From: Pontederia crassipes
Taxonomy: Eukaryota; Streptophyta; Magnoliopsida; Commelinales; Pontederiaceae
Direction of reading: 5' to 3'
Length of the DNA: 64,000 bases
Assembly: GCA_030549335.1 (NCBI GenBank)
Contig: CM060186.1
Span: forward strand, 26,706,689-26,770,688
In this document: positions 1-64,000 of the stretch, piece after piece
Layout of the letters: every line of letters starts with the position of its first letter
How positions within the stretch are numbered: the first letter of the stretch is position 1
Program-made: the position numbers and the translations under genes
The notes under the pieces: generated by a model
Told to the model about the DNA's origin: nothing
What the model saw: only the letters and a program-made list of their open reading frames with translations
Database searches by the model: none

Positions 1-567
1 TTCATTAAAAATTGTAATTTCATTAAGTATAATTAATTTAAAAATGATTTTTCATATTTAAATAATATATTTTTGAACATTTTTTCTAAAAAATTAATTT
101 ATTTTTAATTTATTTTTAATTTTTATTAATAATAAATTATACTTTATATTTACACTAATAATTTTTAATTCAAAATTTATAAAAAATTAATTTATCACAT
201 TAATTTTTTATACGTCTATTTATCTAGAACTTGAGTGGAACGTGATTCTATTTTCAAATGCTGCTTTGGGGTTGTGACTCCAAGAAATCATAAAAGCTTG
301 TAACGTGTTACTTTGGAATGATCGAGAAGAAGATTGCAAAATGGAACCAACTTATGCACATTGATTCTTCAAGCATCAATAAATAATTACACACGATCGG
401 AAAGGAGGAAAAGATGGTGATTATTTGATGCATGCACAACATGGAAGGTTTGAAGGAATATTATACAGTGCGCCAGTGGCCAATAATTCTGGCAATGATA
501 AAGAAAATACAGCACTACTCGCAACTTATTATATGTTTCTGAGGTTGACTAACTGCAGCCATTGAAG
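1..567. other. AT-rich intergenic sequence
   Basis: No coding region or recognisable repeat structure is visible. The first 220 bases are almost pure A/T. The stretch ends at the target duplication of the copia element. Confidence 0.5.
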
Positions 568-572
568 ATGCA
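568..572. repeat. Target site duplication of the copia element, left copy
   Basis: ATGCA immediately precedes the TGTTG end of the left copia LTR fragment. It is matched by ATGCA at 14563-14567, directly after the CAACA end of the right copia LTR. A 5-bp duplication is the normal footprint of LTR-retrotransposon integration. Confidence 0.8.
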
Positions 573-684
573 TGTTGTGAATAGAACACCGAGAATCGAT
601 GAATAATCAAAACAACGAAAGAAAAAGAAGATGAACACATAGATTTAACGTGGTAAAATTCTCTTGATCAATGTGAACATAGAG
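573..684 (-). mobile_element. Ty1/copia LTR remnant (3' LTR, broken by the Athila block)
   Basis: This is 112 bp closely matching the first 110 bp of the LTR at 14261-14562, both beginning TGTTG(T/C)GAATAGAAC. I count roughly eight differences, so the pair is about 7% diverged. On the minus strand it is the downstream (3') LTR. Its other part is missing because the sequence switches at 684/685 to the Athila 3' untranslated region. With the right LTR, the primer site at 14246 and the gag start at 14118-14226, it shows that a copia element once spanned the whole interval. Confidence 0.8.
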
Positions 685-1606
685 TTAATTGATGAAATTT
701 GAATACTTTTCTTTCTTATCACTTGCTATTTTAGTATCAAACTTATGGACTATGTGTCTATGCTAAGTAGAATTATGAATGACTAGACGACAAAATCATA
801 TTCATGCCTTTTTATTTCTTTTAAGTCTTGATAGTAGTAGCCTTCTTATTGACCATATCAAGTACTTTTTGAGCTTATAAAAAAGAAGGGTTAGTTAAAC
901 CCCAACAAATAATTATGTTAAATAAAAAAAAATGAATAAAGTTATGTGTAGGTACAAAAATGTTATCCGGAACCAAGGTGTGTTCGGGTAATTAGATCCG
1001 TAGGGGTTCATGCCTGGCGACCTAAGGGCAACTGCTCTGGGAACCGTCGATCAAAAACCTGCTACATGGACCATCTTGTGGAATATGGAGAAGCACAGGA
1101 GTACTGAACCATGGCTAAGTTCGAACTCTTCATTCGGAACCTTGGTTGTTCGGACAAGTAAACTCGATGGGTGCTTTATCACCTGGTGCCCTAAGGCCAT
1201 CTGGTCTGGGAGTCATCAGTTCAAAGCCCGCTACATGGACTTCCTTGTGCAATCCTGCTTGAAGATTAGAACTTTTTAAATGATTAAAAATAAAGTTGAA
1301 AAATGAAAAGAAAAAGAAAAAGTTTTAAGCTCAATTAGTACTTATGTGTTCAATATTAATGCTATTATTCGATAGACAATTTATTTTTTACAAGGCTGAA
1401 TTTGAGATTGTTTAAATTTGTGTAGCATTCAGAACCTCTATGAAGCTAAGTACATGAAAAATGATAAGATACTAAGTAGTAGGTGTGCAGAAGCACTGTG
1501 TGAGAAAATTAGCCAGTTGGCAATGTGAAGGCTATGATGGAACTTTCTTGAGCATTGCTTTGAATTTTTGCTTGAGGACAAGCAAGACTTTAAGCTTGGG
1601 GGAGTT
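685..1606 (+). repeat. Displaced copy of the Athila 3' untranslated region and polypurine tract
   Basis: This is nearly identical to 11401-12321, the segment just upstream of the 3' LTR. It ends in the same polypurine tract (1592-1606) directly before an LTR. Its position outside the 5' LTR means the block derives from LTR-internal-LTR-internal-LTR, now cut on the left. A diverged direct duplication of about 115 bp (966-1080 and 1133-1249) lies inside it. The 89-codon reading frame here is not supported as a gene. Confidence 0.8.
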
Positions 1607-3402
1607 TGATGCATGCAAAATACAACATATTTTAGTTAATTATTTTAATTAAATTTTTTATAATTTGATCATGGCATGCATCATTTTTAGTCACTTTTAA
1701 TCATAATTCCGGATTTATCAATTTTAATTATTAAAATCGCTGAATATTTTAATTGTTGATGGATTAACTATATTTTGATAATTATTTGCAGGAAAATTTG
1801 AATCTCGGCCGAAATTCAAAGAAATTATTTCTTACGGCCGAGATTTGGCTTTACACCCAAGTCGTTACGGTCGAGATTCAAAAGGAGTAACAAGATTTAA
1901 TTCTTTGTTACGGCTAAGATTTGAAGGAGTAAAGATAAATGATTTTATCTTTTGGGCGTAATGGCATGAAGATAAAGATGTTACGGCCGAAATTTGGAGG
2001 GCGTAATGGCATGAAGATGAAGGGTGTAACAATCAATCGAGTTTATCTTTGGGCGTAACAAGATAAGTTCATTCCTTACGGCCGAGATTTGGAGGGGGTA
2101 ATGGCAATTGAAATCATCCGTTTTGGCCGATATATGAAGGTGTAAAGATAAAATTGTTTGGGCGTAAAGATAAAAGGATTTTTATCTTTTGGGAGTAATG
2201 GAAAGGAGTAAAGATAAAATATTTTCCTTACGGCCGAGACTCTAAGGGAGTAAAGATAAGAAAGATTTATCTTTGGGCGTAATGATAAAAGAATTTATCT
2301 TTGGCCGAATTTATCTTATAATTTTAAAGTCAACCGTACGATGTTACGGCCGAGATCAAATTGAAGGCCGTCCGCACCCTATAAATACGTGAAGAATCCA
2401 TCGTTTGAATTCGTGCTCTGAAGTTCAGGTTTCTTCCACGGCGAGTCGTGAGCTCTGCAGGCTACGACCAAGAGGAGAGAGGTGCGACGGCTGGAAGTTG
2501 ATCGCGACCCTGATCAAGTTCGAGAGGCTGCCCGACTGTCTGCCCAATTCAAGAGCTCTACTTCTATTTTGGGTGTAATTCTTTCGATTATTATTGTTAT
2601 TTTGTTATTATCTCTCCAGAATTTCTAGGATGAACTCCATGTTTTTAAGATTATTATTTTAGGAGATTATTAATTGAAGGGAAATGTTTGGATCCTACTT
2701 TATTTGTTTTAATCTTTTCTGATCAATTATTAATTGTGTTTAATGCTTTTATATTAGTTAATTAAATTTCCGAATTAGGCTATACCAATTTGTGGAGTGT
2801 TTAATTTCAGAATTTATTATACTAATTATAATTGATTTTATTTGGAATTAATAATTGACATAAATTTGATAACTAGTGTGTGGAGAATCAAGCTTGTGTG
2901 GTCTATTAATCTATACCAGTTTGTGGAGTGATTAATAGTCTAGAGAATCCAATTTAATGCATCTTAATTTTAATACGATTTTGGGGGTACCAGTCGTGGA
3001 GACTTCAATTCTTATTAAATTAAGATAGTTCTATATGATTAAATTGAGGGATGCCAGTCGTGAAGACCACAAGTTAATCATGGTAGATTACTTTAGGGAG
3101 ACTCTAATCTATCTTTAAAGATTAAATTTATCTTTTATGATTCAAATATTTATCCTGATCTATTTTCATCCTAAGGCCTAACTTCAACACCACTATCTTA
3201 TCTTTATCTTATTTTATTTATTTTATTTTCATAAAACCTCTTTCCAAAAATCCATGTTTTTCCTCTCTTATTAATTTATAAATTCAGATATTGAATCAAT
3301 AATATTCCTCGTGGGTTCGACACTCTTACTCCTTTTTACTATATTACTTGAGCGACTAGTGCACTTGCTAGCAAATTTTATTGTTACAATTACAACGCAT
3401 CA
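1607..3402 (+). repeat. Athila 5' LTR
   Basis: The LTR runs from TGATGC to GCATCA, a perfect 6-bp inverted terminus. It is preceded by a polypurine tract and followed after six bases by a tRNA-Asp primer site. Its first 750 bp hold many TTACGGCCGA-type motifs and GGGCGTAA variants. A TATA box lies at 2380. The 3' end carries the TTCGACACTC...GTGCACTTGC tail familiar from Athila/Tat LTRs. Confidence 0.88.
2380..2387 (+). promoter_or_regulatory. TATA box of the Athila 5' LTR
   Basis: TATAAATA in the context CACCCTATAAATACG, about 770 bp into the LTR. It is a plausible U3/R promoter and is repeated identically at 13095 in the 3' LTR. Confidence 0.6.
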
Positions 3403-3408
3403 AGTTTT

Positions 3409-3425
3409 TGGCGCCGTTGCCGGGG
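3409..3425 (+). other. Primer binding site, tRNA-Asp
   Basis: TGGCGCCGTTGCCGGGG is the exact complement of the 3' end of plant tRNA-Asp(GUC) including its CCA. It lies six bases after the LTR end. Athila-group elements typically use tRNA-Asp. Confidence 0.9.
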
Positions 3426-5012
3426 AATATTTTATTAATTAGTTTCTGATTTTTATGAATTATTAGGAGATGTAAATAAATTGTAAATAATTCTTTGTAA
3501 ATATCTACTATTTTTTTAATTATTTTTATTTTTTGTGTATAAACTAATTTTTTTTTCTTTTGTAGATAAAGGTCGCGACAACTTTAAATTTGTTGACTTT
3601 CGGCTTAAATTCTGACGCCGACTGGATTTTTCAAATTACGTGAACTTATGGTTTTACGACCAAGATCTAGTTTGTCGGCTTTACTGGTTTTACGGCTTCG
3701 TTTCTGACATCTAAACTTTTAATTTTGCTGTCGCAACATTGATTTCAGTGGCTTTATATTTTATATTGTTTGTTACGGGCGAGAATTGATCTCATTTTTT
3801 TTACGGCCGAGCATTTATCTCATTTTTTTACGGCCGAGAATGAATCCTGTTTTTTCGGCCGTAGAACTCTTTTTAATATTGATTTGATCTTTTTCAGCTT
3901 TAATGATTATGATTTTTTTTACGCCCGTAAGCTTTTAACTGACAAACTCTTATCCAATTTTACGGTCGGTATTTCACTTCATCCAGATCGAACTGAATTC
4001 TCTCTCTTGTGATATGATTGATTAAGCTTGCAGACGAGAATTTAATCTCTGATAATCCATTATCTCATGTTTTCTTTTTACGGCCGACACTTATTTCGGC
4101 CGAAACCCTATTTTTCTTTATGGCCTCGTGTTGACTTCATCTCGGCCGATGTGACATCGTCTTAATTGACGATTTAATCTTTTTTACGGCCGAGAATTGA
4201 TCTCATGTTTTCTTTTTACGGCCGTAAAATTTTTGAACATTTGTTTTTACGCCATCTTACGACCCCAATTTATTTGTGATTTTTTCATTCTCGGCCGTAA
4301 CATTATAATAGTTTGAACTTTTGATTTGACTTTGTTTTGGCCGAAGCGATTTAGTTTGTCTCGGCCGTAATGGATCATCCGACATGGATTTTACTCCCTT
4401 TCGGCCGATTTATATGTGTTGATGTTTTACCTCTCGTTCGACTGAACTTTCATTGTTTTACGGCCGATATGAACTATATTCTTTGTCGGCCGTAATGATT
4501 CATTTGGCAACATTTCATTCAATTTTTTTTTTGGCCGAGATAATTCATCGCCATGCTAATTTTTACGGCCTTCACGTTGAATCCTTTTGACACTGTTTCA
4601 ATATTTTTACGGCCGAACGAGCTTCGAATTACTAATCTAATTTCGGCCGTAAATCTATTTCTGTAATTACGGCCGATCAATCTTATTTCTTCTCTGAAAA
4701 TAATTTTTGATTATTTTTTATTATTAATTTTACGGCCGCAAATTAGTTCGGACTTATTTTGTGCGGTTTGCTACATCATCATAAATTCTTTTGGTCGATA
4801 TTAATATTTGGTATTCGTATTGATTTGAAGAATTTCTGAAAAGTTCCTCTAGAAAATTAATTTTAATGACGAATTTTCAAATTCTATCATGCCGAAAGAC
4901 TTTATTTGTTAAAAACTCATTTTTCGTGACCTATTGTCTGAATTTCTTTCTTCTTGTATATATTTTATTTTATTCTTTTATCTTACTGAAAATTGGTTGT
5001 TGCAGGTACTAA
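3426..5012 (+). repeat. Athila leader with dense CGGCCG motif array
   Basis: This is an untranslated leader of about 1.6 kb. From about 3770 to 4745 it contains roughly seventeen exact CGGCCG cores, mostly as TTACGGCCGA or TTTCGGCCGTAA, plus decayed variants such as TTACGCCCGTAA and TTACGGTCGG. Spacing is irregular (about 20-150 bp) with T-rich DNA between. There is no reading frame of note. A 3' splice-site-like stretch (GTTGTTGCAGGTACT) sits just before gag. Confidence 0.75.
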
Positions 5013-6167
5013 TTGAAAATTAAATCACAACCAATCCTGGAATCTTCTGATAAGCGCACTAGGAGTTCAAATCCACTGTTGGAATTTGATCCTGAAATTG
5101 AAAGAACCTATCGTCGATTACGAAGAAATATAAGAAAAATGGCGGAACAAGCACGCGACAATCAGAGACTGGAGCATCAGAATGAACTGGTTCCACCACA
5201 TAATAATCGGCGAGAAGATGAAGTAGAACTTTCTATGAGAGAATATGTCTCAGCCAGATACAGTGATCGAGAATCATGCATCGTGCTGCCTGATATTAAC
5301 GCAAATAATTTTGAGATAAATCCCGCAATCGTGAGGATGATACAAGCATCCCAATTTGGAGGAGGATTTTATGAAGACCCTCACGATCACCTTGACAAAT
5401 TTCTTGCTACTCTGAGCACCTTTAGAAATAATAATGTTTCTTTTGAAGTTATTCGTTTATTATTATTTCATCAATCTTTACGTGACAAAGCTTCCACTTG
5501 GTTTAAAACTTTGCCTGCAGGATCGATTCATTCTTGGTTGGAGCTGGTAAAAAAGTTTGTTGGAAAATATTGTCCACCACAAAAGGCAGGCAAATATCGA
5601 AGAGAGCTAAGGGCATTTGTTCAAGATGATAACGAGACGTTATATGAAGCCTGGGAACGATATAAGGAACTGCTGGCCAGAGTTCCTGATAATAGAATTC
5701 CAAAGTGGCAAGTGATGAAAGATTTCTACCATGGATTACGACCTGCAGATCAAGATAAGCTCGATCAATCAGCAGGAGGGACAGTACTGGGATCTAAACG
5801 TCCTAGTGAGATACAAGATATAATTGAAGTTGTAGCCCTCAAGTCGAGCCAAGAAAGGAGACCATCTCGCCGAACTCATGATGTGCATGCTACAGAAAGT
5901 AAAAATTCTTCTGAAGTAGTGACTCAGCTGGAGTCACTTAATCAAAAATTTGAGCAGATGATGTCATTAATGGTGTGCAACAACTGTGGAGGAGGACATG
6001 CGAGCAATTATTGTCCTCAAGGTAACATTTCTAATCCTGATCATATTGAAAATGCTAACTTTGTCTCCAATCCATTTTTCAGGAATAATGACTATGGTTG
6101 GAGGAACAATCAAAAGTTTCCTTACAGGTCAAATCAAGGGCAAGTTTTTGAGAAATTTCAGAATTAA
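5013..6167 (+). pseudogene. gag: Athila gag polyprotein region (capsid and zinc knuckle)
   Basis: The frame encodes the retrotransposon gag/capsid protein that packages element RNA. The capsid core spans about residues 105-270, with HLDKFLATL, SLRDKASTWFKTLP and YEAWERYKELL blocks typical of Athila gag. A short zinc knuckle CNNCGGGHASNYC (CX2CX3HX4C) follows near residue 325. Family-like sequence extends back to 5013, but the first in-frame ATG is at 5139, so the ancestral start is upstream or lost. The frame ends at a TAA at 6165-6167. Downstream codons continue in the same frame into pol, so the stop most likely replaced a CAA glutamine codon (C to T). Confidence 0.85.
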
Positions 6168-8300
6168 GCTCATCCACAAAATTTTACACTTTTGAGAAAG
6201 CAACAAGAAGCTCCTGTCCAACAATCGACTAATCCTGTGGAAGAGATGATGGCAAGAGTTATTGACACTATGCAAACCATGCAGAAGATAATGGAAACAA
6301 GGGCAAACAATCAAGATGCTACAATCAGGAATTTAGAAATGCAAATAGGGCAAATGGCCAATATGATGGCAGGTCGTGCACCAGGGACTCTTCCAAGCAA
6401 TACAGAGAAAAATTCTAAAGAAGATACCAAAGCTGTGACTCTTAGAAGTGGGAAACAATTGAGAAGTCTGAGATCAGATTCCCCGCCAAGAGTAATTGAT
6501 CACAAAGAAGAAACTGAAGCATCAAAGACACAAGATCAGACTACTGTAGATATCAATCTGAAGAAAAGAGAAATTGACAATTCAAAAAATACCAACATAA
6601 AGGATCTACCCTATCCACAGAAATTTCGCAAAGAACAACTAGATAAGCAATTTTCTCGCTTTCTTGATATTCTGAAGCAATTATCTATTAATATTCCTTT
6701 TCATAAAGCTTTACAGATGATGCCGAGCTATGCTAAATTCATGAAGGATATATTATCCTCAAAAAGAAAGTTTGAAAACACTAGGAGAGTAATGTTGACA
6801 TCGGAGTGTAGTGCCATTTATGATCGAGATATACCTAAAAAAATGAAGGATCCGGGAACCTTCACCATACCTTGCACTATAGGAAAATTCTTTTGTGCAC
6901 AAGCTTTATGTGATCTTGGTGCTAGTATAAGTTTAATGCCTTACTCTATATTTGTGCAGCTAGGTTATGGAGAACTAGAAGAAACAAGCATTACTCTTCA
7001 ATTTGCAGATTCTTCATGCAAAAGACCCCAAGGAATATTAAGAGATGTTTTGGTAAAAGTTGATAAATTTATTTTTCCTGCAGATTTTATTGTTCTGGAT
7101 ATGAAGGCAGATGAAAAAACCCCTATCATCCTCGGGAGACCATTTCTAGCCACAGGAAATGCACTTATAGACGTTCAACAAGGGATGCTCACACTTCGCG
7201 TCAACAACGAAGACATCACTTTCAATATAAAAAATTCTCTCAAACAACATTTTGATCACTCATCCTGTTATGCTATTGATTCTATAGAAGATGACACGAC
7301 TAATGCTTTTGATGATATTGTTGCAGATTTTGTTTCGGATCCATATGCTAAGGAAGCTTTGGAAATGATGGAGGATTCTAGAGAAATTGTGGGAGAGGAT
7401 AATGTGCCAATAACAACAGAGACATTCGAGGACGAAATTGAAAAATTGGATTGTCCTCCAAAATTCGAACTTAAAGAACTTCCATCTCATTTAAGATATG
7501 CTTTTCTTGAAAATAACACTTACCCAGTTATCATATCTGCTGACTTGACAGATGACATGGAGAATAAACTTCTGGAAGTATTAAGGCAACACAAGAAAGC
7601 AATTGCTTGGTCTATTTCAGATATCAGGGGAATCTCTCCTACAATTTGCATGCACAAGATTTTGATGGAGGACAATGCCAAACCAATTGCTCAATATCAA
7701 AGAAGGCTCAACCCAACTTTAAAGGAAGTTGTAAGAAAGGAGGTCATCAAACTCCTTGATGCAGGTATTATATATGCCATTTCTGATAGTTCATGGATAA
7801 GTCCTGTGCAAGTAGTTCCTAAGAAAGGAGGAATCACCGTGGTAAGTAACAAAAATAATGAATTAGTTCCTCAAAGAACAATTACAGGTTGGAGAGTCTG
7901 TATAGACTATAGGAAGCTTAATGATGCTACCCGCAAAGATCATTTTCCATTACCTTTTATTGACCAAATGTTGGAGCGTGTTGCAGGTCATAGCTTTTAT
8001 TGTTTTCTAGATGGCTATTCTGGATACAATCAAATAGCAGTAGCACCTGAGGATCAAGAAAAGTCAACGTTCACATGTCTATATGGGACGTTTGCCTATA
8101 GAAGGATGTCATTTGGTCTATGCAACGCTCCAGCAACATTCCAAAGATGCATGATGTCAATCTTTGCAGATATGAATGAGAAGATACTCGAAGTTTTCAT
8201 GAATGATTTTACACTTTTTGGTAGCTCTTTTAATAACTGTTTGGATAACTTATCTCTAGTTTTGCAGAGATGTGAAGAAACGAATTTGGTCCTTAACTGA
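6168..8300 (+). pseudogene. pol: Athila pol part 1: gag-pol linker, protease and reverse transcriptase palm
   Basis: This is in the same frame as gag. A coiled, charged linker comes first. The aspartic protease follows, with active-site motif ALCDLGAS at about 6903 and ILGRPFLAT at about 7126. Reverse transcriptase starts near 7680 (ISPVQVVPKKGG, WRVCIDYRKLN, DGYSGYNQI, CLYGTFAYRRMSFGLCNAP). The catalytic motif reads FMNDF instead of FMDDF: codon AAT at 8202-8204 where GAT is expected, which removes an essential metal-binding aspartate. The frame ends at a TGA at 8298-8300, where the family has tryptophan before EKCHFM, so TGG became TGA. Both lesions are G to A changes. The protein is non-functional. 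Confidence 0.87.
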
Positions 8301-9172
8301 GAGAAATGTCACTTCATGGTTAAGGAGGGTATAGTTCTTGGCCACAAAATTTCAGAAAAAGGAATTGAAGTGGATAAGACCAAGATAGATGTTATTGCAA
8401 ATCTGCCTCCTCCAACCAATGTGAAGGGCATTCGAAGCTTCCTTGGGCACGCAGGATTTTATCGCCGTTTTATCAAAGATTTTTCAAAAATGGCTAAACC
8501 CTTAACTAATCTTCTTGCTAAGGACACAAAATTTGATTTTAATTCAGATTGTCTTGCTGCCTTTAATTTATTAAAGGAAATGCTAATTTCTGCACCTATT
8601 GTTGTTGCACCAGACTGGTCTCTACCATTCGAGATGATGTGTGACGCGAGTGATGGTGCTATTGGAGCTGTGTTGGGGCAAAGAAAGGATAAAACATTTC
8701 ATGTCATATATTATGCAAGCCGAACATTGAATGCTGCCCAACTAAATTATGCAACAACAGAGAAGGAGTTTCTTGCTATTATTTTTGCTTTTGACAAGTT
8801 TAGATCATATCTAATTTGTTCAAAAATTATTGTATACACAGATCATGCAGCCATCAAGCACTTGATGAGCAAACAAGATGCCAAACCTAGACTGATCCGA
8901 TGGATACTACTTTTGCAAGAGTTCGATGTGAAAGTAAAAGACAAAAAAGGGATTGAGAACTTATTAGCTGATCACCTATCTCGGTTGGAGCCATCTCCAA
9001 GAGAAGTCACAGACATACTTGAAGAATTCCCAGACGAGAAACTTTTTTCTATCTCTACAATTTTTCAAATTTCTGACACTACACCATGGTTCGCTGATCT
9101 TGCTAATTATCTTGCAGGACATTACATTCCAAAGGGCATGACCGCTCATCAAAAAAGGAAATTCTTATCTGT
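8301..9172 (+). pseudogene. pol: Athila pol part 2: reverse transcriptase thumb and RNase H
   Basis: The frame continues after the TGA. The thumb region contains [11 protein letters not shown] and [19 protein letters not shown]. RNase H follows, with [14 protein letters not shown] (first catalytic Asp), [23 protein letters not shown] (catalytic Glu), [10 protein letters not shown] (catalytic Asp) and ADHLSRLE. RNase H residues look intact. Near 9170-9172 the family reading frame jumps: up to KFLS the frame is as upstream, while the conserved YHWEDPYLF block that follows is in another frame. One deleted base explains this. The unshifted frame then runs to a stop at 9228-9230. Confidence 0.85.
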
Positions 9173-10369
9173 GTTAAGAATTATCACTGGGAAGATCCTT
9201 ACCTTTTTCGATTATGTGCAGATCAAATAGTTCGAAGATGTGTTCACGAAGATGAGATTGATAATATCCTAAGTCATTGCCACGATGGACAAGCTGGAGG
9301 TCACTTTGGACCCAATCGAACAGCAGCTAAAGTACTTGAATGTGGACTATATTGGCCAACCATTTACAGAGATGCAAGAAACTACTATAAGTATTGTGAC
9401 AAATGTCAAAGGACAGGTAATATTTCTCGTCGAGATGAAATGCCTCTCACAAATATTTTACAGTGCGATATTTTTTATGTTTGGGGCATTGACTTTATGG
9501 GACCATTCCCTAAATCCTTTAACAACCAATACATCTTAGTGGCGGTTGATTATGTTTCCAAATGGGTAGAAGCTGTAGCCACACCAACAAATGAGGCCAA
9601 GGTAGTTGCCAACTTTTTAAGAAAAAATATTTTTACTCGATTTGGAACACCTAGGACTATCATAAGTGACAATGGAACACATTTCTGCAATAAAATAATG
9701 TCAACTCTTCTTAATAGATTTGGAGTCAAACATTTTTTGAGTACACCATATCATGCCCAATCTTGTGGACAAGTGGAAATTTCAAATAGAGAGATAAAAA
9801 GGATTCTAAAAAAAACTATAAATTCATCTAGGAAAGACTGGTCTTTGAAATTAGATGATGCACTCTGGGCATATAGGACTGCTTTTAAAACACCCATAGG
9901 TACTTCTCCTTATAAATTAGTTTTTGGAAAAGCATGTCACCTTCCTGTAGAACTAGAACACAGGGCTTATTGGGCAATAAAATTTTTAAATATGAATCTA
10001 AAATCATCACAATCTGAAAGGTTATTACAATTAAATGAGCTTGATGAATTTAGACAATATGCATACGAAAATAGTAAGCTATATAAAGAACGCACAAAAA
10101 ATTTACATGACCTGCATATCAAACATAAAGAATTTTTACCTGGTCAACAAGTACTTCTTTATAATAGCAAACTCAGATTATTTCCTGGAAAACTTAAATC
10201 AAGATGGACCGGACCTTATGTTATAATTAATTGTTCACCCTATGGAACTTTTGAGATTGAATCATTAGACAAAAAACAAAGACTCAAAGTGAATGGACAT
10301 AGATTGAAACTTTATCATGGCGGCACTTATTATCATAACCTTTCTATGATCACTCTTTATGATGTGTGA
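9173..10369 (+). pseudogene. pol: Athila pol part 3: integrase
   Basis: The frame is open from the frameshift to 10369. The HHCC zinc-binding module ([14 protein letters not shown] ... [12 protein letters not shown]) lies at about 9270-9415. The DDE core has Asp in WGIDFMGPF, Asp in IISDNGTHF and Glu in [14 protein letters not shown]. The C-terminal GPY/F-like motif is SRWTGPYVI near residue 265 of the last open segment. All three catalytic acids are present, so this domain is the best preserved part. It cannot be made as part of the polyprotein because of the upstream stops and frameshift. Confidence 0.88.
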
Positions 10370-11400
10370 AATTTTCATCAGAACTAAGTCAAGCTGACGA
10401 CTATAAATCAGAACTATTTTTATCCTTTTTATTTATTTCAGATTTTGTGGTAATAGTTTTATTTTGTTGAGTCATCTGCGGAAGGAGAGACCTCGGACAA
10501 TCGGCCAAGCTCTTACGACATAACCCTTCACGTTGGAAAGGTAAGTTTACGCCCGAAGTTTCATCTATAAATTTTGACCCCTTCCACATCTTTGCAGATC
10601 TAAATCTTCGGCCGAGCTTTACTTCTTACGGCCGAGGTTCTTCATCGACTTACGGACGAACGAAAAGCAATTACGGCCGAGCCTCTGTTCCTTACAGCCG
10701 AAGTCTCAACGCCAACCGCCGATCCTTACGCCCAAAGTTCCATGCCACCTGTACTCCTTACGGCCGAAGTTTCACCATTACGCCCTGTGCGTTACGGCCA
10801 AGCTTCCACGCCGATTTCGTTTTACGGCCGAAGAACCGACACCGTCACCGCCGCTTCCTTACGCCCAAAGTGCCACCACCTATTCGTTACGGCCGAACCA
10901 ACTCCTTACGGCCGAAGTTTCACCATTACGATCAGTTTCTTACGGCCGAGATTGCACGGCTGAGATCTTCATCAACAAAATTTTGCGGCCAAGCTTTTAC
11001 GACCGAGATCTCCTCTCACCGACACCATTTGCGGCCGACACCTTCATCATGCCGAGCATCTCTCCACCGACAATAAATCCGGTTGTATCTTTTCTCTTTT
11101 CTTTATTTTTATTTTTATTTCTTTAGCTTTTTTATATTATCTTTTCACTTTCCCTTACTGGCTTAACACTGAGGACAGTGTCTAGTTCAAGCTTGGGGGA
11201 GTTTGCATTTCACGCATTGCATGTTTCTTTCTGTTTATTTGCTTATGTTTGCATCTATTTATAAAAAAAATCCAAAAAAATTGAAAATTTTGAAAATTTT
11301 CTAAATAATACCATTGCATGCATTTATTTTTGCTACCATCTAACAAACTCTTGTCTTATTGTTTTAATTATCTTTTTAGTAGAAGTTCAAAGACACGTCG
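10370..11400 (+). repeat. Athila 3' untranslated region with second CGGCCG motif array
   Basis: No coding sequence is supported. From about 10,560 to 11,060 the motif TTACGGCCGA and variants (TTACGCCCAAAG, TTACGACCGAG) recur about every 20-40 bp, often followed by AGTTTC or GATCTTC. Short frames across it are low-complexity products of the repeats. Confidence 0.7.
11189..11201 (+). other. Upstream polypurine-tract-like motif
   Basis: AAGCTTGGGGGAG followed by TTTG, preceded by GAGGACAGTG. It repeats the arrangement of the true polypurine tract at 12307 (GAGGACAAGC ... AAGCTTGGGGGAGTT) but lies 1.1 kb before the LTR. It may be a second plus-strand primer or a relic. Confidence 0.55.
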
Positions 11401-11681
11401 TTAATTGATGAAATTTGAATACTTTTCTTTCTTATCACTTGCTATTTTAGTATCAAACTTATGGACTATGTGCCTATGCTAAGTAGAATTATGAATGACT
11501 AGACGACAAAATCATATTCATGCCTTTTTATTTCTTTTAAGTCTTGATAGTAGTAGCCTTCTTATTGACCATATCAAGTACTTTTTGAGCTTATAAAAAA
11601 GAAGGGTTAGTTAAACCCCAACAAATAATTATGTTAAATAAAAAAAATGAATAAAGTTATGTGTAGGTACAAAAATGTTAT

Positions 11682-11965
11682 CCGGAACCAAGGTGTGTTC
11701 GGGTAATTAGATCCGTAGGGGTTCATGCCTGGCGACCTAAGGGCAACTGCTCTGGGAACCGTCGATCGAAAACCTGCTACATGGACCATCTTGTGGAATA
11801 TGGAGAAGCACAGGAGTACTGAACCATGGCTAAGTTCGAACTCTTCATTCGGAACCTTGGTTGTTCGGGCAAGTAAACTCGATGGGTGCTTTATCACCTG
11901 GTGCCCTAAGGCCATCTGGTCTGGGAGTCATCAGTTCAAAGCCCGCTACATGGACTTCCTTGTGC
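11682..11965 (+). repeat. Diverged direct duplication in the Athila 3'-UTR
   Basis: Two related blocks of about 115 bp lie about 50 bp apart (11682-11796 and 11849-11965). They share GGAACC...GTTCGGG...CCTAAGG...CTCTGGGA and GC(T/C)ACATGGAC...CTTGTG. The same pair occurs at 966-1249 in the displaced copy. It is GC-richer than its surroundings and carries a spurious 89-codon frame. Confidence 0.65.
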
Positions 11966-12306
11966 AATCCTGCTTGAAGACTAGAACTTTTTAAATGATT
12001 AAAAATAAAGTTGAAAAATGAAAAGAAAAAGAAAAAGTTTTAAGCTCAATTAGTACTTATGTGTTCAATATTAATGCTATTATTCGATAGACAATTTATT
12101 TTTTACAAGGCTGAATTTGAGATTGTTTAAATTTGTGTAGCATTCAGAACCTCTATGAAGCTAAGTACATGAAAAATGATAAGATACTAAGTAGTAGGTG
12201 TGCAGAAGCACTGTGTGAGAAAATTAGTCAGTTGGCAATGTGAAGGCTATGATGGAACTTTCTTGAGCCTTGCTTTGAATTTTTGCTTGAGGACAAGCAA
12301 GACTTT

Positions 12307-12321
12307 AAGCTTGGGGGAGTT
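12307..12321 (+). other. Polypurine tract of the Athila element
   Basis: AAGCTTGGGGGAGTT directly abuts the TG of the 3' LTR. This is the expected site of plus-strand priming. Confidence 0.8.
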
Positions 12322-14117
12322 TGATGCATGCAAAATACAACATATTTTAGTTAATTATTTTAATTAAATTTTCTATAATTTGATCATGGCATGCATCATT
12401 TTTAGTCACTTTTAATCATAATTCCGGATTTATCAATTTTAATTATTAAAATCGCTGAATATTTTAATTGTGGATGGATTAACTATATTTTGATAATTAT
12501 TTGCAGGAAAATTCGAATCTCGGCCGAAATTCAAAGAAATTATTTCTTACGGCCGAGATTTGGCTTTACACCCAAGTCGTTATGGCCGACATTCAAAAGG
12601 AGTAACAAGATTTAATTCTTTGTTACGGCTAAGATTTGAAGGAGTAAATATAAATGATTTTATCTTTTGGGCGTAATGGCATGAAGATAAAAATGTTACG
12701 GCCGAAATTTGGAGGGCGTAATGGCATGAAGATGAAGGGTGTAACAATCAATCGAGTTTATCTTTGGGCGTAACAAGATAAGTTCATTCCTTACGGCCGA
12801 GATTTGGAGGGGGTAATGGCAATTGAAATCATCCGTTTTGGCCGATATATGAAGGTGTAAAGATAAAATTGTTTGGGCGTAAAGATAAAAAGATTTTTAT
12901 CTTTTGGGAGTAATGGAAAGGAGTAAAGATAAAATATTTTCCTTACGGCCGAGACTCTAAGGGAGTAAAGATAAGAAAGATTTATCTTTGGGCGTAATGA
13001 TAAAAGAATTTATCTTTGGCCGAGTTTATCTTATAATTTTAAAGTCAACCGTACGATGTTACGGCCGAGATCAAATTGAAGGCCGTCCGCACCCTATAAA
13101 TACGTGAAGAATCCATCGTTTGAATTCGTGCTCTGAAGTTCAGGTTTCTTCCACGGCGAGTCGTGAGCTCTGCAGGCTACGACCAAGAGGAGAGAGGTGC
13201 GACGGCTGGAAGTTGATCGCGACCCTGATCAAGTTCGAGAGGCTGCCCGACTGTCTGCCCAATTCAAGAGCTCTACTTCTATTTTGGGTGTAATTCTTTC
13301 GATTATTATTGTTATTTTGTTATTATCTCTCCAGAATTTCTAGGATGAACTCCATGTTTTTAAGATTATTATTTTAGGAGATTATTAATTGAAGGGAAAT
13401 GTTTGGATCCTACTTTATTTGTTTTAATCTTTTCTGATCAATTATTAATTGTGTTTAATGCTTTTATATTAGTTAATTAAATTTCCGAATTAGGCTATAC
13501 CAGTTTGTGGAGTGTTTAATTTTAGAATTTATTATACTAATTATAATTGATTTTATTTGGAATTAATAATTGACATAAATTTGATAACTAGTGTGTGGAG
13601 AATCAAGTTTGTGTGGTCTATTAATCTATACCAGTTTGTGGAGTGATTAATAGTCTAGAGAATCCAATTTAATGCATCTTAATTTTAATACGATTTTGGG
13701 GGTACCAGTCGTGGAGACTTCAATTCTTATTAAATTAAGATAGTTCTATATGATTAAATTGAGGGATGCCAGTCGTGGAGACCACAAGTTAATCATGGTA
13801 GATTACTTTAGGGAGACTCTAATCTATCTTTAAAGATTAAATTTATCTTTTATGATTCAAATATTTATCCTGATCTATTTTCATCCTAAGGCCTAACTTC
13901 AACACCACTATCTTATCTTTATCTTATTTTATTTATTTTATTTTCATAAAACCTCTTTCCAAAAATCCATATTTTTCCTCTCTTATTAATTTATAAATTC
14001 AGATATTGAATCAATAATATTCCTCGTGGGTTCGACACTCTTACTCCTTTTTACTATATTACTTGAGCGACTAGTGCACTTGCTAGCAAATTTTATTGTT
14101 ACAATTACAACGCATCA
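12322..14117 (+). repeat. Athila 3' LTR
   Basis: 1,796 bp with termini TGATGC/GCATCA, the same length as the 5' LTR. I saw about fifteen substitutions and no large indel between them. The flank after 14117 is copia gag sequence read on the minus strand. Confidence 0.88.
13095..13102 (+). promoter_or_regulatory. TATA box of the Athila 3' LTR
   Basis: TATAAATA in the same context as in the 5' LTR. It could drive read-out towards 14.1 kb and beyond. Confidence 0.5.
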
Positions 14118-14226
14118 GCGCCTTCTTCAACCCATTCTGAACTAGGATGGCATGCATCCGAACCTGCCACAAATTGAAATTTGTGTTCCCGTCGAACTTC
14201 TCGATGTCAAATTTCGTTGTAGTCAT
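14118..14226 (-). pseudogene. gag: Ty1/copia gag N-terminus (truncated)
   Basis: Thirty-six codons from an ATG at 14226 read MTTTKFDIEKFDGNTNFNLW and continue with VRMHAILVQNGL. This is the standard beginning of plant copia gag (LWQ... MHAILVQ type). The frame stops being copia at 14117/14118, where it runs into the Athila LTR. The primer site and LTR lie just upstream on the same strand. The rest of the copia gag-pol is absent. Confidence 0.85.
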
Positions 14227-14245
14227 CTTCGCGGAAAGAAACTCG

Positions 14246-14257
14246 GCTCTGATACCA
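14246..14257 (-). other. Primer binding site, initiator tRNA-Met (copia)
   Basis: On the minus strand this reads TGGTATCAGAGC, the exact complement of the initiator tRNA-Met 3' end. It lies three bases inside the LTR end at 14261. Confidence 0.88.
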
Positions 14258-14260
14258 GTT

Positions 14261-14562
14261 TGTTGCGAATAGAACACCGAGAATCGATGAATAATTAAAA
14301 CAATGAAAGAAAGAAAAGATGAACACAGAGATTTAACGTGGTAAAACTCTCTTGATCAATGTGAACAAGAGAAAAACATCCACGGACAAAGGAGGCCGCC
14401 GCCAGAAATTTATTCTATGAGCCAAAAGAGAAATGTTCATCATATAAAACCCTAACGGCCCAAGCCCTCCGCTTCCGCCACAGATTCTCATTTTTCCTCC
14501 TTTTTCATTTTTTTTCTTTCATAATTTTGGGTACATGGTACATAATTTAAGGCACATCAACA
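14261..14562 (-). repeat. Ty1/copia 5' LTR
   Basis: 302 bp with perfect 5-bp inverted ends TGTTG/CAACA. It is followed by the right target duplication ATGCA (14563-14567) and preceded by primer site and gag, so the element runs leftwards on the minus strand. The LTR is short, as usual for copia. Confidence 0.87.
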
Positions 14563-14567
14563 ATGCA
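14563..14567. repeat. Target site duplication of the copia element, right copy
   Basis: ATGCA, identical to 568-572. The match across 14 kb ties the two copia fragments to one insertion. Confidence 0.8.
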
Positions 14568-15064
14568 GCACATGCATGGTCAGAAATTTCAATCAATCAA
14601 TATGCCATTTTCTCCTCCTTCTCTTTGCATCTATTTCCCATTTGCTCCTCCTCAACTCAATCAATATGCCAACAGAAAGAAGCACTGCAAGCTGAAACCT
14701 TTGAACATGCATGCATAAAGTTGTGAAAATAGAGAAGATTCCTTTATTTTCTTCTTCTTCTTAAAGTGTACATGTGCAAATTGTCATTAGATTTATCTGA
14801 AGAACCTATATTTATTGATCCCAAATGAATGCATTCACTCAAGTAACAAAAGAAATAGATTATCGTTCCCACACGAAAAGTAACTAACTTATGAATCCCA
14901 AAGTTACTGCAAGAGAATTTTATAGAATATTTTTGTTAGAATTTCTGCACGAGAGAAATTATACATCGCAAGAAAACTCAAAAAATTTAAGACGATATAA
15001 AATTTTATTAGATGGAAGAAACAGAAAGGATCATAAGATCATATTACTTTCTATTTGGACCCTT
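14568..15064. other. Intergenic sequence without supported genes
   Basis: AT-rich. Short open frames here show no family features. Part of 14,930-15,060 resembles 42,310-42,480 (GAGAGAAATTAT and ATTTGGATCC-like stretches), suggesting a shared old repeat. Confidence 0.35.
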
Positions 15065-15380
15065 TTTACAGACGATAAGAATTACAGACCGGTTGGAACT
15101 CTGAATTAATTCCTCAAAAATATGACATCTATCTAGTGTTAAGAAAATAAATTAATTTCTAATCACATGCAGGACACTCTATAAAATTTTCGCCGAGGAG
15201 GCTCCGCCCTCTACACCCCACGCAAGGGGATACCCTTGGATGTCCTTGACCCCCACAAGCTCGCTGATCGGACAGTGACACCACATAGTGTGAGTGCGTT
15301 TTTTACTTCATAGTGTCTTCGATTCAGATAAGTTTCCAGTTGGGATAGGATTCAAGGCATTTTTAATAATTTTGAATAGC
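15065..15380. repeat. Old LTR-like fragment related to the solo LTR at 51038-51504
   Basis: It shares with 51.2-51.5 kb the ordered blocks GAATTACAGAC, CTGAATTAAT, GACATCTATCT, AAGAAAATAAATTAATT, GGCTCCGCCC, AAGCTCGCTGAT/AGGCTCGCTGAT and TTCAAGGCATT. Identity is moderate. The termini are not recoverable here. Confidence 0.5.
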
Positions 15381-16884
15381 AAAGTGCACTAATCAGATAT
15401 GCTAATCAATTCAATATCAGTCGAACAACAAAAAGATATTAAAGTCAACTAAAATAGGGTTCAAAATATGAATTCATTATAATGGTATTAACATTATCTA
15501 AATATTTTAAAAAATATATAAAAAAGCTAATTTTCAACAAAGTAGATGCGATTATAAGTATGTTAGAGAAGATAAAGAAAAAAATGGAAATATTTCTATT
15601 GAAAGTAGGAATTATTATTAGATTAGTATTAAGAATTTTAATCTGAATTGAGATCCAAAGAGAGGTTTAATGGATAATGAACACTCAAATATGATGAGAT
15701 TGGGAGTTTTATTTAATTTTCCATTCCACGTAATGATGGTATTCTCTCATGAATCATGTTGTGGCATCAGTGTAAGCACTAAACAAAGGCTCATATGAAA
15801 GTTAGAATCAAAGAAATTAATCAAGTAAACAATTAAAGCATGCAATAAGTATATTAAAAAAAGGAAGTCGATACTTTCTAAAAATGTGATTAAATTCTAT
15901 TTTATTGTCACTTCCTATATATATATATAATATTGATATTATAGTTCATTTTTTTTGTTTTATTTGATAAACTAACTCATAGAGAGGTGTATGATTCTTG
16001 ATTTTTCGATAGACACTAAGGCAAAAAATCACATTCCAAATCAACTTGTTTGAAGGCCTTGACCAACATTGGGAACATAAAAGAATATGGATGAGGATTT
16101 GCTAGAATTGAAACAACATACTAATTGCTACTAGTTATCAAGTGTTGGAGGCATACAACATTCTCTTAGAAACTTGATATGCAACAATTCATATTTTTCA
16201 AACCGCATATGAGTGTTTTTCCATCATTATCTATGTTTTATACCATGATCACTAATGTAAATTACATATTATCAAATTCATATGATGTGAAATCATTTTG
16301 TACTATATTTACAAAGTGATACATAGAATTTGAATATTTCTTCTACATTTATAAATGTGATATGTGATCTAATGTGCAATAGAAATGTATTAGAAAAAAT
16401 TTTCACATTAAAATTTTAAAAAGCAGCAACAATAATAAGAATTGTTGTCATTAATGATCACCTTTTGCTAGTTATTAATACCTTCAATGACCACTTTATA
16501 ATATAATTTAATATGTTTCAATGGCCAAATGTCAAATGGTCATTAGTAGCATTTATGACAAGATTAATAGTCACGAAAGATCAATAATGACAATAGCAAA
16601 TTGTTCATCATTAATAATGTTTAACGATTAGATTTTTTTTCCATTATAAATTATCAACAACCATTGTTCAACCTGTTGCTAATGGGGATTAACGACCGGA
16701 TGATTTGCTCCATCTTTAATGTTGGAGCCTATAACGATGGCTGTCGACTTGAAAATATTGTTGTTAATAATTTATAAGGACTAGAATATAACTTTTAGTG
16801 CCCACTTTTCACTTATTTATTTGCTACTTTTATTATAGTGATTTTTGTTAAAATTAGATGATGAATTCTTTAAGAGAAGAAGGA
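15381..16884. other. AT-rich repeat-like intergenic sequence
   Basis: No gene is seen. From about 16,445 to 16,842 short words (AATGACCA, TTAATAATG, TTGTTCA) recur in both orientations and the block ends TATTATAGTG. This faintly resembles a transposon subterminal region, but no matching opposite end was found. Confidence 0.35.
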
Positions 16885-17900
16885 TGTAATACCCAAAATT
16901 TAAAATAAGGGCATTACTAACTTCTAACAAAGTAAATATTCTCTTTTCCTTCCTTTCATTATTTTACCTCATACAATGGTCACCATGCTAGCGATTGAGG
17001 AAAGGGGAGAAGGAGAAGAGTATGCACTAAATAAAGAAGATGAAGGAAGAGTTTGCACTAGATAAAAAAAGAAGATGAAGGAAAACAAGAATAATAAACA
17101 CTTAAAAAGGTGCATAAAGTAGATACAAACTTTCTCCCTTTTAATATTTTCTTGCATGGGACTGAGAATAATGAGATTGCCCATGTTCTCATTAATAATT
17201 GATTGAGGGTGCATTGATAGATATTATAGATTCATGATTATTCAATCATATTTGTGCATCAATCCCTATAAGTTGTATATGATTGGTACATGATGAAACC
17301 TCTGTTTCTTTTATATATATTTGAATTAGGGCATTTGATTCAGATTAAATGCTATTCTTTTAACATTCAATCATGTACTGCACACATCTTGAAATTTGGG
17401 CAGAATACTCAAGAAAATTGCATGAAAAATTGTACCAATACCTACTTCACGGGTGTGAATCCTAGTTTACAGCCATGAGCAAGTAGGAAACAAATCAATC
17501 ATAATGCTAGAGAGCAGTCACAAATAGTGAAACAAAATTTTATGACCCTAGAATAGATTTTCACGACTGTGAAGTGGACCACTCATCGACGTGGCCCCTT
17601 GTGTCATGGCTGCAAGCTAATGGTTAAATATTAACTAGAACAAAAGATCTCATTGTGAAGTGATATTTCACAGCCTTGAAGAGGGAGATCCACAGTCTGA
17701 CCACAAAGCTACGACCTTGAGTGAATGGACTTAAGAACATGGGGTGCCAGGCTCTCATTCATGACCATCGAGTATATATTCATGATCGTGAGCGAAGCAT
17801 GTCAAGAGTGTGAACATTTGTTCATGAATATGAACACTCAGGGCCTATTGATAGGAAGTTAAACGATAAAATTGTGACTTGTATCCACTGGTTAGTTTGT
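16885..17900 (+). repeat. Possible LTR fragment with TTCACGACYRTGAAG motif array
   Basis: It begins TGTAATACCC after a purine-rich run (AAGAGAAGAAGGA), as chromovirus-type 3' LTRs do. Between 17,445 and 17,845 about ten imperfect palindromes occur, such as TTCACGACTGTGAAG, TTCACAGCCTTGAAG, TTCATGATCGTGAG and TTCATGAATATGAAC. No right-hand LTR end or partner LTR was found, so the call is tentative. Confidence 0.35.
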
Positions 17901-19429
17901 ATATTAACGTTTTATAACTATTATGATTGTGTTTATTGAAAATTTTAAACTATGTATTCAAGTACACCTAAGCATCATATTGTGATGTTACGCCATAAGA
18001 AAGAAAACACAATTATGATGCCATGATTGTTGTATTCAAAATCAAAGAATGTAATAATTGAAGGATAAGTTATCTTAGCATATCATCAAATTGATATCCT
18101 TATACCCGTAATTGTATGTGTGTTGACACTGAAGCAAATGTCCTTACATTCACAACAATGTGTGTACTTCTGGAGGGGTTCTCATGTCATGGAATCATTT
18201 TTCTCGCGATCGACCCGTGTGGCGTCTAAACATGCCCACCGTTAACATGAGCTCTGTAATTTGACACACTTTGTGAAAGCTTTATTTTCTAGCTTGCAAA
18301 TGCCATGATTTTTGGGACACGCTGACGGAGGTGTTTGTGAACAAATGTGCGCATAGGCGAAACACTCACTTTGGGACACTCTTTTGTTGATTGCCAAGAA
18401 ATACCTATTGTATTATTCACTAAACATGTGCGGCCAACTATTTTAAAACTAGTACAATCAAAATAATCCACCTTAATTTAATTCACTCTTAAAATACATT
18501 AACGATGTAATCCCTAAATTCTTGATCGCTTGGCTAAATTTAATCAACATGCCACAAAATTGATTATCTCTCGATCTAGTAACTAAGATTAGGAAATAAA
18601 TTGTTTGAATTTATAGTAAAATTTAATCTTTCACAATTAAGATAACAAGAATCAATTACACTAATCAATTGCTAGTAATCTCAAATATCAAACAATCAAT
18701 AAGGATGCATTAAACTCAACAATTATGTTAAAAAAACTGACCACGATTAATTAAGATTCAAGCCAACATACGATTCCAATACAGCCTAAGTTACTATTAT
18801 TTAAATATTACAAAAATCAACAAAAAAATAATCTAATTCTAAATAACAAAGAAGAACCATGTAACTCTATGGTCGAAGAAGACTCAGAAGATGATAACCA
18901 ACTGAGTGCACCATGCATACAAATCTCCTCGACAATCCTTTGATGTTGTACCTCTCTCAATGCACGAGATTCATGCCATGAACACATATAGCCTTCACCG
19001 AGTTCTCTAACTCCTCCATAGAGTTTGTTATAGATTGTAATATTATTTTTAAGTAATAAGAGGAACAATACAGCACAAAAATCAACTAAATTCATAATAT
19101 TCCCAGAGACTGAAATTCAAATAAAAAACTCTTCTAAATCTTCTCAAATATGATTCCAATTGACCCTAAACCTATGATAATTTGGAAAAGGAAAGATTTT
19201 TTGTTTCAATTTTTCATCAATTTGTTCTTTGAGTTAAATTTTAACACTTTAGAAGTCTATCAAATATATTAGATATTGTTTTTTAATATTTCTCGAGTAG
19301 TTGTATAAAGTTTATGATCTTTTCATGAAGTCTAGATCTATTTACTAATGAAAATATTAAAAAAATATCATTTGTATTTGAAAAGAATGAATCATTTTCC
19401 AATTAAAATTTTCAAAAAAAAATAGTACC
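17901..19429. other. Intergenic sequence, nothing recognised
   Basis: AT-rich with short frames only. The 92-codon minus-strand frame at 18817-19095 has no visible domain and is not supported. Confidence 0.4.
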
Positions 19430-20215
19430 CACCATTGTTGTGAAACATGGACAAGGCCAACAAGTCGTACCAATCTCCAGGATCAAGACTTCCAAACTAC
19501 TTATGGGTCATCCTTGAACTGGGATGGTGATTGGACCTTATTGAGTTGATCAAACTCAGTCAAAACTCGAGGTCAATCATTGGATCGGACGGTTTTGCTA
19601 CATCAGTCAATTGAATACATTTCATATCTAAAAATATGAGAAAAACTATTGTCAACAAGGTTTGAACCCTTCACCTTTTTTTTTAAACGAAAAGGCACAC
19701 TAACCACTTAACCAAAGCACACAACATGAAGATCCCTTGTACTAAAATAAATTTATTTACTTTCTTTATGCTTAAGTCAAAATTTTATCTTTTTACCCTC
19801 ATTGAAACATTGAAATAAAAAAAATAATTTATCCTTTAATAAAGATAAAAAAAGTTAGATAATTATTTTTTTTACAAATTTTATCACTTTTTATTAAATA
19901 AATATTAATATTTAATACCATTATTATGGTTTATATATTAATTTATATATTAAAGACTAAACAAAACAATATTTGAACAACTCTTGGACTTTATTTATTA
20001 AATTTTTTAATAATATTATTATACCTTGATATGTGTAATTATATTATTTGTTAAGAAATATATGTTTATTAATACTCTAATTGAATATATATTTATATTA
20101 TTTTATTATCATCAGTTCGACCATCCGGGTTAAGCAGTCCAACCAATTCAACCTGTTCTAAAAACTTTTCTGAGCCAATATTCGATTCGATTTTTACAAC
20201 ATTGGTTCTTACTTT
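19430..20215. mobile_element. Putative non-autonomous DNA transposon
   Basis: The left end ACCATTGTTGTGAAACATG is matched by the reverse complement of the right end, ACCAATGTTGTAAAAATCG. The ends continue into sequence with TTGGACC, TCGACC and AACTCAGT-type words common in plant elements with such termini. There is no coding capacity. The superfamily is not clear. Confidence 0.35.
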
Positions 20216-21103
20216 AAGAAAATAATTCCTTTCTAGTCATTCATTTTATCTCAGCCCTGTTTGGATTAAGAAAATATGTAAGTTCTCCTTTCACTAGGAT
20301 TTTTAAATCAATTCTTACTTGGAAGTTTAGACTCATCTTTCAATTGAAATTCTTTCAAATATTTTTTTTATTCGATTCTTCTTTTTGTGTCTCATCCAAC
20401 TTGAACACAAATTCATCCAAGTTTTTATTTGCTCTATAATTTTGAAAATTACAAAATAAACATAAATGTTAGGGTTGATAATGATTTAGAAATGTAACCA
20501 ATATTTAATGGGAGTGAAACACCCTTAAGGGGAACACCGTGCAACACTTATATTCCACTATTCGAACGTGTTTTAACTTGATATTAGTGATAAAAGATAT
20601 TTTAGTAAAAATATGCATTGCATACTAATTTTTTTATTATAAGTAAATTATGTTATTTGAATTGGTAGAAAGATTACTCGTACGTAATAAATAAGATAAT
20701 GTACATTATTAGTAATTCAATAAGTGATTAAGATAATATAAATTATTAAGTAACATGAAAAGATAATATGGTATTATAAAAATAACGCACGTAAAAAATA
20801 ATAAAGACTATGAAAAAAAGAACACAAATATAATGTTAAAAGTACATTGTAAAATGGATGCGAGCAATGCAGTGCCAACCAGATGTATAGATTCGTCTCA
20901 TAATTATAATAGCCACAATCCTCCCACATGGCAGTTGTGTTTTAACATGGCTCCAAAGAATTTTCATTTGTACAAAACCTCCTAGCTTAACCGAAAGAAG
21001 CCTTGCCATAAGAATTTTTGTTAGTGTAATCAAATCCTCCGAGTACTTGCACATGTTTCACGTGGAGCAAATACTTCTGAGCTGACAATAAAAAGAAATC
21101 CAA
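20216..21103. other. 3' flank of the galactosyltransferase gene, AT-rich
   Basis: No gene is seen. Around 20,690-20,770 the sequence loosely resembles 59,640-59,760 (AGTAATT, AAAAGATAATAT), suggesting a dispersed old repeat. Confidence 0.35.
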
Positions 21104-23332
21104 TCAAAAGAGAGCACTCCAAGTGGAGCTTTCGCCCTCACCGCACCTTTCATGGACATCTGCCATCCTCTCCACTGAACTGCAGATGCCGCTGCACCTC
21201 CAGTCAAATGAAGCAATGCAGAGATCACCTGACTGTGCCTTCAACTCGCAGTCTGCACAAAGAATTGGAAATTATACCTCAAAGTGAGGAATTAAGACCC
21301 TGCACAATATGCATGCATTGCCGAAAAGAACGCAAAAAGGGTTCTCACTGAACCTGGTGGTGTGCCACAACACATATTGTGTTCGTTAACATGCTCAATG
21401 TCAAGCCCAATCAACCAAGAACCGAGGGAGACATCTTCATTAGCAAATTTGTGAAGTATGTGCCTAGAAAAATTGATATAAACTTAATTAAGAATCACTG
21501 TAACTAATGTTGTAGCTATTATATAAATATGCCATTACTTGTTGATTGATACGTATGTAGCTAGGTCCCTGGAGATGCCATATATCTGCCCAGTTGCATG
21601 CCGGAAATAGTTGTTGCCTTCCTCACCGAACTTCCAGTACTCTGGCTCATGATACTTCACATTTCTGCAAGGTCGGCGAATAATTTAGTGCAGAAGCAAG
21701 AGTGAGAGAAAATGTTTGCCAACAGTAGGATAAATACTTGTCAGAGAGGACTGGACCAGATTTCATGCACCCAATGTAGACTCTGGACTTGAGTTTGTGA
21801 TGAGAAAGTGTTGCAGCAAGCATACCTACACAAATACTAAATTTAAGCTCTGTGTTCCAGGATTTGAAGGATTGGAAGGTTTATTTCAGGAGTAAAGAAA
21901 TGAACCTATATTAACATGGACATCGTCGTCCGCCTTGACATAAAAATCAGCATCCCATTTGGCAACTGCTGTAGAGAAAAATATTTTGGTTTTTGCAGAC
22001 AGTTCATGGTAGCCTTCAACATGATCCTTCAGTAAGAGAATATACAAGTAGAAATCTTCATAGTCCATTTTAACAAAATTGATGGTGCAGGTAATTGCTT
22101 GTAAGAATATTAATGTGCCTACCAGCCTAAGAAAATCGTTATAATTCTCCTCTTCTTCATCAAGAGCCCGGTCAAAAATGCTATTTGACGTAGCACTGTG
22201 TACCAAAAATATTCAATTAAGCTGTGTTGCATGGCAACAGCAACATGTTAACTAACCTATAGTAATGCAGCAGTACCTATGGCCGACCACGAATCTTATT
22301 ACAATTCCTTTCTCGTGTTCTAGCTTCTGAAGCTTCTCTCCTGCTCCAAAGAAAGTAGAGTTATAATTAAAAATGTCCACTGATCAATGGACAATTTCAT
22401 GCTGAAACTATATGCAGTTACTGCAACAAAATATGCCAATTTCATGGGAGACTTCAAACGTCCCTCGGTTTACTCAGCTTGTTTGAAACATGATCTTTTT
22501 TTTTTTCTTTAAACAATCACCATTTTAGCTTCTACGTTTACCACCGAAGTTGAAGACTGCAAAGTTGTAAATGCTAAAGAAAGGAAGTTGAACAAGCCTT
22601 GAGGCATCCATGTTTGCCTGATAGATTGCCGCCGCCTCCGGCTTCGAAGAGAAGTATTGATTCCTATAACAATGAAGGACTTCTTCTTCTTTTGGTGATT
22701 GGATGCTGAGATCAAAGGTGTTGAATGCAAACTTCCAGAGCCTCCTTTTGCTGCAAGCTCCATCTGCAGCGTAGATATGAGCTTATAAAGATATCTGATT
22801 AATCCAGTGAAGGTATCAATTTCCCTTTTTTTTTGCCTTCTCCCATATTATGACCAAAAGAAAATTGTTCAAAATTGTTTCGTAATTTGGGATTGTTACA
22901 CAGACTCAATAACTTCACCAAACTTCTGCAACTGGTTGAAGGCAATTAGTTACCTCTTTACTCGTGCAATTCTCTGACATATCACTATCAAGTTCGCGTT
23001 CTTGCTGTGCATGGATGATATGGATCACACGTGCTATGGAGTCTCGAGCAATTTGCAACCTGATCACCCCAATATAAAATACTAATTAAGCAAAAAAACT
23101 CCAATTTATTTGCATCAAACACGCGTTATATATATAAAATCAAATTACAGAAGACTTGATATGTACTTAAGCGCGTTATATATATAACACACCTATCGGA
23201 ATGGGAGAAGAGAGATCCAAAGACGAAGCACACTGCACAAAAAGCCAGAACCAAGGCAACGGACGAGGCTGTTGCTCTCCTCTCGCCGCCGTTAATGCCG
23301 CCGGTGCTGCTGAAGCTTCGGACCCTCTTCAT
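21104..23332 (-). CDS. GT31 beta-1,3-galactosyltransferase (B3GALT/hydroxyproline galactosyltransferase type)
   Basis: A Golgi type II membrane glycosyltransferase transferring galactose in beta-1,3 linkage, probably onto arabinogalactan-type glycans. Ten exons: 23332-23193, 23059-22954, 22763-22598, 22340-22277, 22195-22123, 22026-21906, 21825-21738, 21664-21539, 21463-21354 and 21252-21104. Together they make 1,143 nt (380 residues plus stop) with every junction in phase. A signal-anchor helix lies at about residues 23-42. The catalytic block includes [29 protein letters not shown], the DDD metal-binding motif at about 216-218, [48 protein letters not shown] and a Cys-rich tail. The intron after exon 3 uses a GC donor; all others are GT-AG. 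Intron 5 is 96 nt with no stop. The DUF4094-like stem is shorter than usual. The start is taken as the first in-frame ATG; a GTG-led extension is less likely. Confidence 0.85.
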
Positions 23333-23858
23333 GTTTGGCTTCCTTCCCACCCCCTGTACATCAACACGCGTACCACATTGAATTTTATATATATAACATA
23401 AATGTAATTGCTGTTACTGCATGCCTTCTTCTTTGATTGCTTTATGTTTTGCACCTCGTAGAAAGGGTAACGTCATGAGAACTATTTCAAACGTTTAGTA
23501 TTGTTGGAACATATGCACAGAGTTAAGAAGACATTCGTAACTTGGTGTGTGTGTTTTTTTTAAAAAAAAAAAGTATAACTTCCTGTTACAAAATTGAAGT
23601 CAGAAACAAGTAAAGATGCACAGAATACATAATCAACGCAACAATCTCATTTTATTGTCCACGCCTCTCTCTCTCTCTCTATATATATCTGGAGGTAAAT
23701 AATAAAATCATGGATGAATCAGGATGCCTTGCAGAGGATGGGGCATGTGCCCAAGATGCAGAGGAGGACTCGAGAGTTCTTTTTGTCCTCACAAAGAAAT
23801 AGGTACGCAAACAATTGATTCTGATCCCAACTAACCATTCACTGTCAATTGACAAATA
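23333..23858. other. 5' flank of the galactosyltransferase gene
   Basis: This holds the presumed promoter and 5' untranslated region, read on the minus strand. A CT/TA microsatellite (CTCTCTCTCTCTATATATAT) lies near 23,670. No further coding sequence is seen. Confidence 0.4.
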
Positions 23859-25646
23859 GCTATATCATCTTAAAGACATCAGCCTAATAATCCTTGTGAG
23901 GATGCCAAGTGGCAATAGTAAAGTACTTTTGCAGTTTAATATAATATTTGAAATCTGTTCTATTTTATTTCCAAAATGTACCCCTTTCTCTTCTTTTACA
24001 CATCAATTATATCACCTTTTTTTCCCTGAACGTTGCTGCATCAATTTGTCCATTGTATCTTTTTTAATATTTTACTTTATTATGTTCTTTTACATTACTT
24101 GAATTTGTTACTTATCTCTTTTCCATTCTCGTCTCTGTCTTGTAATTTTTTTTACAAATAGAAAAAAGGTGACTAAATATTAAAAAACTAACATTAAATA
24201 TACAAAATAATAATTAGCTGCATATACATTGTTAAATCGAATCCTAAATACATTCTCACCGAAAGCATATTTACATTTCCACCAAAATTAAAAGGCTACT
24301 ATGAATTCATTTCTAATTCATACATAACTTGTGTCAAAACTTCCCATATTTTGTGCTTGTCCATTTTGATTATACCTCATTAACCTGCACACAATAACGT
24401 AACAACAATAAAATTAATAAAATTTTATTGTCAACAAAATGTGATATGATAAAGGATTTTAACATTATATCTAAGAAAGAATAACAAAACTCACCTAGAC
24501 TATCTTATTAAGATTAAAGCCCATGTCATCATCTTCATATAGAAAAGTTCTATTATCATTAGGCTCATAAAAAATAAGACCATTGTAATTAGCCACAGAA
24601 AATTTTTTTTTAGCAGTAGTCACTCCAAAACCTTGATGTTCTTATTGAATGACAAACAAAATAAGTGGTAAAATTTCACAAAAAATGTTAGTATTTCTTA
24701 TGCAAATAAAACATAAGGATGACAAATTTTTCACATCAAGTGAAAGCCTTACCATATAGTTTAAAAAAAAGAAAAAAAAATATAAACCTCATTTTTTTCA
24801 TGATTAAAGTCGTATAAACCATCTTCAAATCAGAAGAATTTGTCTCCCCAGCATGGGCCATATTAAGATAAAAAAAAAGCCTGTGGTAAAATTTCATATT
24901 TGATGGATCAAATATAAAAAAAGAGTAAGTAGGATATTAGAAGAAATTTGATTTCCTAAAATCATTTTATGTACCTTTTCACCCTCCACATTTATAGAGA
25001 GTGCATTTGTTTGGCCTTGGTTAGTGCCTTTTTCCCCGCTGCATGGCTAAAAAAATAATAAAATAATAAGAGAAATATCATATTCAAAGAGAAATAAAAG
25101 TTTGATGCCAAAAAAATTGCACCATCAATCACAATTTCACAAACGATTTAAAAGACATAATATAAAATTTTAAACTTTTTTACATTTAATACCTTTTTTC
25201 TTTTTCTTCGTTATTTTTTCTACTCTAGATTCCTTCCTCTTGATTGGTGGACGACCTTTGCTACCGACTTCTAATGGAGGTAGAAATTTTTTATTAGAAT
25301 ATGATGTGCGATGAGTCTCATAATTTTCTAGACTTGTCTATTTTCATTCCAAATCAAATCATCCTTAAATTTTCGAACTCCAAAACCAACTTGGTAAGCA
25401 TATCTATTATAATAACGAAAAAGTTCCTCCTCAGAACTAAATTTCATTCCAATATAGGAGGCTTGCTCAGTATCATCTTCATTGGTCTCATGATTTTCTT
25501 CATGGAGAATAATTATTGTTTCCATAATCTGAACATGCGTATAATTAAATATACAAATAGAATTCAATTGTAGACTTTCAATTGCATTTGGATTATAATA
25601 TAATAAGCAAATAAAAAAATTTAATTGTTGCATAAATAAGAGAAAT
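23859..25646. mobile_element. Degraded MULE-family copy with FAR1 fragment
   Basis: It begins GCTATATCATCTTAAAGACATCAG and stays alignable by eye for more than 300 bp with 26335-26730 (shared GTTCTATTTTATTTCC, TTTACAAATAGAAAAAAG-like and GACTAAATA blocks). Further matches occur at about 24,650/26,760. On the minus strand it contains a FAR1 DNA-binding-domain fragment. No inverted right end is seen before the next terminus at 25647. Confidence 0.5.
25328..25525 (-). pseudogene. FAR1/FHY3-type DNA-binding domain fragment
   Basis: The translation contains YIGMKFSSEEELFRYYNRYA followed by YQVGFGVRK (25456-25370). This matches the opening of the FAR1 zinc-binding domain of FAR1/FRS proteins and MULE transposases. 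An ATG at 25525 gives an acidic leader. The frame then leaves the family pattern and stops at 25328. No transposase core or SWIM finger follows, so this is a remnant. Confidence 0.65.
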
Positions 25647-25712
25647 GCTATATCCTTCTAAAGACATCAGCCTAATAATCCTCCTAAGCATGTGAGGATG
25701 CAAGTGGCACTG
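25647..25712. repeat. Additional copy of the MULE terminus
   Basis: GAGAAATGCTATATCCTTCT (25641 onward) and the following CCTAATAATCCTCCTAA, GTGAGGATGCAAGTGGCA match the termini at 23859 and 26335 in the same orientation. It probably marks a third, truncated copy running to about 26,330. Confidence 0.55.
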
Positions 25713-27452
25713 AAAATTTATTTTTAAAATATTAAACTATATGTAGTTTATTTCCCATGTGTTTTGGATGATTTTTTTTTTATTGGCATAGCAAAAGCAA
25801 GTTGCATTGGCAATAGAAGCAAGATTGCACAGTATTAAAGTTCTCAGGTAAGTTTTTGTCTATTGGTTCAATTATTTTTACTGTTTTTGCTCTTTTCATT
25901 GCGATTTAATTTTTGTTCAATATTCATTGCCTTTTCTATTTGTTGATTTTTCCTTCTTACATTCCATTAACACTCTCTATGACTCACAAGATTGATTTTG
26001 CAGAAATAAAATTATTTTCTAATTTTTTTTATGCGTAAAGAGGTTCAGCCCTAGTTCCTTTTTTTTTTGAGGTAAATAGGTTCCACATTTTTTGTTCTAA
26101 TATTTATTTTTTATTTACTTAGTTATGTTATTAAGGCAATTTGATTTGTATGGCATTCTTTAAATCAATTATCATAACTTTTTTTATTATTCATAAGAAT
26201 ATATATTCTCATATTCAGTTTGGTTTTTTTCCTCCATATTTTTTATGCATAGTCTTTATAAGAATTGTTGTTTCCAATAATAAGACTTTTTTTCATATTT
26301 TGCTCCTCATATGGAAGCTTTTAAATTTGAAAAATGCTATATCCTCCTAAGTTGATCTACCCAATAATCCTCCTAAAGAGGTGGAGATGACAAGTGGCAA
26401 TATGGAGATGCTTTTTCAATTCAATATATTACTTAAAATATGTTCTATTTTATTTCCTAATATACCCTTTTGTCTTTCTTCTTTTCTTTTCCACCCGGTC
26501 AATAAAAAAATATTATTTTTCATGTTTCCACATTTAATTTATCATGCTGTATTTTTTTTTCTTTATTTTATGCTCTTGCAATTTTTCCATGGAATCATTT
26601 TCAAATATTTTTTCCTTACACTCTTTTACACTCTATGTCAGAATTTATTATTTTTCTTTTTCCATTCTTGCTTTTATTTCTTGTGATTTTTTTACAAATA
26701 AAAAGAATGACTAAATACTATAAAAAAAGCATCAAAGCTACAAATTAATAATATTCCTATTGAATGATAAATACAAAATAATGGTAAAATTTCATGCTTA
26801 AAAAATAGTGGCCAAATTTCATAAAATATGCAAATAAAAAAATTTGAATTCTAAAATTTTCACATTAAGTGAAATTAACTAAATGAATATAAACTACATA
26901 GTCTTCGGGATTAAAGTCATTAACACATACTATATCAAAGTCAGACGAAAAAAATTGCTTCAAGAACACAACCACATAAATAATAAAAAATAAATATTAG
27001 AATCAAATATGTGAAATCTATTTACCCAATAATATCTTAGAAAGTAAGGTTCAATCCTCTTTTCATTAGTAGCTGCCAAATAAATTTATTTTTTGCAAAA
27101 TCAACCTAATTAGAGGGTGTATTCATCGAAATCCAAGAAGGAAAAATCAGCACATGAATGGAGCGAATATTCAAAGAAATCAAATCACTATGAAAAAGAG
27201 GGAAAATAAAGAAAAATTACTTCGTACATTTTCTTATCGTGCAAATAAAAAAATATCCTTCAGTTTCAATCGAAATGGCAAATGGGCATGAAGATAAAAA
27301 AATATGAAAAAGAATGAGGACAAAGGTGGGATAAAGAATAGTAGGAGGAAGATAATACTATGAAAAAGAATTGACAGAACTTCACGTGGGAGAGAGGTAA
27401 GGGGTGTATTAGGAATTATAATAGAGGTAAAAGCTTATACTTCAAAAATAAG

Positions 27453-29652
27453 TGTAACGCCCCCAAATCGACCCCCGTCATGTGACGAAGATTAACCTGA
27501 AGGCGTTACGACATGCTATGACTTGACCATAATATTGACTATATTTCAGTCAAGAATCGAGACACGTCAGCAAAAAAATAATAAAATAAAAGAAGATAAC
27601 ATAAATATGCAGAAGTCTAAAAAGTGGCTACATCATTCCTAAAGAATATAATAAGGTTTTACATCATGAAGCTATAATGCGAAAGAAAAAAGGAAACTAA
27701 TAAGTCTTGTGGTTCATGTATTGTCTTATCGCCAGAGCTTCGTCACCACACACATATTCCACCTCGTCACTAACCTGGTCCTGTGGAAATGAGACACAGG
27801 AGAGGAGGTCCTTCCGTAAGCTTTACAACTAGTGGAAAACCACATGATATACAATGCATAACATGAATAAAATAATCAGAGACAAATAATAATGCTTGAC
27901 TTGAACTTGAAAGGATAACATGGCAGCATCATAAATCATGATAAGGATAAGATCAGAGGATATCATGAATTAGGAGAGTAACACGATGATTAATAAACAT
28001 AAACTTATAGCATACTTGAAAAACATGACAGTAGCTTGACTTGACCTGAACATGCTTCTTGATCTTGGTTATTAATTAGTAATCAGTGTGACTTTATGTG
28101 CCTTTAGTTATTTGGGTATGCCCAGCAAATGACATGGCCTTGTGCGGGTCAATGGGTGATCAAACCATGACCAAAGGAGCAACCCTTATCTTGATGCACT
28201 TGGCTTGGACTGGTAACCCATTGTTAATCTTTCATCTGATCTTATTAATCGCTTTGAATAACTTGTAGCTCTTTGTTCTTTGTTCAATGAATACGATGAG
28301 ATCAATAAAAAAATAAATCAATGAGAGAATAGATCTTAGAAATCGGTGAGGGATCTTTGTAGGGTCAGGAAAATAGGATCAATTGTACATAGGCAACATT
28401 CAAATTAAAAAGATAATTAATTAATAAATCTAATAAAAATGTTTCTAGAAATCGGTACGAGGTAAATCAGGAAAAAGAGTTCATATTGAAAACATAAGGC
28501 AATCGATAACGTTCATATCAAAATAATGGAAGACTGATGAATAGAAAATCAAGGACTGTTTTGTGGCCCGGCACGGCCATGACAACATAGTGGCATAGCC
28601 GTGCCGATTTGGATGACGGGTTCTACATAGGAGGTGGCACGAGCGTACCATAAGAGAGCACAATCGTGATAGAGGGTGAGGGTGGTCGACCGATTCAAAG
28701 TAGTCTGTCGACCGGTTTTGTCCTGGTTGTGCGGCTGGGTACTTGGTCATGGCACGGCTGTGCCGAAAGGATGGCACGGCCATGACCGGTCGGGCACTCG
28801 GTCGATCGGCATCGGCTGACCTTTTATTTAGGTTCCATCGAGTCATGACACGGGCGTGCCGACAGGGTGGCATAGTCGTGACGGTAGTGGTACGGGCGTG
28901 CCAAGAGATGGCACGGTCGTGACGGCGACGGATTCCAGCCGATTTCAATACGAAAATTGCATGGATCTTTAACATACATTCATCCTAACCTAATTTCTAC
29001 ATCCTACCAATCAATAAGACAGAAATAGAACAAACAGAATTAATTCAAACAATAAGCAAATCAGGAATCAAACAATTCAAATAAGAATTCAATAATCAAA
29101 CAAGAACCCTAGGAAAACTTGATCCTTTTCATTTCGTAATCAATTAGGGCATGGATTAGAACAATTCAAAGGTCATGCAAGGTGATTTCGATTCACCCAC
29201 CTTGGTTCGTGATTGATCTGTTCCTAGGTTCGTCGGAAAATCGCTCAACAGTAACCCCCCTGTTTCCTACATTTTCTGCCCTTGCTCTTCCTCTCTACCT
29301 GAAATCCAACGAAGATGACTGTAGGATGGGCGTGTTGATTAGGTGATTGCAGTAAGGGGAGGGAAGAAGGGATCGACCTCCGGCGGCCTGCTCTTGGACG
29401 GCAGCAACGTGGCCACAGGGATCAAACAGGGGAGGATTTTTCCTTTCGTGTGTTCAGCCGGCCCTGATTTCATAAAGGGTTTTAATTAATCCTTCTCTTC
29501 TAATTCCACTTTAATATGATTAAGGAGATAAAAGTTGATCCATCTAATCCAACTCTAATTGGGCTTTAATTTATATTTCTTTCGGGATCAGCCCGGCCGT
29601 TCCAAGTTGAACTCAAATCTGATTTTTTTTTATCCTTTCTGATTGTCTGTCA
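27453..29652 (-). repeat. Chromovirus-like solo LTR, minus strand, inserted in a MULE terminus
   Basis: On the minus strand it ends GTCGATTTGGGGGCGTTACA, like the LTR end at 35091 (CTCGGGGTGTTACA). Its architecture follows the 32.8-kb element: a transcript-start-like region with TTTCAGGTAGAGAGG, then a palindromic motif array, then a GGGTTGCTCC...CCCATTGACCCGCAC...GGCCATG block and a segment with CTGTGTCTCATTTCCACAGG. No primer site or internal region is attached, so it is probably a solo LTR. The exact right edge is uncertain. Confidence 0.55.
28560..28935 (-). repeat. GGCACGGCCGTGCC palindromic motif array
   Basis: About a dozen imperfect palindromes occur in 375 bp, such as GGCACGGCCATGAC, GGCACGGCTGTGCCG, ACACGGGCGTGCCG, GGTACGGGCGTGCCA and GGCACGGTCGTGAC. 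They are separated by about 15-45 bp of GC-richer sequence. The 164-codon frame crossing this array is a by-product. Confidence 0.7.
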
Positions 29653-29715
29653 CTTGTCATCTTCATATTTTAGGATGATTATTAGGCACATCACTTTAGG
29701 AGGATATATCATTTC

Positions 29716-31789
29716 TCTTTTCAAAATATTATCAACGAAATTGCATACACACGTGTGTTTATCCTAAACTAGCCTACACCTTCGGACGGTTGGACCACGA
29801 TAATTCTATTATCAAATATTAATAATTATAAAGATGCAAAATAACTCAATCTGTCATAAATTTTATATAGAGAATTCAACTCAATTTGTCATAAATTTTA
29901 TATAGAGAATTTCAATACAAATAATAAACACAATGTGGACCTCCTAGAACCCTCCTAACAACCCCACCCCCTCATGACTTACAATTGGGTTAAAAGTAAT
30001 TTATCAATGCAAACAAAATTTCTCAAAAAATAAATTTTATTAATTAACCCATAGTTCATATGTATTGCAAGTGTACATATCTTGAGTACCAAACCGAAGA
30101 TGGTGCATCCACACTGTTTTAAATCTCAATTTTACATCGAATAGCTACTTAGCTAAATGAATAGAATGAACTTGATTTAAAAAAAAAGAAAAGAAAAGGT
30201 AGCACGTAATATAAATAATAAGGAAATTTAATTCAAAACTTTCAAGGCAAGTTGATAAGGAAAATCTACTCTCCTTGAACTGCTAAATTGTGTTTAGTTG
30301 TATCAATACATAAGTCATGAACTCATGATTAAAAATAGTATGTTTATCAATAATTACTTTAGTATATTTGAGTACCAATTCCTTCATTTTTATTCCAATT
30401 TCTTAGAATTTGATTAAAGGTTATGGATGGTCTAAGATTTAAGAGATAACCTAGGGATCACCAACTTCTATTTCTCCTTGAATGGGTTCCTGAAGAAGTT
30501 GAAACACTCGATTTATATTTACAATTATATTTTTGGTTTTCTATCTTAATCCTAATTAGCATTAAACTCTGAATTGTTTTTCAATTTTGATTTCCTAACA
30601 GAAATGCATAAATCACCACAAGATTTTGTCAAGCAATGATGGTCAAGTTCTTTTAATTATCAACTACAAAGACAAATAAGAATTGCAACTTGGCATAATC
30701 TCAATTTTTGGAAAAAAAAAAAACAACACAGCTAGTGAAGATTTATCATTAGCTTATTTTATAATTTTTTTAATCACTAAGGAAATAGCCAATGCATGAT
30801 TATGCTCATGGGAACACTTGGCAATTTGGAAGATTTTTTTTTCACTAAATATACACTTCAAATTTTTTATTTTCTAACAATTGAACGACACCACTCATGA
30901 TGTCTTTTACTCCCCACCCCACCCCCCCCCCCCCCCCCCCCACCCCCCCATCCTTGAGAGTTTAACATTTTTTTGAATTTTGATCTTTTATAAACACTTG
31001 CATGGAGTTAATTTTTGTTTCTTTTTCTTTTATAAGGTTCCACTGACCATCTTTATCTGTTTTTCTTTTTTTTTTTTCGGATTTGACTGCCCTCTTTTCT
31101 TTCCAAGCATCAAGGTTTTGCATTCTAAAATTTACTTCTTGTCCTCAATTAAGGTAAATTGGAAGTTTGTCTATTGCATAGATTGTCAACTTATAGAATC
31201 TAAGGTGGTGATTGGAACAATACCAAATTGATGTTAAAACTTTAGCCCTAAAAACTCGAGGGTGAAAAACATAAATTATACAATGGGTGTTCGGTGACAT
31301 TTCAAAGGACAATAATGCAAGTAGGCTAAGTGTCATGCACCCTAATTACTAATTAGTGTATGAAAATAAAGCATAAACCAAAGGTCCAAGAATGAATGTT
31401 GGTAACTAGAAACATTAAAACAAATAAGAACAAGATGTCAGAGAAATTTAGGATTCACCGATGGTGTAAGAATATGAAATATAAGAATAGAAATATGCCA
31501 GCATGTTTAGTCCTAGTACTCATCACTTTCTTGAAAATGCTAGAAAGAGTACGTCATCATCGAGCCGCAAATCCAAACACCTCAAGCCCATCATCCGGTC
31601 ACCACTTCGGGTCATCATTTGGTTGTAGAATGACGCTGAACGTGTTTCATTGTGATATTATTACATTGTAGAAAGATTTGTGATATCATTAGTTCTTTTG
31701 TGATGTTATTATTTGTAATGTAGTGATATTATTTATTCCTTTTATGATATTTTTCTAATTTCTATTGTGTTGATTATGCATGGTAAATT
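29716..31789. other. AT-rich intergenic sequence with a long C run
   Basis: No gene is supported; the 83- and 91-codon frames near 31 kb show no domain. A direct repeat CAACTC(T)AATTTGTCATAAATTTTATATAGAGAATT-like occurs at 29,848-29,912. A C-rich run with about 37 C in 38 bases (30912-30949) lies in it. Confidence 0.4.
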
Positions 31790-32308
31790 TGTACGCCGAG
31801 GAAATGAGTTGTGGCTAGGAGAGATGTATCATAATTAGTGTTCCAATAACGACGCATCAACGCCACCCAAGTTGACACTTGCGACATAAAATTGACGCTA
31901 CAATAACATTGAAATAGTGTCCCAATATTTAGTGTCGACTTGTAACAACTCAGAGACAAGATATATGTTTAGCATCTTACTGGCGCCAACTTCATGTCAC
32001 GAAGTCTAGCGTCACTTTGGAGTCGAAGTAGCATCAACGCATTTAGCATCATTTGCAATTTGCGACGCTAGCTATCGTCATGTTTGGCATGCAAAGGTGC
32101 CACAATAGCGTCAATGTTGTCAACCTATCAAACCTACAGTGTCACTTTAACATCTCTTTTGGCACAAGCACGACATTATTAGCATCGAGTTTTTGGCATC
32201 GCATATCTTTAGTGCTACTGTGACCCTAATGTGTCGCTTTTTTAAGCATCAAATGAACGTTGCTTTGGAGACAATATTGTGCCACTATTTAACATATTTC
32301 TTATAGTG
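31790..32308. mobile_element. CACTA-like transposon end (right terminus and subterminal repeats)
   Basis: The block ends TTTCTTATAGTG, the reverse complement of CACTATAAGAAA, the usual CACTA terminus. The 500 bp inside carry many short GACGC/GCGTC/AGCATC/TGGCGCC words in both orientations, the subterminal pattern of that superfamily. The opposite terminus was not found, so the element is truncated or its other end is diverged. Confidence 0.5.
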
Positions 32309-32478
32309 TATATTGATAATCGTGTAATTATTCAATTATTTTATCAATAATATTGATGTATTTTATATTATTTCATCTTTAATCATCAAATATTTTAAAA
32401 TTTACACTATTATTTGATGTGTTTCAAGACTCATGAAAATTTGGCAAAAATTTGATAAAAATGCATCTATAAAGACTC

Positions 32479-32730
32479 AATACGGACAACTAGTATTAAA
32501 ACCTTTCAGCCAGTATTGAAGCCTCCCATGTCGTATTTAGCTCGCACCAGAAAATATGAGTATGTCGTATTTAAGCCTTCCAGCCCATATTAGAACCGTT
32601 CATCATATTGTGCCCGCATCAACAAATACGGACATCTTGTATTTAAGACATTTTTCCCATATTAAAGTCCTTCGGACCATATCGCATCGCAAACTCAATA
32701 CGGTTTGATCCAACTGATCATAACGCCTCA
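32479..32730. repeat. Diverged tandem repeat, about 73-bp unit
   Basis: Units begin near 32,479, 32,553, 32,625 and (partial) 32,697 with AATACGGAC or AATATGAG. Each contains GTATTTA(A), CATATTA and GCATCGCA/CGCACCAG-like words. It borders the chromovirus element and is not coding. Confidence 0.5.
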
Positions 32731-32841
32731 TCTTAGACCGTACTGCACTTATTTTGACCGTATTGGATTATTTTTTGGGGTATTTAAAACATTATTATAA
32801 CTTAATTTGAGGCAAAAAGGAATTTTGGAGACAATTTTAGA

Positions 32842-32846
32842 GGTTT
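32842..32846. repeat. Target site duplication GGTTT, left
   Basis: GGTTT precedes the 5' LTR and is repeated at 40689-40693 directly after the 3' LTR. Confidence 0.85.
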
Positions 32847-33125
32847 TCTAACAACCCTAATTTTTTAGTGTTATAAAAATAATATTTTATTATTTATTTT
32901 GAGAAAATGACCATTAATATTATTACAATAAATAATTCCGAAAATAAAGGAAAATAAGGGGAGGAGTTTAATTAAGGATAAAAATGTATTATGGGATATT
33001 TATTTAAATTCGGAATTATTTAATTATTAAAATAAATCAAAATTGTTAAAAGAGATTAATTAAAAGATTAAATTTGATTAGGATTGTAAGTTATAGATGA
33101 ATTGGAGATAAAGATTTAAGAGCCC

Positions 33126-33133
33126 TATAAATA
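33126..33133 (+). promoter_or_regulatory. TATA box of the chromovirus-like LTR
   Basis: TATAAATA in GAGCCCTATAAATAAATCC, about 280 bp into the LTR. It is repeated in the 3' LTR at 38,762. Confidence 0.55.
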
Positions 33134-33289
33134 AATCCTTAGAGTTGATCGCCAAAAGAGTTTTCTTCTCTATGAGTTCTTGGTGTCCGACGGCAGAGGC
33201 ATGGCAAGGCATGATTCAACGTCGAACGGCTACGAGGTACGTAGGGGGGATTCCGTTTTCTATTGTGTCGTAATATGTTACGGTGCAAT

Positions 33290-33880
33290 CTAGTTTGGGA
33301 TTAGAATTATTATGGCCGCAATATTTGTTTGCTATTGCATCGTAAGATTTTACAACGTAATTTAATTTTAAATTAGAAGTATTACGGCCGTAAATTTGTT
33401 TGGCCGTAATTTTCTGTTCCGGCCGTCAAGAGAGAGAAGAGTAGAGTTTTACGGCCGAGAAAAGGGTGGAGAGAGAATTAGAAAAAAAAGGGTGTTACGG
33501 TCGAAGAGTTAGGGTTTTCGTCCGTAATGGAATAGAGAGGTAGAGAGAGAAAGAGGAATGTCGAGAAAAGGGAAGATGAAAAAAAAAGGTGTTTACGGCC
33601 GAAGAGTTAGGGTTTTCGGCCGTAATGGAATAGAGAGATGTAGAGAGAGAAAGGTTAAAAAAATAATAATAATAAGAAGTATGGAGTTTACGGCCATAAC
33701 GGATAGGGGGTAAAAGTTTATGGCCGTAACGGATAGGGGGTAAAAGTTTATGGCCGTAATGGAATAGGGGGTAAACATTTGGAGAGAGAATTTACGGCCG
33801 TAAAAATCAGAGAAGATGGAGAGAGAAAAAAATAGAGAGAGATTTATAAAAAAAAGAAATTGATGTTACGGCCGTAATGA
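33290..33880 (+). repeat. TTACGGCCGTAA motif array in the chromovirus-like 5' LTR
   Basis: More than a dozen copies of TTACGGCCGTAA, TTTCGGCCGTAATGG, TTTACGGCCGAAGAG and decayed forms lie in GAGAGA-rich DNA directly downstream of the TATA box. The copy in the 3' LTR spans about 38,920-39,510. Confidence 0.75.
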
Positions 33881-35094
33881 ACATGGAGTACTCACCGAGA
33901 GTTATTATTTATTTTTGAGTAAATTTTGATTACTGATTATTATTGTTGTTATTAATTAATTTGATGCATTAATTATATTGTTGGTGATTGATTTGTGTAT
34001 ATAATGATGAACTTTGATTTTGATTGTATTGTTGATCTACTTAGTTTTGAGTTCAGAATTTGTCTAACAAAATTGATAATTTATTAAAGATAGACATTTT
34101 AGGTAAACAAGATAAAAGCCGAAAACTACTGGGCCCATGTTCACTGATTGCCACTAAGCCGGGAGCAATTGAATTGAATGGGGCAGATAGTGTAAAAACT
34201 ATGGTTGTCCTGTGTATGGCCACTCGTCCCCCACCATACACGAACCCATTGAATCGTATCGGGCTTGCCGTGGCACTGATCCCCCACTGGCCTGCATGAA
34301 AGTGGCATGGTGTCCCTTAATTGACTGAGCGCTCCTCATTGAATTGGATAACTCCGAACATTGAAAATCGAATCGAATTGAATTGAATTGAAATTGGAAT
34401 TTAAGTGAATGGAATTAAATCATGGTCATTTGGATATATTGGCATGGAGTTGGCAATTATTATTGCTCTATTGAATTGAATTGTTATTGGTCAATGACCA
34501 TTGATTATTGAATTGAAAATTGTTAATTGAATATTGATCTATTCATCAGGTAATTGATAAGTATTAATTGGAACAATTGTTATTGATTTACATTGGTCTG
34601 TTGACCATAGCCTGATACATTGTTCATATTGATAAATGATTAATTGATTATTGTATTGACTGCTCAATCGACTCATTATTGATTTTATCTTATTTTCGAT
34701 TGAGCATATTGATTGTCTTTTAGACCCTACGTACTGAGTATTTTTATACTCATGGATATTTCCCTGTATCTGGATCCGTGCAGGTAAGAGAGCTATAGAT
34801 GATGGTCCTGCAGATGGCTACGCTCAGTGACAGACAGATGTTGCACATGCATTAGATCTAGTGATTTAGTTTTATTATTTCCGCACTTATTAGAATTGTA
34901 AACTCATGGATGTTTTAGCATTTCGATTATTATGGATTATTAGTTATTATTTTTAAAAAGTCTTTCGCATTTATGTTTTATATTCCGCACTTTATAGATT
35001 TTATTCCGCAAAAATATTTTATAGAGAATTGAGTAGCGCCTCTGGGACGACTCTAAGCACGTGAAAGTCACGTGGGTCTCGGGGTGTTACAGAA

Positions 35095-35105
35095 GGTATC
35101 AGAGC
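35095..35105 (+). other. Primer binding site, tRNA-Met
   Basis: GGTATCAGAGC matches 11 of the 12 bases of the initiator tRNA-Met complement. It lies three bases after the LTR end. Confidence 0.75.
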
Positions 35106-35280
35106 CTAAGGAGAGACACTTCTTAGCTGTCTCTAATAGATAGAATTGAGTCCATCTGCAACTGTCACGAGCAACCACTGCAGCCATCCAGTAGGGTCAA
35201 GTAAGTTTTTCATTGCGATATCGATATTGAATTCTTACTTATTGAATTGTATCATATTGTTTATTGTTGGATGAGCACAG

Positions 35281-36305
35281 ATGCCTTTCAAGTTGATGAC
35301 CTCTCATCAACTTTATCGTGGACTGGGAAATAGATATCGACGAACCAATTCCCAAAATGCATAGGATGATGGTCAAGCGATCCAAAGCCCACGAGTAAAT
35401 AATGAATGGGCCGATACACATCAGGAGGAACATATGAATCTCATTCAACATATAGAGAATATAGCAATACCTATGGTGATGACGTTTCTCCTCACGATGA
35501 TTGAAAAGAGATGGTTAAAAGTTTTCTCAGATTACAGCCTCCCCAATTTGACGGGAAGGGCGACTTCGAGAAAGCCTATAGGTGGCTGGAAGAAATTGAT
35601 CAGACTTTGATAAAAATAGACTACAAGACTATATGTGCTACGAGGCGTTTGACATGTGACGCTAGGCATTGGTGGAAAGCAACAAAGGCTAGCACTTTCT
35701 CCGGAAAGGACCTGATTCCTTGGAGAAAGTTTAAAAAGATATTCAAGGATCGCTATTTACCTGTTTCTCGAAGAGCGAGAAAACGGAAGGAATATCGAGA
35801 TCTACAATAGGATACCATGACAGTCGAGGACTACACGATCGAATTCTTAAAGTTGGAGAAGTATGGTACTCGACGTCAATCAGAGAGAAATCGCGTTAAG
35901 CAATGGGTGGACGGTCTCAAGCCAAACCTCCGAGGACGGGTAAAATGTTGTAACTATCAGACCCTTCAAGTTGCGAAAGAGTTTGCTACCATGCTTGAAA
36001 ATGACGACATAACAAACGCAACTCAACCGAATCAAGAGGATATAGATAATGATCAGAATCATATTTGGAGTAAAGATAGAAGACATCAAAGAAGAGAGAA
36101 GCGGCATCAAGAAAACTATAATCGAGGAAGGTCATATCCAACATGGAATGATCCTCCACCACATAGAGAATCATGTAACTACTGCCACAAAATGCATCTC
36201 GGTGAATGTTATTGGGCGACGGGTGCATGCCTAAATTGTGGCAAGATGAGTCACTTCGCAAGAGATTGCGATGAATCAAAATGGGTCGAACCTCTACGAC
36301 AATAA
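35281..36305 (+). pseudogene. gag: Chromovirus-like gag remnant
   Basis: A probable original start ATG is at 35281. That frame meets a TAG and must shift by about 35,500 to reach the capsid region (LQPPQFDGKGDFEKAYRWLE). From 35511 a second frame carries ARHWWKATK, YLPVSRRARKRKEY, a TAG at 35808-35810 (where glutamine is expected), then MTVEDYTIEFLKLEKY, KQWVDGLKPNLR and zinc-binding motifs CNYCHKMHLGEC and CLNCGKMSHFARDC (CX2CX4HX4C). The frame ends at 36305. Domain order and motifs fit chromovirus gag. Two stops and a frameshift make it non-functional. Confidence 0.8.
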
Positions 36306-36699
36306 TAGGCCTCCAAGAATGGTGCTGAAATCACCCAAATAGATTGATATATTATGACATATGACTTGAAGCTTAATCAAGTCGAAATTGTAATCTCCAC
36401 TCCAACTAGTCTTTAGATATTTTGCATATCCAAATAGCATGTGTTATATAGAATGAATATAGTTTATAGTTTACTTTTTATTAAAAAAGTAATAATAATT
36501 GACCATTGAAAAGTAGAGTGTTTAATGGAAGCACTCATATGACAATATTTTTAAGGAGGTTATCGATTAGTTGGTGCTCATAATTTACTGTAAAAAGTCG
36601 AGCACTCGAACTCAATAGAAAAAGTGATGGAGTGCACACATAATGGTATGGAAGAAGGATAACATCCAAGTATGTTGAAAAATTATAGTATAGTTATTA

Positions 36700-38450
36700 C
36701 TACATTGGTTAACCCAAGATCGATGATATTCCAATATATTCGTCAAGCCTAGAGGAACATGCAGAACACTTGCAGATTGCACTGCAAACATTAAGAAAAA
36801 TAAGTATGCGCCAAAGTATCGAAATACAAATTTTGGCAGAATGAGATAATGTTCTCCAGAAATATCGCATAGATGGAATATCAAAAGATGAATGCTATAA
36901 TCAAATGGATTCAACCAATGGACGTGTTAAAGAGGAAAAAAAAACTTCCTTAGACTTGCAAGATATTTTTGAATAGTCACATTAGACTTGCAGAATATTA
37001 GCGGAGAGTCGCACCAGATTACTACACGATAGTATTGCCATGGACGAACCTCACCAAGAAGGACAAAAAGATATAAAAAATTTGAATGGCTCAGGAAAGG
37101 CTAAAAAAATAGGTTTTAAGAATTGGAGAAGAAATTGACAACGATGTCCTTCTTTTGAAAAGACCTTCAGGCCGAGGTTATGTCGCCCACAACCATGCAT
37201 ACAACCCTCGCATGGCATGAGTCTTGATGCTATATAGGAAGAAGATAGTTGTCAACACATTAAGACGATTAGATATCGAATTAGCAATTGTGGTCTTCAC
37301 CCCAAGAATCGGTGACACAATGTGTAGGGTGAAGAGTTTGAATTCTCCACGAACCACCAAAGTTGAGGTACACTTCCGAACATTTGTCGAAAAAAAAGGG
37401 ATCAAATTATTGAAAGATTACGAGTTTGTCAAAGCAAACTCAATTGAGCATATTTTAAACAGAAAGGTCACTTGCTCATTTGACGGTGAGCCGACAGAAT
37501 ATGAGCATTGAGCAGTTGTATCATCCAAGTCAGTCTAGTGACCAACAGTGATGGTGCAAGGATAGCAACACATCTTACATGCAATCGAAATTACTATGAA
37601 AGGTCAAAAAATGAAAGTGGAGCATCAGAGGTCATATGGTGTACTACAAGAGCTTGAAAATCCTCAATAGCATTAAAAAAAAAGATAACGATGGATGTTA
37701 TTAGAGGGCTTGACATGGACACAATGTGATATGAGTAATAGAGGATCGATATATTAAAATAGCCAATGTCATACCCATTAGAGAAAGGTTAGTCCATCGA
37801 AAGCCTCATGGTCATTTTTTTTAAGGAGGTTATCCGACTACATGGAGTGTTGATATTCATCACGTCGGATAAGAATCTACAATGCATAGACCAATTCTGA
37901 TGGAGCATCTGTAGAGCAATTGGGATGTGGTTGAACTTCTAGATCACCTTCCATTCACAGATGAATGAGTAGTCTGAATGGACAATTCAGACCTTAAAAA
38001 TATATATATATGTTCTGGACTTGCATTAGACCGGAGTGATAGTTGGAACAATCAGCTCCCACTAGCGAAGTTAGTATGTGGCAACAGTCGCCAACCTGAC
38101 ATAAGCATGCCACTTCATAGTCATGTATGGAAGGCATTATTGCTCACCTATCAGCTGGAGCGAGGTTGATGGACAGTTCGTTGATGACAATTCTCGTCAT
38201 GAGAATAACTGACGCACATTCAAAAGGATGTTGACAAATTTGCTTCATCAAGAAATGTGGAAGGTAGTCCACATGAGACAAAAATAGTAGGCTGACATAG
38301 TGAGATTACAAGAATTGAATTAAAATGGAGATCTAACATACGTAGGACACATTATGAAGATGAAGATGACATTTTAAAACGAGAAGTTGAAATCAGAAAA
38401 GATTTTTCAAATTTGTTAGGTAGATGATGTAGTTTCGTTTATGCAAATTC
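36700..38450 (+). pseudogene. pol: Chromovirus-like pol remnants (RT, RNase H, integrase)
   Basis: Short family-like stretches lie in changing frames. Reverse transcriptase: DDIPIYSSSLEEHAEHLQIA near 36,722-36,785 (the YVDDILIYS region), then KYKFWQNEIMF. RNase H: PSGRGYVAHNHA near 37,170, DIELAIVVF near 37,275, LLKDYEFVKANSIEHILNRK near 37,410-37,470. Integrase: KVEHQRSYGVLQELENP near 37,615, ITMDVIRGL, VIEDRYIKIANVIPIR near 37,735, EVIRLHGV near 37,825, and GLALDRSDSWNNQLPLAKLV near 38,015-38,080. Protease and the first half of RT are not recognisable in 36,306-36,700, probably deleted. Multiple stops and frameshifts indicate old decay. Confidence 0.72.
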
Positions 38451-38481
38451 GAGGACGAATTTATTTTTAAGGAGGTTATGA

Positions 38482-40688
38482 TGTAACGACCCTAATTTTT
38501 TAGAGTTAGAAAAATAATATTTTATTATTTATTTTGAGAAAAATGACCATTAATATTATTACAATAAATAATTCCGAAAATAAAGAAAAATAAGGGGAGG
38601 AGTTTAATTAAGGATAAAAATGTATTATGGGATATTTATTTAAATTCGGAATTATTTAATTATTAAAATAAATCAAAATTGTTAAAAGAGATTAATTAAA
38701 AGATTAAATTTGATTAGGATTGTAAGTTATAGATGAATTGGAGATAAAGATTTAAGAGCCCTATAAATAAATCCTTAGAGTCGATCGTCAAAAGAGTTTT
38801 CTTCTCTATGAGTTCTTGGTGTCCGACAGCAGAGGCATGGCAAGGCATGATTCAACGTCGAACGGCTACGAGGTACGTAGGGGGATTCCATTTTCTATTG
38901 TGTCGTAATATGTTACGGTGCAATCTAGTTTGGGATTAGAATTATTACGGCCGCAATATTTGTTTGCTATTGCATCGTAAGGTTTTACAACGCAATTTAA
39001 TTTTAAATTAGAAGTATTACGGCCGTAAATTTGTTTGGCCGTAATTTTCTATTCCGGCCATCAAGAGAGAGAAGAGTAGAGTTTTACGACCGAGAAAAGG
39101 GTGGAGAGAGAATTAGAAAAAAAAGGGTGTTACGGTCGAAGAGTTAGGGTTTTCGGCCGTAATGGAATAGAGAGGTAGAGAGAGAAAGAGGAATGTCGAG
39201 AAAAGGGAAGATGAAAAAAAAGGTGTTTACGACCGAAGAGTTAGGGTTTTCGGCCGTAATGGAATAGAGAGATGTAGAGAGAGAAAGGTTAAAAAAATAA
39301 TAATAAGTATGGAGTTTACGGCCGTAACGGATAGGGTGTAAAAGTTTATGGCCGTAACGGATAGGGGGTAAAAGTTTATGGCCGTAATGGAATAGGGGGT
39401 AAAAATTTGGAGAGAGAATTTACGGCCGTAAAAATCAGAGAAGATGGAGAGAGAAAAAAATAGAGAGAGATTTATAAAAAAGAAAAAAGAAATTGATGTT
39501 ACGATCATAATGAACATGGAGTACTCACCGAGAGTTATTATTTATTTTTGAGTAAATTTTGATTACTGATTATTATTGTTGTTATTAATTAATTTGATGC
39601 ATTAATTATATTGTTGGTGATTGATCTGTGTATATTATGATGAACTTTGATTTTGATTGTATTGTTGTTCTACTTAGTTTTGAGTTCAGAATTTGTCTAA
39701 CAAAATTGATAATTTATTAAAGATAGATATTTTAGGTAAACAAGATAAAAGCCAAAAGCTACTGGGCCCATGTTCACTGATTGCCACTAAGCCGGGACCA
39801 ATTGAATTGAATTGAATTGATTGTCCTGTGTATGGCACTAATCCCCCACTGAATTGTATCGGGCTTGCCGTGGCACTAATCCCCCACTGGCCCGCATGAA
39901 AGTGGCATGGTGTCCCTTAATTGACTGAGCGCTCCTCATTGAATTGGATAACTCCGAACATTGAAAATCGAATCGAATTGAATTGAATTGAAATTGAAAT
40001 TTAAGTGAATGGAATTAAATCATGGTCATTTGGATATATTGGCATGGAGTTGGCAATTATTATTGCTCTATTGAATTGAATTGTTATTGGTCAATGACCA
40101 TTGATTATTGAATTGAAAATTGTTAATTGAATATTCATCTATTCATCAGGCAATTGATAAGTATTAATTGGAACAATTGTTATTGATTTACATTGGTCTG
40201 TTGACCATAGCCTGATACATTGTTCATATTGATAAATGGTTAATTGATTATTGTATTGACTGCTCAATCGACTCATTATTGATTTTATCTTATTTTTTAT
40301 TGAGCATATTGATTGTCTTTTAGACCCTACGTACTGAGTATTTTTATACTCATGGATATTTCCCTGTACCTGGATCCGTGCAGGTGAGAGAGCTATAGAT
40401 GATGGTCCTGCAGATGGCTACGCTCAGTGACAGACAGATGTTGCACATGCATTAGATCTAGTGATTTAGTTTTATTATTTTCGCACTTATTATAATTGTA
40501 AACTCATGGATGTTTTAGCATTTCGATTATTATGGATTATTAGTTATTATTTTTTAAAAGTCTTCCGCATTTATGTTTTATATTCTGCACTTTATAGATT
40601 TTATTCTGCAAAAATATTTTATAGAAAATTGAGTAGCGCCTCTGGGACGACTCTGAGCACGTGAAAGTCACGTGGGTCTTGCGTTACA
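38482..40688 (+). repeat. Chromovirus-like 3' LTR
   Basis: It begins TGTAACGACCC after AAGGAGGTTATGA (purine-rich priming tract) and ends TTGCGTTACA, followed by the GGTTT duplication. It carries the same TATA box and CGGCCG array as the 5' LTR. Confidence 0.83.
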
Positions 40689-40693
40689 GGTTT
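40689..40693. repeat. Target site duplication GGTTT, right
   Basis: Identical to 32842-32846. Confidence 0.85.
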
Positions 40694-42566
40694 TCAGACC
40701 CTGTTTTGGAGGAGGACGATGATTAAGAACTTATTTTTCTTTCTTCACAATTTATGTACTAATTCTAAACTTTATTTTTATCTCCTTTTAATGCAAAAAA
40801 TTTACTTCTGTGATGATTTTTTGTCGTTATGCTTGACTAAACTCTCTTTCCTAGAGTTTGCTGAAATTTATGATTTAGTTATAAGAATGCTTTTTTTGTC
40901 ATTCATGTGTTTATGATATGTTTTTTATTGAATTGACCATATAATTAAACAACTTAAGGTCTTGTTTATTATGAAAATATTTTCATTCAGATTATTACAA
41001 TAAATGACATGAAATGCATTGTTTCTTAGAAATAAGGATAATCATTAGACTCATGAATCTTGATTTATAATGCAATTAAAATAATTTAAATGACCACGAA
41101 AGTAGGTGTTTATTATTTTGATTAGAATTGTGTTTTGCTGAAAAAAAGATGCATGATTTTTTTATGATTGAGTAGAACATTCATGAGTTTATTATCTCTA
41201 AAATCCCTATGTTCAGTACCCTAGGTAGATTCAAAATCATAGAACTTTTATTCTGATTTTTATCCTTAAACAATTCTCTTTTATTCTTCTGTCATTTCCG
41301 ACTTTCGCACAATCATTTTATCTTTTCATTCTTACTTAATTTTAATAATTGTTTTCCCATTTTCTAGCCATTTAGATAATATTTGTAATCATAGAAATCT
41401 AATACTTGAACTCTTCTTTTATACTACGACATTGACTTTGTATACTTGAGAAATATTTTTCATAAAAGGTTTAGCAAGGGTGCATTCAGTTTTTCTTTCC
41501 ACAATATATGACCCTCACAAATCTGAGACAACTATACTTGAGTTTAATTATTCATGTATTATACATTATGTGTGTTATGGTGCATGTTACAGTTGTAACT
41601 AGTCAACTTGTATTAGTTCATTTGTTTCATAAATGAACATTTAATAGTATACGTATATTGATATATGATATCTACATTTCATTCCAATATGTATGGATGC
41701 ATGCCTTCACGACCATTTATTTTTAAGTTGATCTTGACTAGTCATCATGCTTTGCATAGGAACAAAAATTAAATATCATAAACTTATCATCGCAAAAGTA
41801 AATTATATAACATCGAATATAAGACAAAAGGACCTATGAATTATGGCCATACATTTACTCATCATAACAATGATATCATGTCTTATTCATGGGCAATTCA
41901 GTTATCACATGAGTGACTAACTATGTCAGCACCATTATTTATTCATTCTGCATGGACGTCAATGTAGAAAAAAAGACTATCATGAGTATAAAACTGTGTT
42001 GAAATCATCCATATAATATATTGTTGCATAACACATCCTTACTACATCATTCATGTTCAATTATCCATTTCTTATAGTGAATCTGAACATAATTCAATAG
42101 TAAAAAGCATCAATAATCCATAGCATCAAATGAAGGATTTAAGAAATCATCAATGAGCAATTGACAATCAATCATAAGCAGTATATTAATTTTAACCAAA
42201 TAGAAAATTGAGCTATAAATCATCAGTTATTGATTGTTTATTTTATTATCAGTCGCAATGATCCAGGATCATTGACCTCATTTGTCAATTGATTAAGACT
42301 CAAAATTATTGTTACAATTTATGCATGAGAGAAATTATGCACTAAAAATGCACAAGAATTTTCAAGGTGACGTCAAATTTCCTTAGATGAAAACAAAAGA
42401 AGATTACAATCAAATTATTTTTCTATTCGGATCCATGAACCCCGTAGTGTGAGGGTGTCTTTATTTTGAAGTGTCTTGATGTCCAAATGAATTTTTACTT
42501 ATGATAGAATTAAAATAATTATTAACAATTATAAATTATCTCAATAGACATTTAAAAATCATGTTA
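40694..42566. other. AT-rich intergenic sequence
   Basis: No gene or clear element. The 65-codon frame at 40719-40916 has no recognisable features. Part of 42,310-42,480 resembles 14,930-15,320. Confidence 0.4.
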
Positions 42567-43700
42567 TCAACAAGGTCATTTGCATCAGACCGGACGCGCC
42601 AATTCGATCGGTCCAACTGTCGCCCCGGTAGTGTGAGCTATTGTAGTTCAACTCTGAAATCGGATGGCACATTGGACCACTAAGAAGCAGTCAAGACCCG
42701 ATTAAAATCGGATATAATCGTCGAACTGGAGGGTTTTGGAGAATAGTACGATTCAAAGTAAAAATAATATATATATATGAGTCGGCCCTAACATCTTCCA
42801 ATCTTAGGTCTTCCTCGTTTCTATTCCATTAAAGACGCAGAACACTAAAGCATCGAAGAATCGATGGTCGATTATTGCACATCAATCTCTCCTACGACGA
42901 TGGCCGTGAGTGCTCATCAATGGTCTGTGGCTTCTCGACACCGGTGTTCTCAAGTAAGTTACAATCACTTCATTGTTTTTTTAGTTTTGATCTTCATAGC
43001 ACTCGCACACCCCCCTTTGTTCTCCTCATCTCTTGTCGACGCTGGCGAGCAAAGGCAGCCAGGAATAGGTTGTCGAGTTATCGAGCGTTTGGACTCTAGA
43101 TTGTGATTGACTCGTCGGGAAGGCCTACAATGGCCACTGCGCATTGGCGACAATCAGATGTCATGGCGTTCGGAGCCGGCATGGTCACACCATTGCAGGT
43201 GACCCTGTCGCAGTCATGTTGCTATGATCGTCATGAGTTGTCCCTACTGCAGTCGTGTTGCTACGATCGTCACCTCATGACTGCGGCTGTCGCGAGGCGA
43301 CCTACTGTCGTCCTGGTGCTGCGGCCATCGCGTGGTGACCTGCTGTCGTCCCGGTGCTATGGCCGTCGCGAATCCTACCATGGCGCTTGATTCACCAGCT
43401 ATCTCGTCATCGATCGTCCATTCAACTACAATTATCACATGGCTTGATTCACCGTCAATTGTCCTTCTTCCTTGTTATCATCTGGAAGACATAACTTATG
43501 CATCTTGTTAGACTACAAGTTTATCTTTTTATGTTCTATTGCAAGTTTGAACTTTGACGTTTATACTTTGAATTATGTGTGTAATATTATTGATTAATAT
43601 AATTTTATTATATTCGATTTGACCCTTCAGTTCAACTGATCAAAATGACTCGGAGGCCTTGTCTGGTCGATGTATGGTTCGATTTTGACAACCTTGGTTG
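42567..43700. mobile_element. Putative non-autonomous DNA transposon with GC-rich core
   Basis: The ends CAACAAGGTCATTTGCATCAG and the reverse complement of the right end, CCAAGGTTGTCAAAATCGAAC, are loosely alike and resemble the ends at 19430-20215. Inside, TCGGTCCAACTG and CTTCAGTTCAACTGATC face each other. The core at 42,850-43,400 is GC-rich with repeated TGCTGTCGTCCTGGTGCT/GGCCGTCGCG words, possibly a captured gene fragment. No product could be identified. Confidence 0.3.
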
Positions 43701-43727
43701 ACAACACGAAGAATTCTCTCAATAAGA

Positions 43728-43738
43728 GTACACCATAT
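43728..43738. repeat. Target site duplication of the LINE, left
   Basis: GTACACCATAT, repeated at 44792-44802 directly after the poly-A tail. Confidence 0.8.
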
Positions 43739-44791
43739 TTCAAAGAAGGAGAATTCTCTCAAACATAATAGATTATCCACTTTAGAATTCAGAGAATTCT
43801 CTCAAGCATAATAGATTACCCACTTCAGATCTTATTACCCATTTCAACTCGGCCATTAACCCTACCTGTGTCTTGTGTGGCACCTCTGTTGAAACTATCT
43901 CACACCTATTCTTTGAGTGCCCTATGGCCGATTCCTTGTGGAACTTGATCGCCAACTCTATCCACTACAACTTCAGTTACCGGCAACTTTGGCATCGGGG
44001 CCACTGGACTAATGAGGGCGCTGATCTGAATGACCGCTCCAGAGCCCTCCTTCCGTCGCTCATCGCTTTTGGCCTTTGCCATATTTGGATCGTGAGGAAT
44101 GAGACCCATTTCCAATCCAAAATTGCTCTCATTTCAGTGGTGTTCGAGAGGGCCTTGGCGGACACAGTGAATATGTTAGACATATTACATCTGAGGCATC
44201 TTCTTCCTCCCGAGACCTTATGTGGGTCAAGTGTGCCTCCCTCCCCCCCCCCCCCCCCCACCCACCCACCCCCACCTCGAGTTGAGTATGTCCCAACTCA
44301 GATGGGTCCTTTGTTGGCCTTGGGCAGCGTGGGGATGTTGGCTTTATTATTTGCTCGACTAATGGTGGTCTTCTTGCTGCAGGGGCACTTGGCTATGATG
44401 ATGATGATTTGGTTCTTACTACGGAAGCATGGGGATTATGGAAGGGAACCGAAAGTTGTGATCGGCTTGGGCATCTGAGGGTCTCATGCGACACTAATTC
44501 TGCTATCCTTGCGCAGATCGTTAATCGGACCACCAATTGTCCGTGGCGAATACTCCACATCATAAGAAATATATGGCATCTCGTTTCAGAATTACAAGAT
44601 TTTCTATGTAAATACATATTTAGAGAGACAAATCAAGCAAATGATTATTTAGTAATTTTGGTCGAAAACATAACTTGAATAATTTTTAGATTGAGGATTC
44701 ACCTTTGGAACTCATTGATGTTATGTAACATGATAACTCCCCTCTTTTGTTTAATAGATGAGCAATCTCTTCTTCTTCTTAAAAAAAAAAG
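43739..44791 (+). mobile_element. 5'-truncated LINE (L1-type) with zf-RVT and RNase H
   Basis: It is bounded by the 11-bp duplication GTACACCATAT and ends in a poly-A run (44781-44790). It retains only the end of ORF2. 5' truncation, poly-A and a variable-length duplication are the hallmarks of target-primed insertion. Near its 5' end a segment of about 55 bp is tandemly duplicated (GAGAATTCTCTCAA(A/G)CATAATAGATTA). Confidence 0.85.
43845..44676 (+). pseudogene. LINE ORF2 C-terminus: reverse-transcriptase zinc-binding and RNase H domains
   Basis: The zf-RVT domain reads CVLCGTSVETISHLFFECP and continues ADSLWNLIA, then WIVRNETHFQSK. After a C-run (44238-44277) that apparently changed the frame, an RNase H-like domain follows in another frame: GFIICSTNGG near 44,335, WGLWKGTESCDRLGHLRV, CDTNSAI and FRETNQANDY near 44,635, ending at 44,678. 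Plant L1 elements carry this RNase H after zf-RVT. The first part continues open to 44478 in its own frame only by chance. Confidence 0.78.
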
Positions 44792-44802
44792 GTACACCAT
44801 AT
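44792..44802. repeat. Target site duplication of the LINE, right
   Basis: GTACACCATAT, identical to 43728-43738. Confidence 0.8.
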
Positions 44803-45935
44803 ATAAATCATATAATTCATTTCTTTGTTTTTCCTCGGGTGAATAAGTAAATAGATGTCCTCCGTCGATATATATGCTCGAGAATCGCTATCTTGACGTG
44901 TTTGGGAAAAAGTTTCGTGAGGAATTGATGTGATGTGTGTTCCTTGACTTGACCACGATCGCCACCCAGAAATTAAATTGGCTACTTATTAATTGTTACT
45001 TGACTTCTGGTCAAGTGAAAATACGGTTGGAAAACTTCTTCTATATACGAAATATAATATAATATAATATAGCAATTGGAACGGTCCTAGTTGGGATATC
45101 CGTTCTTTAGCTTAGTTTTGCTCCAAATTCATTTTGTTTTAGCTCAGGCATTTTCAATCATCGAAAAAAAATAGGAAATAAAGTTTGCTGCTAATTTTCT
45201 GCAAATTAATTGAAACTCAAACTGTCTTATGTCATAGATTTGACAAATTGGTCAATTAATATATATATATATATATATATATTAAACAATCAAGCTCTTT
45301 TTTTTTGGTTAAAAACTTATATGCTTTATGTATAAATCTAACTTAATTGGTAGCAGAGTTAAATTTCAAGCATTTACTAAGTACTAATAGTTCCATATTC
45401 GAGTTTTGGAATCATCATCTTAAGTGTTAATAATTTCGAATATCGAAAATTTTCCGTAAACTCGGGCCGACGTAAAAAAAAAGAATATGTTTTACATTAG
45501 GAAAAATGCTAACTTGATTCCCACACAATAGGAAAATAGATATTCTTTTTGTTGAAATATTTTATATTACACAATCTTTTTTTTTACTTTTTGTTCGAAT
45601 ATCTAATCATGACCTATGTCATTGTGGGTTCACAAGTTTAGACCTAAATGATTTATCTGAATTGACTTGTAATTACTTTTTTGTTTAATCCTTTGAGGGG
45701 GTTAAGAAAAAAAAAACGATTTTAATATCTCTCATGAGGTAGATGAATTCCAAGGGCCATATGAATTCTTCGTCCGGACATAATATTTTCATCGATGATG
45801 AGGGCATATATACTTTTGTTATGACTATGGATGTTACACTTTTAACTCGATATTTTTTTATTAAGAAATAATTAATTGCAACTTAAGTTGATTAAAAATC
45901 AGATTGTACACATCACATGATAATGATCTGCACAT
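44803..45935. other. Intergenic sequence
   Basis: No gene seen. A TA microsatellite lies at about 45,260-45,282. Confidence 0.4.
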
Positions 45936-45945
45936 GTGAATAGAG

Positions 45946-47285
45946 AGAAAAATTATACCAAATTTCTTTTAACTTTGGCGTTTGCTCGGTGATACTCTCC
46001 AACTCCACTTTGTAACACGAATGCCTCCAACTTATAATTTGTTTCACGGAATGCCCTTCCGATCGGGAATACTTAGTAATTTCTCAGTCTATCCACTGAC
46101 GTGATGATAATCTCTCTCCACTACGTAGGAGAGCATCAAACGTGGCACCGCCATGCAACTCCATATCAGCAAATCAATAAAAAAGTAATAAAAAAAATTA
46201 AAAATGAGGAGAGGCTCCACCCCTCGTCCCTCTCCGATCACTGGCATTCGTCAGCCCAACAAAAGGAGACCTCGAGGGCGACCCCCTCCTTCCCGATGCG
46301 GCATAGATGTCGACGAGCGCTGGGAGGGAAGGGGGGTTTGCCCCGCCACCACTCACGATCTCGCCGACGTAGAGTGGGGGGTGAACCCCCTGCCCTCCTT
46401 GCACTTGCCGGCGTGGCACAGGAGGGGGGAGTGGTCGTCCCCTGCTCTGCGACCTCCGGTGCGGTCGTAGAGAGGGGAGCAACCCCCACCCCCCCCCCCC
46501 CCTCTTCCCTGTGCTCGCCGGCCCTGTGCCACGCCAACGAGCGGAAGGAGCAAGGGTCACCCCTCCCCCTCTGCGACCTCGCAGAGGTCGCAGAGTGAGG
46601 GGTGAACCCTCTACGTCGCGTCGGCGAGCACAGGGAAGGAGCGAGGGTCGCCCCCCTCTCTGCGACCTCCGACGAGGTCGCAGAGTGGGGGGGTGAACCC
46701 CCGCGCCGTGCCAATGAGCGCAGGGAAGAAGCGAGGGTCGCCCCCCTCTATGCGACCTCCGGCGAGGTCGCAGATTAGGGGTGAACCCCATGCGCCACAC
46801 CGGCGAACACAAGGAGGGGGTCGCCCCCGCTCTGCGATCTCACCGAAGGTCGTAGAGTCAGGGGCGCCCCCCGGAGGCGTGGAGTGCCCCCCCCCCCCTC
46901 CCCAATCCTCACACACACGTACGTCGGCGAGCGCAAGGATGAAGGGGTCGCCCCTTGTCGGGCTGGCGAACGCCGGTGATCAATGAGGGAGGAGGGGTGG
47001 CGCCCCTTCCTCATCTTTTTTTTAATTTTTATTATTATTTTTTTAAAATTTTTTATTGACTTGCTAATGTGGAGTTTGCATAACGGTGCCATGTCTGATG
47101 CTCTTCTGCGTGGTGGAAAGAGAGCATCGTCACATTAGCAGATAGATTGGGAACTGTGTATTCCTAATCGGAAGGGTATTTCGTGAAATAAATTATAAGT
47201 TGGAAGACATTTGTGTTACTATGTGAAGTTGGAGGATATCACTGAACAAACGTGAAAGTTTTAGGATATTTGATATAATTTTTCC
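45946..47285. mobile_element. Fold-back non-autonomous MULE with GC-rich core
   Basis: About 340 bp at the left (45946-46290) pairs as inverted repeat with about 46,930-47,285. Both begin (A/G)GAAAAATTATA(C/T)CAAAT and share CCAACTTATAATTT, CCTTCCGAT and GAGCATCA blocks. Flanks carry the 10-bp duplication GTGAATAGAG at 45936-45945 and 47286-47295, in the 9-11 bp range of Mutator-like elements. The core has a 90-bp tandem repeat, phased at 46,585, 46,675 and 46,765 (AGGTCGCAGA) with a decayed fourth near 46,846. There is no transposase. The long overlapping frames in the core are low-complexity artefacts. Confidence 0.78.
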
Positions 47286-47295
47286 GTGAATAGAG

Positions 47296-48183
47296 CGTTT
47301 GATCAACTTTATTAAGTAATTAATGCGTGTCTCAATCGAATACATGGGGCAAGGAATAAATATACAAGTTAGTGTTTGACGATGACTAGTTATCTCGACG
47401 TAGTTTCCACTGCACCACTATAAGAAAGAAGATGGAAGTAGTCGCGAGGAATTAATTAAAATATTATTTATCATGCACTCACTCTATATATATGCAATTA
47501 GGAATTAAGCACGACTTGACCGGTATATATATATGTGATAGAGGAAAATATTAATTAACCAATTCAAGATATTGAAATACTTTTGTTGCAGTTTGATCTA
47601 ATTTGTCATAAATTAAATGGCCCCCATGTGCATAGTCCGTGTATACACAAACAAACAAATGGAGACTAATTAATATTAATCTTTAGGGTTATCTCTATTT
47701 TCAACTCATGAACTGTATAATATTTTCGCTTTAGTACTCCCCGCCCCTAAATTTTAATTATGCACTTACCTTCTTAAATCAATATTGAATTTTAAAATTT
47801 TAAAATTGAATATCTAGGATTATAATCTAATAAGGTAAAAAAAGGTACGTAAATGCATGGTTAAAAGTAATTTAGAGTTAAGTGGAAGTGCTTTAAAAAA
47901 TTGAAAGTAAGCAATTAAGTGGTAGATATTAAAATTAAATAAAATTTGTAACAAGATTTATTGGTGTGTGGAACATGAAAAAAGCTCTAAATATTTTAAC
48001 ACCGAAACGTACGATTAAAATGGTCCTCCGTTAGCAAGTCCAGATTCCTTCTTGACCATTGACTCCATCACTAAACTCTCTACGTGTTCTACGTAATCTT
48101 AATTGACTGTTGACCTCCATTACTAAACCCCCATCACAATTAATTCCCCCTCCCTCCCTCCCTGCATCCGCTTCCTGTAATCA
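47296..48183. other. Intergenic, presumed 5' flank of the gene at 48184
   Basis: No coding sequence. A solitary CACTATAAGAAAGAAG at 47416 resembles a transposon end. Immediately upstream of the gene lies a pyrimidine-rich CCCTCCCTCCCTCCCTGC stretch, typical of plant 5' leaders. Confidence 0.4.
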
Positions 48184-48834
48184 ATGGGGAACCCTCATCG
48201 GGGAGTCGGCTCCTTCAACCCATCATGGTGCTTTCGGCCGCCGCCCGCAGCCAAGGACGCCGGGAAGAGATCCCCCATGACCATGGAAGTAGGCGTAGGC
48301 AGCGTCGCCAACTCCTCTTCGCGACCAAAGAGCGGCCGCAGGCTCTGCAGATCCAAGTTTTCCATCCCCACGTCCCCGAAGATTAGCTGCATGGGCCAGA
48401 TCAAGAGCGACGCCACCCAACACCGGCGAGCATCTCCACCTACCTCTTCTTCTGCCTCCGCCTCCTCCTCCTCCTCCTCCTCCTCCTCGTCCTCTAAAAG
48501 CACGTCTTCGTCCAGGAGAGAAATCAAGCTGCTGCAGTTTACAAGGGACCTCTTGAGGAGGAAGTCGAGCTGCCCGCAGCAGAGCTCGAGTGAGGTTGAG
48601 TTGAAGGATGGCCATAGAACGTCCGCGTCGACTGCGGCTGGGGGCATCAGGGTCGGCGACGCAGCGCCTCTGAAGAATATTGATCCACCGTTGCCGGTGC
48701 TGCACAGGCGGACGCGAGTAGGTGAGGACGGGAGCTTGTGGGGGAGGAGATGCGGTGAGGTCGGCCTGACGGGGTTGGACTTGGAGCACCAGCGCCTGCA
48801 AGGTGTCACCTTGTACCGCGTCGTCGTCGCATGA
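48184..48834 (+). CDS. Plant-specific protein with SPKISCMGQIK motif (syringolide-induced 14-1-1-like)
   Basis: Intronless, 216 residues, very GC-rich. The N-terminal RPPP block, a basic region and SPKISCMGQIK (residues 64-74) recall the small plant family annotated as syringolide-induced protein 14-1-1-like, whose members share a C-M-G-Q-(I/V) core. That likeness is from memory and needs a search. A serine run (about 87-112) follows, then a basic segment LLQFTRDLLRRKSS. No signal peptide, membrane segment or enzyme motif is visible. Function is unknown. The start is the first ATG after a pyrimidine-rich leader. The long antisense frames are composition artefacts. The gene ends 98 bp before a MULE terminus. 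Confidence 0.62.
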   Translation: MGNPHRGVGSFNPSWCFRPPPAAKDAGKRSPMTMEVGVGSVANSSSRPKSGRRLCRSKFSIPTSPKISCMGQIKSDATQHRRASPPTSSSASASSSSSSSSSSSKSTSSSRREIKLLQFTRDLLRRKSSCPQQSSSEVELKDGHRTSASTAAGGIRVGDAAPLKNIDPPLPVLHRRTRVGEDGSLWGRRCGEVGLTGLDLEHQRLQGVTLYRVVVA

Positions 48835-48900
48835 TGGACCCATGTTGTTTCTTATGTACGTTATATTATTATTATGTATGTATTAATTTCTTTTCTTTTA

Positions 48901-48902
<2 letters not shown>

Positions 48903-48932
<30 letters not shown>
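48903..48932. repeat. TA microsatellite abutting the MULE left end
   Basis: An uninterrupted AT dinucleotide run of about 30 bases, ending at the GAGTTTAAGT terminus. Confidence 0.8.
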
Positions 48933-48935
<3 letters not shown>

Positions 48936-49799
48936 TTTAAGTTAGATGCAACAAAAAAAATTGGTTGCAACTTACGAGAGTGAAATCTTTGAATCGCGCA
49001 CTAATAAAATGGAAGTATGAGATCGAAGCGCTTGAACCGATTCTTTTTTTTTACCGATTCTTTCCTTCCTACTTCATTTTTCCCTTCATGTGAACGATCA
49101 GTTCCTCCGATCAAATATCAGACCTCTGTCGTTGCATTTTCCACTTCACAGCCACTGTGTTCTATTGTTGCCGCTGTCGCTGCTGTTGCTTCATCGCCGC
49201 CGCGGCTTCACCCCCGCCGTTGGCTTTTGCTGTTTCACGGCTGTCACCACCGTGTTCTATTGTCGCCACCGTGTTCTATTGCTGCCGCTATGTCGCTGCC
49301 GCAACCGTCGCGTCATTGAGTTTTTGCTGCCACCGACACCAACGACAAGCTCTTCTTTTTGTGTGATGTGCGTGCCACCACCACTTTGTTCTATTTAGAA
49401 ATAAATAATAATAAAATGTGATATTAAATGTAAGATGTTATTTATATAGAGTGTGATGTTATTTATGACTTGTGTGATGTTATTTATGTTTACTTGTTAT
49501 TATGTTAAATGTAAAATGTTAAGTGTGATGATTTTGATTGAACTGTCATATTGTTTAAGTGTGATGTTAAATGTCAAGTATTATAAATAAAGTGTTTATA
49601 TTGTGTTACTCATATTATCATTTATAATGTGCAGACGACTAATGTCATCTAACATGAGCAAACACCGTAAGTATGCATGAGACATTATGTGAAGAAGAGA
49701 ATACATTGAAGTCAGACAATATACAATAAAGGTATATATCAAAATTTTTTTAATACAATTTGTAATGCCATGTGTGAAGTCATAATACATTTTTTTATA

Positions 49800-52401
49800 G
49801 CAATGTGCAAAATGTTGGAAAGGATAATCAAGAGAGGGAAGTCATAGGTCAGGACAATTTATTGATGTAGTTAAATCATATGTTGGAATGACATTTGATT
49901 ATGAAAAAGCATGATATGATTTTTATAATTGTTATGCTAGATCAATTTGATTTTCTGTACGAAAGCATGTTTTTTATAAGGTAGAAAATTCCCGAGTAGG
50001 GTGCTCATTTGTTCGAAACAAGGGTGTAAAAGCATTAAACAAAATGACGACAATGAATCATTTCGAAGAAGAGAAACACGAAGTGAATGCGGTGCACATT
50101 TATTCATTGGCGAAAGAGTTGATGGAAAATGGATTGCAAAAAGATTTGAAGAACAACATAATCATTCTTTGGCAACACCTAAAGTATTGAAAATGCATTC
50201 ACATTTTATGCTAAGTAAAACTTAGAAGGGGTCATTAACAACTTACATAATGCTGGCATTGGTCCATTAGGTATTGTTAGGATACTTAAGCATTCTGGTG
50301 TGCCAACAATTACAAGTCAAGAATGTATGAACCACTTGAAGGCAATAAGAAAGAACAATGTTGGCAATGAATGGATAGGTGTCATTTCTTATTTAGAAAA
50401 AAATGACTATGATTTCTTTTTTAGATGCAAAAGGATGAAACAAACACCGTAAGAAATATTTTTTGGGCTGACAGTACATTGAGGGATAGTTTTCTAACGT
50501 TGAGAGATGTTGTCATTTTTTATACTACTTATATAACTAACAAGTTTTATATGTCATTTGCACCATTCACAAGGATTAATCATCGCAGTCTATATTATTT
50601 GGTTGTGTCTTGCTCACAGATGAGACTGAAGAATCATTTACTTGGTTGTTCGAAACATGGTTGGAATACATGAATGAAAAGTATCCAATATCTATCATCA
50701 CTGATCAGGACATTGCCATGGGTAATGCGATTCGCAAAATATTTCCAAGTACAAGACATCAATTTTGCATATGGCATATAAAAAATAATGCAGTGATTAA
50801 CACAAAGAATTTGTGTGCATGAGGCAACTTCATGAAAGACTTTAAAGATTGGATACACATATCAAAGATTGAAGAATTTGAAAAGAAATGGACCAAAATG
50901 AAGCAAACTTATGAGATACCAGATGAAAATATGTATAATAAGAGTCACTATTATGTCACATGTTATTTAAGTGATATTTTTTTTGCATGAACGTCTTCCT
51001 CATAAAGATCAGAAAGTATGAATGCCTTCTTTGATGGTGTTACGAAAAGAGGAAGAGAAAGATCGCACGTACATAGAAGAACACGAAGATTTATGAGGTT
51101 CACCCTAAATCAGGTTACGTCCTCGGGAAGCGACGGTTCTCTTTGTTATGGAATAATGATTATTACAATGATGAGTATTTATCTGAACCCCTAGGGAGTT
51201 TATATATGCACCCCTTTGATAGATGGTAGGAATTACAGACTAACTGAGACTCTGAATTAATCCTTCAAAATAGGACATCTATCTCGTGATAAGAAAATAA
51301 ATTAATTCCGAATCACATACAGAATACCCCTAAAATTTTTTTGTTCGGGGGGCTCCGCCCCCTTGCAATCCCTACAAGGGGGAACCCCCTTGACCCCCCC
51401 ATAGGCTCGCTGATTGGGCAACGAGACCTCCGTAGGGAAATTTTGCTGAAGCGCTTGATTATGTATGGGGACTAACTGGGTTCATATTCAAGGCATTATT
51501 AACATATAGTTATGTCAATTCTAATACCTCACTAACATATTTTGTGTTTCAGTATGATGAAGCACTTTGTTCATGTCATGAAGCTGAAGAACGTGAAGAT
51601 TTTAAAAACTTGAACTCAACAGCTTCTTTAATTCAAGACACCTTTTGGAAATGCATGTGGGCAAGGTATATACACAAAGTATGTTTGCTATTTTTCAAAA
51701 AGAGTTCAAACAACTTAATGATTTTCTTATCGAAAAAATTTCAAAAAATGATAATCAAGTAGTATACTCTGTGTATTTGATGGGGAAGGAAGATCAAAGG
51801 CGAAATCTTGTGGAATATAGCAATCAAGATAAGATTTTCAGTGAGATGCTCATGTAAAATATTTGAGCAAGAAGGTATATTTTGTGCCCATATTTTGAAT
51901 GTCCTTAATAAGAAGAGGATTACAAGTTTACCCAATGAATACGTACTTCATCGCTGGACAATGGACGCTCGATACTCAAAAGCACGTGCAATTCATGACA
52001 ATGCTAGTATGTCTACAGATGATTCTCATATTATAACCCCACTTCAAAATTTATATGACGAACAAATATGTGCAAAGTTAATGATTTTGCCATGCCTTCA
52101 TTTGATTTTTTGGAAATTGGAGTTTCAGTTATGAAAACTTATTGAACGGTTTGAAACATTGAATGTCACAAATTAAATGCCTTCAAATAATGCTTCTACT
52201 ATGTTTAGCCAAACTTCAAAAGAATTGGATTCAATTATTCATGATCCAACTTTTGTAAAGGCCAAAAGTAGACCCAAAAAAATACAAAGGCTTAAGTCTG
52301 GCGTTAAAGTGTCAACTTCTCAAGGCGAACGTAAAGAACGTATATGTGGTGAGTGTGGCGAGGAAGGTCATTATAGATCTACTTATCTTCGAAAGCTATA
52401 A
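49800..52401 (+). pseudogene. FAR1/FHY3-like MULE transposase, multiply broken
   Basis: Domains run in family order across several frames. FAR1 DNA-binding: VGMTFDYEKA near 49,880, then RRRETRSECGAH and FEEQHNHSLATP in 50001-50225. DDE transposase: NIFWADSTLRDSF and TNKFYMSFAPF in 50425-50600, then WLFETWLEYM, IITDQDIAMGNAI and TRHQFCIWHIKNN in 50610-50822. SMNAFFDG near 51,020 is followed by a solo LTR and resumes at YVNSNTSLTYFVFQYDEAL near 51,510. SWIM zinc finger: CSCKIFEQEGIFCAHIL near 51,848. A tail RPKKIQRLKSG and zinc knuckle CGECGEEGHYRST end at 52,401. Many stops and frameshifts separate the pieces. Its position between inverted repeats marks it as a transposase, not a domesticated FRS gene. 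Confidence 0.82.
51038..51504. mobile_element. Solo LTR inserted in the FAR1-like transposase
   Basis: 467 bp with inverted ends TGTTA/TAACA. It interrupts the codons for FFDG|YVNS: coding sequence stops at 51037 and resumes after 51,509. The flanks GATGG and TATAG occupy the positions of a 5-bp duplication but no longer match, so it is old or decayed. It shares blocks with 15065-15380, including GGGGCTCCGCCCCC. No internal retroelement sequence is present. Copia-type is likely from size and ends. Confidence 0.65.
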
Positions 52402-53738
52402 AAAATTATTGTTTTTCCTTTCAAAGAATATGTGCTTTGTTTGCTAATGTCATATTTCACATGTTTCTTTGCATAGAATTGAAAATTTGAAGAAAAAGAA
52501 AAGGATTGAAGACCATATAGAAGAAGAGGGTGGCATTTAATGGTAGACTAAATCTAACGAGTAATAAATTTCTTAATCATTATATTGCTCATTATAGTTA
52601 TTTATCTATTGATTTTTGCATTCTATTATATTTCTTAATCATCTTATTGCTCATTACAGGTAATAAAGGCATTCAACTAAATATGGATACATGTTTCCCT
52701 TTGCAGATGTTGTTTGTCTTCAAAGTATTTAATGGTCCTCTATTTTGTAACATCTTTAGATGTGATATGAAAATTGTCAATGTTTTGGAATGTCTATCGA
52801 TGCTGTGCAGAAGTCATTTTATTAGAAAATTGCCAATGTTGTTAATGTACACAAGACATCTTTTGTGATATCTTTGAGCAATATTTCAAGATGTCCTGTG
52901 AAAACAACACTATATTACATCTCACTTTTCGCCCCCTTTGATTTCTAAGAGGGGCTTTCCACAATTGTGCGGTTGTACGAAATCACAAATATCACGTGAA
53001 AAAGTGTTTCAATGCATATGTGAGAAAACAATAGCACCCCAAGTTCAACTAGAAAGAAATTGATAGTATTGAAACACAAATTGCTGATAACAATCATACC
53101 CATTCTCATTGTGATAGCAAACAAAAAACTCCCAAGGAGAACTCCAAATAAGCTGGTTCAATTACATATGTTATCAATAATTTGTTACAGAAAATCTCTA
53201 GCCTCAAATAATTAATGTGCTCCTCATATAATCCAAACTTCAATCTGAATTAAGAAAATTGACAGTTGAAAAGAGCACCAACAAGAAGATGCCTCTTACC
53301 ACTCCCTCGAAGGCATTTAATCGAACAGACCTTGTGCATGGATCATTCTTGAGGTTGGAGCAGTATGCCATGACGTCTGGGTGTTGGTGATGTGCCCACA
53401 CAACGGCAACGGATGCATGGCAGCCTTGGGTGACAACGTTGCTTGGCAGTGTGCCCACACGGTGGCCACGCGTCGATGAGGTCTCACTAGAGGACCACGT
53501 ACTACACCACCATGTCCCCCCTCCCCTCCATCGGAAAGCGTCATTGTCGGCAACGCGATGGCATCTACGAAAGGCTCCGTCACTGTGGCAGTAGAGGGGC
53601 TCGTGCTCATGTTGGGAAGACGACGACAGCGGCAGCAGTAGGGGATTCGTCGATGGAGGTGCAGCAGTAGAGGGCTTCGGAGGTGCGGCGGCGGCGGCAG
53701 AATGCAGCGACAGAACGTGGCGGCGACGGCAACAGAAC

Positions 53739-53968
53739 GCAACGACAGAGGTATGATCTTTGATCGGAGGTGCTGATCGTTCACACGAATGGGAAACGAA
53801 GGGGGAAGAAGGGTTTCATGGGTAGAAGGAAAGAACCGACCAAAAAAAGAACAAACGGTACAAGTACTTCGATCTCAGCCTTCCATCTTGTTAGTGCGCG
53901 ATCCAAGGGCTGAGATCTCACGGTTGTAAGTTGCAACCAATTTTTTTGGTTGCATCCAACTTAAACTC
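53739..53968 (-). repeat. Right terminal inverted repeat of the FAR1-type MULE
   Basis: Reverse complement of 48933-49137, with moderate divergence and small indels. Confidence 0.78.
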
Positions 53969-54011
53969 ATATTAGCATGCAACCAACTTTTGTATAATTA
54001 ATATGCAACTA

Positions 54012-54349
54012 ACAAATCAGAATCATTAGATCACGATTGTCTGGTTGAGATTTAACATGTATTGAATTTAATGTTAAGTTATTAAATTTAATCTCAATCA
54101 TATAATCATCATTCAACGGTTCAAATTTATTAGATACATATTGGTTGTACAACTTTTGGTTGCATATTACTTAAACCCTCTATGAGGTCAGAATTATTAG
54201 ATCATGATTGTACGATTGAGATTTAACCTCTATTGAATTTAATGTTAAGTTATTAAATTTAATTTCAACAATGTAATCATCATCCAACGATTCAGATTCA
54301 TTAGATGCATATTGTTTGTACAATTTTTGATTACATATGACTTAAACCC
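54012..54349. repeat. Two tandem units (about 170 bp) ending in the MULE terminus motif
   Basis: Unit 1 (about 54,012-54,178) and unit 2 (about 54,185-54,349) share TCAGAAT(C/T)ATTAGATCA, GATTTAAC, ATTGAATTTAATGTTAAG and an end ATGCATATTACTTAAACCC or ACATATGACTTAAACCC. Those ends match the MULE end TGCATCCAACTTAAACTC at 53968. Confidence 0.7.
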
Positions 54350-54505
54350 TATATATATAACTCCAAATCATTTGCTCTTGAGAGATGTTGAGCATATCAA
54401 CAATTCAGATAAATAAAACAACTAAATGATGTTAAATAATAATATTTAATTTTAGTGAAACAATTCAAATTTGCTCAACATTCCTTCAAATTAGTTGCAT
54501 TAATC

Positions 54506-54507
<2 letters not shown>

Positions 54508-54549
<42 letters not shown>

Positions 54550-54584
54550 TCTATAGGTCCTATATATATATATATATATATATA
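54508..54584. repeat. TA microsatellites
   Basis: Two TA runs (54508-54544 and 54561-54584) separated by TGTACTCTATAGGTCC. Confidence 0.85.
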
Positions 54585-54654
54585 ATTTTTCTCTTTATTT
54601 TTCTCGGTGGCCTTCAATTTGTTTATCTAAAATCTTGCACATAAGATCGTGGAT

Positions 54655-55180
54655 TCTCGTTTGGAAACAGAATCGTAATTTCTCTTAAGTTCTCGATGAA
54701 TAATTGAATTGATAGATTAGTTCGAAGAGTAATTGAATGGAGTGAAACATAATGATGAGTGTTCGACTGGAGTGGAACATAATGATGAGAAATCAGAAGT
54801 TGATGTGATAAAAAACAATTATTGTGATGGATGAATTTTTGTGTGTTTTGAATTAAAAATAATTATTATAGTTATAAAATATACTTTATTAAATAACTAA
54901 AATAAAAGTATAAATAAAAAATGTTATGAAAATTTTTTTGTTAAAAATATATTATTTAAATATAAAATCATTTTTTATAAATCATATTTAGCAAAATATT
55001 AATATTTTTATAAAATAATAAATAATAGTTTATTAATCATTTATTATAAGTATTTTATAATTATTAAATAAATTATTTTTTATAAATAAGATTAAAAGGA
55101 AAAAATAGTAAAAGAAAAAAGGTTGAAAAGTTAAAAAAGATCAATCGTGTCACATGGGGTCAATCGATTTTACACATAAT
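54655..55180. repeat. Dispersed AT-rich repeat, copy 1
   Basis: It shares TAATTGAATTGATAGATTAG, TTGATGTGATAAAAAA, GTGATG(G)ATGAATT and AATTAAAAATA blocks in order with 59,760-60,290. No coding sequence. Probably an old non-autonomous element. Confidence 0.45.
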
Positions 55181-55779
55181 TTTCTTTATCTTTTTTATAT
55201 ATTTCTTTATTAATAATTTAATGAATTATTAATAATGACAAAAATATGATTCAAATCATCACTATTAATTATATTCATTATTTTTAAAAATTTTATAATT
55301 TCTGTACATTATTATTCTTCATAATAGATATAATAAGTTTTTATACTATAAAATTATTTTTTATTATCGTCAATAATCTTCTAAGTTATTAGTAAAAAGC
55401 GATTTTACACTCCTCGTCTAAAATTGGGCTCAGGAGCGAAACAGTAATACCAAATTACACTACACTAGAATAATTGAATGGTCATATTCACATTACACAC
55501 ATTTAATTAGTCACTCCTATAGCATGCATATTCTTATTCTTACGATGACCAATGTAATAGCATTCTTTAATAGGTCATAATATGTATGGATCCTCAAATA
55601 CTTCAACTAAGAAATGTTTCATGTTTTATTAATATGTGAAAGTAATCAAGAATTTGTGATGATGATAACTCATGATACATGCTCATGTTTCTATCACATG
55701 CTTACATGACTCTTTGGTATTATTTAGATTTTATTCATCGCCATTTTTTAGATGATTTTTTTTGTTAAAAATTATGTGC

Positions 55780-55840
<61 letters not shown>

Positions 55841-57224
55841 CCATGCTCATGACAATTTTGTAATTATGATGAGGAGCTCTCCTTTCACCATTTCCTCCTT
55901 TCTTTTTTTGTAATTTTTTTTATTTTTTATAATAAAATATTAACAGATTAGTATTATTAGTAGTAGTCATAATAAATGCAAAACTTATTATTGTACATTA
56001 AATTTATATGTTATTCACAACATTTGACTTTTCTTATTCCATAGCATTTTTATATATTACAAAAGAAACTTTTTCATTTGATAAAAATAGATTTCTAACT
56101 AAAATATGTTAATTTTTTAATCTAAATATCAATAATAATTTTATTATTATTATAAAAATAATAATTTCAATCGCGGGAGATTGGTTGGTTTGAGTTTCCT
56201 AGTTAAGATGTAAGACAAAGGATGACGTTTCATACGAGAGCATGTAGTGTGCTTATGGCACGTGGAAGCCACGTATATCTTATGAGTTTCATATATGTAC
56301 AAATTAGATTTTACTTTATACACGATGATAGAGTAGACACATCTTGAATTAAGTTTTATATACTTGTAGTTTCTAAAGTATAAAAACTACAATTTCTTAC
56401 GTTACATTAATTTTTTATCTTATAAGTTGAGGTCGAATCATTTTTTAGGTATATTATTGTTTTATTTGGCAGCTTTCATAATTATTCTCCATTGGCACTT
56501 CCATTAGCCGTTTTTTAAAATGAATATATTTTACCATTTGCATAATTAATAAGTAACCAAACAATTAATAAAAAAATAATACAAATTGTCAATAAACAAT
56601 TTTCCATGCACGAAAAATGTTTTTAACAATATATTTGGATGAATGATATTCTCTTGAAACTATTCTCTAGAATATATATGTCGAAGTTTATACCTAATAC
56701 TAAATATTAATATGGAGCAAATTTGTCGGGTAGAAACTTCTATTTTATTTTTATGCTTCTATAATATGTTTTTACCTTTTTATCCCACCAACATGATTGA
56801 TACAACTGGGTTTTGGACTCAGATTTCAGTAGATGATACCTTTTATGTTGTTTATAAAAGGACAATATGGTCAAAAACGACATTTTAACTTGTTGCGAGG
56901 CAATCTGCCCCGGCTAAGATAGCATATGAATGACAAGTGTATAGACCATTAAATCCACGTGGGCTATTAATGTAATATTATTTTATAATTTACGTATTAC
57001 GTCATTAATTTCATATTTTTTTATATATTTAGTAGATAAAATCTGACTGCCTTTTTTTTTACAAAAAAATTGAAATGATATATTTTTTTCTTGCATTTTT
57101 TTTTTCGGACTACACATTTTTATTTAAACTTTTTAGCGGTTATATTACCATCAGTCATCACACCGCACACCCGTCCACTCCCTTCCCACTCTTTTTCGCG
57201 AGAGAACCAGAACGAGAGCGCTCA
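55181..57224. other. AT-rich intergenic and 5' flank of the NHL gene
   Basis: No gene seen. A TA microsatellite spans about 55,780-55,840. A TATATATTT box-like run near 57,021 lies about 200 bp before the NHL start codon. Confidence 0.45.
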
Positions 57225-58153
57225 ATGGAGGCAAAAAGAGGCGGCGCCGGCGCCCGAGACGTCGGCAGCGGAGTGCGGCCGGGTCCGGAACCCACGATGG
57301 CAACCCGGGGAAGCGAGCACGCCAACGTCGCGCACTACCACCACCAGAACTACCATCCCTCCGGCGCCGGACGCCGCCGGCACCAGCTCGGCCTGTCATC
57401 CTCTTCGTGTTCCTCCGCCGCGTCCTTCAAGGGATGCTGCTGCTGCCTCTTACTCCTCCTCATCTTCCTCGGCCTCCTCGCCCTCGCCGTCGTCCTCGTC
57501 GTCGTCCTCGCTCTCAAGCCCAAGAAGCCCCAGTTCGACCTCCAGCAGGTCTCCGTCCAGTACATCCTCTTCGCCCCCTCCACCACCACCGCAGCCGTCC
57601 CCGACGTCTCATCCGCTATCGCCGGGGGCGCCTCCCCGGTGGCGGCGTACCTCTCCCTCAACATCACGCTCCTCTTCACGGCGGAAAACCCGAACAAGGT
57701 CGGGATCCGCTACGACGGGACGGCGTTCGAGGTGATGTACGGCGGCGTGCCGCTGGGGGTGGCGACGGTGCCCGGGTTCGAGCAGCCAGCGCACAGCCGG
57801 AGGCTGGTGGAAAGCCACGTCACCGTGGATCGGTTCAACGTCCTCCAGGCCGACGCCGTCGAGCTCGTCCGCGACGCGGCCGTCTACGACCGCGTGGAGT
57901 TCCGCATCACCGGCGACGTGGGCGCCAAGATCCGAGTCCTCGGCCTCACCTCCCCAAGGGTTCAGGTCGATTCCGTTCCATTTCACTTTTTTGTTTTAAA
58001 AAAAAAGAAAAGAAAGACTAAATAAATTAGTTAAATCTTTTTTTTTGTTGTCTTTTTGGAAAACAGGTATCGGTGGATTGTGCGGTCGCGATCAGCCCGA
58101 GGAGGCAATCGGTGACGTACAAGCAGTGCGGAGTGGAGGGAGTAAAGTTCTGA
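57225..58153 (+). CDS. NDR1/HIN1-like (NHL), LEA2-domain membrane protein
   Basis: Exon 1 is 57225-57965 and exon 2 is 58067-58153. The 101-bp intron is GT-AG (CAG|GTCGAT ... AACAG|GTATCG). The predicted protein has 275 residues. NHL proteins sit in the plasma membrane and are linked to defence and stress responses; that role is family knowledge. Visible features are a disordered His/Gly/Ser N-terminus, a Cys cluster then a hydrophobic helix at about 71-97, and a LEA2/WHy-type domain with NITLLFTAENPNKVGIRYDG, PLGVATVPGF and SPRVQ|VSVDCAVAISPRRQS, ending YKQCGVEGVKF. A Cys pair near the C-terminus is typical. Coding GC content is very high. Upstream in-frame codons from 57075 are 5' leader. 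If the intron is retained, the frame stops after about twenty more codons. Confidence 0.85.
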
Positions 58154-58384
58154 TGAAGAAATAATTAAGAAATATAAAAAAAAACACAAATTTTTTTTCC
58201 TTTGCTTAAGAGCAAAGCAAAGCGAAGCGAGGTGGGAAGGAAGTGACGGTGGTGGTGTGGCTTGGATCGCATCACAAAGCCTCTTTTTTAGTATTTTCAT
58301 ATGATTTTAATCGAAATATTCGTTCCTCTTTTTCCTTTTCGTGCGTGTGTACTTAGTGTAGTGTAGTGTTAGTGTAGTTCCTAA

Positions 58385-58415
<31 letters not shown>

Positions 58416-59750
58416 GGGGGGTGGGGGGGATGTTGGTTGGAGGACAGCTCAGCTCCTGTGTATGACTCATGTAGCACCCACATTCGCATTGTCCGATGTT
58501 GATGAATGATGACAATGCGTATGGGAGGTGTACTTGTTTTGTAGTGTTTCAATCGCAATTTCTCGGAGAGTTTAAAATTGAACGAGAAAAAAATCAACTG
58601 ATGGATCGGTTGAAAATCGATCCAGAAAAAAGTAAGATAACTTACGACCAATAGGGGTGAAAGTTCGTTTTTGGGTCTAAAAAAATTATTTGTTATTGAG
58701 TCGGATTCAAAAATTATCGTTCATTTTTTTCGAACCTTTTATTTTAATAAATAATATTTTTTAAAATATATATATAATAAATATTAATTTATTTAATTTT
58801 ATAACTAAATATAGGATATAGTGTTGGAATTATTAAATTACAGCGTCATAATGTCATAAGAATATATTAAATTATATAAAGAATTATTACACCAATAATA
58901 AAATAAATGATTACATCTAAATTAATTGTATAAATAAAAGCAGATTTTATGAGCTCCTATGATTTTTTTTATGGGAAGTTTAAATGGATCAATTTTGCTC
59001 TATTTAAAAATTATCTTAAATCGTATTCGGTTCTCATTTTTTCTTATCGAATAGATTTTTCAATTCGATCAAATTTTCCTTACACTCCTAATGATCAGTA
59101 TATAAATATATATTTTAAACAATTAAAAATATATTATTTTATTTTACTTAATAGACATTTTTCTACAATTAGTTTTTCTAAATTATTAGTAATATGAAGT
59201 TAAATTATTTTATTTTATCACATTGTCTTATTTATTTTGTTATAATTTATATGTAATATGAATTGTCCTGTAGATTGTTGTCACTCAAGATTTTATCTCC
59301 TCTTATTTATGTCATTTTCAATTTTAAACAAATAAAATATAAAATAATACAAAAATTTATATAATAAAAACATTATCATCATTATTATTATTAATTTACT
59401 TTAAAGTTATTATTCAGACGAATTGCATATTATTATTAATTATTATTTTGAATATTACATATATTTATTACTAATATTTTAATATAAAAAAATTTATTAA
59501 TTTATTAGTATTACTATAATTTTATAATTTATTTGTTCAAGTTTTTTTATCGAACTAAAATAAACTTTAACTTGGTATTTTAGTAAAAAATATGTATTAA
59601 CTATTAATCTTTATTAAAAGTAAATTAGTAAATAAAAGTAATGCACATCGTTAGTAATTTAATAAATAATATTTTTATGTCAGGTAAAGTAGATTGTTAG
59701 GTAATGTAGCAAACATCCGGTAATTTGAAAAGATAATATAGTAAACGTTA
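58154..59750. other. 3' flank of the NHL gene and AT-rich intergenic
   Basis: A G-run (about 29 consecutive G) then TGGGGGGTGGGGGGG lies at 58385-58429. The rest is AT-rich without supported genes. Confidence 0.5.
58385..58429 (+). repeat. Long poly-G tract
   Basis: About 29 consecutive G followed by two more G runs, 232 bp after the NHL stop codon. It could form a G-quadruplex. Its exact length is probably uncertain in the assembly. Confidence 0.85.
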
Positions 59751-59759
59751 TTAGTGGCT

Positions 59760-60290
59760 ACATTTGGCAATTGGAATCATGGTTTCATCGAGTTTCATGT
59801 GAATAGTTGAATTGATAGATTAGTTTGAGTTGTGTTTAAATGAAATAATGGGGAATTAGCGAATTGATGTGATAAAAAAAATAGATGTGATGAATTAATT
59901 TTTGGTGAATTTCAAATTAAAAATATATTTTATATGTATGCAATATAATTTTGTTAATTAATAAAAAAAATTAAAAATAAAAAAGTTGTTTAAAAATATA
60001 ATATTTAAATATAAAAAATCATTTTTCTAATAAATTATATGTAATGAAATATTAACATTTTTTAATGAAATAACAAGAAATAATATTATATTAATCTGTT
60101 ATAATAAATAACTTATTTTATAAGATATATTTGAGAGAGAAAAATTAAAGGAAAAAAATAACAAATGAAATTGAAAAAAAAAATTGTCAGCATGTCATCT
60201 AACTAAAAAAAAATTGGTCCATGCTACAATGGTTCTACCAAATCGAATTACGGATTTGATTTCAATAAACGTCACGTCGTTTGATGTTAG
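59760..60290. repeat. Dispersed AT-rich repeat, copy 2
   Basis: The partner of 54655-55180. It begins near TTGGCAATTGGAATCATGG and contains TAGTTGAATTGATAGATTAG and GAATTGATGTGATAAAAAAA. Confidence 0.45.
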
Positions 60291-61663
60291 TTTCACCTAA
60301 TTTCAGTTGTCAAACGGTCGAGCAGATGACTGACGCATAAAAATAACGGAAAAGGGATTACATAGGCTATAAATTGTCACACTAAGGAAGACACATAACG
60401 TTACTGTTGTTACCGGTTTATTAAGTAATATATTAAATATAATTTTAACAGAATTATAGGGCCTCGTTAAAACAGAGGTAATCTTGGTATGTACCAATGG
60501 CCGTCGTGCACCAGACACGTGTTACACATGCTGACACGCATACATTCTTAATTTCTTAGGCCAGAACACACGATAAATCAACGAGAGTGAGTGTACGCAG
60601 CAGAATCACACTGATGAGTTTTACCCAGGCCCTTGTGAGCTTAAAAGAAACAATTTGTTGCAAGTGAAGCAGGACTTATGAGAACCTTTTTTTTACACGG
60701 GTTCGGGATCTTCGAAGATTATTATTAGTACTTAATTAATATAGAGTCGAAATAAAAGATAGAATAATATTCTCATAATCAAGTGATATTTTCAGAAATC
60801 AAATTTGTCATTACTAACTCTCAGGGTCGTTTGCTTGTTGGATATGAAGATGAGAATAAGTGAAAATATTCGAATGAATAGAAACTATTCATGCCGCTGA
60901 GATGTTATAAGACAATATTCTATTCTATCGTACCGTTTGGGAACGCATGAATAATATCTTGCAAAATGACCATTGAACCATTTGTTCTTTTCAAAAAGTA
61001 GAGTCATCAGAAGTCACACGAACAATAAAATTACATTTGTATCATCAACTCCATCGTAGAATAAGTTGTATTCCATCATTTTAGATGAATATCATAATTT
61101 GCAAAATATGATCCCGACAAGATTAAACATGCTTTGAATGTCATGCATTCATTGTCACGCCTTATTCCTATTTCGACTTCCGTCTGGCATTATTCCTTAA
61201 AATAAATACTTATTCGACTACTTATTCTGCAACCAAACGGCGCCTCAACGACTTACTAAGGCACAATTCTTGACTTCTTTTTTCTTTCTTTTTAAAGTTC
61301 AATGCTCGAATATCTTGGCTGAGCTTTTTAATTTGATAGTGTTCTAAAAGTAGTGTTTAGCGGTTTAAACATTGAGAATATTAAGAATTTATTAAAATAA
61401 ATAAATAGAATTTCATGTTTTGAATGAAAATATTAAGAATATTTCTATTAACATTTAACGATTAAAGATTTTTAATTTTCCTAATTTTATCCTTATGTAT
61501 TATTTTTCTCCCAATTTATTTTATTATTTTCTTAATTTTTTACCACCATTCAACTATATTTTTTTATATTTATGCTTGGATAATTACAAATTGTTTAGTT
61601 TTTAACAGTGGATAAAAATTTTGCTTTACTAATTAATATTTTCATCACACATTGTATAATGTA
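60291..61663. other. Intergenic sequence, nothing recognised
   Basis: No supported gene. A CACGTG-type G-box occurs in GACACGTGTTACAC near 60,515, but no gene follows it. Confidence 0.4.
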
Positions 61664-61672
61664 TAAAATTTA
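61664..61672. repeat. Target site duplication TAAAATTTA, left
   Basis: TAAAATTTA is repeated exactly at 63023-63031. Nine bases is the usual MULE duplication length. Confidence 0.8.
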
Positions 61673-63022
61673 GAGTAAAGAGTCACTGCACAACATGCAG
61701 AGCACACATCTGGAACGTTGGATGGCATTCTTTTTCGCGTTTGGTGATTTGGATGGTGAGGAGATGGAGGAGGTCGTGCGGGGCTGCCTTGGGAGCAAAG
61801 GCGAAGGAGGACATGGGCGGCGACACGACGGGGACGGCAGCGCGGGAGGAGGTCGGGGAGCTGGTGGGGGGTTGAGCGAGGGCGGAAGAGAGTGCGATGC
61901 AGAGGGCAGTGACAAAGGCTGTGCGTTCTTGGTCCATGGCGATCGCCACTCCCTCACCGCTCGCCTCCAACTCCTCCTCACGTCGCCTCCTCGCTAGCCA
62001 CCGGCATCCTGCTCTCCTGGTACTCTTGCGCTGTCCGTGTCCTCTGCCCTCACTATCTTCGACCGAGCAGCCCTACTATACCATAGAACCATTAACACAG
62101 TTCCCACTAAAACGGGCTTGAACACTAGCCATTTCCTACGGTCCCAACACCCTAGAACCTCCCTTAACCACAGGAATATAGCTCCTCCCTAATCGAGTTG
62201 TTTCTATAGGTCTTACCCTTGCTAGACTTTTTAAGACCATTCCTTGTTTTCCCTGATCTTGTATCCCACTTCTTGCTAACCAACTGACTCGGTTGGAGGC
62301 CCTCCAAACCTGAAGGAAGGCTGCTATCCCCTCGGCCTTCTTCGTTTTTGATGAAAAATAAATCGATCTCCGCAACCTCTAGAACGCGCTAGAACGTTGC
62401 TTCCTAAGATGCAAACACCTTACTACACCTTTCTAATCGAGGAAAGATCGCACCTCCTTTTATTGAGTATAATGATGAGAATCGGACTGTAATGAGTTCT
62501 AATATGCAGCGGCAAGCAGCTCCGCTTTCTCGGTCCGAGAGGTGCATTGTTGGAATTGGGTTGGAACACTCCACGTGTCGCTTGATGTAAAATAGATAGT
62601 GAATTTATTTTTGTCTTTTATTGAATCTTTTTCATGGATTGATAGATAATTAAATCGTTGACGGATCACTGGTGTCTGGATCTCCAGCCTAAGAAAATCA
62701 CTATCTCTGACACCGAGTAACTGAATTTTCCCAGAGGTTGTGAAAGATATTCCACTAGAAATATTCTTGTTATTGCTTCGACTCATATTCCCTCAAAAAG
62801 CACATTGTCATGCACCACGACTCCGGCGTCGCCCTCCTCGACGCCTCTAATGTCGTCCTCATTGTCGTCGAGGTCGACCGCCTATTACACCGTTGCCTCC
62901 TTTCCATGCACTTTCCATTCTTCTGCACGAAGGAATAAAAGGGTCGTGGGATGACATCCGACAACCCAAATGCACGTTGCGCAGACAGCTTAGCACGCAC
63001 GCTATGCAGCACCTCTTTACTC
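61673..63022. mobile_element. Non-autonomous MULE, possibly carrying captured gene fragments
   Basis: The ends GAGTAAAGAGTCACTGCACA and, in reverse complement at the right, GAGTAAAGAGGTGCTGCATA form an imperfect inverted repeat of about 40 bp. A perfect 9-bp duplication flanks it. There is no transposase. Inside are GC-rich stretches with coding-like composition (61,740-62,060 and 62,800-62,960, minus or plus strand) and an AT-rich middle. This resembles a Pack-MULE that picked up host sequence. I could not identify the donor gene. Confidence 0.72.
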
Positions 63023-63031
63023 TAAAATTTA
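63023..63031. repeat. Target site duplication TAAAATTTA, right
   Basis: Identical to 61664-61672. Confidence 0.8.
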
Positions 63032-64000
63032 TTGTAAATAAAAACTTTTATATATTTTAATAAAAGTATTAGTTGTTAGATTTTATTATATTTCATTGAG
63101 ATGTAAATAATTTCTTATTAAATTATAATAAAATTTGTATAGTAATTGAATTGAATAACTTATCATATATTCAATTACATTATTTTATATTCATCAATTT
63201 GATTCTATTGTAAATTTATCAAATATTATTTATTAACACCATAAATGAACCTCTAATACTAATTACGATATGCTATTTACTATCCGTTAATTAAAACCAT
63301 TATTTGTTTATCTTTCGAATCCAATGGTAAAATTGCGAAAAGGTCCATTCTATGAAGCTCGTGCAACCTGGTTGGCAATGGCATGCTCCCTCCTAGTGTT
63401 GTCATTGTTTCAGCCGTTCACTACAAAATTATAAGCATGTCTAGATATCATATTCATGCCAGTCGTGTAACACCTCCAAAATCAGTCCTCCTACCACGCT
63501 GGCAGTCAGATTGACAAGGGGGTGCTACACTGTCTACTACTACTTTGACTATGACTGGTCAACATATGACACACGTGGCAACAGAAACGATATAGAATCA
63601 ATGAATAAAAGGAGACTGCAGAAGAAATATCATTTGGAAAAAAAAAAGGTGTCACATTTAAGGAATAGTTCAAGAAAAGGGGAAATGCAGATAAATCAAG
63701 TAGTTCAAGCAAATATTTACATAAGTAGGGTTAAAAGCGAAAATTCAGATGTCTTTGGAATACAAGATTGAAATTAACTATTAAAGAAATAACAGAGCGA
63801 AAAGTTGTAGTGTCTTGTAAGTCATGTGCTGCCATCCTCAAGCTTTGCATCTTTCACAACCTCCCTAAGCAGGGTTCTCACCTACAAAATCTCAAAGCAG
63901 GGACATGGAATACCCGTGAGCTAATGTCCAGTACATATAGATTCATAAATGATGAAATAATAATATGATGAAATCTATACTGATAAAAGATAATCAATAA
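63032..64000. other. Intergenic sequence to window end
   Basis: Short frames of 66-86 codons at 63,511-63,968 show no recognisable domain. The stretch CGTGTAACACCTCCAAAATCAG near 63,465 resembles the end of a chromovirus-type LTR on the minus strand, but nothing else supports it. Confidence 0.35.

Follow-up and report, generated by a model that had tools for sequence, protein, structure and literature searches.

LTRs of at least two retrotransposon lineages of Pontederia crassipes carry clusters of one common palindromic word, and its spacing in one array form suggests recognition by a DNA-binding protein

Repeated protein-binding boxes beside a promoter are familiar from the LTR activator boxes of Tnt1 and Tto1 and from SV40, where the GC boxes lie on 21-bp repeats; these differ from the arrays described here in having known factors, few copies and no common core. 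The closest known system is that of the RM boxes of the Sireviruses, which are Ty1/copia elements. They form arrays of CGG-CCG palindromes upstream of the TATA box, so that the phenomenon is partly known already; in the sections of that paper on which we draw, the CGG-CCG core is given for 12 of 13 elements and the boxes are called Sirevirus-specific (Bousios et al. 2010, PMC2829016). VANC-target arrays of VANDAL elements likewise consist of a dense, dispersed short motif in mainly non-coding sequence with tandem duplication, but, as the consulted sections of PMC5735166 have it, VANDALs are DNA transposons with a VANC protein of their own, and the motif YAGTATTAY is non-palindromic and lies in one orientation. 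Plant LTR retrotransposons are also tied to palindromes in PMC6911290, the consulted part of which concerns a weak palindrome preference at integration sites and not arrays inside elements. Topic searches of the literature brought up the Sirevirus paper, but among the papers listed there was no account of such palindrome arrays in gypsy elements; a search by motif sequence gave nothing relevant among the matches listed.

The window analysed here is a stretch of 64,000 nucleotides of the Pontederia crassipes genome (GCA_030549335.1, contig CM060186.1), and features lie on its plus strand unless indicated otherwise. An initial annotation had proposed that unrelated LTR retrotransposon families in this window share dozens of irregularly spaced near-palindromes around a CGGCCG core. 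One set belongs to an Athila-like element at positions 1607-14117, whose 5' LTR (1607..3402) matches the 3' LTR (12322..14117) at 99%. The 5' LTR is followed at 3409 by a primer-binding-site sequence (3409..3425) that we take to be Athila-type, as we do the PPT. ORF pieces for gag, RT, RNase H and integrase lie at 5013..10369 (Pfam PF03732, PF00078, PF17917, PF00665, PF17921), and the gypsy-type order RT-RNase H-integrase, the primer-binding site and the long 3' internal region are features of the Athila lineage. Within the 5' LTR, an array of TTACGGCCGAGA-type sites at 1806..2353 ends just upstream of a TATA-box-like TATAAATA at 2380..2387, and the same array recurs at about 12521-13068 in the 3' LTR. 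A leader array with sites in both orientations occupies 3776..4740, and a TTACGGCCGAAG-type array in a single orientation follows the integrase ORF at 10540..11040. The number of exact CGGCCG copies was compared with dinucleotide shuffles of each block (100 shuffles, or 30 for blocks longer than 10 kb). It was 6 against a mean of 0.12 in the 5' LTR, 6 against 0.13 in the 3' LTR, 17 against 0.16 in the leader, and 9 against 0.12 in the block 5013-11126, where the sites lie at 10.5-11.04 kb, past the integrase ORF; the stretch 11127-12321 has none. The element thus holds 38 exact copies, counting its LTRs, its leader and the array past the integrase ORF, and the enriched blocks of the window hold 6-17 each.

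The second element, at 32847-40690, is Tekay-like. Its 5' LTR (32847..35091) and 3' LTR (38482..40690), delimited by reading their ends, match at 95%, and they carry 7 and 6 copies of CGGCCG against 0.11 expected in each case, while the interior carries none. The array of the 5' LTR, at 33313..33877, is of TTACGGCCGTAA type, includes two inverted pairs at 21 bp and 30-bp tandem units, and lies downstream of a TATA-box-like TATAAATA at 33126..33133; that of the 3' LTR lies at about 38940-39510. The sequence GGTATCAGAGC at 35095..35105 is presumably an initiator-Met-type primer-binding site, and together with LTR ends of the TGTAAC/GTTACA kind and gag remnants at 35505..36305 (PF03732, 9.3e-06; CCHC below the cut-off) it leads us to take the element for a chromovirus of the Tekay/Del type. 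No RT, integrase or chromodomain appeared in the five ORFs scanned of its interior, which is only 3.4 kb long.

The two remaining blocks bore out the initial annotation less well. On the minus strand, 27453..29617 is an LTR, probably solo or truncated, with a relative at another locus (L030) that flanks a chromovirus-type integrase end, a Tf2-1-like SH3 domain. Its array (28574..28925, minus strand) is of GGCACGGCCGTGCC type, mostly decayed, with pairs 21/22 bp apart; the LTR contains 19 matches to CGGCCG at up to one mismatch against 3.4 in shuffles (maximum 9), but only one exact copy. In the LTR-like block at 16888..17890 there is no match to CGGCCG, either exact or with up to one mismatch, and only 5-6 loose near-palindromes were found, so that neither the dozens of sites nor the common core holds there. 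Furthermore, on our reading chromovirus-like LTR ends are present in all but one of the four blocks, so that the unrelated families amount to two Ty3/gypsy lineages and not to four. The sharing of one short palindromic word in clusters among the LTRs of at least two lineages is in this sense partly confirmed, and the arrays proved more ordered than had been claimed.

Dinucleotide content does not account for these numbers, as CGGCCG exceeds its shuffled counts about 45- to 110-fold in both Tekay-like LTRs and, within the Athila-like element, in the LTRs, the leader and the array after the integrase ORF. When palindromes are counted regardless of sequence, the Athila-like blocks show no clear enrichment (palindromic 10-mers in the 5' LTR: 6 against 3.3), and in the Tekay-like LTRs 12-mer palindromes with one mismatch are up about twofold (29 against 14.3, maximum 28; 33 against 16, maximum 25). 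Since general palindromes are little enriched, the excess is mainly due to the CGGCCG core. In a 200-kb sample, ACGGCCGT ranked fourth by ratio among 256 palindromic 8-mers (15 against 0.53), with 14 of its 15 copies confined to 2 of 20 loci, and the idea that it is the top non-simple 8-mer was rejected; ahead of it are CGCGCGCG, GCGCGCGC and CGCCGGCG, the excess of the first two being at least largely explained by a satellite in one locus (L020).

The common unit of the arrays is ACG-NN-CGT, that is, the half-sites ACG and CGT with two bases between them, extended to CACG/CGTG in one family group and to TTACG/CGTAA or CGA in another. Across 1.13 Gb of genome sequence, TTACGGCCGTAA occurs 6690 times and its reversed word 8 times. 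For CACGNNCGTG the counts are 28,594 against 7,324, whereas for CACGNNNCGTG they are 8,551 against 6,361, which indicates that the inner gap of two bases is specific. The CGACYR cores of the initial annotation are consistent with CGGCCG altered by C>T or G>A, and such changes make up 35 of 38 at core positions 1, 2, 5 and 6 of the CACG arrays, but position 3 takes G>C (18 of 23 changes). Position 6 takes G>T as well, in 8 of 17 changes, in a more loosely defined set of 101 sites with the TTACGG form included.

In the Athila-like element the irregular spacing that had been described holds for the TTACGG form; it does not hold for the CACG form, in which the centres of close neighbours are mostly separated by 21 or 22 bp, the length of two turns of B-DNA, and the spacers vary. 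When CACG-form pairs with a free core were counted genome-wide at gaps of 11-22, 3117 pairs were 21/22 bp apart (gap 11-12) against 3 in the control, and 106 were 23-32 bp apart (gap 13-22, a range with five times the number of gap values) against 17. Of the 708 exact pairs, 50 were listed; among these the gap is 11 or 12 in 35 and never 4-10 or 13-25, in 15 spacer clusters. The first 100 sites listed on one contig (C1) gave consecutive distances of 20-22 bp twenty times, 40-44 seven times and 11 once, with none of 12-19 or 23-39; further distances near 42 thus occur in the CACG group. In a set of 79 sites from 10 arrays, half of the arrays being related, 33 distances are 20-22 bp and none is below 20 or 23-33. 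General helical phasing beyond this 21-bp class was not supported: none is seen outside distances of 19-23 bp (p 0.21), and a period of 7 accounts for the spacings no worse than one of 10.5. The test left out two weak sites of one array (L015) and one of the minus-strand array, by which three pairs of short distances were merged into longer ones. The 21-bp rule does not extend to the Athila-like element of the window, whose leader gives a mean cosine of -0.07, and in the TTACGG form distances of 29-32 bp are commoner than those of 19-21 bp, partly via tandem units.

The position relative to the promoter was compared across loci. Four Athila-like LTRs that have a TATA box were read (that of the window and those of L012, L015 and L029), and in each of them no more than about 100 bp separate the end of the array from the TATA box downstream of it. 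In the aligned promoters of three Athila-like loci, 20 of 20 palindrome columns are invariant, in both palindromes of the TATA-proximal pair, as are 9 of 9 TATA columns, whereas the spacer is invariant in 5 of 12 columns, the segment between pair and TATA box in 63 of 85, and the upstream sequence in 6 of 28. Comparison of the two LTRs of single elements gave no sign that the motif is spared after insertion: of four such pairs, three had more frequent changes at non-CpG positions within the motif than at those outside it; selection is therefore deduced from the comparison between families only.

The spacing of the CACG form, in which neighbouring copies are mostly two helix turns apart, suggests a putative DNA-binding protein that recognises the sites. 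The explanation that we favour, and consider somewhat more apt to be right than wrong, is that these are cis-regulatory arrays of LTR retrotransposons, bound cooperatively by a dimeric host protein. Each site would be bound as a dimer by a sequence-specific host protein, two dimers could bind cooperatively on the same face of the helix, and the bound array, probably with its CpGs unmethylated, would drive the element's transcription. Different lineages may then have gained or kept sites through dependence on the same or related factors, the flanking letters drifting with the element family. The common factor invoked in the initial annotation is to this extent partly supported, with a putative DNA-binding factor as the best reading.

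That the palindromes are selected as RNA hairpins for packaging or stability, or are tolerated and feed small-RNA silencing as proposed for Sireviruses, appears improbable to us. RNA folds of the sense arrays beat all 200 shuffles in four of five cases (z -4.05, -7.89, -6.90 and -3.47), and the available text of PMC10760457 reports excess small RNAs at Sirevirus palindrome clusters. In addition, pairing between the flanking bases -1 and +1 is possible at 37 of 79 sites against 31.6 expected, a weak lean (Fisher p 0.08, 10 arrays). But the dense post-integrase array of the Athila-like element does not outdo its shuffles, of which 40 of 200 fold as well (z -0.76), so RNA-level structure, another suggestion of the initial annotation, is possible in four arrays and not seen in the fifth. 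Complementary cores occur in 10 of 50 pairs against a permutation mean of 10.9, Rfam gave no match in window positions 1-42000, and hairpins do not obviously demand a distance of 21/22 bp. By analogy with VANC on VANDAL, the arrays might instead dock an element-linked protein that keeps the element unmethylated. Every half-site contains a CpG, and the layout, down to subfamily variants and growth by tandem duplication, resembles VANC targets as described in the consulted part of PMC5735166. We nonetheless give this idea little chance, since a core common to two lineages fits a host factor better than a protein of the element, and the ORFs scanned, which were some of those present, revealed no extra protein family.

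If an array had moved between families by recombination, or had come from a common ancestor, its sharing would be uninformative about any factor. Related Athila-like loci do have the homologous TATA-proximal pair in common, and two arrays of one Athila-like element share 9-mers such as GGGCGTAAT (4, against a shuffle maximum of 5). However, the 9-mers outside the motifs do not bear out descent of all arrays from a single sequence, as 1 of 36 array comparisons exceeded the largest of 40 shuffles; this was the leader against the 16.9-17.9 kb block (12 against 9), which lacks the core. By BLAST, the Athila-like arrays of the window do not match the Tekay-like ones, and even if ancestral, motifs and spacing have outlived their surroundings, so that we regard this explanation as unlikely. 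Least probable of all, in our judgement, is that clusters of CpGs merely mark the promoter, as a CpG island or a methylation signal that needs no specific reader. Each site adds two CpGs, and Sirevirus RM boxes define CpG islands according to the consulted sections of PMC2829016, but CpG density needs neither fixed outer letters, nor a fixed inner gap of two, nor a distance of 21/22 bp.

A binding host protein thus remains our preferred reading. A wider one, which we put forward tentatively and hold to be rather doubtful, is that Ty3/gypsy and Ty1/copia LTR elements may have converged on one code of inverted CG-rich half-sites in pairs two turns apart, all reliant on one putative paired-dimer host protein or small family. 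If true, this would offer a general entry point to plant retrotransposon transcription. As described in the consulted sections of PMC2829016, RM boxes resemble the present arrays in their many copies, CGG-CCG core, element-specific outer letters and CpG richness, in a further cluster within the 3' internal region (for RM boxes, before env), and in that no common binding factor is known for them either. The Athila-like element has the at least eight copies per element by which RM boxes are recognised, and its LTR arrays closely precede the TATA box, as RM boxes do (PMC2829016), whereas in the Tekay-like LTR the array lies downstream. The hosts differ, being Athila-like and chromovirus elements of Ty3/gypsy and not Sireviruses of Ty1/copia. 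The RM-box consensuses listed in the part of PMC2829016 used here have bases between CGG and CCG (Sirevirus-type word: CGGTCGACCG), whereas here CGG and CCG abut and the third position is variable, and that part reports no spacing rule comparable to the 21/22 bp of the CACG form. The strict site grammar, present in thousands of copies with no known reader found, makes direct experiment possible, and a host factor that reads the arrays would explain the switching-on of several retrotransposon lineages in one plant and could link the unexplained Sirevirus boxes to gypsy elements. What is new relative to the Sirevirus system is the Ty3/gypsy hosts, the gapless core and the two-turn spacing.

Relative to dinucleotide shuffles, CGGCCG was enriched ~45- to 110-fold in the LTRs of the Athila-like Ty3/gypsy element (1607-3402 and 12322-14117), its leader (3776-4740), the block containing its post-integrase stretch (10540-11040) and each LTR of the second element (32847-40690), while the same count found none in the interior of the second element and none in 11127-12321. 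The minus-strand LTR (27453-29617) contains a single exact core and 19 one-mismatch cores, against 3.4 in shuffles, and the LTR-like block at 16888-17890 contains neither exact nor one-mismatch cores. The shared core proposed in the initial annotation thus holds for the first two elements, applies mostly in one-mismatch form to the minus-strand LTR, and is absent from the block. Since palindromes of any sequence showed hardly any excess in the Athila-like blocks and a roughly twofold excess (12-mers, one mismatch) in the Tekay-like LTRs, the enrichment mainly reflects a motif rather than a symmetry bias. A scan for 8-mers repeated within 700 bp with dissimilar flanks placed TTACGGCC, GGCCGTAA and ACGGCCGA from the window and ACGGCCGT from locus L015 among the strongest words, and it also returned recurrent words other than the motif 8-mers.

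The genome measures 1.13 Gb in 43 contigs, of which C4 contains the window. The Athila-like element (1607-14117; LTR identity 99%) retains pieces of gag, RT, RNase H and integrase. Positions 684-1606 duplicate 11400-12321 at ~99%, with their own polypurine tract ahead of the 5' LTR, and 573-684 match 14261-14371 at 93%, which suggests a tandem or recombined Athila-like arrangement across 573-1606. The second element (LTR identity 95%) has only gag remnants among the ORFs scanned, and we take its ends, PBS and PPT flank to be of Tekay/Del type. Relatives of the minus-strand LTR were found at loci L025, L026, L027 and L030 (71-82% identity), and because the two LTRs of L030 enclose a Tf2-1-like SH3 integrase end, this LTR too is of chromovirus type. 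The start of the 16.9-17.9 kb block resembles the other LTRs as judged by eye only. An ORF at 43786-44478, presumably LINE-type, encodes a reverse-transcriptase zinc-binding domain (zf-RVT, 1.2e-11).

Genome-wide, TTACGGCCGTAA occurs 6690 times against 8 for the reversed word, and GGCACGGCCGTGCC 301 times against 0 for its control. Among 20 sampled stretches of 10 kb (round positions, nine contigs), ACGGCCGT was found 15 times against 0.53 expected (rank 4 among 256 palindromic 8-mers), with 14 of the 15 copies in just two loci, L012 and L015. The PPT-like sequence of both loci marks them as Athila-like elements, and in their LTRs CACGGCCGTG arrays stand immediately upstream of a CCTATAAAA box. 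One sampled stretch (L020 1-10000; G000:C5:5000001-5010000) is traversed by a 172-bp tandem satellite, possibly centromeric, whose units contain GCGCGCGAAATTTC; this satellite accounts for the sample's high GAAATTTC count and for much, at least, of its CGCGCGCG count.

The spacing within a site is sharply defined. In the sample, CACG-Nk-CGTG occurred 24 times at k=2, mainly in L012 and L015, and 0-2 times at every other k within 0-15; genome-wide, there were 28,594 matches at k=2 (7,324 reversed) and 8,551 at k=3 (6,361 reversed), the reversed control, which swaps CpG for GpC, being if anything generous. Within a set of 79 sites from 10 arrays in LTR sense, five of these arrays being from one LTR family, 35 of 38 changes at core positions 1, 2, 5 and 6 were C>T or G>A, the pattern that methylated CpG would give, and position 3 changed G>C in 18 of 23 cases and position 4 C>T in 9 of 10. 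A looser set (101 sites, eight arrays), which includes the TTACGG form, had transversions at positions 3 (12/22) and 4 (9/16), few at 1 (2/16), 2 (3/9) and 5 (0/9), and 9 of 17 at position 6, so the last core letter of the TTACGG form is less fixed. Conservation is strongest in the two half-sites, ACG and CGT. A different palindrome array with CGACGG..CCGTCG-like words and another inner gap lies at L008 2820-3960 and resembles CACTA subterminal repeats. At L011, GGTCGGGT/ACCCGACC words recur in both orientations (~9100-9250 and 9430-9500).

Irregular spacing between sites, as initially annotated, describes the window's Athila-like element, where no clear rule emerged, but not the CACG form genome-wide. 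Exact CACGGCCGTG pairs with gaps of 4-34 numbered 708 against 0 in the control. The 50 distinct pairs listed had gaps of 11 (n=21), 12 (n=14) or 26-34 (n=15), and five of them, at gaps 32 and 34, would by our reading hold a decayed site midway. The 35 short-gap pairs among those listed formed 15 spacer clusters, of which one LTR family with many pairs can yield several. With free core letters, counted over gaps 11-22, there were 3,117 pairs at gaps 11-12 (control, 3) and 106 at 13-22 (control, 17). For contig C1, neighbour distances among the first 100 listed CACGNNCGTG sites were 20-22 (20 times), 40-44 (seven) and 11 (once), and never 12-19 or 23-39. Pairs of the TTACGG form are looser: among 50 listed of 4504, many with similar spacers, 12 fell at 19-21, 31 at 29-32 and seven elsewhere. 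A Tekay-type LTR at L028, with a single short weak match to other array LTRs, carries three palindromes on an exact 21-bp tandem repeat (991-1043), possibly a birth stage of the spacing.

In an alignment of the TATA-proximal pair from three related Athila-like loci (L012, L015 and L029), invariant columns made up 20/20 of the palindromes, 5/12 of the spacer, where an indel gives a gap of 11 or 12, 63/85 of the stretch from pair to TATA, 9/9 of CCTATAAAA and 6/28 upstream. Within and outside motifs, four LTR pairs gave 8 comparisons, and in 7 of these the changes at CpG positions outpaced those elsewhere; only the motif class of the 99%-identical Athila-like pair departed from this. Motif positions showed no sparing after insertion. 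If selection keeps the sites, it therefore acts in the replicating lineage and not in dead copies.

That all arrays derive from one sequence moved by recombination, a possibility raised in the initial annotation, finds little support in comparisons with the motifs masked. Common 9-mers were present in 15 of 36 array comparisons (40 shuffles each), and only one exceeded its largest shuffle (leader versus 16.9-17.9 kb block, 12 against 9); the Athila-like LTR and the post-integrase array had four in common, with a shuffle maximum of five. BLAST found no match between the Athila-like and Tekay-like arrays of the window. Recent transfer thus appears unlikely, and the arrays could still share an ancient descent. 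As for what the sites do, RNA folding was better than in shuffles for four of five arrays (z -4.05, -7.89, -6.90 and -3.47) and no better for the fifth (z -0.76), and the variable core letters within pairs were complementary in 10 of 50 cases against 10.9 by permutation. Dimers side by side on DNA would produce a two-turn distance with free spacers. Because such a distance was found without an excess of core complementarity, we favour a host DNA-binding protein that would act on LTR transcription.

None of the papers listed, mostly open-access ones, describes arrays of this kind in gypsy elements, which falls short of proof; similar CACGG-CCGTG words probably occur in cotton and citrus gypsy LTRs. 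Bousios et al. 2010 describe palindromic boxes in 13 Sireviruses, with a CGG-CCG core in 12, located upstream of the TATA box and, in env-bearing elements, mostly before env; they term the boxes Sirevirus-specific and report a negative search for a common factor (PMC2829016). Later work ties Sirevirus palindromes to small RNAs (PMC10760457, PMC5311732). The P. crassipes arrays are features of the same type, here in lineages other than Sireviruses, and differ from the boxes described there in their gapless core and spacing rule.
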